A stretch of DNA of 64,000 bases from NCBI GenBank assembly GCA_034440575.1, contig JAOTOL010001450.1:434001-498000 (forward strand), read 5' to 3'. A program made the translations under genes and the position numbers. The notes under the pieces were generated by a model. That model was not told where the DNA came from. It saw only the letters and a list, made by a program, of their open reading frames with translations, and ran no database searches. Position 1 is the first letter of the stretch. Each line of letters starts with the position of its first letter. Of this stretch, positions 1 through 64,000 are shown piece after piece. The DNA is from Imbricaverruca yamaguchii (lineage: Eukaryota; Arthropoda; Thecostraca; Neoverrucidae).

Positions 1-1136
1 TCAGCAGGCACCAGGGGAGGGGCACTCGCAACCTGTCAACAGGCACCAGGGGAGGGGACACTCGCAACCTGTCAGCAGGCACCAGGGAGGCGATGTCAGG
101 ACCAGGGGAGGGCACTCGCAACCTGTCAGCAGGCACCAGGGAGGGGATACCGGGGAGGGCACTCGCAACCTGTCAGCAGGCACCGGGGAGGGGGCACTCG
201 CAACCTGTCAACAGGCACCAGGAGAGGGGCACTCGCAACCTGTCAGCAGGCACCAGGGGAGGGGATACCGGGGAGGGACACTCGCAACCTGTCAGCAGGC
301 ACCGGGGAGGGGGCACTCGCAACCTGTCAACAGGCACCAGGGAGGGGGCACTCGCAACCTGTCAGCAGGCACCAGGGAGGGGCACTCGCAACCTGTCAGC
401 AGGCACCAGTGGAGGGGCACTCGCAACCTGTCAGCAGGCACCAGGGGAGGGGACACTCGCAACCTGTCAACAGGCACCAGGGGAGGGGCACTCGCAACCT
501 GTCAGCAGGCACCAGGGGAGGGGCACTCGCAACCTATCAGCAGGCACCAGTGGAGGGGGCACTCGCAACCTGTCAGCAGGCACCAGGGGAGGGACACTCG
601 CAACCTGTCAACGGGCACCAGGAGAGGGGCACTCGCAACCTTTCAGCAGGCACCAGGAGAGGGGCACTCGCAACCTATCAGCAGGCACCTGGGGAGGGGC
701 ACTCGCAACCTGTCAACAGACACCAGGGGAGGGGATACCGGGGAGGGCACTGCAACCTACCAACAGTCACCAGGAGAGGGGCACTCGCAACCTGTCAGCA
801 GGCACCAGGGGAGGGGCACTCGCAACCTGTCAGCAGGCACCAGGGGAGGGGCACTCGCAACCTGTCAGCAGGCACCAGGAGAGGGGCACTCGCAACCTGT
901 CAGCAGGCACCAGGGGAGGGGCACTCGCAACCTGTCAGCAGGCACCAGGGGAGGGGGCACTCGCAACCTGTCAGCAGGCACCAGGGGAGGGGATACCGGG
1001 GAGAGGCACTCGCAACCTATGAGAAGGCACCAGGAGTGTGGGGTACCAGGGGAGGGGGCATTCGCAGCCTATCAGCAGGCGTACACCAGGGGAGGGGGTA
1101 CCAGGAGGAGAGGCACTCGCAACCTGTCCGCAGGCA
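1..1136. repeat. Minisatellite, about 40-42 bp unit, roughly 25 copies
   Basis: The unit is built from GGCACCAGGGGAGGGG, CACTCGCAACCTGTCA and CAGCAG. A longer variant with GGGATACCGGGGAGGG recurs every few units. The array runs into the left window edge, so its true length is unknown. It probably lies in a HERC1 intron, because the gene is already in progress to its right. Open frames across it are low-complexity and not coding. I do not recognise an exon edge in the unit, but the neighbouring exon is outside the window, so this cannot be tested. Confidence 0.9.
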
Positions 1137-2139
1137 GTGGATCACTACTTGCTTGAGCTTCTTATGCTTGGAGCTCCAAACTACCCCCTTCTTTAATTTA
1201 AATGTCTGCCCTTAATCCTTGCCATTTTAAGGGAACGTTCGTTACTATATAGAGGAGTATTTCCAATGTACAAACTGGTGTTCACGAAAGGCAAATTCAC
1301 TATGCAAATTCATCAAGGGACAGGATTTATTTGCTAAATTCCGCCTTTGGTGACCCTGAAAAATCCAGGGAACTTTGTGGGTGCCAAGACAACCACATGA
1401 ACCAGTTCGGTTCTTATTTCATGACAGAAAAAGAAACTCATTCGTTCGAAGGCTATAAATATTTCTAAAAGTGGAGATTTGAGACAAATACATTTGCTGT
1501 TCCCCATGTTTCGGTTAACTAGGTGGTTCGTTCACATTGCGTGATTGTAACATCTAACTTGTGTTTTCTGCCAACCGTTTCTGGGACTTTGTAGGAGTCT
1601 TTGTTACCAGTCCTACCCACCGTTAGCTGCGTATGTGACCGGATGTGCTGGTAGTTCGCGTGCAGTATGGGTTTCGGCGCGTGTCTGTGCGACTGTGTGG
1701 CTGTGTTGGCCGTGGTTAGGTGTATATTGTGTACGGTAAAGGTCCTGTCTGTCTGAGTGTGGTTGTGTTGGCTATGCTGTCCAGAGATGGCGCTGTCGCC
1801 ACAGCTCACCTGGCCACACAACCTCTGCGAGTACCATTCCCCAGACGGAGCACCCAACCACAATGCACCGCTCGTGAGTGTCTCGTGCGCCGATCTGTCG
1901 CACCGGGGCGGCCCGGCCAGTCGCACTGGCACCGGCGGAGGCCCCGCTCGCGCCAGCCACGCCAGCGCAGCGCTAACGTATCGCTAGCCGAGCACGCTTG
2001 GGCCGAGCCAGCCGGCCGGACGGCCGCTGCGCCGGCGGTCACCGTGTCCGACGCGTCGGCGCACGGTGTCTGCTGTCGCCGACTCTGAGCTGGCAGCGCG
2101 CGACCGCTGGCGTCCGCGGCCGACTGCCGTCGTGGCCGT
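1137..2139. other. Unique intronic sequence with a GC-rich block at 1840-2130
   Basis: The left part (to about 1830) is ordinary unique sequence with stops in all frames. From about 1840 to 2130 the base composition becomes very GC-rich, like the HERC1 exons nearby, and one frame stays open to 2088. I cannot match it to a HERC1 segment and see no convincing acceptor and donor pair. It could hold an unrecognised upstream exon or simply be GC-rich intron. Confidence 0.4.
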
Positions 2140-2229
2140 AGGCGCGTGTGCGTGTGCGTGTGCGTGTGCGTGTGCGTGCGTGCGTGCGTGCGTGTGCGTG
2201 TGCGTGTGTGCGTGCGTGCGTGTGTGCGT

Positions 2230-2273
<44 letters not shown>

Positions 2274-2331
2274 CGTGCGTGTGTGCGTGCGTGTGTGCGT
2301 GCGCGTGCGCGTGTGCGCGTCGCGTGCGTGT

Positions 2332-2413
<82 letters not shown>

Positions 2414-2515
2414 CGGTTGCGGCGAGCACGCACACTGCTGGGCTGTGCGGCGTAGCTTGTATGTGTGTGTGTGTGTGTGTGTGTGTGGGTGCGTGCGGCG
2501 TGCTGCGTGTGTGCG

Positions 2516-2546
<31 letters not shown>

Positions 2547-2594
2547 ACGGTTGCGGCGAGCACGCGCACTGCTAGGCGCTGTGCGGCGTAGCTC

Positions 2595-2630
<36 letters not shown>

Positions 2631-2760
2631 CTTGCTTGGGGTGTTGTGTGTGTGTGTGTGTGTGTGTGTGTACGGTTGCGGCGAGCACGCACACAGCTAG
2701 GCGCTGTGCGGCGTAGCTCTGTGTGTGTGTGTGTGTGTGCTCGCGCGGCTGATACGCGCC
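2140..2760. repeat. (GT)n/(GCGT)n microsatellite with a higher-order repeat of about 130 bp
   Basis: Long GTGTGT and GCGT runs are interrupted three times (near 2411, 2546 and 2672) by the same segment of about 50 bp, which begins ACGGTTGCGGCGAGCACGC and ends GTGCGGCGTAGCT. The microsatellite and this spacer have therefore been amplified together. All long open frames here are CV or HT repeats and are not genes. The array ends about 20 bp before the first recognisable HERC1 exon. Confidence 0.9.
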
Positions 2761-2781
2761 GCTGCTCCTCCCGCCGGCTAG

Positions 2782-3002
2782 TGTGCCCGTTCTGCCCGAG
2801 CACGGTGTGCCTGTGCGGCCGCGGCGAGCGGACCACCGCGCCGGCCGCGTCGGCGCCGGCGGGCGGCGGCGGCGGCCGCGGCCGGCGCGGTCAGCTGTGG
2901 ACCAGCCGGCGGCGCTCGTCCGACTCGCGCTACGTCATCGACTCCGAGGACGAGCTGGAGGTGCTGGTGGAGCGCGCCGCCGCCGAGGTGCTCGGCGATC
3001 GG
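2782..3002 (+). CDS. HERC1: HERC1 exon 1 of window: CPFC motif and acidic helical segment
   Basis: Open segment between a TAG acceptor (2780-2781) and a GTGAGA donor (3003). It reads [15 protein letters not shown], a Gly/Ala-rich linker, then [20 protein letters not shown] and ends VLGDR. The CxxC pair and a nearby CLC suggest part of a metal-binding site completed by the next exons. The start phase is 1 and the end phase 0, which fits exon 2. The acceptor lacks a good pyrimidine tract, so the left edge is the least certain part. The last codons and the donor are duplicated once immediately downstream. Confidence 0.6.
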
Positions 3003-4819
3003 GTGAGAGCCGCTGCCGAGGTGCTCGGCGATCGGGTGAGAGCCGCCTTGAGCATGCTTTGGTCGTGCGGTAGCACAGTGGGGTGATCGTCAGTTGAAGT
3101 CTCCCAAATCTAGCCGAGACGAGGTAAGATTGTTTACATTGTATTGCCAAAGGAGGGAGAGCACAATTATTTTTGCGGACTCGGCGAGAATAAAAATACC
3201 TGGTAACTTGTGGGTAATTGATTTTCTTCATAGCTTCTGGATTCTGTTCATAGCCATGCTATTGTTGAACCTTTCGGCCGTTACTTTTAGTTTTTTTTGC
3301 TGTCCATAATTGAATTGTTTGCGAACTTGTTTGACTTCTGGCTGGTGATCGTGCTGACATAAGAACTGCGGGAGTATTTTCACCTTTATGTCAAAATAGC
3401 TTATTTCGGAGATAGTCTACTGAGTGAACAAGAACGTTCATTTTATCCAGCCACCTGGATTGTTTATCTTAGATTAGCAGCTTTTTTTTATGCCTTCATA
3501 GGTTCAGGAACTTGACAAGCCCACCAAAATGCATACCTTGAGCGGAGACGATGCTGGCCTGCTGCGATCCCGTTTTTGTGTGACGCTTAATCAAGCTTGG
3601 ACTGATACACCCTGTGCACTAGCATAACTGCTCGCTAATTAACTTGCCAGGACGGGAATGGTTCAGCCTTCCCAGTGTCAGGTGACCCATCTCCGACCGG
3701 CGTCTCCGCTGAGAAGTCCACACCGCCGCCCACCGACCAGTGTCACCACCGAAGCTGTGCCACGGCTAACACCGCTCCAACGCTCGACCACCACTGTGAC
3801 GTGCTTCGCACTCCTCTCGGATATTTGCTATACATATAGTGTGTTTGGGCATCATCACGAGGTGTATCTACTGTGGTGTGTCGTGCTACTTGTATCATGG
3901 ATTAGGGACACTGCATGATTAGCCCAGTCGATGCGTCCCTAAACTCCATTTACTTTAACCTTGTAGATAATCCTAAATATATTCCTCTAAATTGCCAGTC
4001 AACCATCGTGAGTTAGCTGCTGCAGTATCACTGGAGGTAGCGAGCCAATTGGAACCGCTGTGCATCATGTAACGCGTTCTTTGTCACATTGTAAAGTGTT
4101 CTAAATTGAGTCCCACTCTGGAGACGACGGGGCACCGCAACTGTTGTGTGACGTCATTACGGCAAGCCCGCGGCGATCGCTCGGGCGGTGACGCTGCGAC
4201 GCGGCGGCTGTATGACGTCGTCATGACGTGTCGCACCCTAACTTAGACAAGGCGACGCCGCAGTATTGTGACGTCAGCACGGCGTGTCCGCAGGCGCACT
4301 CTGACTAAAGCGGCGCACTGTCTGACGTGACAGAGCCGACGCCGCAGTAGTGTGACGTCAGCACGGCGTGTCCGCAGGCGCACTCTGACTGACAAGCCGA
4401 CGCCCCAGTAGTGTGACGTCAGCACGGCGTGTCCGCAGGCGCACTCCGACTCTGACGAGGCGACGCTGCAGTAGTGTGACGTCAGCACGGCGTGTCCGCA
4501 GGCGCACTCTGACTCTGACGAGGCGACGCTGCAGTAGTGTGACGTCAGCACGGCGTGTCCGCAGGGGCACTCTGACTCTGACGAGGCGACGCTGCAGCTG
4601 TGCGAGGTGTGCAGCTCTCTGGTGTTGGACCTGGCGCGTCACCAGCGCTCCACCCACCCGGGCTGCTCGCGGCCCTGGCTCAACTCGTTCTGCGGCGCCC
4701 TGCTCGGTAGGTGGCCGCTGAGGTGGCCGGCGGCCCCGGGCGGGTGCGCCTGAGGCCAGCACCAACTGTCCTCCGAGCCGGCTCGGCTGTGCCGGCTCTG
4801 AGTTGCAACAGCCGTGGGC

Positions 4820-4850
<31 letters not shown>

Positions 4851-7800
4851 TGTGTCGGTGTCGGTGTCTGTGTCTGTGTCTGTGTCGGTGTCTGTGTCGG
4901 TGTCGGTGTCGGTGTCGGTGTCTGTGTCTGTGTCGGTGTCGGTGTCTGTGTCTGTGTCTGTGTCTGTGTCGATGTCGGTTTCGATGTCGGTTTCGATGTC
5001 GATGTCGATGTCGATGTCGATGTCGATGTCGATGTCGATGTCGATGCCGGTGCCGGTGCCGGTGCCGGTGCCGGTGTCGGTGCCGTGTGGTGAATAGCCG
5101 TGTCCGATGTGAGGGATGGTGATGAGGGAATCGGAGAAATGGGTGCCGATGATCAAGTCTGGTCGAAGCGCCCTAAAGCGCAAATAGCTGACTAACGAGA
5201 ACAGAATGCATGCCGATTTGAAGAATTCTGTGTGGGAAGCTCAGACGCGCTGGCCAGTCAAGTTTTCACGTGAACAGCTGTTGGGCTTCACGGTGCGATC
5301 GCATGGATGTGTAAAAAAACGGCCGTGCTATTGTTGACTGGCGGAAATCGGCAGGTGTGCCGCGTTGAAACCACCACGCCACATACGGCACACATATCGC
5401 CACATACCGCAGGTGGGGCGTGGCCGCGGTGTGGCACGTACCACCAGTGACGTGCCACCTGTACCTGTGTGTGACCTGTCACCTGTCATGCCGCCACCAG
5501 TGACGTGCCACCCGTACCTGTGTGTGACCTGTCACCTGTCATGCCGCCACCAGTGACGTGCCACCTGCACCTGTGTGTGACCTGTCACCTGTCATGCCGC
5601 CACCAGTGACGCGCCACCCGCACCTGTGTGTGACCTGTCACCTGTCATGCCGCCACCAGTGACGTGCCACCCGCACCTGTGTGTGACCTGTCACCTGTCA
5701 TGCCGCCACCAGTGACGTGCCACCTGCACCTGTGTGTGTGACCTGTCACCTGTCATGCCGCCACCAGTGACGTGCCACCCGCACCTGTGTGTGACCTGTC
5801 ACCTGTCATGCCGCCACCAGTGACGCGCCACCTGCACCTGTGTGTGACCTGTCACCTGTCATGCCGCCACCAGTGACGTGCCACCTGCACCTGTGTGTGA
5901 CCTGTCACCTGTCATGCCGCCACCAGTGACGTGCCCCCGCACCTGTGTGGAACCCTCACCCTTTAAACCCAGTGACGCCACCTGCACCTGTGTGTGACCT
6001 GTCACCTGTCATGCCGCCACCAGTGACGTGCCACCTGCACCTGTGTGTGACCTGTCACCTGTCATGCCGCCACCAGTGACGTGCCACCTGCACCTGTGTG
6101 TGACCTGTCACCTGTCATGCCGCCACCAGTGACGCGCCACCTGTACCTGTGTGTGACCTGTCACCTGTCATGCCGCCACCAGTGACGTGCCACCTGCACC
6201 TGTGTGTGACCTGTCACCTGTCATGCCGCCACCAGTGACGTGCCACCTGCACCTGTGTGTGACCTGTCACCTGTCATGCCGCCACCAGTGACGCGCCACC
6301 TGCACCTGTGTGTGACCTGTCACCTGTCATGCCGCCACCAGTGACGCGCCACCCGTACCTGTGTGCAATTCCAGTGCACCCGTCGCAGGCGTCGCCGGCC
6401 GGGCCCAACTACGTGCTGTGCGACGTGTGCACGGAGCGCTACTCGTCCCAGACGCCCTCGGGCCGACGCAGCTCGAGCCACAGTGTGGCCGTCCGGCCGG
6501 CGGCCGACGTCGCCCCCAGCGACCTGCTGCTGGCCGCGCACACCGACCAGGACGGTAGGTCGGGGGAGGGGGCGTCGTGTCTGCGGCTCAGCCGGCTCCG
6601 AGACGATGGGTAGTTGTGTAGAGTTAGCGGAAGTCGGGTCGATGTCTGATCGCCATTGCTTGCCAACATCATGGGGAATCTTGTGTTCCCCTTTTAGTGT
6701 ATTGGTACTGATATTGGACATATGACATTTGGTGTGTTGGGGTTATAATTTATTTATCTTTGATTTGCATCCGATTTATTGTGTCCACGTCATCACCGTT
6801 GCAAGTTGTCGCGCCACGTAGCCTTTCCATTCCGTAACTCCTTCATAACTTAACACTGATAGAACCTGCCTTCCGTTATGTTGCTCGCGCCGATGCGATC
6901 GTCCTCACCATTGCATGGTTTCGTGACGCGGGTGGTCTCGTGACGTGACGGGGGTGGTCTCGTGACGTGACGCGAGTGGTCTCGTGACGTGACGCGGGTG
7001 GTCTCGTGACGTGACTCGTGTGGTCTCGTGACGTGGCGCGGGTGGTCTCGTGACGTTACGCGGGTGGTCTCGTGACGTGGCGCGGGAGGTATCGTGACGT
7101 GACGCGGGTTGTCTCGTGACGTGACGCGGGTGGTCTCGTGACGTGACGCGGGTGGTCTCGTGACGTGACGCGGGTGGTCTCGTGACGTGACGCGGGTGGT
7201 CTCGTGACGTGACGCGGGTGGTCTCGTGACGTGACGGGTTCGTGACGTGACGCGGGTGGTCTCGTGACGTGACGCGGGTTGTCTCGTGACGTGACGCGGG
7301 TGGTCTCGTGACGTGACGCGGGTGGTCTCGTGACGTGACGCGGGTGGTCTCGTGACGTGACGTGCGGTGGTCTCGTGACGTGACGCGCCGTGCGGCCGCA
7401 GAGCCGGAGTCGCCGCCGCTGGCGGCCTGCCCGGTCGGCCAGTCGACGTCGCCGTCGTCGTCGTCGGAGGTGTTCGCCCAGCTGACGCCGTTCCTGGCGT
7501 CGGAGCGGCAGCGGCCCGAGCCGGTGCCGTTCGCCGAGCCGGACGCGCTGGGCGCCAGCCGCGTCCCCGCCACGACGGCGGCCGAGCCGACGGCCGGCGG
7601 CGAGCGCGCCGAGCCGGCCGCCGGCGCGCGCCACCGCTCGCTGGGCGAGCAGGCGGCGCTGCTGACGGCCGCCGGCGACCGGTCGGCGGCGCTGCGACAG
7701 GTGACGCGCGCCGGCCGCGTCCTGCTCTGCCGCGCCGCCGTCATGCGCGTCGTGCAGTACGTCGCCAGCAGGTGAGATACGCGGGGGGCGTGAGAGTGCG

Positions 7801-10800
7801 GTTTGAGGCGAGGAGTGCGTGATACGGTGGTGTTAATGCCCCATGTACTGCCTGGTATGTGTCAGTATTCTCGATTACCGTTAGTGCTACATTACTCTTG
7901 GAAAGCGATCAAGTTTCACTGGTTGGCTATTCAATTTTGTGATGTCTGCTGTCGTAGTCTGAAATGTACACCGTTGTGTACGCTATCGCTATCACTATCA
8001 CTATCAATAGTCGTTCATGCATTCTGTGCACTTTTTGTAGTGTATGCCCGTGCCGCACTTTTTGTTCGGTGTGACGGATTCCCACATGGTCCCGGTGTTC
8101 CGGCCCCGGCCGTGGTGTGCCGCGGCGCCGCCGGCCACCATGTGACCCCGCTAACCGCGTGCTGTGTCCGGGCAGCGGCAGCGAGCGTCACCTGGCCAGC
8201 ACGCTGCTGGCCGTCGGCCTGGGCGACGTGCAGCTGCTGGTGCGCTTCATGTGCCTGACGGCGGCCGGCCGGGTGCAGCCGGCCGGCGAGGCGGGCTCGC
8301 CGGCGGCCGGCCGGCCGGCCGCCTCTGCCGTGGCCGCGCTGCCGGACGCGGCCGCCGCCGGCGTGCGCGCGCTGAGCCGCGCCGTCGGCGCCCTGGCGGC
8401 CGCCGACTCGGACACGGCGCGCGTGCTGGTGCGCCTGTGCACGCAGGACCTGCTGGCGGCGGCCGTGGCGGCGCTGGGTGGTGGTGGTGGTGGCGGCGCC
8501 GGCGCCACCAGCCTGGCCGTCACGCAGACGCTGGTGGAGCTGCTGACGGCCGGCACCATCCTCAGCTGTCAGGGTGAGGCAGGTGCGGTGTTGGGGTGAG
8601 GCAGGTGCGGTGTTGGGGCCGTGATGAGCCGTCAGGGTGGGGCTGGATCACGGGACAATACTCGAGTGTCAGGGTGAGACTGGATGCATGAACCATACTG
8701 AGCTGTCTGGATTGAACGGGGTTCTAACTCCGTACCAGGCTTTCGATAGGATAGCTGTTCTTGGTCTGGTGGTGGTGATCGGCCACATCACAGCAAGACG
8801 TCCACTCCGTTTACGTTTGGTACTATTTGCGAAACGTCAGCCTTCGTCTCATCCCGCGGTGCGTGGATATTATGCTCCATGCGATGGTGTGTTCGTACAG
8901 CGTGATAACGGGTATGCGATTCTAACCGTCGGATCTCAACGTGTGCTGTGCCGTGGAGCTGCATCCCTCGACGTCTGCGCTGTGTTGGTGCGAACACAGC
9001 GCCGTGTTGTAGTGCCGACACAGCGCTGTGTTAATGTCGGCAAATCTGTGTCTGTGCTTTGCTGTGTGTTCCTATTGGTCGCCGGCTGCTCGTCTTGCGT
9101 TCCGTCTTTTGGCCTGACCGTGTGCACCGCACCCGCTCAGCCGACCCCCGGAAGTCTCCGCCGGGCAGCCCGGGCGGCAGCTCGCCACCGTCCGCCACCG
9201 ACCCGCTCAGTCAGCTGGCGGACGCCCTCAGCGCCTGCGTGCTGTCCGTGCGGGCGTCGGCGCCTCTGCGTACCTGGGCCACCCAGCAGCTGGTGAGTGT
9301 GTGGGTTACTGATCCACTGCACACCTGGGCCACACAACAGCTGGTGAGTGTGTGGGCCACTGATCCACTGCACACCTGGGCCACACAACAGCTGGTGAGT
9401 GTGTGGGTTACTGATCCACTGCACACCTGGGCCACACAACAGCTGGTGAGTGTGTGGGTTACTGATCCACTGCACACCTGGGCCACACAACAGCTGGTGA
9501 GTGTGTGGGCCACTGATCCACTGCACACCTGGGCCACACAACAGCTGGTGAGTGTGTGGGTTACTGACTCACACCTGCACAAAACACCTGGGCCACACAA
9601 CAGCTGGTGAGTGTGTGGGTTACTGATCCACTGCACACCTGGGCCACACAACAGCTGGTGAGTGTGTGGGTTACTGATCCACTGCACACCTGGGCCACAC
9701 AACAGCTGGTGAGTGTGTGGGCCACTGATCCACTGCACACCTGGGCCACACAGCAGCTGGTGAGTGTGTGGGCCACTGATCCACTGCACACCTGGGCCAC
9801 ACAACAGCTGGTGAGTGTGTGGGCCACTGATCCACAGCACACCTGGGCCACACAGCAGCTGGTGAGTGTGTGGGCCACTGATCTACTACATACCTGGGCC
9901 ATAACTGTTGTTCGTTGTATCGTTGGTTCGAATCTCATAACCGGTGGGATTACCTGGTACACCCGCGACCAATCGGCGTGAGAGATTGGCGACGCTATAT
10001 TGCCTATGTCTAGCAAACACACGTATTGTAAAAGAACATATTTTACACACGGAGTAACCAGATAGACTATGCGGATTGGAGATTGTTTGAGCAGGTTTTA
10101 TCGCAGTTGAGGGGCACATCTGCATCAATTGTTCACCGCCCACGCCTGAACGACAATATTCGTCCCCTTTGGTCTGCGGCTTGTGGGCATTCCCACGGCT
10201 GGTTCACCAACAACTGACTCGACGTTTCCGGCGTGCTCCGCCAGGTTCGCTGTCTGTCGGTGTGCGGGTCGCCGCGCCAGTCGCCTCGCCAGTCGCCGCT
10301 GCCGCCGCCAGAGGAGAGCACGCTGTGTGACCTGGGCGGCTGCATGCCCCGCCTCAGGTCACACCAGGTGCAGGGTCACGACGGCAGGGTCACCCAGGTC
10401 GCGTGGAGCGCCCACCGCAGCTGGCTGGCCACCTGGTGAGAAGAATTGTCCGCCAGAATTGTCGGAATGTTGGCTGTCGATTCCTGTGTATGCTCTTGGC
10501 CAGGGTTGCATTTGTGTTCTCGAATGCATGGATGTGGAAGGGCAAGTTTTTGGATAACTGAATGTTGAATAACTGAATGTTGCATAACTGAATGATAACT
10601 GATAATTGAATGTTGCAGCGGCTGTGACGGCACGGTGCGCCTGTGGTCGGTGGGCGGCGCCGGCGTGCCGGTGCTGGAGCAGACGCTGGTGTTCCACCTG
10701 AGTCCGACCGTGTACGGGCCGGAGCTGCAGAGTCCGCTGCTGGCGCACCTCCGCTGGGGCGACGCCGGCACCATGGTGGCCGTCTGCATGGAGAACACGC

Positions 10801-13800
10801 TCAACGTGTGGACCGTGCCCGGTGAGATGGGCTGGGGGAGGTCCCGGGAGAGGGTGTGGAGAACACGCTCAACGTGTGGACCGTGCCCGGTGAGATGGGA
10901 CGGCAGGGGAGGGTGTGGAGAACACGCTCAACGTGTGGACCGTGCCCGGTGAGATGGGCGGGGGGGGACGGGGGAGGTCCCGGGAGAGGGTGTGGAGAAC
11001 ACGCTCAACGTGTGGACCGTGCCCGGTGAGATGGGCGGGGGAGGGTGTGGAGAACACGCTCAACGTGTGGACCGTGCCCGGTGAGATGGGACGGGAGGAG
11101 AGGGTGTGGAGAACACGCTCAACGTGTGGACCGTGCCCGGTGAGATGGGCGGGGGAGGTCCCGGGAGAGGGTGTGGAGAACACGCTGAACGTGTGGACCG
11201 TGCCCGGTGAGATGGGACGGGAGGGAGGGTGTGGAGAACACGCTCAACGGTGGACCGTGCCCGGTGAGATGGGACGGGGGGGAGGGTGTGGAGAACACGC
11301 TCAACGTGTGGACCGTGCCCGGTGAGATGGGACGGGAGGGGAGGGTGTGGAGAACACGCTCAACGTGTGGACCGTGCCCGGTGAGATGGGACGGGATGGG
11401 AGGGTGTGGAGAACACGCTCAACGTGTGGACCGTGCCCGGTGAGATGGGCGGGGAGGACCGGGAGTCCCGGGAGAGGGTGTGGAGAACACGCTCAACGTG
11501 TGGACCGTGCCCGGTGAGATGGGCGGGGGAGGGTGTGGAGAACACGCTCAACGTGTGGACCGTGCCCGGTGAGATGGGCGGGGGAGGACCCGGGAGAGGG
11601 TGTGGAGAACACGCTCAACGTGTGGACCGTGCCTGGTGAGATGGGACGGGAGGGAGGGTGTGGAGAACACGATCAACCCGCGGACCGTGCCCGGTGAGAT
11701 GGACGGGGGAGGACGGGGGAGTTCTCTGGAGGAGGGTGTGGAGAACACGTTCAACGCGTCAAGCATGCGGTTTGCTTCTGGTTTGGTGCTGATCCTGCTA
11801 TTCACAATGCTGAGCTCTTGGGTGGGAAACCTTTCTATTCCTCTTCCGTCTTCGGGTGGAACATCTTCCCTTCCGTCTTCATCTCCTCTGTTCGGATTTC
11901 ACGCTGCATGCGTGTTTCGATACATGCGAGTTCGAGGTGCCGTTTTGCATTGGTCCAAAAGTTGTGAACTCAAACTATTAGTCTTACATTTCATGCGTGC
12001 ATTTGAGCATGTGTAATCCATCACTTTCCTATATTCTTGCAGCTACCCATCTCTTAAAAGGTAGGCTGGATCTGACCCCCCCCCCCGACAGACTCGCATC
12101 TCTTCATCTCGGAGGAGGCCGGCTGTATCTAACTCCCCCACCCGACAGACTCGCAGCTCTTCATCTCGGAGGAGGCCGGCTGTATCTAACCCTCACCCCC
12201 GACAGACTCGCAGCTCTTCATCTCGGAGGAGGCCGGCTGGATCACAGCGCTGAGCTGGCCGGAGCCGACCGAGGAGGAGGGCGGCGGCGGCGGCCGACGG
12301 CGGCCGGCGCTGCTGCTGGGCCGCGCCGACGGCCAGCTGGTGCTCGTCACCGCCCGCCGACAGCCGGCCGACGGCCGCGACGCCGCCGACGTCGAGTTCG
12401 GCCGGACCGAGCTGGAGCACTGCGGCCGGCGCGGAGGTGACCGGCCCGGCGGCGGCGGCGGGGGGCTCGGTGTCGTGAGATGGTCAGCAGGGTGGGAGGC
12501 CGGGGTGGAGGTGACCGGCCCGGCGGCGGTGTGGTGGGGGGGCTCGGTGTCGTGAGATGGTCAGCAGGGTGGGAGACCGGCGTGGAGGTGACCGGCCCGG
12601 CGGCGGTGGGGGGGTGGTGGGGGCTCGGTGTCGTGAGATGGTCAGCAGGGTGGGAGGCCGGGGTGGAGGTGACCGGCCCGGCGGCGGTGGGGGGCTCGGT
12701 GTCTTGAGATGGTCAGCAGGGTGGGAGGCGGGTGGGGTGGAGGTGACCGGCCCGGCGGCGGTGTGGTGGTGGGGGCTCGGTGTCGTGAGATGGTCAGCAG
12801 GGTAGGAGGCCGGGGTGGGACGGGGCGGGGGCTCAGTGTAGCGAGATAGCCATCAGGGTAGGAGGCCGGGGTGGGGGCCGTGGGTGTCGCGAGATAGAGA
12901 CCATGGTGGGGCTCAGTGTGTCGAGATAGCTAGCAGGGTGGGAGACCGGGGTGGGGATCAGTGGAGCGAGATAGAGACCATGGTGGGGCTCAGTGTGTCG
13001 AGATAGCTAGCAGGGTGGGAGACGGGTGGGGCTCGGTGTCGCGAGATAGAGACCATGGTGGGGCTCAGTGTGGCGAGATAGCTAGCAGGGTGGGAGACCG
13101 GGGTGGGGCTCGGTGTCGCGAGATAGAGACCATGGTGGGGCTCATTGTGGCGAGATAGCTAGCAGGGTGGGAGACCGGGGTGGGGATCAGTGGAGCGGGA
13201 TGACGGGCATGGCTGTGGTAGGAGGTCGGGGTGGGGTGTGTAGCAGGTGTGGCAGCGGGATGGCGGGCATGGTTGTGGTAGGAGGTCGGGGTGGGGGTTC
13301 AGTGTAGCAGGATGGCTGGCAGGGATGTGCTGTCGGACCAGGGTGGGACTCAGTGTAGCGGGATGGCTGGACAGGAATGTGGCGGGGTGGGGGCAGGTGT
13401 TGGCTCTGTGTAGTGAGATAGCCCGCGGGTGTGGAGAGGGCAGAGCTGGGTGCAGTGGGGCATTGAAAGGTCGATCACGGAGTTGCGACGATCGGCATGG
13501 AGAGGGGGTCTCTGTGGAGCGAGAAGCGGTGTGGAGGAGAGGAACTTTGTGTAGTGGCAGAGGTTGGTGGGGCGGGTGAGATAGGCACGGAAAGAGGGAC
13601 ATTGGAGTGGTGGTGGTTGGTCGGCGTCAGTCTTAAGCACTGATCCGTGTAGAGTGATTGCAATACATATGGAGCAACGACAGGAACGAGATGTTGTCTT
13701 CATTGTTAGGTGGCCATGGTTGAGATAATGTTCTGTAATGCCACAACGCGTGTGGCCTTCTGCTGTTGCCGCCTCTGGTATGAGGTGTATATGGTATATA

Positions 13801-16800
13801 TCGTGATACTGTTCTGGTATGTTGCACCCTTACATCCCTCTGTTGCCGCCTCTGGTATGAGGTGCATATGGCATATATGGTGGCACTGTTCTGGTATGTT
13901 GCGCCCTCGCATCCCTCTGGTGTTACCTCTCCGCCTATGTTGCTCCATACAGCGTTCATGAAGAGTCCAGCCCTGACCTGGTCTGCCGTTGTCTCCGGTG
14001 GCGGCCGTTGATGACCTGGTCTGCCGTTGTCTCCGGTGGCGGCCGTTGATGACCTGGTCTGCCGTTGTCTCCGGTGGCGGCCGTTGATGACCTGGTCTTC
14101 CGTTGTCTCCGGTGGCGGCAGTTGATGACCTGGTCTGCCGTTGTCTCCGGTGGCGGCCGTTGATGACCTGGTCTGCCGTTGTCTCCGGTGGCGGCCGTTG
14201 ATGACCTGGTCTGCCGTTGTCTCCGGTGGCGGCCGTTGACGACCGTGGCGGCCGTTGTGTTTCAGTGGCTGTGACGCACCTCAGCTGGCCCCGCTCTGAC
14301 CGCGTGTTCGCGGTGGCGTACGCCGACGGCTGTGTCCAGGTGGCCACCGTCGCTCCGGACGTGCCCGTCGTCACGCTCAACGTCGCAACGGTCAGTGGTC
14401 GGTGCTCAACGGGCGCAGCCATCAATTGCCACCACACTGGGGTGTCGCAACGGTCAGTGGTCGGTGCTCAACGGGCGTGGCCGTCAATTGCCGCCACACT
14501 AGGGTGTCGCAACGGTGGGCGCTGTATGACCGAAGCAGTCGAAGCGCCCCAAAGCCCAAATAACTAACTAAGGGTGTCGCAACGGTCAGTGGTTGGTGCC
14601 CAACAGATATTACAGACACACTGGGATGTCGCAACAGTTAGTGGTTGGTCATCAACAGATATTGCAGTCACACTGGGGTGTTGCAACGGCCAGTGGTCGG
14701 TGCCCAGCAGGCGTTATTGTGTGTCAAAATGGTCAATAGTTAATACCGTGATAGAGCCGTCTCACTCGCTGTTTCACGGTCCGTATTTAATGTCGATTAA
14801 CCCAGCCTTTGCGTTGTAACGGCCGATGACATGCTAAACCACACGTGACGTCACGGGGTTCCGTGGTTGATGTAGATACAAACAAAAGTATGCTGCTTCA
14901 TCTGCATGTCTCTGGGAAGCCCATTATGTTACGGCAATGCCGCTGAGCAGGGAACGTGGCTTCATCTTCCACCGGACTGGTGGAAGAATCTTTCCGTTGA
15001 TTGGTCGGGTCGGTGTTTAGTTCCGCCGTGGCCCGGCAGGGTGTGCTGGCGTCACTCGTTGGGTCGGTGTGTGTTGGTTATTAGTTCCGCCGCGGTTCAG
15101 CAGGGTGTCCTGTTGGCTGGGCCGGTCCGTGTTGGTTATTAGTTCCGCCGTGGTTCAGCAGGGTGTGCTGTTGTCGGCTGGGCCGGTGTGTGTTGGTTGT
15201 TAGTTCCACGTTGGTCCGGCATTGTGTGTCGGTTGTTAGTTCCACCGTGGTGTGTGTTGGTTGTTAGTTCCACGTTGGTCCGGCATTGTGTGTCGGTTGT
15301 TAGTTCCACCGTGGTCCGGCAGGGTGTGCTGTCGTCGCTGGCGCTGTCGCAGCACGCCGGCCTGCTGGCCGTGTCGGCCGACGCGCCCGAGGTGTGCCTG
15401 TTCGCCTCCGCCGACGGCCGACGCTGGCAGTCGCTGCCGCCGCTGCCGCTGGAGGCGCCACCCGTCACCGTCTGCTGGCACCCGGCCGACGGTGAGCGGC
15501 TCCGGACCGGTCCGAGCGCAGGGCCGCCCCCTGTCGCACCCGGCCGAGGCGCGCCGAGTGCTGCCTCCACACTGGGGGATCGCCTGTAGGATTTGTCATA
15601 TACCGCATCACATATACTGCTACACCATCTGTAATTCAGTTTGATGTATGGGCGCTGCATGACCAATGCAGTCGATGGCCCCTAAAGCCCAATAGCCAAC
15701 CAGTTTGATGTATGATCAACGCAGTCGATGCGCCTGTAATCCCGAGTAATCCTGAGCCAGGGGGACGAGCAGTCTAGGGGTAAGTTGCCTGTCTCGCAAT
15801 CGAAAGGTTGCGGGTTCGAGTCTCCCCTGTCGCCACTCTTCGCCCGCGGCCAACCGGCGTGACAGATTGGCGACGCTGCATGACTGAACGGTCGATGTGT
15901 TGTGAAACCAATAATCAACCAACCCCAACCCAATTCAGTTCCGGGCCGTAGTGTGAAGCCATGTGTATAACGATGAGAGTGCTGATGTATGACCTGTCTG
16001 ACATTGGTGGTGGTCGTGACCACGACGCACTCGGGAGCTGCGGCCATGTGGCGCCGTCTGCCTCTTACCCTGGCAGGAAGGGTGGGCACCGTGGGGACTC
16101 GAACCCCGTACCTCTGGCGTGCCAGACGCTCAGCTTATCCACTGAGCTACCGACGCCGCTGCGCCTGTCCGGCATTCTGTGACACTGAAGGCCGCTAGCT
16201 GTGCCGACCGCGCGTCGGCAGGTGCGCAGTCGGCCGTCGCGGGACTGATTCTGCAGCAGTGTGTGGAGCCTGCGGTGGTTATCGCTCTGTGGCATGTGGC
16301 TGTATGCTGCAGATGTTTAGGCTGAGGTGGACTCATTCGCCCTGCGGCATAGTCACTAATGGCGCGTCACTAGATCTTACCTTGCCCTTTTCCAGGGCAG
16401 AGGATCGCAGTAGCTCAGGCAGTAGGACGTTCGGCTCCTGCTAGTAGGGTCGTGGATTCAAATCCCGCAGCTGGCGGGATTGTCGGGTTCGCCCGCGATT
16501 AATCGGCGTGAGGTGTTGACGCTGTATGGCCTGATGATCGAATGCATCATAAAATAACCAAAATTCCTTCCTCAGAGCATCTGCGGTTTTGCACTTCCTC
16601 TTTCAGCACCCTTGGCTACACGCTGTACCCCGATGCCAGTAGCTGCAGACTGTACAGTATTCCTGTGTCGTTTGCTGGTAGTCGGCGACAGTGTGTGGCT
16701 GTGGATGTCACCCCTCCCCCTGTCTCTGCAGAGTTGGCGACATCGACCGCGCGGCTGTGGACGTCACCCCCACCCCACCCCACTGTCTCGGCAGTCGGTG

Positions 16801-19800
16801 ACAGTGTGCGGCTATGGAACTCCCCTCTTGTCTCGGCAGAGTCGGCGATAGTATGCGGCTATGACCTGGAACTCCCTCTTGTCTCGGCAGAGTCGGTGAC
16901 AGTGTGCGGCTATGGAACTCCCCTCTTGTCTCGGCAGAGTCGGCGATAGTATGCGGCTGTGGACCTCACCCCCCTCCCCGTCTGTTATATGACCTATGCA
17001 GTCGACGCGCCCCTAAACTACAATACCTTCTCCGTCTCGGCAGAGTCGGCGACAGTGTGCGGCTATGGATCCCCTCCTGTCTCGGCAGAGTCGGCGACAG
17101 TGTGCGGCTATGGACCTCCCCTTGTCCGGCAGAGTGCGAAGGTGCGGCTATGGACCTCCCCTCCTGTCCCGGCAGAGTCTGCGACAGTCAGTATGCGGCT
17201 ATGGACCTCCCCTCCTATCCCAGCAGAGTCTGCGACAGTCAGTATGCGGCTATGGACCTCCTCTCTCGTCTCGGCAGAGTGCGACAGTGTGCGGCTATGA
17301 CCTCCCCCCCGTCTGGGCAGAGTCGCGACAGTGTGCGGCTGGACCTCCCCCCGGGTCTGCGACAGTGTGGAGGAGCGGTCCCCCTCCTGTCTCGGCAGAG
17401 TCTGCGACAGTGTGCGGCTATGGACCCCCCCCCTCTGGGCAGAGTCTGCGACAGTGTGCGGCTATGGACCCCACCCCTTGTGTCGGCAGAGTCTGCGACT
17501 CGGCGCGGCTCGCAGCTGCTGCTGTGCGGCGCCATGGACGGCACCACTGCCGTGTGGCTGGCCAGCCCGGCCGGAGGCACCTGGACCAGCCGACGCTGTC
17601 TGCGGCTGCGGGGACACCCCAGCTACCCGGTCACGGCGGTGGCGGCGCACCCCGCCGGTCTGACGCTGGCCACAGGTGAGAGGCGGCCGGACACGACAGT
17701 GGCGGCTGACGGGGGCCGCTCGTGGCGGCTGACGCGGGCCGCTCGTGGCGGCTGACTCGGGCCGCTCGTGGCGGCTGACGCGGGCCGCTCGTGACGGCTG
17801 ACGCGGGCCGCTCGTGGTGGCTGACTCGGGCCGCTCGTGGCGGCTGACGCGGGCCGCTCGTGGCGGCTGACTCGGGCCGCTCGTGGCGGCTGACGCGGGC
17901 CGCGAGTGGCGGATGACGCGGGCCGCGAGTGGCGGATGATGCGGGCCGCTCGTGGCGGCTGACGCGGGCCGCGAGTGGCGGCTGACACGGGCCGCTCTTG
18001 ACGGCTGACGCGGGCCGCTCGTGACGGCTGACGCGGGCCGCTCGTGGGAGCGTGATGGGGTGACTCCCAGGCCAGCTGGAGTTCTAGCTGCTCGCGGGAT
18101 GGTCGTGTGCACCATCAAGGTGACGGGCCAGGGCATGCCAGAAAGGATACGTGGTGACATCCGGAAGGGAAGTGACGGGTAGACTGGGCGCCAGAATGCG
18201 ATGTGCGTAGTCCCAAGTCTTGAAGATGCTTGGTGGTACTAGCACCAGTTACGATCGTTTAAACAGCGGTGTTCTCGCAGGAGCGCAGTTTGTTGTGGGC
18301 TCGGTGTGCCCCCTGTTAACGAACTATTGAGCTGACGCAATGCTGTGTGAGACCTTTGGAATGGCGTCTTCGCATTGTTGACCATGCTTTTAGTTGTCTG
18401 AATGGGTGCTATATGATCAACATGGTCGATGCGCCCTAAAGCCGAAATAACTAACTAACTACTTGTCTGAAGAGCTAATATAAAGATGTTCGTACATTTG
18501 TCGCCATGGACTCTGCATCATGTGCATATAATATCCCAACCATCTGTCTTGCTCCCTTCTGCGTCCACTTTGTGTAGGCACGTGCTAGGTTGTTTCAGTG
18601 ATATCGGTATGTTCGTATACGTCGGCATATTGAATGTGCATGCATGTTGAGTTTTGCAGGGCGCTCCAAGTGTATGGTTCGTATGACGAATGTGTAAACA
18701 TGTGTTGTTGAGGCTGCTTCAAGTGCATGGTCGGTGTGGTGAACATGTGCACGTGGTGTGGTGTTTGATGAGTATTGTGCAGGGGACGAGTAGCCTAGAG
18801 GTAAGTCGCCCGTCTCACAATCGAAAGGCAGTGGGTTCGAATCTCACCTGTCGCTACTCTTCGTCCGCGACCAATTGGCGTGAGAGATTGGCGATGCTAC
18901 ATGACTCAACGGTCGATGTGTCGTAAAGCCAATAACCTGACCTGATGAGTATTGTGCACGTGTTGTGACGTGTTCCAGGCTGCTTCAAGGGTATGATCGG
19001 CATGGTGAACGTCTGGTCGCTGGTGGACGGCGCGCTGCTGCAGACGCTGGTCGGCGCCGGCGGTGTCTACAGTCTCGCCTGGATGGACGACGTTGCGCTG
19101 GCCGCAAGTTTCGCCCGCTCGAAGGTGAGCCCCGCCGAGTTGTACTGGAAGAGGCGACAGTGCCGCCCCCACCCCGGGTCCAGTTGGACGGTGGGTGGCG
19201 TTCGTCGGGACTGGGCTGGAGCTGAGCCCTCACCAGCAATGGTGCTACCAGCGCAACACCAGGACGTAGAGCCTTTATCGTTATCGTGTGTGAGGCGGTG
19301 TGCTGAAGCTTGACCAATCAGCGATCGGATGGCGACGCTGCTCCGTTGCACCGTTGGCGAAAAGTGGCCGGACGGCCTCCGGACTGGATTTCTGACAACT
19401 GAGAGGACGGGAGGGGGTCCGGTGGTGAAGTGCCCGTCCCCCGACCGAAAGGTTGTGGACTCGAGCCACACCTGTCGCTGCCAGTCGGCGTGAGAGGTTG
19501 GCCACGCCTTGTGATCCAACAGTCGACGCATCGTGAAGCCAATGGCCAGCATCTGGTGACGGGTCAAGTTTCGATGGTGTGGGTGTTGACGTGCCCTGGT
19601 GACCCCGATGCCCGTCACAGGAATTAGTGTCCGGGATGGGAGGTGCGGCGACAGGTGTCGTCAGGTGTCGGGCGACCTGACCTGACCCGTCCGCCTGGCC
19701 GCAGGACGTGGCGACCTTCTCGGTCGAGCCGGCCGAGCTGCGGCGTCTGCAGCCGCTGGCCACCACCAGGGCGGCGCTGGTGTCGCTCGGCGTGGACCGC

Positions 19801-22800
19801 CTGCACCACATGCCGTGCCTGCGCCTGCTGCTGGTGCTGCTGCCGCAGCTGATGGCGCAGCAGTACACCTTCGAGAAGCCGACCGGTGAGACGCGCCGAC
19901 GGCCGGCGTCCAAGCCGGCGGTCGGTTCTGGTTGGGGCAGTATCTGCGATGGTTAGGGTAGTGTTGGCACATTTATTGAGTCTTAAGCTTAGTAGCGACA
20001 TATCTGGCTCGGCGGTCCACTAATGTGTAAGGTCTCCATGTTGAGAAGTTAGGGTAGAAAGCGATACATCGTGAGAACAGTGTTACATGCTGAATTAAAT
20101 ATGTTAATTTATTCGCATGTTAAGTGGCCCGTCTTAACTGCATCCTACAGATCTATCGTATTGTTGCTATCAGCTATTATTGATTCCCTTCAGCTTCAGG
20201 GGCTGTTAGTTTTGTACCCTACACTCAAATACAACTGCATAAACTGTGCAAACAACTGTATAAACACACTTTCACGCAAAATGTACGCATTTATTGAGCT
20301 TGATATCTACATAGATATCTACATCTACATACATAGCAAAAGTAGACTGTTCCATTGCCAGGTTACACCCAATTGAGGATGGATTTTGACCCGTTGGGAG
20401 TTTACCTGTAGCAGAGTGTCAGCCCGACAGTCCGTCTGGCCACCGCGCCGGCCTCAGCTGTGTGTGACTGTGCGTGTGTTACAGTGGTGGCCGGCGACCA
20501 GCTGGTGCACAGCGGCTACCTGCAGGCGCTGACGTCGCTGGCGCTGGCGCTGCAGCTGGACCGCGTGCTGTGCTACCAGCCGGCGCCCGTCTACTGTAGC
20601 CACCTGCAGCGCGGTCAGTGGCGCAGCAGCCAGCGGTGGCGTAGCCGCGTGCGGCACTCTGAGCTCGTGGTCGTAGTCGTAGTCTGTGGTGTGGTCGGCG
20701 TAGTACGTTGTGTTAGTAACGTGGATACGATAATGTCGCCGCCTCTAGAAGTGGAGCAGCTTGTACTGGTATAACTCCCTGTGGTACCTCATAGTCAGTG
20801 TGTTAGTATTGGCCGGACGCGTAGCTACATTGCTGTAGCCACATTGGTGTATCTAACACAGTAGTCATGTGGCCTTCAGTAGCAGCGGTGCGGTCGGACA
20901 TTTTGTAAGGGGAGGTATCCAGCATCCAATGGACCCCCATTTCCAGGTGCACCTGTGCCTCCCTTCCAGGGAATCTGTCGCTAGAGAATGGGGGGGGGGG
21001 GGCAAGCTGTAGTCTACTTAGCCCTCTGCCTATACCTCTGTTCAGTGTCATTGTAACTATCTACTACGTAGTCGGTGTCAATGGTGTAGCCAGTGTGATC
21101 ATTGGCGCAAGCTGTTTAGTTAGTGATTATATTTAGCTGGAGTACATTATATGGTAGGGTATGGTAGAACATGGTGCATTATCATTTCCGTGATAACCAA
21201 TGATAAATTATTCGTGAAATAGGGTGGAATATACAACTTTCTGAACACTCAATCGACATCCTTCTCCAAGAAGTATTGACATCCTGTTACTTGATGTGTG
21301 CTTATGGAGTATTCATCTATCATTTCTATAGTATCTTGTTTATAAGTATCATGTTCATGCTCTCGATAAGGAATGGTGATGCCCGAACATTTCGCAATGC
21401 AGGTTGAGGTAAAGGCATTACCTATAATGTGACCTACACCATCAGAAAATCTTAGTAGAACATCAATTGTATTTTGAATAACATCATTTTCATGACAAAT
21501 TTTGACATCCTACTCTCCTTGTTCGACATCTCACACCCAACGAAAAACTATTATTTTAACCCTGGTGATAACTCAGCGTCGGGCCTGGCGATGTGGTATA
21601 AAACCGAGCAAGTAAACCAGCACCAATATATAGAGTCGGTCATAGTTCCAGGAGGATCAGCCATTGCTTGGTCCATGCTGTTTTTCTTTGTTACCCGGCT
21701 GACATCAGTGCTCGAGATGAGCTGGTCGTGAAGTGAGTGGGCTCCATGTTTACCGTCCTGGCAGTGTTGACTGGACAATGTGGCGGCATTGTCGACCCGG
21801 CCCCCGGGCGGGGTGTCCACCGTTGGCCGGCGTGACCGAGAGCCCCCGCCCGCAGTTCCCGAGTGGGCGTGGCTGCTGAGCTACTGCCGGGCGGCGCACG
21901 TGGCGCACTCGCTGCTGACCCGCCAGCCGCTGCCCGAGCTGTTCCTCGCCACCGAAGGTGGGTGCGGCTGGCGGCGCGCCGTGTGTCCGTGTCGCCACAC
22001 TGTGCGGCCGGCAGGCTGGCGCTGCCGTCTGTGTGCGGCGGCGGCGATGCGTTACAGTGACAATGCCGATGACGTGTGAATTGTGGATTGTGTGTGGGGC
22101 TTCAGCGATCGGCGCTCTCTGTTGGTGCTCTTCTGGACGTGTGTTGTCAAGTTGCCGTCGCTTAAAGTCAAATGGCTGCGAACGGTGATGGAGCTCGGCC
22201 CCTGTTGGTGTAACCACACCCTCGACTCGTCTATAGGCGCGATCAGAACGCTTGCGGTGGCCACTCCCGTCGATGTCACCTGCCCCCTCCCATCCGACCA
22301 TCCCGGCGGTGGTGCCTGCCCCTCCTCTGACCTCCCGGTCGGTGTTGCCTGACCCCTCCTCTGTGACCACCCCATCGATTTTACCTACCCCTCCCCTCTG
22401 ACCATCTCGTCGGTGTTACCTGCCCCCTCCCTTCTGACCATCCCCGACGAGGTTGCCTGCCCCTCCACTCTGATCACCCCATTGGGGTTACCTGCCCACT
22501 CCTGACAATCATGTCAGTGTTACCTGCCCCCCGTCGGTGTTACTTACCCTCTAACCGCGCCGTCGGTCGGCAGCCGACGACGAGGAGGAGGCCGAGACGG
22601 AGCCGCGCGCCGCCGACAACGGCGCCTGGACGCTGGCGCAGGACGCCGAGCTGATGGCCTGGGCCACCCAGCACCCGCACGACTGGCAGCTGGGCGGCGG
22701 CTGCAGCTCCTACCTCTGGGGCTCGGGCCGCCACGGGCAGGTGAGCCCGGCCCGGCCGTCCTCAGCGACAGCGTTGTCGCCCAGCTGTGTCTGCTGTCCT

Positions 22801-25800
22801 TGCGGCTGCCGTGATGGTGGCGGCCTTACCATCCTGGCGGCCGCCTTCCGGTCCGGATGGTGGCGGCCTCACCATCCTGGCGGCCTCCGCGCGATGGCGG
22901 CCTCCGCTTCCTGGTCCGGGTGGTGGCTACCACCGCTACGAGGTTGTCCGTGGCCACTGCTGTCTCTGTGCGTGTGTGACCTGGCGGCGCCCCCGGAGCC
23001 GTTGGTTCACTCTGTGACTGCGTGGTCGCTGCTGTCTCTCTGTGAATCTGTTGGCCTTGGCGTCCGCAGCTGTAGCTATGCATGACTACTCCTGCCTGTC
23101 CTGCGTGAGTCTGTCTCGTTACGTCTCTGCTTCCACATTTTCGTTTCCATGAGTGTCCCCGTTGTGTGTAGTCACCCGTGTGTCTGCTCATCTCTTCCGT
23201 TTGCGTGTTGGTATGCTTGTGTATCCCTGTGTGTATGACGGTCCTTTCCGCTCGACGTGTTCCGCCTGTCTGCTGATCCTCTCCCGACTCACCGTGTCTG
23301 ACTGCTCACGTATCTCCGTCTCGATGACTATTCTCTCTGTGTGTTTCCCGCCGTATGTCTGTCGATCCTCTCCTGTCTCGCCGTGTCTGTCTGCTGATCC
23401 TCTCCCGTCTTGCCGGATCTGTCTGCTCGCGTATCTCCGTCTCGATGACTGTTCTCTCTGTGTGTTTTCCCCGTCTGTCTGCTGATCCTCTCCCGTCTCG
23501 CCGTGCCCGTGTCTCCCGTCCGCCGTGTGGCCGCTCCGTGCCCACACCGCTGACCTGACCGCCGGCGACCTGCCCCAGCTGACGGACACGCGCTCGACGT
23601 TCTCGCCGAGCCTGGCCCAGTCGTTCAGCACGGCGCAGACGGTGGTGTGCGGCCAGAACTGCACGTTCGTCATCCAGGCCAACGGCACCGTGCTGGCCTG
23701 CGGCGAGGGCAACTACGGCCGGCTGGGCCAGGGCAACAGCGACGACCTGCACGTGCTCACCATCATCAGCGGACTGCAGGGTCAGTGCCGGCCCGGCACT
23801 GGATGGCGAGGTGGCCGGGCGGGTGGTGATGGCTGTGGTGGGATAGTATGGGTACAATCGTTTTCTCTAGGCAGTCGGGCCAGGAGTCTGATGGGAGTGA
23901 TAAATGCTGGGTCTGATGGGAATGCTGATTTTTTGTTGTTGTCAGCAGTGTAAAATGTGTAGCGCGTTTCTGGTTCTTTTTCTTCTCAATCTTACTTGAC
24001 AATACAAATAAATATGTTGGGCGATATTCACTACCACGGCCAACATTCCATGGAATGCAAGGATGTAATTTCTGCATGGTAGGTGTTTCACGTTATGCGA
24101 CGACCTGTCACACGGTTCCCCACGCCCGTGGGTACATAAATACAGTAACCTAAGTAAAATGGAAGCACAGTATTTCTTAACTAAATTCATTTAAATATAA
24201 CAAATGCCATGATATATATTTTTACCTCAACATGAGCGTATCTACCGTTTAGGTGTAATTTGCCGCCCAGATTGTCTAATCGTGTTGCATTGAACGGTGC
24301 CGGGCAGGTGCATTTCGGGGTCTGTGCTGGGCTGACACCAGGCCGGCTGGGCAGGCTTCGTGTCTGTGTCTGGGTCTGTGCTGGACGCGAAGGCAGGCTT
24401 CGTGTCTGGGTCTGTGCTGGGCGGGTGGGCAGGCTTCGTGTCGGGGCATGTGCTGGGCTGGACGCCAGTGACACCAGGCCGGCTGGGCAGGCTTCGTGTC
24501 TGGGTCTGTGCTGGACGTGTAGGCAGGCTTCGTGTCGGGGCCTGTGCTGGACGTGAAGGCAGGCTTCGTGCCTGGGTCTGTGCTGGGCGGGTGGGCAGGC
24601 TTCGTGTCGGGGTCTGTTCTGGGTGGGTGGGCAGGCTTCGTGTCGGGGCATGTGCTGGGCTGGACGCCATTGACACCAGGCCGGCTGGGCAGACTTCGTG
24701 TCTGGGTCTGTGCTGGACGTGTAGGCAGGCTTCGTGTCGGGGCATGTGCTGGGCTGGACGCCAGTGACACCAGGCCGGCTGGGCAAACTTCGTGTCTGGG
24801 TCTATGCTGGGCGGGTGGGCAGGCTTCGTGTCGGGGCATGTGCTGGGCTGGACGCCAGTGACACCAGGCCGGCTGGGCAGGCTTCGTGATTGTGCAGCTG
24901 TCGACGTCGACCGGCTCTGACGGCCACTCGCTGGCGCTGGCCGAGTCGGGCGAGGTGTTCTCCTGGGGCGACGGCGACTACGGCAAGCTGGGCCACGGCA
25001 ACTCGGACCGGCAGCGGCGGCCGCGCCAGGTGGAGGCCCTCCAGGGGGAGGAGGTGGTGCAGGTGAGGACGCGTCCCAGGGTAAGGGGAGAGGTGGTGGT
25101 GCAGGTAACGACGCGGCTCATGCTCAGAAAAGGAGGTGGTGCAGGTGAGGACGCGTCCCAGGATCAAGAGAGGAGGTGGTGCGGGTGAGGACGCGGCCCG
25201 AGCTTAGGAGAGGAGGTGATGCAGGTGAGGATGCGGCCCAGGATTAGGGGAGAAGAGGTGGTGCAAGTGAGGATGCCACCCGGGCTCAGGAGAGGAGGTG
25301 GTGCAGGTGAGGACGCGTCTCGGGATCGAGAGAGGAGGTGGTGCAGGTGAGGATGCGGCCCGGGTTCAGAAGAGGATGTGGTGCAGGTGAGGACGCGGCC
25401 CAGGATAAGGGGAGATGTGTTGGCGCAGGTGAGGATGCGTCCCAGGATCAGGAGAGGAGGTGGTGCAGGTGAGGACGCTGCCCAGGATAAGGTGAGAGGC
25501 GGTAGTGCAGGTGAGGACTCGGCCCGGGCTCAGGAGAGGAGGTGGTGCAGGTGAGAATACGTCCCAGGATCAGGAGAAGATGTTGTGTAATTGAGGACAC
25601 GTCCCAGGATCAGGAGAGGAGCCGGCGCAGGTGAGGACACGGCCTGGGCTTAGCCGTAGGTTTGGGTGTAGGTGGCACAATCTCTCCATCCAAGGAGAGG
25701 TGATGAAGGCGAGGGCACGGCTATGGCTCAGTAAAGGACACAGCCTGGTCTTCGGCGTGGGAGCCCTCCAGAGAAAGTAGGTAATGCAGGTGAGAACGCG

Positions 25801-28800
25801 GCCTGACTCGAGTGGGGTCCTCCAGGGGGAGAATGTGGTGCATATGAGGATACGTTCCGGGCCCAGGAAAGGAGGTTGTGCAGGCGAGGACACAGCCTGG
25901 CCTCGGATGGAAGCTCTCCAAAGAGAAGTGGTGTGGGTGAGAACACAGACAGAGCTGAGGAGCGGATGCATCTGGGGAGAGGAGATGGTGCAGATGAGAA
26001 CACGGTTGGGCACGGGAGGGGAGGTGGTACAGCTGGGAATGCCACCCGGCCGAGATACCGGCTGACGTGAATGGGACGAGGACGATGACGAGCCCCAAAA
26101 TCCCAACTACACGCTGGGACCAGTGAGATTTTGGTTAGGTTAGCCTAGCTTTACATGCGATGTCCATTTTCATGGAGAGAAAAAAAGATCGAGGAAATGC
26201 GCACGAGCTCGGAGGGGAGCTTAGCAAGGGACAGTTCAAGGAAAGGGAATGACATCAGCTACCAAGTATCACCGTTTGTGGTGAGTTGATGGAAGTGAAG
26301 ATGAAAAATGGCGACGGCTTGTGAGAGTGAAAATGTAAGTTGCATTTACATTGCACGAAAACAAGAGGCAATCTGGACTGATACGATAATGCCGTCGCTG
26401 CATTTCACATTTTTCGGTAATATCGTAACATCCGCAAGTCCCTAATGTGTCCTTGAGGTTGTAGTTATCACATTTTGCACGTGATCCCCATATTGGCCCG
26501 TGATCCATGAACCTACCTCCTGGCCCGGGACCATGCTTACGGTACCGGTAGCAGGTAACGGATCATCTGGTAGGTATCCGATGATCATCGGCTGGTAGCA
26601 GGTAACCGATTATTTGAGCCAGGTAACGGATCATCCGCTGCGATGATCCGTCACTCACGGGTTTCAGCCGTAACCTGAAATCCCACACTTGATGACCCAG
26701 GTTGACCTGCGCCCCGTCTCGTCTCAGGTGATGTGCGGCTTCAAGCACTCTGCGGTAGTCACCGCCGACGGCAAGCTCTTCACCTTCGGCAGCGGCGACT
26801 ACGGCCGACTCGGTCTGGGCAGCACCGAGAACAAGAAGCTGCCGGAGCGGGTCACGGCGCTGGAGGGCGTGCGCGTCGGTCAGGTGGGTGGGGGTGGCTC
26901 GCTGTACACAGCTCAGACGATAGTCATGATCTAGAGATGATCACGCTTTGGTCGAAGCGCCCTTAAACTCAAATAACTCACGATCATGATCTAAAGACGT
27001 GCCATGCTTTCTTGTAGTGCTTTGTAGCGATGTATTTTCTTGTTTTGTGTTTGAATTATGCCTGTTCTCGTCCAATGACACGCTCAGAAATTGGAGTTAT
27101 GTTCCGGCGAGCTTTGAGGTGATTCACGTCTCTATTGGGCTGGTTGCGTCGAATGGCGGGAGTTGGACTGGCTTGCGAAGGTGCTGGAGATGGAAGGCAC
27201 GTAAGTCGTTCAAGCGATGGGGCAGGTCTTGGTCAGTGTGGAGCGAGCTTATATCCGTGGTCGTATTGCGACCTTCACAACTCAGGACAGCTCAAACTTG
27301 TTTACCTCGATTTCGGAAGGTTCGGTTCTCACCTGACCTGGGTGGTTTTGGAAAACAGTCGAGGAAAAGATAACGGTTCAAAATCGGTTGTGATTGTGAT
27401 TCGCAATAGGCGGTAGATTGTGAAAATATGTACGCTCGATGCAGAAGCAAATCCAGATTGAATCGGACTCACAGCTGGCATTAGGAGCCTTTAGCGTGAG
27501 TGTATAGTCCGATGAAACTGTTTATATGTATCTATTATTTATTGTATTTTATTTTATGTAACATGTGAGTAGTGCTCTAATGGCGAGATGGCGTCAAGTG
27601 GTGAAGCCAACGGCAGGCGGGCCCCCGCTGTCCAGCTGACCGTTTCGTGCGCCGCCAGGTGGCGTGCGGCCTGAACCACACGCTGGCCGTGTCGGCCGAC
27701 GGCAGCTGCGTCTGGGCCTTCGGAGACGGCGACCACGGGAAACTGGGCCTGGGCAGCACCGTCTCCAAGATGTCACCCGAGGTGCGGCCCCGTCCCCATG
27801 CCCGTCCCCTGCCCCGACAGAGGGGCGTCGGTAGTTCAGTGGTTGAGCTGAGCGTCTGGCGCGCCAGAGGTGCGGGGTTCGATTACCCGCGATACCCGCC
27901 CTTCCTGTCAGGGTGACGCTATGCGACATCAGTTGTTGAGTGCGTCGTAAGGCCACCACCAACCGGGCCCCGGCAGTGAGATGACCTTGTATGGGCGGAT
28001 TGTTGTGTCGTGCGGTGCGTCCAGGGGATGTGTGGCGCAACGTTTGTACAGTGCACAGTTTGGAGGCCAGACGGGATGGGAGGAGACGTAGGTCATTCAT
28101 GCTTTCCATGATTTGCCATTCGTTGCTCCAGTATTCACAATGTAAAATTATCATCTGTGCTGAACCGAAATGTTGTGCGCTGCGTTCGAGCAATCTGTTA
28201 CCCGAAAGGTGGATTACACCCGAATAAGTTGTGCACACCACTTTCCATTCAGCATGGTCAAGTCGATGCTTGAAAATGTTCATGTGCTCGTATCAGGTCA
28301 GGAAGTGCGTTGACGCCTTATGCTGCTCATCGGTATCTAATTTCCACTTATAACATTATTTTCATATTGGTGGGATGTCATTGGCGCTGCATAGCCACTG
28401 CAGTCGATGCGCCATAAAACCCTAATAACTAACTAACTGGTGGGATAAGTCAGTTCAAAATGTGTCACAATAATGCGCACCGGTGTTCTTGGAATACGAC
28501 ACATTTCACAATAATTAAATGGTATTCGTTAATGAAAACGTTGCCACGCTTGAAACGATGCATGAAAAGAGGCTCGTTGGGAGTTCTTGGACTCGGATCA
28601 TTGTTATGATAAATTGTATCGTGACAGTACACTGGGAAGTGGACTCCCATTGATTTGGCGGCTCATCGTTTCATGAAGAACAAAATGTGTCTGAAACCGT
28701 AACTGCGTTATACTGGTTGTTGAATTGGACTTTTAGGTCTGTAAATGCATCATCTTCATGTGTGTCTCGCATATTTTGTTGTGCTTCCTAGCATATTTGG

Positions 28801-31800
28801 TGCTTCATTCCAGGTGTGCCTGATGTACTCGAGAATGGTTACGCATTGTGGCAACGACGTTAGGCAGGTTGTGGACAACTTCGGTCTGCTCTGACCTGCG
28901 GCAGCGTGATCACCTACGGAATGCGCACGGCCGAATCCCGATATCACGGAATGGAGTGGCCGGTTTAACAGCAGTGCCCAGTGACAAGTGAAGTCATTCA
29001 GAGCAGGTCAATCCAAACCGACCGAGTCAGGATGTCCAGTCGCGCACCGTTCCACCACGAGGCAGTCCACCCGATCCCCTTACTACCGTAGCTCTCGCGT
29101 GATGTGAACCCCAACCGACCTGACGCCCGTTCTGTTCCACCACGAGGCAGCCCACCCGATCCGCTTGCTACCGTGGCCGACCGCTCGCTGCCGCTCACTA
29201 GCATGATGCCGGTCCCAGCTGACGTGACGCCTGTTCCCCAGCCGGTGGAGGCCATGTCCGGCCTGGGGGTGCGCAAGGTGCTGTGCGGCGGCCAGTTCAC
29301 CGTGTTCCTGACGCACTGCGGCCAACTGTACACGTGCGGCATCGACCGGCTCATCGGCCAGCCGGACAACAGGATGCGCGGACACACGAGGCCGCAGCAG
29401 GTACAGCCGTTTGCCCTCCTTTCGTGCTTCGGGATCGGGTGGTGGTGTGCCCCCCCCTCCCGACCCATGACGTGCCCCTCGGGTGGCGGGGATCCATGAC
29501 CGGGCGGCGTTGTACCCACGAGTCGTGACTCCCAGGTGGTGAGAGTCCACAACTGGGCGGCACTTTACGACCTGACCTCTGACCGTGGTTACCCGTGGTC
29601 AGGTGGTCGGACTGCGGGACCGGGTGGTGGTGGACGTGGCTGTGAGCGCTCCACGACCTGACCTGACCTCTGTTGACCCGTGGTCAGGTGGTCGGACTGC
29701 GGGACCGGGTGGTGGTGGACGCTCCACGACCTGACCTGACCTCTGTTGACCCGTGGTCAGGTGGTCGGACTGCGGGACCGGGTGGTGGTGGACGTAGCGG
29801 TGGGCGCTCCACGACCTGACCTGACCTGACCTCTGTTGACCCGTGGTCAGGTGGTCGGACTGCGAGACCGGGTGGTGGTGGACGTGGCGGTGGGCGCCGA
29901 GCACACGCTCGCGCTGACCGCCGACGGCGACGTGTTCGGCTGGGGCAGCAACAACGACGGCCAGCTGGGACTCGGCCACACCGCCGCCGCCCGCGAGCCG
30001 CAGCTGCTGGCCGCGCTCTCCGGCAAGAACATCCGCCAGGTGGGTCTGCGCGCCGGGTCGGCTCGGGGTGTCGTGGTCTCCGTCCAGGCGGTGTGTCCCC
30101 GCAGCTGATCCAGTGCCGTCGCTGGCTCGGAGACAGCCGTGGCGCCGCCGGCTCATAACCACTGGCAGAGCACGCTCCCTTAAACACACAGAACTAATCA
30201 ATAATCGGAGACAGCCATCGAAGCGGCCGGTTTAGTCTCGTGATTTGTTGTTTGTGTTCTCTAAAGTGGACAGATGTTGCAGCCGTAACGAATGTGTTCG
30301 CCATCGGCCCCGGCCGGACCGGTGGCCATGCTGTGCCGTGCCGTGCCGTGCCGTGCCGTGCCGTGCCGTGCTGTGCTATGTTGTGTCGTGCCATGCTGTG
30401 CTGTGCTGTGCTGTGCTGTACCGTGTGCTGTGTACAAGGTGCTGTGGCACAGTATCGCTGCGGCAGTACAGTGAACGTCGCCTGCTGGTTTTGTTTGTTT
30501 TTGTTTATTGTTGGTGCTTGTGGCGCCGCCCACACTTTTCCCGTGGCCGCGGGATTGGGAAATGTCCTGGTGGCCAGTCAACCCGGGACCTTTGGTCGCT
30601 AGCCCGGCACCGTAACCAGTCGGCATACGCCTCGCCTGCTGGTGACGGAGCTGTCGAGCAGTGATGACCAATGACAAAAGACAGTGGTGATCAAATAGAG
30701 GCGAGACTGGCGCTGCGCAGTGACAACGGCATGCGCCTTAGCACCGCGCAGGGGGACGAGTAGTCTGGGAGGAAGTTGCCCGTCTCACTATCGAAAGATT
30801 GTGGGTTCGAGTCTCACCTGTTGCTACTCTTCGCCCGCGGCCAATCAGCGTAAGAGGTAGGCGACGTTACATGACTCAACGGTCGACGTGTCGTGAAGCC
30901 AATAACCACCACCACCGCACCGCGCAGTGGTCCTGCCGGTGCAGGATTGGCAACCACGTGGCGGCAGTCGGCTTGTGGACCAGTCGCCACTGTGCTCTCA
31001 CGGTAGCCCGCGCAGGCATCCACTATATTGCGAACAATTTTAGCGAAAGCACAGGAGTTTCAGAAATAAGTAAAGCGCATTTTGAGAGTTCGGAATAGTG
31101 CACTCAAATGTACTATGCGTGCGCAACATTTAGCAGAGTGCCTTCAGTTTCAGCATATGTGCGTTTAACCAAAAACCCATATGAGCAGAAATTCGCTACA
31201 ATGCTGTTGAAATCTAGCTATTTGCGGAATATGGTGCATCTTGCCCAAATGCACTATACCGAATTATTGAATTAGCGAACGTACTGTGCTGTGTTACGGT
31301 CCCCTTCTCTCGTAGCTTTCCCGCTCAGAGTGTGCCCCATGACCAGTTCAGCTCGACACCCGTCATCAGACCGACGCCAGCCACACAGTCGCCTGGCCTC
31401 GGAGCGGGCAGGTGGCGCCGCATGGCGACATGGCAACATGACTGGCAGCCGGCTGTCCTTGAACAAGAATGCTCGCACTTCGAAGAGAAACCTGCTGCGA
31501 ATCAAAATTAGCAAGACAGGCGTGAAGAAAGCTGTGTGAAGCAATTGTCATTTGAAATGCTGAAGACAATGTTGAGATTTCACAAGCATGGCGGTCCCTC
31601 GGTGTCGGTCGGATGAACAGCTGCCATACATGCCCGGGAGCCGAGTCGTTCGGGCATCGCTCTCGCTCGTAATCAGACTGACTGCGTCGGTGACGTTGAC
31701 GGGGACCGACTGAATGCTGCTGTGTCGGCGACTGTAACGAAGACTGACCGACTGACCGTGTGTGTGTGGGGGGGGGCATATCTCTGCTGGCCGGTGCCAC

Positions 31801-33177
31801 AGTGTGTGTCGTGTGTGCCGGCAGATCTCTGCCGGCCGGTGCCACAGTTTGTGTCGGCGACTATACCCGGCTGCCGTGACCGTGACCGTGACCGTGACCG
31901 TGACCGTGACCGTGACCGTGACCGTGACCGTGACCGTGACCGTGTGTGCCGGCAGATCTCGGCCGGCCGGTGCCACAGTGTGTGTCGTGTTTGGGCAGAT
32001 CTCTGCCGGCCGGTGTCACAGTGTGTGTCGTGTTTGGGCAGATCTCTGCCGGCCGGTGCCACAGTGTGTGTCGTTTTTGGGCAGATCTCTGCCGGCCGGT
32101 GCCACAGTGTGTGTCGTGTTTGGGCGTCCGGCCTGCCTTTGTTTCCTGTGTGTTTTTGGGCAGTCTCTGCCGGCCGTGCCACAGTGTGTGTCGTGTTTGG
32201 GCAGATCTCGCTGGCCGGTGCCACAGTGTGTGTGTGTTGGGCAGATCTCGCCGGCCGGTGCCACAGTTGTGGGCTTCCGGCCGGTGCCACAGTGTGTGTC
32301 GTGTTTGGGCAGATCTCTGCCGGCCGGTGCCACAGTGTGTGTCGTGTTTGGGCAGATCTCTGCCGGCCGGTGCCACAGTGTGTGTCGTGTTTGGGCAGAT
32401 CTCTGCCGGCCGGTGCCACAGTGTGTGTCGTGTTTGGGCAGATCTCTGCCGGCCGGTGCCACAGTGTGTGTCGTGTGTGCCGGCAGATCTCTGCCGGCCG
32501 GTGCCACAGTGTGTGTCGTGTTTGGGCAGGTCTCTGCCGGTCGGTGCCACAGTGTGTGTCGTGTGTGCCGGCAGATCTCTGCCGGCCGGTGCCACAGTGT
32601 GTGTCGTGTTTGGGCAGATCTCTGCCGGCCGGTGCCACAGTGTGTGTCGTGTTTGGGCAGATCTCTGCCGGCCGGTGCCACAGTTTGTGTCGGCGACTAT
32701 AGCCGGCTGCCGTGACCGTGACCGTGACCGTGACCGTGACCGAGTGTGTCGTGTGTGGGCAGATCTCTGCCGGCCGGTGCCACAGCGCCGCCTGGTCGTC
32801 GCCGCCGGTGGGCCGCCGCTGTCCGGGCGTGTCGTGCGGCCCCAGTCTGGGCGTGCCGGCCCAGGTGCCGCCGCAGTGCGGCCGACTGCAGCAGTGCTCG
32901 CCGGCCGCGCTGCGCCGCCGCCTCCTGCTGCTGCACAGATACTCGGACCTGGTGTACGCCAGCTGGCGGCTGCTGCCGCTCGTCGACCAGGCGAGTCATC
33001 CCCCGCTATACACACACACACACGCACACATAGCAGGGTGATTAAGGCTTAGTTGGGTGATGGGTTAGCCTCGTCATTCTATTTTTGGAGATTCATGTTT
33101 ACTTTTGAACTTAGTAACTTTTCTACTCCTATCGTGAAGAAGTTCCGCCCCGTTTGGAGATGCATATATAAATATAT

Positions 33178-33216
<39 letters not shown>

Positions 33217-36200
33217 TTATTTTTTTGTGTGTGCACCTTGTATGTGCCCGCGCCTGAAGGCGGGTCAGATCCCTCTAACCACTGCAACGCACACACCACA
33301 GCACTATGGTTACTACACTGCATTGTAGCCTGGATGCCGTCTGACCTGCGGTGTCGGTGTCCACAGCCGTGTGACCTGCTGGCGCCGGGTCTGTCTGACC
33401 TGCGGTGTCCCGTGTCCACAGACGTGTGACCTGCGGTGTCGGTGTCCACAGACGTGTGACCTGCTGACGCCGGGCCTGTCTGACCTGCGGTGTCTCCTGT
33501 CGAAGTCGTGGACCTGCGGTGTGGTGTCCACAGTCGTGTGACCTGCTGACGCCGGGCCTGTCTGACCCGCGGTGTCTCCTGTCGACAGTCGTGTGACCTG
33601 CGGTGTCGGTGTCCACAGACGTGTGACCTGCTGACGCCGGGCCTGTCTGACCCGCGGTGTCTCCTGTCGACAGTCGTGTGACCTGCTGACGCCGGGCCTT
33701 TCCCGTGTCGACAGTCGTGTGACCTGCGGTGTCCCGTGTCCACAGACGTGTGACCTGCTGACGCCGGGCCTGTCTGACCCGCGGTGTCCCGTGTCCACAG
33801 TCGTGTGACCTGCTGACGCCGGGCCTGTCTGACCCGCGGTGTCCCGTGTCGACGATGCTCGCCGGCCTGTCTACTGTCGTGTGACCTGCTGACGCCGGGC
33901 CTGTCTGACCCGCGGTGTCTCCTGTCGACAGTCGTGTGACGCTGCCCGGGTGCCGGTGTCTGACAGACGTGTGACCTGCTGACGCCGGGCCTGTCTGACC
34001 CGCGGTGTCTCCCGACGTGTGACCTGCTGACGCCGGGCCTGTCTGACCCGCGGTGTCTCCTGTCGACAGTCGTGTGACCTGCGGTGTCGGTGTCCACAGA
34101 CGTGTGACCTGCTGACGCCGGGCCTGTCTGACCTGCGGTGTCGGTGTCCACAGACGTGTGACCTGCTGACGCCGGGCCTGTCTGACCGTGTGCCGCTGAC
34201 GCGGGCCTGTCTGACCTGCGGTGTCGGTGTCCACAGACGTGTGACTGCTGTGGTGTCACAGACGTGTGACCTGCTGACGCCGGGCCTGTCTGACCCGCGG
34301 TGTCCCGTGTCGACAGTCGTGTGACCTGCGGTGTCCGTGTCCACAGACGTGTGACCTGCTGACGCCGGGCCTGTCGGCGTGACGTGACCTGCTGACGCCG
34401 GGCCTGTCGGCGGTGACGTCGCCCGAGTTGCGGCCCCTGCTGGCGCCGCGCGTCTACACGCTGCCCATGGTGCGCAGCCTGGGCAGGACCATGGTGCAGG
34501 TGAGAACTAGGCGACGCCGACGTAGGCGTCATGCACGGCCGCGGGTGTCTACGTCGTGGGTGGTGCTTACGTCGGACGGCGCCGGCGTGGGCGTCACACA
34601 CGGCCACGGGTGTCTGCGCCGTGGCCGTGGTGATTGCCGATGCTGGAGCACTGCACTCTGGAGACCCGGCTCCAGGAGTGAAGAAGGCTGTTTTGTCGGG
34701 TTGGGAACCACAGAGTGGTTGGAGTGTTGAGCTTTGGATACCTCTCGTTATCGACGTGCCCCTGAAGCCCGAGACATTTGTCTCGGGTTTCATCACTCGC
34801 ACCGCTCGAACATTTCCCAATCCATCGGCCCGCCGGCGAAACAGTGTGGGTGGCGCCACTAGCAGTGTTGCATGAAGTGCTTCATGAAACACCCAACAAA
34901 AAATGCTGTTTTATCATGTAAAGCGGTATAATTATAGTGTTCAGTGACTATCGTGTGGTCAGTGCAATCCGTCTGCCTTAATGCAGCAAGCTACCACTGT
35001 CAGGTGTAAATTAATGGTTATATTGTAATTTGCCATAGACTCACGAAAAAAATGTAGCTGCAGTATTGTTAACTCTGTGTATAGACAACTGATCATATTC
35101 TAGCTTCATCTTGCATACGCTCCTAACGTTAAATATCCTGCCTAGGTATTGGCCATGTACATTCGCATACAGCCTGTGCTTACGTCACTAAACGTCGGCC
35201 ACAGCCAGTGTTCGCTTCACGTACCACAAGCCAGAGCCAGAGTCTGCGTCACGTGATACTAGGCGTTTGCGCCGCACCTGACCTCCTCACCACCCGCCAG
35301 GGGAAGAACTACGGGCCGCAGATCACCGTGAAGCGGCTGGCGGTTCGCAGTCGGTCCTGTCGACCAATCTTCCTGCAGATCGCCCGCCAGGTGGTGCGGC
35401 TGCGGCCGTCCGAGCTGCGGCTGCCCAGCCGGGCCTGGAAGGTGGGTGTTGTGTCCTGCCCAGCAGGGCCTGGAAGGTCGGTGTTGTGTCCTGTCCTGCA
35501 TGGCCTGGAAGATGGGTGCTGTACCCTGCCCAGCAGAGCCTGAGAGGCGGGTGTTGTGCCAGAGGGACTGCCCAGCAGGGCTTGAAAGGTGGGTGCTGTC
35601 CAACAGAGCCTGGAAGGTGGGTGTTGTACCCCGCCCAGCAGAGCCTGAGAGGTGGGTGTTGTGCCAGGGGGACTGCCCAGCAGGGCTTGCAAGGTGGGTG
35701 CTGTCCAACAGAGCCTGGAAGGTGGGTGTTGTACCCCGCCCAGCAGAGCCTGAGAGGTGGGTGTTGTGCCAGGGGGACTGCCCAGCAGGGTTGAAGGTGG
35801 GTGCTGTTCAACAGAGCCTGGAAGGTGGGTGTTGTACCCCGCCCAGCAGAGCCTGAGAGGTGGGTGTTGTGCCAGGGGGACTGCCCAGCAGGGCCTGGAA
35901 GGTGGGTGTTTTACCAAGGTGGACTGTCCTGCATGGCTACAAAGGTAGGTATGTGCCCTGTGCTGCGTGACCTGATAGCCTGGAATGTGGGTGTTGTGTC
36001 CTGCCCTGCATGGCCTGCGAGGTGGGTTTTGTGTCAAGGGAACTGTCGTGCAAGACCAGGTGTGTGCTGCACCTAGGGGGACTGTCCTGCGGGGTTTTGG
36101 GGGTGGGTGTTGTACAGGTGGTGACTGTCCTGCGGGGCCTGGGAGGTAGGTTTTGGGGGTGGGTGGTGTACAAGTGGTGACTGTCCTGCGGGGCCTGGGA

Positions 36201-39200
36201 GGTAGGTGCTGGAACTGTACAAGTGGTGACTGTCCTGCGGGGCCTGGGAGGTAGGTGCTGGAACTGTACAAGTGGTGACTGTCCTGCGGGGCCTGGGAGG
36301 TAGGTGCTGGAACTGTACAAGTGGTGACTGTCCTGCGGGGCCTGGGAGGTAGGTTTTGGGGGTGGGTGGTGTACAAGTGGTGACTGTCCTGCGGGGCCTG
36401 GGAGGTAGGTGCTGGAACTGTACAAGTGGTGACTGTCCTTGGGGCCTGGGAGGTAGGTGCTGGAACTGTACAAGTGGTGACTGTCCTGCGGGGCCTGGGA
36501 GGTAGGTGCTGGAACTGTACAAGTGGTGACTGTCCTGCGGGGCCTGGGAGGTAGGTGCTGGAACTGTACAAGTGGTGACTGTCCTGCGGGGCCTGGGAGG
36601 TAGGTGCTGGAACTGTACAAGTGGTGACTGTCCTGCGGGGCCTGGGAGGTAGGTGCTGGAACTGTACAAGTGGTGACTGTCCTGCGGGGCCTGGGAGGTA
36701 GGTGCTGGAACTGTACAAGTGGTGACTGTCCTGCGGGGTCTGGGAGGTAGGTGCTGGAACTGTACAAGTGGTGACTGTCCTGCGGGGCCTGGGAGGTAGG
36801 TGCTGGAACTGTACAGGTGGTGACTGTCCTGCGGGGCCTGGGAGGTAGGTGCTGGAACTGTACAAGTGGTGACTGTCCTGCGGGGCCTGGGAGGTAGGTG
36901 CTGGAACTGTACAAGTGGTGACTGTCCTGCGGGGCCTGGGAGGTAGGTGCTGGAACTGTACAAGTGGTGACTGTCCTGCGGGGCCTGGGAGGTAGGTGCT
37001 GGAACTGTACAGGTGGTGACTGTCCTGCGGGGCCTGGGAGGTAGGTGCTGGAACTGTACAAGTGGTGACTGTCCTGCGGGGCCTGGGAGGTAGGTGCTGG
37101 AACTGTACAGGTGGTGACTGTCCTGCGGGGCCTGGGAGGTAGGTGCTGGAACTGTACAGGTGGTGACTGTCCTGCGGGGCCTGGGAGGTAGGTGCTGGAA
37201 CTGTACAGGTGGTGACTGTCCTGCGGGGCCTGGGAGGTAGGTGCTGGAACTGTACAGGTGGTGACTGTCCTGCGGGGCCTGGGAGGTAGGGTGCTGGAAC
37301 TGTACAGGTGGTGACTGTCCTGCGGGGCCTGGGAGGTAGGTGCTGGAACTGTACAGGTGGTGACTGTCCTGCGGGGCCTGGGAGGTAGGTGCTGGAACTG
37401 TACAAGTGGTGACTGTCCTGCGGGGCCTGGGAGGTAGGTGCTGGAACTGTACAAGTGGTGACTGTCCTGCGGGGCCTGGGAGGTAGGTGCTGGAACTGTA
37501 CAGGTGGTGACTGTCCTGCGGGGCCTGGGAGGTAGGTGCTGGAACTGTACAGGTGGTGACTGTCCTGCGGGGCCTGGGAGGTAGGTGCTGGAACTGTACA
37601 AGTGGTGACTGTCCTGCGGGGCCTGGGAGGTAGGTGCTGGAACTGTACAGGTGGTGACTGTCCTGCGGGGCCTGGGAGGTAGGTGCTGGAACTGTACAGG
37701 TGGTGACTGTCCTGCGGGGCCTGGGAGGTAGGTGCTGGAACTGTACAGGTGGCTGTCCTGCGGGGCCTGGGCTGTGTGTGCCTGCGGGGCCTGGGAGGTA
37801 GGTGCTGGAACTGTACAGGTGGTGACTGTCCTGCGGGGCCTGGGAGGTAGGTGCTGGAACTGTACAAGTGGTGACTGTCCTGCGGGGCCTGGGAGGTAGG
37901 TGCTGGAACTGTACAAGTGGTGACTGTCCTGCGGGGCCTGGGAGGTAGGTGCTGGAACTGTACAAGTGGTGACTGTCCTGCGGGGCCTGGGAGGTAGGTG
38001 CTGTGAACTGCGGGTGGAGCAGGTGGTGACTGTCCTGCGGGGCCTGGGAGGTAGGTGCTGGAACTGTACAGGTGGTGACTGTCCTGCGGGGCCTGGGAGG
38101 TAGGTGCTGGAACTGTACAAGTGGTGACTGTCCTGCGGGGCCTGGGAGGTAGGTGCTGGAACTGTACAAGTGGTGACTGTCCTGCGGGGCCTGGGAGGTA
38201 GGTGCTGGAACTGTACAAGTGGTGACTGTCCTGCGGGGCCTGGGAGGTAGGTGCTGGAACTGTACAAGTGGTGACTGTCCTGCGGGGCCTGGGAGGTAGG
38301 TGCTGGAACTGTACAAGTGGTGACTGTCCTGCGGGGCCTGGGAGGTAGGTGCTGGAACTGTACAGGTGGTGACTGTCCTGCGGGGCCTGGGAGGTAGGTG
38401 CTGGAACTGTACAGGTGGTGACTGTCCTGCGGGGCCTGGGAGGTAGGTGCTGGAACTGTACAAGTGGTGACTGTCCTGCGGGGCCTGGGAGGTAGGTGCT
38501 GGAACTGTACAAGTGGTGACTGTCCTGCGGGGTCTGGGAGGTAGGTGCTGGAACTGTACAAGTGGTGACTGTCCTGCGGGGTTTTGGGGGTGGGTGTTGT
38601 ACAGGTGGTGACTGTCCTGCGGGGCCTGGGAGGTAGGTGCTGGAACTGTACAAGTGGTGACTGTCCTGCGGGGCCTGGGAGGTAGGTGCTGGAACTGTAC
38701 AGGTGGTGACTGTCCTGCGGGGCCTGGGAGGTAGGTGCTGGAACTGTACAGGTGGTGACTGTCCTGCGGGGCCTGGGAGGTAGGTGCTGGAACTGTACAG
38801 GTGGTGACTGTCCTGCGGGGCCTGGGAGGTAGGTGCTGGAACTGTACAAGTGGTGACTGTCCTGCGGGGCCTGGGAGGTAGGTGCTGGAACTGTACAAGT
38901 GGTGACTGTCCTGCGGGGCCTGGGAGGTAGGTGCTGGAACTGTACAGGTGGTGACTGTCCTGCGGGGCCTGGGAGGTAGGTGCTGGAACTGTGGGTCCTG
39001 TGTGGCACGCCCCTAACCTGGAACCATTGCATGCGACTTGACCTGTAACCCAACTTGTAACTTAGCTCGTCATCTGACCTTTGGCGTGGCCCATGACCCA
39101 ATTTTTGGCGTGGCCCGTGACCCAACCTTCGGCCTGACTAACCCAACCCGTGATGCTTAACCATGGGCCACCCGTGGCGTGGCCCGTGACATAATTTTCG

Positions 39201-42200
39201 GCCTGACTACTCTAATCCGTGACTTGACCTTTGGCGTGGCCCATGACCTGACCTTCGGCCTGTCTAAAATTGGCACAAAATCACGTTGTTGTCGACGTGC
39301 CCCTAAACATCGATTCATCATCATCGGCCTGTCTAACCTGACCCGTGACCCGACCGGTGACCGGATCCGTGCCGTCTGCCGCCGCAGGTGAAGCTGGTGG
39401 GCGAGGGCGCCGACGACGCGGGCGGCGTGTTCGACGACACCATCACCGAGATGTGCCAGGAGCTGACGACCGGCGCCGTGCCGCTGCTGGTGCCCACGCC
39501 CAACGCCGTCGCCGACACCGGCTGCCACCGCGACCGCTTCCTGCTCAACCCCGAGCTCACCTCGCCGCACCAGCTGAGCCTCTTCAAGTTCCTCGGTGAG
39601 CTGGCGCCGCCCGCCGCCGAGCGGGTGCTAGTGAACGCCGAGCGAACGCGCCCACGTGTGGGACGGTTGCCTTTGGCGTGGTGTGGGTGGGTTCCAGTGT
39701 GTGTGGAGTGAGGTGGTCGGAGGCTGGTTCCCTTGGTTCTCCGGATGTCAGCTATTGGCTTGAAGCTGTGTGCTGTTCAATTTTCTGAGATTTCCTCATC
39801 GTGCGTTTTTTTTTTTATTTTGGAGTTGTTCATAAGCTGGGCTACCAAGGGCTCTGCACAATTGTCATTATGTATACCATTGTCTAGTGGGATGTGTCAT
39901 TGTACGGTTTTTGTACCATTGCATGTGCCGTTGTACATACAATGGTTTCCGTCGTTCTCGGTACGGCTACTTGACAGTACTAGAGGAAACTTCATAGGCT
40001 CACTCTTGCTTGACCATCGATACTTCGTTTTGCAGATTAGCTCGTACAAATCACTGGCATATTATTCCACATTTTCCTGCGCAAGGTTCCCGGCACATGA
40101 CACGGTGCATCTCCTCGAACAGGCATTCTCCTCGGAGTAGCCATTCGCACCAAGAAGCCGCTGGCTGTGCCGCTAGCGCCGTTCGTGTGGAAGCTGCTGG
40201 CCAACATGAGCCTCAGTCTGGACGACCTGGAGGAAACCGACTCGCTCTTCACCCAGAGTCTGCGCTACGTGCGCGACCTGAGTCGCGACGTTCCCGAGGA
40301 TGCCCTGCACGAGGTGGGTCCGGTCCCCGGGGATACCCTGCACGAGGTGGGTCCGGTCCCCGAGGATGCCCTGCACGAGGTGGGTCCGGTCCCCGGGGAT
40401 ACCCTGCACGAGGTGGGTCCGGTCCCCGGGGATACCCTGCACGAGGTGGGTCCGGTCCCCGGGGATGCCCTGCACGAGGTGGGTCCGGTCCCCGGGGATG
40501 CCCTGCACGAGGTGGGTCCGGTCCCCGGGGATACCCTGCACGAGGTGGGTCCGGTCCCCGAGGATGCCCTGCACGAGGTGGGTCCGGTCCCCGGGGATGC
40601 CCTGCACGAGGTGGGTCCGGTCCCCGGGGATGCCCTGCACGAGGTGGGTCCGGTCCCCGTGTCCGGTCCCGGGGATACCCTGCACGAGGTGGGTCCGGTC
40701 CCCGAGGATGCCCTGCACGAGGTGGGTCCGGTCCCCGAGGATGCCCTGCACGAGGTGGGTCCGGTTCCCGAGGATGCCCTGCACGAGGTGGGTCCGGTCC
40801 CCGGGGATACCCTGCACGAGGTGGGTCCGGTCCCCGGGGATACCTGCACGAGGGGGGCGTCCCGGATACCCTGCACGAGGTGGGTCCGGTCCCCGGGGAT
40901 GCCCTGCACGAGGTGGGTCCGGTCCCCGGGATACCGAGGGTGGGTCCGGTCCCCGGGGATACCCTGCACGAGGTGGGTCCGGTCCCCGGGGATGCCCTGC
41001 ACGAGGTGGGTCCGGTCCCCGGGGATACCCTGCACGAGGTGGGTCCGGTCCCCGGGGATGCCCTGCACGAGGTGGGTCCAGTTCCGAGGATGCCCTGCAC
41101 GAGGTGGGTCCGGTTCCCGGGGATGCCCTGCACGAGGTGGGTCCGGTCCCCGGGGATGCCCTGCACGAGGTGGGTCCGGTCCCCTGGGATACCCTGCACG
41201 AGGTGGGTCCGGTCCCCGGGGATGCCCTGCACGAGGTGGGTCCGGTCCCCGGGATACCCTGCACGAGGTGGGTCCGGTCCCCGGGGATGCCCTGCACGAG
41301 GTGGGTCCGGTCCCCGGGGATACCCTGCACGAGGTGGGTCCGGTCCCCGAGGATGCCCTGCACGAGGTGGGTCCGGTCCCCGGGGATGCCCTGCACGAGG
41401 TGGGTCCGGTCCCCGGGGATACCCTGCACGAGGTGGGTCCGGTCCCCGGGGATACCCTGCACGAGGTGGGTCCGGTCCCCGGGGATACCCTGCACGAGGT
41501 GGGTCCGGTCCCCGGGGATACCCTGCACGAGGTGGGTCCGGTCCCCGGGGATACCCTGCACGAGGTGGGTCCGGTCCCCTGGGATACCCTGCACGAGGTG
41601 GGTCCGGTCCCCGGGGATACCCTGCACGAGGTGGGTCCGGTCCCCGGGGATACCCTGCACGAGGTGGGTCCGGTCCCCGGGGATACCCTGCACGAGGTCG
41701 GTCCGGTCCCCGGGGATACCTTGCACGAGGTGGGTCCGGTCCCCGGGGATACCCTGCACGAGGTGGGTCCGGTCCCCGGGGATGCCCTGCACGAGGTGGG
41801 TCCGGTCCCCGGGGATACCCTGCACGAGGTGGGTCCGGTCCCCGGGGATACCCTGCACGAGGTGGGTCCGGTCCCCGGGGATACCCTGCACGAGGTGGGT
41901 CCGGTCCCCGGGGATACCCTGCACGAGATGAATATTGACTGATACATGGATGGGGGTGCTCTATGCTAACGAGTGGCATGTCGAGTTATAAGAACTGAGC
42001 TTGTGTTCGATGATCACGGGTATGTGCATGTCGACCGTAACCTACTGCCCTGACTCACACCCACTACCTCACCTTGTAGTATTTCTGTTCAGAGTACTTA
42101 TGGGATATAAACGCATCTGAATATGGCCAACTTCGGACGAATGGGCGTTAAGATGTTTTGTAATTATTGTTATTATACAATGTGGGCCTTTTGTTCGGTA

Positions 42201-45200
42201 ATTATACATTCCAATCAGAGTTGCGGGTTTGCGGTGGGGAAGAAAGCTTACAATCAATTTGTATCGGTCATTTCTCCACCGTTCAGTTCTTTTTGTGGTC
42301 TGACGAGTAATTTCTTACACTTTTACTTCAAAACAGAAATACTGAGATCCAACCCAGACAATGACCTATGCTTGCTTGTGGGCTGATTGTGTGTCCACAG
42401 TCCGAGTGCCCTGGTATAACGGCGAGGGTTTCTGTGATTGTTGCCGTGTGTGTGACCTGAGGTGGTGATGGGGGACTGTGTGTGTACCGTCGTCCCCGTG
42501 ACCCGGTATGACGGTGGGGGGCTGTGTGTGTACCGCCGTCCCCGTGACCCGGTATGACGGTGGGGGACTGTGTGTGTACTGCCGTCCCCGTGACCCGGTA
42601 TGACGGTGGGGGGCTGTGTGTGTACTGCCGTCCCCGTGACCCGGTATGACGGTGGGGGGACTGTGTGTGTACCGCCGTCCCCGTGACCCGGTATGACGGT
42701 GGGGGGCTGTGTGTGTACCGCCGTCCCCGTGACCCGGTATGACGGTGGGGGGACTGTGTGTGTACCGCCGTCCCCGTGACCCGGTATGACGGTGGGGGGA
42801 CTGTGTGTGTACCGCCGTCCCCGTGACCCGGTATGACGGTGGGGGGACTGTGTGTGTACCGCCGTCCCCGTGACCCGGTATGACGGTGGGGGGCTGTGTG
42901 TGTACCGCCGTCCCCGTGACCCGGTATGACGGTGGGGGGACTGTGTGTGTACCGCCGTCCCCGTGACCCGGTATGACGGTGGGGGGTGTGTGTACCGCCG
43001 TCCCCGTGACCCGGTATGACGGTGGGGGTCTGTGTGTGTACCGCCGTCCCCGTGACCCGGTATGACGGTGGGGGCTGTGTGTGTAACCGCCGTCCCCGTG
43101 ACCCGGTATGACGGTGGGGGTAAAACAGATATGTGTGTGTGTACCGCCGTCCCCGTGACCCGGTATGACGGTGGGGGGACTGTGTGTACCGCCGTCCCCG
43201 TGACCCGGTATGACGGTGGGGGGCGGGCTGTGTGTGTACTGCCGTCCCCGTGACCCGGTATGACGGTGGGGGGCTGTGTGTGTACTGCCGTCCCCGTGAC
43301 CCGGTATGACGGTGGGGGGACTGTGTGTACCGCCGTCCCCGTGACCCGGTATGACGGTGGGGGGGGACTGTGTGTGTACCGCCGTCCCCGTGACGACGGT
43401 GGGGGGGGACTGTGTGTGTACCGCCGTCCCTGTGACCCGATATGGTGTCACACAGCTGTGTGTGTGTGAGTGAATTTTGCCAGCCTGCCACCGTGTGGTG
43501 ATATCGGCTGGTTGAAACACAGCTGTTGCCGGTGGACACGTTCGAGGCGCCCTCGTGCACGGGTCGACTGGTGCCGGTGGTGGCCGGCGGCCGCACGCTG
43601 CGCGTCACCGCCGCCACCCGACTCGAGTACGTGCGCCAGGCCGTCCAGTACCGGCTGCGCGAGATGGATCTCCAGGTCAGTGGTCGACGGCCGTCGGACA
43701 ACGTGCGGTGCTGGACCGTACTTCTGCCGTAGTGTCTCCAGAGTAGAAACTCCGATAGGACGTAGCCATTCAAATTGTATTCGACTGAATGACGGCCATC
43801 ACGATCAATCACACGGGCCAATCTAATTTCCGAACATCTCGTGAATTGTTAAGGCTACTAAAGCAACCACAAATTGCACGACGTATGTCTACTCAAACGT
43901 TGCGTGTGTGGTTTCTTGCCAGCTACGCGGACATGTCCAGCTGGTTGACGTTCCGCGCTGATCATATTTTGCACCACAGCACCTGCTCGTCTCCCGGCGC
44001 AGTTTTGCGGCGCGGTTGTGCCTGACGGGCGTGTCGTTCGGGCGGCAGGTGTCGGCGGTGCGCGAGGGCATGGCGTGGGTGGTGCCGGTGCCGCTGCTGT
44101 CGCTCACCACCGCCCAGCACCTGGAGCAGCTGGTGTGCGGCCTGCCCACCATCTCCGTGCCGCTGCTGAGGACCATAGTCAGGTGAGGCGGCCGGCGCCA
44201 AGATATCGCACAATCACGCGGGCCGGTCACAGTTCCCGGGTCCGTCGTGTGCTCGAGTGGGGCCTTTCTTGTACTTGGGCCGGACCCGTCCAGTATTCGG
44301 AGGGGGGCCGGCTACGCGACAGACGCTGTCCGAGTGCAGGACGGGTCTACCCGAATGTATGGCGTGCCCAACCGAGTACAGGAGTCCTGAACTCGGGTAG
44401 GGCCCGTTCTATGTATTCGGGTGGGGCCGGTCGACACGATGGACCCCGCCCAGTACTTGGGTGGGGAGGCGCGGGTACGTGGGACCTCTACGCGGGAGGC
44501 GCACGCCACATTCCGCCGGGCCCGTCCTATGCTCGGGCAGGGCCCTTCATGTGTCCGGATCACGCCGGAATGCATGGCGAGCACCACCCGAGTACAGGAC
44601 TCCTGCACTCGGGTGGGGCTTGCTCCATATTCGAGCAGGGCCCGTTCTGTGCCGGGTGGGGCCATTCGTGTATTCGGACGTCGCTAGAGTACATGGCGAG
44701 TCCTACCCGCGTATAGGGCGAGCCACGCCGAGACAAAAGACGGACCCGCTCTGGCACAGGACTGACCCCACTCGAGCACGGTTCTCCTGTACTCTGTTGA
44801 GGCCCGTCGTCTGGCGGCGTGCCCGGCGTGACACGCTCCGACGTCGGCAGGTACCGCGAGCTGGACGAGCAGCACCGGCTGGCCCAGTGGCTGTGGGCCG
44901 TGCTGGACGAGTTCACCGACTCGGAGCGGGTGCTGTTCATGCGGTTCGTGTCGGGCCGCTCTCGTCTGCCGGCCAACCTGGCCGACCTGTCGCAGCGCTT
45001 CCAGGTGGGACGGCGGCCGGCGCGGGCGGAGACGCGAGTCACGTGGGACGCTCTCAGTTAAAGTCACGAATCTGACGTAGTACTGCACCACAGGGTAGCT
45101 GATGTGGGGACGAGTAGTCTGGGGGTAAGTTGCCCGTCTCACCTGCCGCTACTCCTCATCCGCGACCGATCGGCGTGCATGACTCAATGGTCGAAGTGCC

Positions 45201-48200
45201 GTAAGACCGATAACCGCCACCAGGGTAGCTGGTGTTACTAAGTTTTAGGATTAATAAATGCGATATGAAAAGAAAGGCACCCCGTCCTCCTACTGTTCTC
45301 CCCCACCCCGTCCTACTGTTAATCCAGAGTTCCATAGATTGTTCTACAAATTTGTGTTCCAGTGACAGTGTCGTATACTAGAAGAAAGCTGCGCTGGATT
45401 CACTGCTACCTACACCTGTGACTAGCATACTCCCTCATGTACAGGCGTGTTCTGAAACACCTATTAGCATCAATCCTCCTCCATACACCCCTACTGCACA
45501 ATTCAAACTAAGGTTTTCTGACCCAAATAATTGATCTATGATTCTTGCAAATACATTAAAATAGTAAATCCCGCGACTTCCCCAGGAAAGATTTCATTGA
45601 TCAGCCACCCTTTGACTGCAAACCTGTTGGCGTTTAGCTGTCCTGCACTTTGACCTAATGACTCGTGCGTTGTAGAGCACCATTCAGATTGACATACCCA
45701 GCCTTGCTATCTAAGACATCCAAGTCATGTCACCGCCTAATCTCCTATGCTTCAGTATCCATCATGTTCCTCTTCCAGTGGAGTACGAAAGAGGGGGCAG
45801 TTGAGTTGTTGGAAATCCCACAAGAATCGTGCCGATCTTTGCGAAAATTGCGCCAGACTTCTTAAAAATCCCGCCGGAGCATCCAAAATCGAACACAGAT
45901 CCAACGGATTCGATGTATTTTTATTATCATTGGATAGTAGTTTTCATTGAAGCCGCGATATTTGTTTGGCCCCAGTACGATTCTTTGGGCTTCCAGTGCA
46001 TTTTTTTCGAGCCCCAACACGTTCTCTCGTGTCTTTGATGCAATATCACAGAATGTCTGAAGAATCGATCTGAGAACCGGAAAACTCAGAACGGATCCTG
46101 AAAGAAAGTTATCGGCATTTTTACTCTGAAGGCATCGGCCGTAAAGGAAACTCGTTGAGCAGCAGCAGAGGGACAGAGGGTGTACCAAAGAGGGAACTGC
46201 CCCCCCCCCCCCTTCGTGAAGTAGTGGGCTCCAAAAATCACAGCGGTGTGCCCAAAAATTGTTCTGTGGCACCCATAATTCTCGTGGACTCTAAATGAGT
46301 ATAGCGGGCGCTCAAAGCACCTAATATTATCTCACTCATACACAAGGGGAGATGCAATTTATATGTTTATGCTGGTAAGAGTTAGATGATGTCAATCTGC
46401 ATGATGCACTTCTATGTAAGATTCCACATAGGGTCATTTCAGGCAACACATGTCAATGTGTAGCACAGCTAAACGCCAACAAACTTTCAGTGAAATGGTG
46501 GTCGATCAATGGAATAGGCTGCCTAGTGATGAAGTGGGGGAGTCCCTGATCGAATAAAATGAAATGTAAAATGAAGGAAATACATTATTGTGGACCAATA
46601 ACTATTTTGGATTATAAGCTTGCAGCGAGATACAGAAATTCGCATCGATAGTGTGGGATAAATGCTGGCAGGTGTCTCAGGTCATCAACAGGAAATTGTG
46701 CTAGTAAAAAGTTTACGTGACTGGATTCGAAACCAACCACCGGGAATTTGCTCCTGTGGAGGCTGACCCCGGTAATGCTGTGAGGTCGATGATTTCTTTG
46801 GAACTAAGGACATGCCATCATAATATGTTCCCTTGATGGGCTGAGCCAAGTCGGCCCCGGTGATTATCACTACTTAGCCACCCATTCTTAATTTCTAAAG
46901 TCTTAGGGTGTCACTCATTATTTGCCACCACCCTTGGACGAGCTGCCCGCCACGGGCAAGCTAACCTACAAACAGAAACTCACCTTAGGAACTAGTGGTC
47001 CACTCTTCTTTCTTCAGCACAGTAGCCTCTGATAGTCCTTTCTCAGACTAGGGAGCAGCACGATCGCGTCCGCCTGGAACACAAGCGGAACCGTGAGTGT
47101 TCTGTGAATATGGTGGTGTTCTACACAGTGGTTCAATAACATGGCGGTGTGTTACTGTGTGGTTTGTGGACGCGGTATGTGCTACACAATGTCCCATGGG
47201 CGTGGTGATTTCTACACGGTTTTCCAACGATGTAGCGCGTGTTACAGCGTTCCACTGGTGTGGTGGTGTGTTGCTGTTCTTTGGATGTGGAATGTGCTAG
47301 TGTTCTGTTGACGTGGCGCGTGTTAGTGTTCTGTGGGCGCGGCGTGTGTTAGTGTTCTGTGGATGTAGTGTGTTACTCGGTGTGAACGTATCCGAGGAGT
47401 ACCTTGAGCGTGTTTATTAGGGCCTGTAGTCGCGTGGACTGATTTTGCTGTCGGATGCCCCTCAGGTGATGAAAGTGGACAAGCCGACCGACGGCCTGCC
47501 CACCGCTCAGACCTGCTTCTTTCAGCTGCGGCTTCCTCAGTACTCTAGTCAGGTGTGTTCGGCGCGACGGTCGGGAGCGGTCCGCAATGGCCGCGGCCTG
47601 TCGTGTCGGCCGTGCCATTCGCCCGCGCGTGTGGACGAATGGCATGAATTTGTCGTCAGAGACGGCTTCAGCTGTCTTCAGCTGTGTTTCGCTCCTTCCG
47701 AAGGGTGTCTGGCTGAAAAGTGCACTCGCGCTTCGCCCTCTCCCCACGGGGACGAAAGCGAGGGGCACTGGGAAATGTGCTTCTCCCCATGGGGGCGGAA
47801 GGCACGTTTCCCGGTGGCCCTCGTTTTCGTCCATGAACTGCTGTAATCAACAGGTAATCGCCGAATCCTATCCATATTGCTAAGGAAAAACTATCAGGAC
47901 CTGGTCGATCGAAACTCGTTGTGGCTGTGGGCGTGAAATTGAGTCATGGAACATGACGCGACAGTAGAGTAGCGAATGCCGCGTGTGCGCCGTTTGGACA
48001 AATCGCGTCGTTTTTTCAGAGCGACATGACTACACGTTTCTGTGAGCATTCCATCGGCTGGGCTGCGCGCTGACGTGGGCTTTTGTGAGCCGCGGCGAGC
48101 TGTGTTGACCGGTGTGTTCCGCGGCAGGAGGTGATGGCCGACAAGCTGCGGTACGCCATCAACAACTGCCGCTTCATAGACATGGACAGCTACATGCTGG

Positions 48201-48247: not shown

Positions 48248-50430
48248 CACGAGTGCGCAAAGCTGACGAGAGGTGGCGGCGCGATCGTGCCTCCGCAGAC
48301 TGCCAAAAGGGACCGCATGAAATCCTCAGTGTGGAAAATTCGGTGATCCAAACCTGTGGTGTGTTCTTTGCGAGCCTGCTGGTAAATCGCACAGTGTACA
48401 TCATCCGGCTTCACGTTTCTTGTAATTAAGTTTGTCAAACTTCTGGTTTACGTTCCGCCGACCGACAAGCACACAAAACGCGGTCGTCATCCCGCGGTAT
48501 CCGTTGGGATTGTGCAGCAAATTTGCATTGAGCTCAGTATACGCGGTGTGTTGGCATTATTTTGCGTGATGGTACCTGCAGTGCTAGATGGTTTTACGTG
48601 CCGGTTGTGTTTTTATCAGGTGTTGATTGGTGTAACCCCCGCAGCTGTGCGGGGGCCACGTCGACCGGAACTCGACTAGCCAACATTAATTCGCAAGTGT
48701 TTGCAATAATTTCGAGATGTTGCGTTGTGTTTTGTTCAGGTCGCATGCGGTGTTTCGCTCAAGAACTCGATGCTGGACATGTTTTGTTTCCGAACTGATC
48801 GGCACGTCCGCTGGATAGTCGTGATGGGCGACTCGGGGTCGCTCTGCGCCGGACACGGAGAAGCCTGCGCGTCTCCGCCGAGAGCTATTTTTTGGAATGC
48901 CCACCGCGAACAAATTACGGCACGGTGAATACGAGCAGCGAATACACACGCCTTTGCGCCACTTGCCAACTATTGAAAATGAGTTGCTGCGGTGGGAAGC
49001 GAGCGTGGGTTCGAACCGTCCGGAACAGACCATGTGGTCTGGTCTGGTCTGGTCTGGTCTGTTGCACCGATGCAGTCCCGACACGAACAACGACTCTATC
49101 GACCGACTCGGAAATATGCATTGGAGAGCTATCTTGGACACAAGTCCGTGTGCACCACCACGAATACATTTGCTTTTCGTCCGCCTTTCATGCATCATGT
49201 TGTAATACTGTTCGAGCTTCACCCACGCGTCGAAGTTTCCCAACAGCCATGGTTATAAATCCGGCTATTTTGCGGGATTTTCTGTTCGATGACTAAACGC
49301 CTATTTCTGCAAAGGGGAATGGGAGTGGCCCAATTGCCCTCCACGCACCCCGTCTTATATATAGACCCGTCACTGGCAATGTTAAGTTAATGTTAATGTT
49401 AAGTTAAGACATTCGTCAGTAGGATTGGGATGCAGCAGTCGGGATTTACATTGGGAGTAAGTTCAAACGCGAATGTGCCATGCTGAATAGCATTGCGAGT
49501 AAGTCCAAACGCGAATGTGCCACGCTGAATAAGTCGACCGTATTATATGCGTGCATCGATGTGTGGCGCGGTAAATAATAGCGAAATTATCTATGCTGTT
49601 TAACATTTCGTACGGCAGATTTGATCGTTGTACGTACCCTGAAACGTTAAGCATGCCGCTTGCAGTCGGTTGTTTTTGTTTCGAATCGATAACAGTTGAG
49701 ATGCATTTGGTTACAAAGGTTCAGGTTGCGTCCCATTATTTTTTTTGCGGAGGGATGTCGGGTGTGTCCAAATTTGTTTTGGGTTGAGCGTCAGATGCAA
49801 GAAGATTGTGTACATTTTCCTTGATATGAGCTATGACAAGGTATGTCCAAGTGAAATCCATCATTTGCCCCAAAATGTTATACGAAGGAACTAAGTATGA
49901 CATTATATACTAGGAACAAAATGTTGTACATTGCCACCAAGGAAAACATATCCACCACTATTCGTGATTGTGAAATGCACGCTATCTAAACAGTCATATT
50001 ATCAATGTAATTAGTTTGAGACGAGTCCCCAACCTTCAGTTTATATGAAATTATATCTAATCTCTGCAGGTGCAATATGTAATACTTTCCCTGTCAGACG
50101 AGATTGCCTGTAAACACAGTTACTGGCGCAAAATGACCCTGGCAGTCGGCGCGCCCCTAAACCACAATTAATCATAATTCTCCACCAAAGTCCCGTTATT
50201 TGGACACACTGCCCTGCTAGGTACCAACTGGAGTTTGCTCGCATTAATCACGAATGCGCCGCCATTGAGAACCAGCAGGCACAAGACAGCCCATCGCCAG
50301 CTCAGGCCATTCACATTGACAAACGTGAACACCGCTCTTCCTCGGCGTACAAAGCGGTGGGCGGGCTGGCTTGTGTCGAGTGTGCTCAGCGCACGGTAGT
50401 CTGTGTGTCTGTTTGTGGACGTATCACCAT
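48248..50430. other. HERC1 3' region and intergenic DNA
   Basis: It presumably starts with the HERC1 3' UTR, but I see no AATAAA within about 1 kb. It is otherwise unique, with a (TGGTC)n patch at 49037-49061 and a TTAATGTTAAGT microrepeat at 49382-49408. GCGAATGTGCCA(T/C)GCTGAATA is repeated at 49470-49530. No gene recognised. Confidence 0.55.
50121..50180 (+). mobile_element. Short tail-type retroposon
   Basis: ACTGGCGCAAAATGACCCTG, GCAGTCGGCGCGCCCCTAAA, ending CCACAATTAATCATAATTC. Same order of motifs as the other copies. Confidence 0.68.
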
Positions 50431-50451
50431 GGTCGCACACAACTGACCAGT

Positions 50452-50467
50452 AGGGGGGGGGGGGGGC
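50452..50467. repeat. G homopolymer run upstream of the secreted-protein gene
   Basis: A run of about 14 G within TAGGGGG...GGCGC, about 100 bp before the start codon. Its length is likely unstable and hard to sequence. Confidence 0.9.
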
Positions 50468-50563
50468 GCTCGCACGACACCATCCGAGGCCGCCAGGTCG
50501 GGCTGGCAGTCGACGTCGGCAGCTGGCGCCAACAGCCGGACCCCGGCTCCGTCCGTGACGACG

Positions 50564-52141
50564 ATGCGAGCGATACTGCTGCTGCTGCTGGTGCCGCCGT
50601 CGGCGCTGGTGCTGTCGTCGGTGCTGATGTCATCGTCGGTGCTGTTGCCGCAGCCGCCGATGGCCGGCCAGACGCCGCCGGCGGCGCTGTACGGCAACGG
50701 GCTGCGGCGGCAGGACGTGCGCATGACCGGCCAGACGCCGCTGCTGGAGACGTCGGCCGCCAGTCGGATCCAGTGTCTGCTGCTGTGCGCCGGCCGGCCG
50801 CCGTGCGGCGCCATCAACTTCGGCCCCGTCAGCTTCGGCGCCGCCGGTGCGGCGCCGCTCGCCTCGTGCCAGCTGTTCGAGCACGCCGTCTGCGACAACC
50901 TGACCGCCTACGATCTGACGCCGGCGCCGGGCGTGTCCTACAGTGACGTCAGCAGCGTGCCCCGCGGCGCCGCCGAGCGCGCCACGCCCTTCTGGGACGA
51001 CCCGGTCTGCACGGAGCGCGGCTTCTGCGCGCCGGCGTGCGGCGCCCGGGCGGTGGGCGACCCGTGCGCCGGCGACGGCCACTGCCACTCGCACCGCATG
51101 GCGCCGCGCGCCGCGTACGGCTGCGCGGCCGACCGCACCTGCCGGCTGCGCGACGGCTTCTGGGAGGCGCGGCCGGGCGCGGCGCTGCCCAAGTGGCGCG
51201 AGCTCGCCACCGACGGCTGGGGCAGGTTCCAGCACTTCAAGCGGATCGCCGGCGCGCGCTGTTCGCTGATGTACGACGCGAGGCTCGACCGCCCCTACTC
51301 GACGCTGAGGATCCTGCTGCACGGCAGCGACAAGTCTACGGGTGACAACGTTCTTTACCTTATCGACATGACCCACAGCGGCGTGACGCGTTTGATCCCG
51401 GCCACCTCCCAACCAGGCCTCACGTTGAAGTTTGAGCCGGGGATCCCCGGCACGGGGGAGTGGACGCGCGTCAACATCTCCTGGTGCGCCGGCGAGATGA
51501 CTGTGCACGCCGGCAACAGTTCGCAGCGGCACACGTTCCTCAGCTCCACCCCCACTGAAGAGATGCGCCTCGTGTCGATGGGCACCACCAACGGCGTGGT
51601 GGGTCGCGTGCGCTTCGAGGAGGGCGTGGCCGACGGGTGGCAGCTGGAGCCGGCGTCGCCGGACCGCGAGGTCTACGAGCTCGCCGCCGACTCCTTCATC
51701 TGGCAGAGAACACAAGCGCCGACCCGCTCGCTCACTGTCGACCTGCTCTGCTCCGGCGACGAAGAGTGCTCGGTAGTCTTCAGGGATGTGTACGCCTTCA
51801 CAGAACAAGTGCGCGTCATCTTTGGAGATATGGGCAACACTCGGTCGACCATCATGTACGAAAACATCCATCAACGCGGCATGTCGCTGACGTCGGTCAG
51901 CACCCCGAACGTGCTCAGTCCCACCGAGATGCGCCACTTCCGGGTCACCTACCGCGACGGCCTCGTCACCGCCTACGCCCTGGCGGGATCCTCCGAGCCG
52001 CTGATGAACGCCACCATTCTATTCCCCGACACGGTCAACTTCATCGGCGTGGGCGGCAAAGGCAAGCACAGCGTGCAGCTCGCCCGCTTCGACCGCCGCT
52101 GGGGGTACGACTCGTACGTGTCCATGCACGACCTGGTCTAG
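50564..52141 (+). CDS. Secreted protein with PAN-like module and two Methyltransf_FA-like regions; single exon
   Basis: 525 codons without an intron. I start at ATG 50564 because it opens directly into a signal peptide (MRAILLLLLVPPSALVLSSV). A PAN/apple-like module follows at about residues 60-125 (SRIQCLLLCAGRPPCGAINF, then SCQLFEHAVCDN and PGVSYSDV), next a cysteine-rich stretch (DDPVCTERGFCAPACGARAV, CAGDGHC, GCAADRTCRL). The rest holds two regions resembling the farnesoic-acid O-methyltransferase family (Methyltransf_FA): one from about 205 (GWGRFQHFKRIAGARCSLMY) and a clearer one from about 360, with VRVIFGDMGNTRSTI and FRVTYRDGLVTAYAL and NFIGVGGKGKHSVQLARF. This domain name is historical; such secreted proteins are probably carbohydrate or lipid binding, not proven enzymes. 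Strong GC-ending codon bias in the 5' two thirds. A retrocopy origin is possible. No AATAAA seen nearby. Confidence 0.75.
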   Translation: MRAILLLLLVPPSALVLSSVLMSSSVLLPQPPMAGQTPPAALYGNGLRRQDVRMTGQTPLLETSAASRIQCLLLCAGRPPCGAINFGPVSFGAAGAAPLASCQLFEHAVCDNLTAYDLTPAPGVSYSDVSSVPRGAAERATPFWDDPVCTERGFCAPACGARAVGDPCAGDGHCHSHRMAPRAAYGCAADRTCRLRDGFWEARPGAALPKWRELATDGWGRFQHFKRIAGARCSLMYDARLDRPYSTLRILLHGSDKSTGDNVLYLIDMTHSGVTRLIPATSQPGLTLKFEPGIPGTGEWTRVNISWCAGEMTVHAGNSSQRHTFLSSTPTEEMRLVSMGTTNGVVGRVRFEEGVADGWQLEPASPDREVYELAADSFIWQRTQAPTRSLTVDLLCSGDEECSVVFRDVYAFTEQVRVIFGDMGNTRSTIMYENIHQRGMSLTSVSTPNVLSPTEMRHFRVTYRDGLVTAYALAGSSEPLMNATILFPDTVNFIGVGGKGKHSVQLARFDRRWGYDSYVSMHDLV

Positions 52142-52730
52142 AAAGGTGCGTAGCCAACCAAGAGATCCGGTCGCCGCAGGATGTAGCGCTACGACGTCGA
52201 GACCGTCACGGCATGACACTCCCACCCACTCTGGGCGTGTGTCCCCACGTCCCAATCCCCCCGCCCTTCCTTGGGAGTCATCGGCAAACACTTGTGATTC
52301 AAGCTATGGCGAGAAGCGCCAGATGTACTTCACTTTGAGAAATACTGTGCCTAGGGGGTGCAGTTTAGGCCATGCGTGTAATTTCTGGAGGGGAAGGGGA
52401 CTGGGGGGATGTCTTCATTAATTTTCTGCGATCTCAGCTATTAACACTGGCGCTGACAGGAAAGCATTTCTCTCGAAAATCGTTTGACCCCACCCCACCC
52501 CCACCCCCACCCCCAAACACATACTTTTGGGTCGCTCCTATGCGTATCGTTCCAACCGTTTCGGTATGGCAAGAGCTTGTGTTGACCGTAGCTCCCCGGG
52601 GATGTCACGTCGCATTGCCTTATCGTTTCGGTCACATTTTCTGGATGCCCATGCAACACATCCCACACTCCTGTCGCACTTCAACCGATATCCGGCGGCG
52701 GGGAAACGATTGCGTGCATCCCCACTCCGG
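52142..52730. other. 3' flank of the secreted-protein gene
   Basis: Unique, with a CCCCACCCCCACCCCCACCC tract at 52490-52515. No gene seen. Confidence 0.5.
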
Positions 52731-52734
52731 ACAA

Positions 52735-53527
52735 CACAGACCTGCACCACCCGCCCGTCACCAGGTGACCTGCATCCCCACTCAACACCGACCTGCACCA
52801 CCCGCCCGTCACCAGATGACCTGCATCCCCACTCCGGACAACACCGACCTGCACCTCCCGCCCGTCAACAGGTGACCTGCATCCCCACTCTGACCTGCAC
52901 CACCCGCCCGTCATCAGGTGGCCTGCATCCACTCTACCTTACCCAAGTCACCAGGTGCCTGCATCCCCACTCTGACCTGCACCACCCGCCCGTCACCAGG
53001 TGACCTGCATCCCCACTCTGACCTGTACCACCCAACTGTCACCAGGTGACCTGCATCCCCACTCTGACCTGCACCACCCGCCCGTCACCAGGTGACCTGC
53101 ATCCCCACTCTGACCTGCACCACCCGCCCGTCACCAGGTGACCTGCATCCCCCACTGCCTGCACCCACCTGCAACCCCCGTCACCAGGTGACCTATCACC
53201 TGCATCCCCATTTGACCTCCACCACCTGCCCGTCACCGGTGACCTGCATCAAAGGTGACCTGCATCCCCACTCTGACCTGCACCACCGCCAACTGTCACC
53301 AGGTGGCCTGCATCCCCACTCTGACCTGCACCACCCGCCCGTCACCAGGTGACCTGCATCCCCACTCTGACCTGCACCACCCGCCCGTCACCAGGTGACC
53401 TGCATCCCCACTCTGACCTGCACCACCCGCCCGTCACCAGGTGACCTGCATCCCCACTCTGATCTGCACCTCCCGTCACCAGGTGACCTGCATCCCCACC
53501 CTAATCTACACCACCCGCCCGTCACCA
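52735..53527. repeat. Minisatellite, about 43 bp unit, about 17 copies
   Basis: Unit: CACCCGCCCGTCACCAGGTG, ACCTGCATCCCCACTCTGAC, CTG. Several units are truncated (52925-52960, 53150-53290). Outside any gene, so this array does not involve a recognisable exon edge. Confidence 0.93.
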
Positions 53528-53607
53528 GCTTTCAGAGATTGACGCGGCTTTCGCGTAAAGCCGAGCGCACGAACGAGCTGGAAGGGAACGCTGCTGGACA
53601 CGAAGCC

Positions 53608-54018
53608 GTCCACTACAGCATCAGAGTCCAGAGCCGTCCACTACAGCATCAGAGTCCGGCTCACACAATCACGTCCAAGCCGTCCACTACAGCATCAGAG
53701 TCCAGAGCCGTCCACTACAGCATCAGAGTCCAGAGCCGTCCACTACAGCATCAGAGTCCAGAGCCGTCCACTACAGCATTCAGAGTCCAGAGCCGTCCAC
53801 TACAGCATCAGAGTCCAGAGCCGTCCACTACAGCATCAGAGTCCAGAGCCGTCCACTACAGCATCAGAGTCCAGAGCCGTCCACTACAGCATCAGAGTCC
53901 AGAGCCGTCCACTACAGCATCAGAGTCCAGAGCCGTCCACTACAGCATCAGAGTCCTGAGCCGTCCACTACAGCATCAGAGTCCAGATCCGTCCACTACA
54001 GCATCAGAGTCCTGAGCA
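53608..54018. repeat. Minisatellite, 28 bp unit, about 14 copies
   Basis: Unit: AGAGCCGTCCACTACAGCAT, CAGAGTCC. It follows the previous array after a spacer of about 80 bp. The second and third units are interrupted (53650-53690). Confidence 0.94.
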
Positions 54019-54116
54019 GTTCACCAGAACGGGTCCGGCTTAATCTCATTGTTGGCTTGATGTGTTCTTCGAACCAGCTGGTATCACGCGACGGAGGTCA
54101 TTCGGGAGAGAGCGGT

Positions 54117-54166
54117 CTTTGGGCTGAGGGGCACATCGACTGAGTTGGTCATATAGCCAGGAAGAG
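54117..54166 (-). mobile_element. Diverged short tail-type retroposon (minus strand)
   Basis: TTTGGGCTGAGGGGCACATC, GACTGAGTTGGTCATATAGC. The reverse complement gives GCTATATGACCAACTCAGTC, GATGTGCCCCTCAG, like the other copies. Confidence 0.65.
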
Positions 54167-54169
54167 TCT

Positions 54170-56030
54170 TCATGGGCTGGCTGGACTCTAAACAGGGCCT
54201 GGGTTCTAAATATCTGAAGTGCCCGAAGCCCTAGTTGGCCACCACAACCTTAGCGGTTGCAACATGAGTGGCTACTTAGACAGGGTTAAAATATTGTTTT
54301 TTCGATAGGTGTGAGATGTCGAAAAGAGCACAGTAGGATGTCGAAATTTGTCATGGAATTAGTGTTATTTAAAATGCTTTAGACGCCTTTCATCCTCAAA
54401 TTTGAACCAAAGGTTTAGGTATTCATGACTGTACCCTGATTATTTGTTTTCAGATTCATAATTTAGGAAGAGCTATTATATAAGGATCAGGATGTCGATA
54501 CTACTTAGGCAAGGATGTCGATACTATTTAGACAAGGATGTCGATTGAATGTTCAGAAAGTAGTATATTCCACCATAAGTCATGAATAATTTAAAACTAG
54601 GCTACTACGAATGTCAAAAATCTTCTGCCACTAGAAAAAGGAAAAGTAATTGTCTTTTGATAGCGACTTCGAGATAGCGATGCCGAGACACAGATTGTGA
54701 TGCCGAAAATACCGAGGTAGTGATGCCGAGATCGATCGATCGAGACTGGGTGAACGGGGTAGATATGGTGAGGTAGATGGCTCTTTAGAACGTGGAATAT
54801 ATTGTTGATTATGGTGTCTCATTAGCTTTTTTCTAGTCACATCCTATCTTTCCTCACATGCCCCTTTGGCTCTTATTGAGCGTTAACACTTGACGACGTT
54901 TATACCTGCACGCATTCGAACAGGTAACTAAGCTTTACCAATCATTCGCCCAAATTAGACTAAAAAGCAAAATATTTCGGCCGCAGTTCCATATAATTTT
55001 ATCGTATTACTGCACTAGCTCGTTTCAATAGTGGTTTTATTCATCTCGCCAACCCTACCCATATACTTGTTGCACCTATATTGCGCATGCGTAATTGAAG
55101 AAGATGTTTGGAAAGAACATACATTGGCGATAACAATGTATGTTAGTAGTAACCCCGACATCACCACGCGGTGGCAGGCTGGCCAAACACACATACACAC
55201 GCAATTGTACAAACAATCTCCCCAACAATCGAAGCTAAACTATTGATTACGCAGTATGTTTCAAATGGAAAACACAGAAGCGGATGAAAGAACAGGCTGT
55301 TCGTAGGCAGATACCAAGAATCCATCGACATCAAGACGTTAAAAAAGTATACCTATCTCTGAACATGCAACCTTGCAATTGCAATTTGAAAAATGTACAT
55401 CGCTGCTGCATGTTTTTATATCTATATTTCTTACCTGGATGCCTGACATTTGTTCGGCTAGGTTGACGAACACAAAATCGTTGATTTTTTGTAAGTTCCC
55501 TCCAGTATCCATTCCGTCTTACTTCTATGGCCGCTTTACCTTTCTTTGACAGAACATTTCATATAAAAATGATGTCTGTTCGCGCAATGTCCAGCGTGTT
55601 TAAAGTGCATATCATATAAGGCATGTCGGTTTATGATAAGCTTGTCATTGCGGGACGGGCTGTTAGCTTTCGTGTGATATTTTAGACGTGCACAACACGC
55701 TTCCTTCACATGCATGTAGGTGTGAGGGTGCTGCTGCAAAATAAATTCACTTGGCAATGCCTACGTGTGGTTTGAGTGAGAAGGCTGCAACTCTCGGATT
55801 GGAATACGTGTTGGCGACTCATAAGAAGAAAACTGAGCCGCGCTCGCAGTATGGAAGCGCGTGGTTCTGCTTCTTGAGGAAACACTTTCACAGCAACATC
55901 GATCACCCTGCAGCTACGCGAAAGTGTTTGCTATTTATACCTGCTTATAGCGCATATATTGTGTCAAGCCGCCATCGATACGAAAAGAACAAGTCTTACT
56001 TTTGTGCCGACACCTTTACCCGACAAGATG
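54170..56030. other. Unique AT-rich intergenic DNA
   Basis: GGATGTCGATACTA(C/T)TTAG and ATGTCGA motifs recur at 54310-54560, echoing GACATCC motifs at 21.2-21.5 kb. The rest is unique with no supported gene. Confidence 0.5.
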
Positions 56031-56039
56031 AGCGACAGC

Positions 56040-56590
56040 TTCGTGCTACGCCAACACTCACCTCACAAGAGGCAAGAGGTGGCACCTCGTGCTACACCAA
56101 CACTCAGCTCACAGAAGGCAAGAGGTGGCAGTTCGTGCTACGCCAACACTCACCTCACAGGAGGTAAGATTTGTCAGTTTCGTGTTACGCCAACACTTCT
56201 TACCTCCTTGCAGGATCTAAGAGGTAGCAGTTCGTGGTACGCCAACACTCTCACCCAGCATTAGGTAAGAGGTGGCGGTTAATGTTTCGCCAACACTCTC
56301 ACCTCGCAGGAGGTAAGATAGAGGTCCACGATAGGCACTGTACATGCAAGACATGCATTGGTAATAAATAGGTGAATAAATATAAATAAATGAATAACTT
56401 TTTACATCAATAAGTAAATATATCAATAAATAAATAAATAAGAGGTGGCAATGTCGTGGTACGCCAAAAAATCTCTCCCTGCAGGAGGTAAGCGGTGGCA
56501 GTTCGCGTTACCCAAACACTGTTACTCAGGAAGTAAAGGGGAGGTAGTGCGTGTTATTGGTTCCGCAGGAAGTAAGAGTTCGTGTTTGGA
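56040..56590. repeat. Minisatellite, about 45-50 bp unit, about 9 irregular copies
   Basis: Unit: AGAGGTGGCAGTTCGTGCTA, CGCCAACACTCACCTCACAG, GAGGTA. The first five copies (to about 56310) are regular. An AT-rich insertion (56330-56435, AATAAATA repeats) separates three decayed copies (56436-56580). Confidence 0.85.
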
Positions 56591-56599
56591 ACGGATATT

Positions 56600-57700
56600 G
56601 TGGCTAAAGCGGAAGTTGCCCCTGTGCAGCCAATAACAAGCTGAGTTGGATTACTTTTTCGTGCAAAACTTCCCAAGTAGATACGAACCACTTGGTCAAC
56701 GACTTGTTCTACGGTTCTCGGTCGAGATCGCGGTGTCGGTATGCGAATGACCGGAAAGCAATCGTCTGTCTATCACTGCAATCGAAGGCGAAGTTAGAGC
56801 ACGTCTACTCCCTCGGCACCAATAGTAAAATGGATGACCCGGCCGAGACCAAACGGCATCACTTCGAAATCGTAATAGGATTTCGTTGTTTGTTGCAGCC
56901 TTTCAATTCCTGCTTTTCACTCTGAACTAGCTACGTTCTTTTGTTATCTGTCGTTGCCAACTCTCATCGCAACGCTTTCACTCGATCCTCAGTTATTGTT
57001 CAGAGAAGGCGTTTTTGTGACCGCAGATCACTCGCAGCTGCAGCTAGCCCTGGCTCTCCGCAAGGCTGCAGGTCGCCGGGCTGACCGGACGGCTCGGCGG
57101 ACGGAGAGTCATGGCTGTAAACAGGACGCTGCTCTTTTGAGCCCACGGACAGCGGACACATTTTAAGAATGGTTCTAGCGATGGAACCTTGTACATGTAC
57201 CACATCCAAGGTTATTACATGTCCTACATGTTTGAAGCCGAGGATGACCGAGATCAAGTTAGCTTGTACCTGATAAGTGCGAAGTTGGAAATACTGAGTT
57301 GATTTCGAAATAGTTGAAGCTTTTTACACTCAGTTCTGTCCAGAGTTCACAAAGGAAAGAGCCGATAGTGTATGACATGTAAAACATATTCCACATATAC
57401 TTCGCGCCCTTCATTTGACTTTTGCATGCATTAAGTCCAGGAACTGCTGCATTTGACTGAGCCAAGCAAAACCCAGGCCCGGATGAGCTTCATCATGAGG
57501 GGTGCAGTTTTGTTCATTGCTGTTACAGACCTGGATGCTACAAGACCTGAGTGGCCTGCATGCTACAGCCAACATTCAGGTCGAACGGGGTTCACGCGAG
57601 CAGTCCTCAATGGGCGCTTCGCCGCCTTAGGGGCGCCTTTTCATGGCTGGAGGTACATACCCCAGGCCCCCTCCCTCTGTGTCCGACTCTGGTGTGTAGG
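56600..57700. other. Unique intergenic DNA
   Basis: No gene recognised. An open frame 57453-58118 begins here but runs into the TG-rich tract and has no family match. Confidence 0.5.
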
Positions 57701-57704
57701 CATG

Positions 57705-58265
57705 TGTCTATGTGTGTGTGAATATGTGCGGGTGCACGCATGTGTGTGTATGTGCGCATGTGCTTGCGAAAGTTGCAAGTGCGTGTGTGCATGTGCGTGC
57801 ATGCGTGTGCATGTGCGTGCGTGTGTGTGTGCGTGTGTGCGTGTGCCTGTATGCGTGTATGTGCGTGTGCATGTGCGTATGCATGTGCGCGCGTGTGTGC
57901 GAGCATGTGTGTATGTATATATGTGTGTGTGTGTAGGTGAAATGTGTCTGGAGATGCAGATGTGTGTAAGTATGCCTGTGTGTATGAGTGTGGGTGTGTA
58001 CATATGTGTAGTTGTGTACATATGGGTATGTGTGTACATATGTGTAGGTGTGTACATATGTGTAGGTGTGTACATATGTGTAGGTGTGTACATATGTTGG
58101 TTGGTTATTGGAGTTTAGGGGCGCATCGACTACATCGGCCATGCAGCGCCCTGGTGTGTACATATGTGTAGGTGTGTACATATGTGTAGGTGTGTACATA
58201 TGTGTATGTGTGCATGTGTGTAGCTGTGTACATGTGCATGTGTGTATATGCGTATTTGTGTAGGT
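57705..58265. repeat. (TG)n-rich compound microsatellite
   Basis: GTGTGTGCGTGTGTGCGTGT and GTGCATGTGCGTGCATGCGT types, then a regular 19-bp phase GTGTGTACATATGTGTAGG repeated about 8 times, split by a short retroposon at 58092. Confidence 0.93.
58092..58150 (-). mobile_element. Short tail-type retroposon inserted in the microsatellite
   Basis: On the minus strand it reads GGGCGCTGCATGGCCGATGT, AGTCGATGCGCCCCTAAACT, CCAATAACCAACCAA. The flanking microsatellite TGTGTACATATG resumes immediately on both sides, so both ends and the length (about 58 bp) are clearly delimited. Confidence 0.88.
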
Positions 58266-58503
58266 GTGAATACGCATTTGAGCATAGATGTCGCATCGAC
58301 TAAAACGACATTTCCGTGTTACGGTGCCATTACCTTGTGCAGACCCAAATGGCCTGCTTTGTCAATACATGATGATGATGACTGTGTCTGGCTATAGAAC
58401 ACGAAAGGCGATGTTGGCCTGACCAGTGGCCAAGAGCAATTTTACTGACATGGCGGAGGTAATCTATTGGACCCTTAGGTGGGAAAGTAGGGGGAAGCTG
58501 GTG

Positions 58504-58659
58504 GGTTATTGGTTTTACGACACAGCAACCGTTCAGTCATGTAGCGTCGCCAATCTCTCACGCCGATTGGTCGTGGGCGAAGAGTAGCGACATGTGGGAC
58601 TCGAACCCACAACCTTTCGATTGTGAGACGAGCAACTTACCCCTAGGCTACTCGTCCCC
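58504..58659 (-). mobile_element. tRNA-derived SINE, family A (minus strand)
   Basis: On the minus strand it reads GGGGACGAGTAGCCTAGGGG, TAAGTTGCTCGTCTCACAAT, GTGGGTTCGAGTCCCACATG, CCAATCGGCGTGAGAGATTG, GCTACATGACTGAACGGTTG, ending CAATAACC. Full-length and intact. Confidence 0.92.
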
Positions 58660-58664
58660 AAATA

Positions 58665-59685
58665 GGGGACGCTTAAATCTGAATAGGCGTCCACAGACTC
58701 AGACCAACACGCAGATCCAGATCAACAGTGGCGCAGTCAGGATTTTGCTAGAGAGTGGTCGACCCTCCAGAAATTGTTATCAAATATAATAACTTTTCGC
58801 GTGTGAAACACGCCGAAAATTTAGGGTTTTGCGCGGTGAAAACCTCGAAATTTCTCGTTTCATCTGCATTTCTCGTTGCTAAGGTGGACCTCCTCCAACT
58901 TGGCTGCGTCACTGCAAATGTATACGGACACAGCCTAAGTTGCACGTAAAAATCATCATCAAAATGATTTCTTTAAAATCCTCCGCCTCATTCCAACTTT
59001 TTGCCGACACTCCTACAGGTGCACGTGCCTGGAAGTGTGCATGCTCCATGTTGGATCAATGGGCGATGCGTACGATGTGGGCGATGTGCGCGAACTAAGT
59101 AGTGATGCACCTGTACTTCAAGAAATAAGCAAAGAGCAGCTTTATCCATACCGCTCATCTTCAGAAAATATCAGCCATAGGAATGGTAGGGATTCTGGTT
59201 TAAAAAAAACATACTATAGAACGACGACGGTACTATGATTGCAGATCGGAGCGTCTTCATGTAGCCCATGCCGCCTCTGAGGCGTCGACGATATGATCAT
59301 TCAGGGAATATAATTATTCAGGGAGCTGCAACAGTGTTTGAAGTCCGTGGAGAATTCGAACAAACAAATTCCCGATCCGAATTAGTCCACATTTGCGAAT
59401 AACCCCAGCGTTTGGCCGTTACTCCTCAACGTGTCGGAAGGGCGCGGCGCACCATTTTCCCAACGCTACAATGTCCAGTGGAGTGCGCAACGCATCATGC
59501 GCCTTCATGGGAGCCTGTGCTCCTACCACCAGGGACCTTCGCTGCGATCTCCAGTGGAGCCTGCAACGCTTCATGAGCTTCCATGGGAGCCTGTGTTTCC
59601 ACTACGTAGACGCTGTTGCAGCATGCTGAAGTGCACGTCTTCATCTGCACGCCTCTGTGTCTGAGCGGCAGGAGCATCAAGTGCT
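58665..59685. other. Unique intergenic DNA
   Basis: No supported gene. At 59470-59600 GTGGAG(T/C)GC...CGCTTCATG..CTTCATGGGAGCCTGTG occurs twice (about 85 bp apart). Confidence 0.5.
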
Positions 59686-59689
59686 GCTC

Positions 59690-60226
59690 TGATGCCTAGC
59701 TCTGCAGCACGTACACATCTGATGCCCAGCTCTGCAGCACGTACACATCTGATGCCCAGCTCTGCAGCACGTACACAACTGATGCCCAGCTCTGCAGCAC
59801 GTACACAACTGATGCCCAGCTCTGCAGCCCGCACACATCTGATACCCAGCTCTGCAGCACGTACACATCTGATGCCCAGCTCTGCAGCACGTGCACATCT
59901 GATGCCCAGCTCTGCAGCACGTACACATCTGATGCCCAGCTCTGCAGCACGTACACATCTGATGCCCAGCTCTGCAGCACGTACACATCTGATGCCCAGC
60001 TCTGCAGCACGTACACAATGATGCCCACCCAGCACGTACACAACTGATGCCCAGCTCTGCAGCACGTACACAACTGATGCCCAGCTCTGCAGCACGTACA
60101 CATCTGATGCCCAGCTCTGCAGCACGTACACAACTGATGCCCAGCTCTGCAGCACGTACACATCTGATGCCCAGCTCTGCAGCACGTACACATCTGATGC
60201 CCACCTCTACAGCACGTACACAACTA
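59690..60226. repeat. Minisatellite, 30 bp unit, about 17-18 copies
   Basis: Unit: AGCTCTGCAGCACGTACACA, TCTGATGCCC, very regular. Because 30 bp is ten codons, frames on both strands are open (PSSAARTHLM and the reverse). No evidence that it is translated. Confidence 0.95.
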
Positions 60227-60229
60227 ACC

Positions 60230-60734
60230 CGTGGTGCGGTCAGGGTTTTCTGAAGCTGGGCCCGACCAAAAAGATGTTATGAAATTAGCATTGCTTTTGG
60301 GGCGCTTCGCGAGTCGAAATTTTTTTATATTGCGTGGTGAAGATTTGAAGAAAAAAGTTTACCTAGAGCATTTTTCGTTGCATTTTTTGGTCGGTTGAGA
60401 CTAAATATCCCGATGAACAAATCAAAAAGTGTTAAACCGCGAAGTTCGTTACCCAAAGAATTGTCGGAAATTCGCCGTTGTTTGACTGGAGAATCATCAA
60501 ATACAGGTAGAAACATGGAGTCCGCTAATGTAGGCCGGAAATGGTAGACTCTATAGGGCTCACGTATCACAAAAAGGAAATTGGGCCAGGCAGAATCGCA
60601 CTCGCCGCTGGAACAACCTGAGGAAACTTGGGCCAAGGCCTAAGCGTCTGCAATTATTCACGGGGATCGTTATTCTTACTCCGTCCGTCTTGATGAGGCT
60701 GACGATGTCACCAGGGTCTGAGCGTCTGTTCAGC
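60230..60734. other. Unique intergenic DNA
   Basis: No gene recognised. The segment 60275-60420 resembles 58770-58890 (both contain GTGGTC..GACC..A..GTTAT and AAATTTTTCG..GCG.GGTGAA..T.GAA), probably two copies of an old dispersed repeat. Confidence 0.45.
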
Positions 60735-62655
60735 TCAACGGCTCTGATCACGCTCCGACCATCTGACAGCTGACGACGGCTGATCACGCTCTGACCATCT
60801 GACAGCTGACAATGGCCAGCTGATCACGCTCTGACCAGCTGACAGCTGACAATGGCCAGCTGATCACGCTCTGACTAGCTGACAGCTGACGACGGCCAGC
60901 TGTTCACGCTCCGACCATCTGACAGCCGACGGCCGGCTGATCACGCTCCGACCATCTGACAGCTGACAATGGCCAGCTGATCACGCTCTGACCAGCTGAC
61001 AGCTGACAATGGCCAGCTGATCACGCTCCGACCAGCTGACAGCTGACGACGGCCAGCTGATCACGCTCCGACCATCTGACAGCTGACGACGGCCAGCTGA
61101 TCACGCTCCGACCATCTGACAGCTGACGACGGCCAGCTGATCACGCTCCGACCATCTGACAGCTGACAACGGCCAGCTGATCACGCTCCGACCATCTGAC
61201 AGCTGACGACGGCTGATCACGCTCCGACCATCTGACAGCTGACAATGGCCAGCTGATCACGCTCCGACCATCTGACAGCTGACGACGGCCAGCTGATCAC
61301 GCTCCGACCATCTGACAGCTGACGACGGCTGATCACGCTCCGACCATCTGACAGCTGACAATGGCCAGCTGATCACGCTCCGACCATCTGACAGCTGACG
61401 ACGGCCGGCTGATCACGCTCCGACCATCTGACAGCTGACAATGGACAGCTGATCACGCTCTGACCAGTTGACAGCTGACAACGGCCAGCTGATCACGCTC
61501 CGACCATCTGACATGACGACGGCCAGCTGATCACGCTCCGACCATCTGACATGACGACGGCCAGCTGATCACGCTCCGACCATCTGACAGCTGACGACCC
61601 AGCTGATCACGCTCCGACCATCTGACAGCTGATCACGCTCCGGACCATCTGACAGCTGACGACGGCTGATCACGCTCCGACCATCTGACAGTTGACAATG
61701 GCCAGCTGATCACGCTCCGACCATCTGACAGCTGAGGACGGCCAGCTGATCACGCTCCGACCATCTGACAGCTGATAGTCACGCTCCGACCATCTGACAG
61801 CTGACGACGGCTGATCACGCTCCGACCATCTGACAGCTGACAATGGCCAGCTGATCACGCTCCGACCATCTGACAGCTGACGACGGCTGATCACGCTCTG
61901 ACCATCTGACAGCTGACAATGGCCAGCTGATCACGCTCCGACCATCTGACATGACGACGGCCAGCTGATCACGCTCCGACCATCTGACAGCTGACGACGG
62001 CCAGCTGATCACGCTCCGACCATCTGACATGACGACGGCCAGCTGATCACGCTCCGACCATCTGACAGCTGACGACAGCTGATCACGCTCCGACCATCTG
62101 ACAAACAGCTGATCACGCTCCGACCATCTGACAGCTGACGACGCAGCTGATCACGCTCCGACCATCTGACAGCTGACAATGGCCAGCTGATCACGCCTCC
62201 GACCATCTGACAGCTGACGACGGCCAGCTGATCACGCTCCGACCATCTGACAGCTGACGACGGCTGATCACGCTCTGACCATCTGACAGCTGACGACGGC
62301 TGATCACGCTCTGACCATCTGACAGCTGACAATGGCCAGCTGATCACGCTCCGACCATCTGACAGCTGACGACGGCTGATCACGCTCCGACCATCTGACA
62401 GCTGACGACGGCCAGCTGATCACGCTCCGACCATCTGACAGCTGACGACGGCCAGCTGATCACGCTCCGACCATCTGACAGCTGACGACGGCCAGCTGAT
62501 CACGCTCCGACCATCTGACATGACGGCCAGCTGATCACGCTGCCGACCATCTGACAGCTGCACACGACAACCCCTGATCACGCTGCAGTGGGCGTACCAT
62601 CTCACAGCTGATCACGCTCCGACCATCTGACAGCTGATCACGCTCCGACCATCGT
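60735..62655. repeat. 40-bp minisatellite, about 48 copies, dense CAGCTG motifs
   Basis: Unit: CAGCTGATCACGCTCCGACC, ATCTGACAGCTGACGACGGC. Variants lose CCAG (36 bp) or have CAATGG for CGACGG and CTCTGACC for CTCCGACC. Most units contain CAGCTG twice and the palindrome TGATCA once. The array decays at 62520-62655. It is extragenic as far as I can see. Confidence 0.96.
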
Positions 62656-62659
62656 CCAC

Positions 62660-63005
62660 CAAGCATCCCAAACTGGTACCGCTGGAACCTCGGCAGCGCC
62701 GCCACACTCAACCCCAGAGCAGCTGCAGCTGGGCGTACCACCACACGAACGGCAACGTCACCGCCGACGTGAGAGCGACAAACGCGAGTCGAGCACGCGC
62801 CATCGGCCCGCCGCGTGGGGGCGCACCCACGCGGCGGGGCGGCCCGGACCGGACGACGCTCCAGAGGATAGCCGCTTATTTGCCGTCCTGCCTCACTCTC
62901 CCAGGGGCTCTGGCCTCGTGTCTGCGGCGAGCCACGTCTGGGCGTCGCGTGCCGCTCACCGTCCCCGGCGGGGAGACAGTCCGTGGTGCAGGCCTAGGTG
63001 TGTGA
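62660..63005 (+). other. GC-rich unique block, possible exon of an unseen gene
   Basis: The composition rises sharply to that of coding DNA elsewhere in the window, and frames are open (for example 62769-63005), but there is no recognisable domain. A 13-bp inverted repeat lies inside (62807-62838), and a possible polyadenylation signal follows at 63158. It could be the last exon of a gene interrupted by the array, or a CpG-rich non-coding block. Confidence 0.3.
62807..62838. repeat. Perfect 13-bp GC inverted repeat
   Basis: CCCGCCGCGTGGG and CCCACGCGGCGGG separated by GGCGCA. It would form a very stable stem-loop. There is no T run after it, and terminators of this type are not expected in an animal nuclear gene. 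Confidence 0.85.
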
Positions 63006-63157
63006 CGAGGACAGACTTTCGCACACTCTCGTCTGGTATACTTGAGCTCTGAGCGGATTGGTTAGTGTGTGTGTCGATCCACACTGACCGACATTCGAAC
63101 ACACCATTTTGCACTCACGACGAGATCGCATTTCCCAGTTGTGGTGCATATAGGTGG

Positions 63158-63163
63158 AATAAA
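63158..63163 (+). promoter_or_regulatory. Possible polyadenylation signal AATAAA
   Basis: AATAAA in GTGGAATAAAGGC, about 150 bp after the GC-rich block. The only evidence is the hexamer and its position. Confidence 0.3.
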
Positions 63164-63169
63164 GGCTCA

Positions 63170-64000
63170 GGGCAGTCTCTCACAATAGCATGGCTTCATG
63201 ATTTGCTTAGAAATTGTTGATACTTGTACGAACTCAAGTCATAAAGTCACAAAGTCAGTGTTTTCGACTTAATAAGAGCCACAAGGGTTCATCCGGTTTA
63301 AATCTGTAAAAGGAAAATATCATAAACGTGGCAAAAACAAACTTATCACTCAAACCAACCCAACACCCCTAACTCCATCAATCTTTGGTTGCAAACTTCT
63401 GCTGTCAATCATAGTATGCTCGCATGAATCTACAGACAGTTCGAAACAGCTCTGGAGTTGAAGGGAACTTCTGTAGCTCCAGTGTCGATGTAATGGTGAC
63501 ACCGAGATTTCAATCATTTTAAACTGAAGGAGAGTTTTGAACCGTTGAAGAGTGTTGCATTGCTAAAGAACGTTAGGGTAATGTTACAAAAACATGTTCG
63601 TCTGAGTCAAGTTTTTTTCAGGTGTAATTTAGGTTCATACGATTCACAGTCATTAACAATGGGACAATTGCAGCTGCAGCGAAGGTTGTTACAGTCGACA
63701 TATGATGATAATATTTCAACATTATCGACATGAAAATCACAATCATTAACATGAGGACAATGCCAACGCCAGTGCGAACTCAGGTGAGCATGGCCATGAG
63801 TTATGGGACTGACAGTGCTGTGTCACACGTTGCGTTTGTTAATTCGAATGCAACGCCACTACAAATCATGGCTTGCAATCTAAAGTTAATGGTGTCATCA
63901 GTCAGGCTTTGACGGATAGCATTGACACACGCCAGGTGTCTTTGTCCGTGAATGATGGAGGAGGCTAGACACGGCTGGCCGTGAGTAATATCACCGCCAG
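63170..64000. other. Unique AT-rich DNA to window end
   Basis: No gene, SINE or tandem array recognised. Confidence 0.5.

Follow-up and report, generated by a model that had tools for sequence, protein, structure and literature searches.

Tandem-repeat arrays in the introns of barnacle HERC1 are concentrated at exon edges. In the 69 HERC1 introns examined, 29 of 54 arrays cross an edge, at 29 of 138 boundaries. Uniform placement predicts only 8.71 such crossings (P = 2e-11). Arrays of this kind make up 19% of the bases in the 69 introns. The whole is probably explained by minisatellites of the type called mirages in amphioxus, which would begin with duplication of an exon edge and grow into the intron, splicing being spared by exon definition.

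The window is a stretch of 64,000 nucleotides (C1217:434001-498000) from an assembly of 767,457,503 bases in 1430 contigs. It contains the 3' half of HERC1, a giant HECT ubiquitin ligase. Open reading frames combined with splice signals gave a draft exon model, which was then compared with HERC1 of Amphibalanus amphitrite. Among 120 matches listed this was the best, with 77% identity over a query region of 1301 residues; the next match reached 58%. In a HERC1 tree, the window sequence falls inside a clade of 11 crustacean and insect sequences (support 100/100), which holds no chelicerate or myriapod sequences. A lamprey origin was rejected on this evidence. With matches chosen greedily, mean exon identity was 73% for Amphibalanus HERC1 (12 matches) and 65.7% for a Pollicipes pollicipes model (11 matches in one stretch), and Pollicipes was dropped as the source. 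Five exon matches are above 85% identity, the highest at 98%. We take the source to be a barnacle other than A. amphitrite.

An automatic splice fit was able to place 24 window junctions, and agreed with the exon model at 23 donors and 22 acceptors. It disagreed twice, skipping exon 2 in one junction and beginning exon 16 at 21856 instead of 21841. The latter change was adopted. Junctions that the fit was unable to place were excluded from the counts. Upstream, 160 kb of the contig containing HERC1 yielded 37 further placeable introns. The Pollicipes model placed 26 junctions; 19 were identical to earlier ones, five were new and were added, and two were dropped as weak or conflicting. A search with the gene at 50564-52141 scored 7996 candidates and found no relative at E 0.001.

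Arrays were taken from Tandem Repeats Finder (TRF) rows with a score of at least 100 and a period of at least 15, merged on overlap. An array was considered to cross an edge if it took in at least 4 nt of exon. The original prediction named 16 HERC1 edges at which the intron is filled with tandem copies of the neighbouring exon end and its splice site. All eight donors and all eight acceptors have at least one extra copy in the adjoining intron, and a single TRF array spans 15 of the 16. The exception is the acceptor at 32763, where the array (31951-32692) ends 70 nt before the exon; the unit nonetheless carries the edge. In total, 17 of the 64 window boundaries have edge copies in the adjoining intron (9 of 32 donors and 8 of 32 acceptors). 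The GT is kept in 159 of 162 donor copies and the AG in 53 of 57 acceptor copies. Unit length varies, as predicted. However, the proposed upper bound of about 80 bp was wrong: among the 15 arrays that cross an edge, TRF gives units between 33 and 167 bp long, counting compound ones.

Table 1. HERC1 and the exon-edge arrays in the window (coordinates are window positions).
Feature	Position	Strand	Details
HERC1 3' half, 33 exons	2906..48247	+	Query region of 1301 residues is 77% identical to HERC1 of Amphibalanus amphitrite; 5' limit of exon 1 provisional
Donor array, exon 1 (ends 3002)	2976..3047	+	33-bp unit
Acceptor array, exon 2 (starts 4565)	4312..4597	+	63-bp unit
Donor array, exon 5 (ends 8573)	8572..8618	+	22-bp unit, 2.1 copies, just 2 exonic nt; absent from the original prediction
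Donor array, exon 6 (ends 9292)	9272..9901	+	51-bp unit; 11 extra copies, GT in all
Donor array, exon 8 (ends 10821)	10789..11712	+	Unit of about 59 bp; 14 extra copies
Acceptor array, exon 9 (starts 12206)	12064..12243	+	57-bp unit
Donor array, exon 9 (ends 12436)	12424..12818	+	81-bp unit; copy spacing 74 to 81 bp
Donor array, exon 10 (ends 14390)	14382..14516	+	62-bp unit
Second array, intron after exon 10	14575..14710	+	52-bp unit that includes the donor edge of exon 10
Acceptor array, exon 11 (starts 15323)	15017..15328	+	Unit of about 64 bp
Acceptor array, exon 12 (starts 17490)	16783..17499	+	Unit of about 45 bp
Acceptor array, exon 19 (starts 24881)	24326..24888	+	Compound unit, 94 bp
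Donor array, exon 19 (ends 25062)	25048..25650	+	40-bp unit; 16 extra copies, GT in 14
Acceptor array, exon 23 (starts 29851)	29567..29897	+	Unit of about 73 to 90 bp
Acceptor array, exon 24 (starts 32763)	31951..32785	+	43-bp unit; array proper stops at 32692, with a CCGTGA run between there and the exon
Acceptor array, exon 25 (starts 34347)	33338..34419	+	Compound unit; 33-bp duplication with a stop inside the exon
Donor array, exon 26 (ends 35441)	35421..35950	+	35/105-bp unit
Second array, intron after exon 26	36111..38992	+	49-bp unit matching the donor edge of exon 26
Donor array, exon 28 (ends 40313)	40293..41927	+	33-bp unit; 46 extra copies, GT in all

Crossings were compared with random placement. 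Briefly, each array was collapsed to one unit, representing one seed, and given a random position within its intron after the same collapse. In the window, 15 of 28 arrays cross an edge compared with 4.15 expected (P = 4e-7), which bears out the prediction that chance placement is unlikely. The accompanying claim, that most arrays in the gene include an edge, holds by a slim majority on this count and for 18 of 28 if arrays that carry an edge in their unit without touching the exon are added. In the 37 upstream introns, 14 of 26 arrays cross an edge (4.56 expected, P = 1e-5). Setting the score threshold to 50 or 200, or defining unit length differently, left the result unchanged. Both sides of the exon are used; 12 crossings are at donors and 17 at acceptors. 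When arrays within 10 nt of an edge are included, the count is 36 of 54 compared with 14.7 expected under GC-weighted placement. By subtraction (36 less 29), seven arrays stop within 10 nt of an edge and take in fewer than 4 exonic nt, where about 3 are expected. Copying of the splice site as such leaves these arrays unexplained.

Five of the 25 non-crossing arrays have a unit that matches an edge well above shuffled sequence. Two further non-crossing arrays had the lowest p obtainable from shuffling, yet they fell short of the margin and are excluded from this number. Hence, 34 of 54 arrays carry an exon edge and 20 carry none. A per-base measure, the frequency of repeated 20-mers, showed no excess at boundaries (intron 39%, boundary 25%, exon 5%). 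This measure counts bases, not arrays, and such an outcome is expected if one seed fills much of an intron. It was dropped as a null because one array adds many intron bases and one boundary only.

Edge arrays are not confined to HERC1. We drew 11 other HECT loci, on ten other contigs, from the 50 matches listed, leaving out single-exon and non-contiguous loci. In their 23 introns, 5 of 19 arrays cross an edge compared with 1.09 expected (P = 0.003). Removing an intron with a doubtful junction gave 5 of 18 compared with 1.02, and a subset of eight loci gave 4 of 14 compared with 0.88 (P = 0.008). The crossings are confined to three loci (C1136, C1315 and C1280); eight of the 11 loci have no crossing, and in five the introns tested are free of arrays. 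Array density is 5.7 per 10 kb in HERC1 and 3.4 to 3.6 in its flanks. The window, the upstream introns and the HECT loci each show an excess at boundaries when TRF arrays are set against random placement.

The repeat units do not form a family. When 29 units were compared pairwise, 1 of 406 pairs scored above the maximum of three shuffled sets. This agrees with the prediction of a recurrent process giving independent arrays, not one mobile element. Unit lengths ignore the reading frame, with 18 of 54 being multiples of 3, no more than chance. The exonic share of the unit ranges from 9 to 82% of its length. Use of both exon sides, variable exonic share, frame-blind lengths and unrelated units all fit independent tandem duplications near edges. 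Initially, a short tandem duplication across or beside an exon edge would copy either the final codons together with the GT or the AG together with the first codons. Coding selection would then hold the exon-side copy, and for this reason the array would lengthen solely into the intron, to as many as 66 near copies, probably via unequal exchange or slippage. GC-rich exon margins would be favoured for duplication, with some further factor at exon edges adding to the effect. At 11 of 15 edges with at least three copies, the exon copy differs from the copy consensus (6 of 8 donors and 5 of 7 acceptors), a pattern that would arise either from the sparing of the boundary copy in homogenisation, a trait of amphioxus mirages, or from coding selection. 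Duplication of this kind, and neutrality of the resulting arrays, are the most likely interpretation.

The original prediction was that splicing must pick one of about 60 near-identical sites. This is true of the DNA. At the donor at 35441 there are 66 near copies (at most 4 mismatches in 21), 65 of which have GT, over two related arrays. Scored with a splice matrix, 92 of 159 GT copies equal or exceed the real donor and 32 of 53 AG copies equal or exceed the real acceptor. Hence, site strength is unable to single out the true site. We expect that the mRNA would stay normal: the introns are long, and under exon definition the sites closest to each other across the exon would be paired. These would always be the originals, the decoys being on the intron side. 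Where introns are large, splicing is reported to favour the sites closest across the exon (PMC9225289). Of the 69 HERC1 introns, one measures less than 250 nt, and crossing arrays occur in introns of 450 nt or more at their assembled length. Once each array is reduced to a single unit, the smallest of these array-crossed introns measures 192 nt. This is below the size at which exon definition is usually assumed, and counts against the exon-definition part of our explanation. Exon definition probably protects HERC1 mRNA from the decoys.

Could base composition alone place arrays at edges? Minisatellites would form in GC-rich DNA, GC would peak at exons, arrays in exons would be purged and the edge would have no role of its own. 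In line with this, units of the 25 non-crossing HERC1 arrays are 63.5% GC compared with 51.5% for intron background, and the GC content of unique intron sequence, 65% in the 50 nt next to exons, is down to 48% at distances above 400 nt. Outside HERC1 the contrast is smaller (53 to 56% for array units compared with 49 to 51%), and array density shows no rise with the GC content of 1-kb blocks. Any influence of GC would therefore be exerted on the scale of the unit. Comparing donors that have copies with those that lack them gave P = 0.056 for GC skew and P = 0.64 for GC; for acceptors the values were 0.88 and 0.35. When placement was weighted by the GC of 47 arrays outside HERC1, the pooled 29 of 54 crossings compared with 11.67 expected (P = 2e-8), and an earlier set gave 27 of 52 compared with 10.9. 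One upstream boundary, first set at 98399, is outside the 27 of 52 counts; it was placed at the last array copy (98494) for the 29 of 54. Weights from HERC1's own non-crossing arrays raised the expectation for the earlier set to 16.6 (P = 9e-4). Even the harshest weights, which over-correct by using all HERC1 arrays, gave 19.0 (P = 0.009). We conclude that GC accounts for part of the edge excess and that a remainder persists under every correction tried. GC as the sole cause is unlikely.

The predicted preference for exon edges as seeds corresponds to a real excess in HERC1 and at other HECT loci; part of it follows from the GC gradient, and with one genome preferential birth is inseparable from preferential retention. 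Arrays might start anywhere, with those anchored on a conserved exon copy being lost less or staying recognisable for longer. Edge arrays do have one copy under coding selection, and the five non-crossing arrays with an edge in their unit are as expected of detached remnants. However, crossing arrays show no clear gain in uniformity (89.1 compared with 86.9% in the remaining arrays, P = 0.19), and the apparent over-representation of arrays just short of the exon, obtained by subtraction, also speaks against retention. We regard this account, which overlaps with the one we favour, as somewhat unlikely. An assembly artefact, with repeats inflated or misjoined at exon ends, is barely credible. 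Reading-frame lesions do occur at the junction of array and exon in two exons. As assembled, exon 25 (34347) is not readable through, its first 33 bp being duplicated with an in-frame TGA, and an upstream exon from about C1217:372494 has an extra base in the last array copy. These lesions may be repeat consensus errors or real damage. Against an artefact, the unit differs at each edge, copies are imperfect and crossings were found on 4 contigs (HERC1 and other HECT loci together). Furthermore, such repeats in amphioxus PGBD5 were confirmed by new sequence data, according to PMC3902484. Selection of arrays as splicing decoys, or for creation of isoforms, is very unlikely. GT and AG are mismatched less than other copy positions (3.4 compared with 6.9% in eight donor sets, and 2.1 compared with 6.4% in seven acceptor sets), but few independent arrays lie behind these purely descriptive rates. 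Frame-blind unit lengths, and the 20 arrays of 54 that have no exon edge, also argue against such selection. The reading we prefer remains edge duplication followed by growth into the intron.

Introner elements are dispersed families that provide recurrent intron sequence with splice signals. The barnacle arrays likewise are recurrent intron sequence with splice signals; their units, however, are unrelated and do not share one sequence. Intron gain through tandem duplication of AGGT-bearing exon segments is reported to occur (PMC4974935), and it too copies a splice site. In contrast, the barnacle unit joins an exon end to an intron start (or the reverse), one exon copy remains and no new intron is needed. 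The closest likeness is with amphioxus mirages, described (PMC3087553, PMC3902484) as tandem repeats in a few genes whose units straddle a 5' or 3' exon boundary; lengths that differ between haplotypes, somatic instability and mRNA that is spliced regularly are also reported. The barnacle arrays match mirages in the features tested here. HERC1 units span exon-intron boundaries, both 5' and 3' boundaries are used, AG or GT is kept in many copies and unit lengths differ. Unlike the mirages described there, the barnacle arrays have an arthropod host, 29 crossings within the part of one gene that was analysed, as many as 66 near copies at an edge and a measured excess over chance. In the top-ranked records of the literature searched, exon-edge arrays were evident for amphioxus only. 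Hence, as far as our search reaches, the arthropod host, the abundance and the statistical test of edge preference are new.

A broader proposal is possible, and we make it tentatively. Exon-intron junctions may be a genome-wide hot spot of minisatellite birth in barnacles beyond the effect of GC, owing to a DNA-level cause on both exon sides (such as nucleosome or repair boundaries). The property would be shared independently with amphioxus and would drive intron growth. The HERC1 arrays amount to dozens of natural tests of site choice among tens of near-identical splice sites, and they tie minisatellite birth to gene structure. If the pattern is general, mutation would be concentrated at exon edges, with the effect of longer introns, disturbed gene models and, at times, damaged exons.

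Where array meets exon, the coding sequence of HERC1 looks altered at two places in the assembly. As assembled, exon 25 (34347-34419) carries an additional 33-bp copy of its own start, with an in-frame TGA. Inspection of the sequence from 34383 up to the conserved core downstream identified no AG. In the upstream half of the gene, an exon with an acceptor array lies at about contig position 372,494 (about 8494 of the stretch fetched upstream of the window, L012). Here, the last copy has one base more than both the earlier copies of the array and the Pollicipes protein.

Arrays at 6365-6374, 7387-7401 and 14258-14265 end 7 to 14 nt before an exon, which is not taken in. An array of 35-bp units occupies the start of the window (1-1136), 5' of HERC1 exon 1. 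Exon 24 has a GC donor at 32990, giving a GC-AG intron.

Two further features were found in the window. For the open frame, a search of the protein collection yielded no relative at E 0.001. The tRNA-like match is possibly a SINE, although this is a guess.

Other features in the window
Feature	Position	Strand	Remark
Open frame, 525 residues	50564-52141		Methyltransf_FA domain, E 4e-12
tRNA-like match, weak	58594-58650	minus	barely over Rfam threshold

Among the matches listed, the HERC1 protein models of the barnacles Pollicipes and Amphibalanus comprise 1564 and 3754 aa, respectively. Next to insect models of approximately 4700 residues, both look incomplete. We speculate that edge arrays, intron repeats whose unit copies the neighbouring exon edge and splice site, might have disturbed gene prediction.
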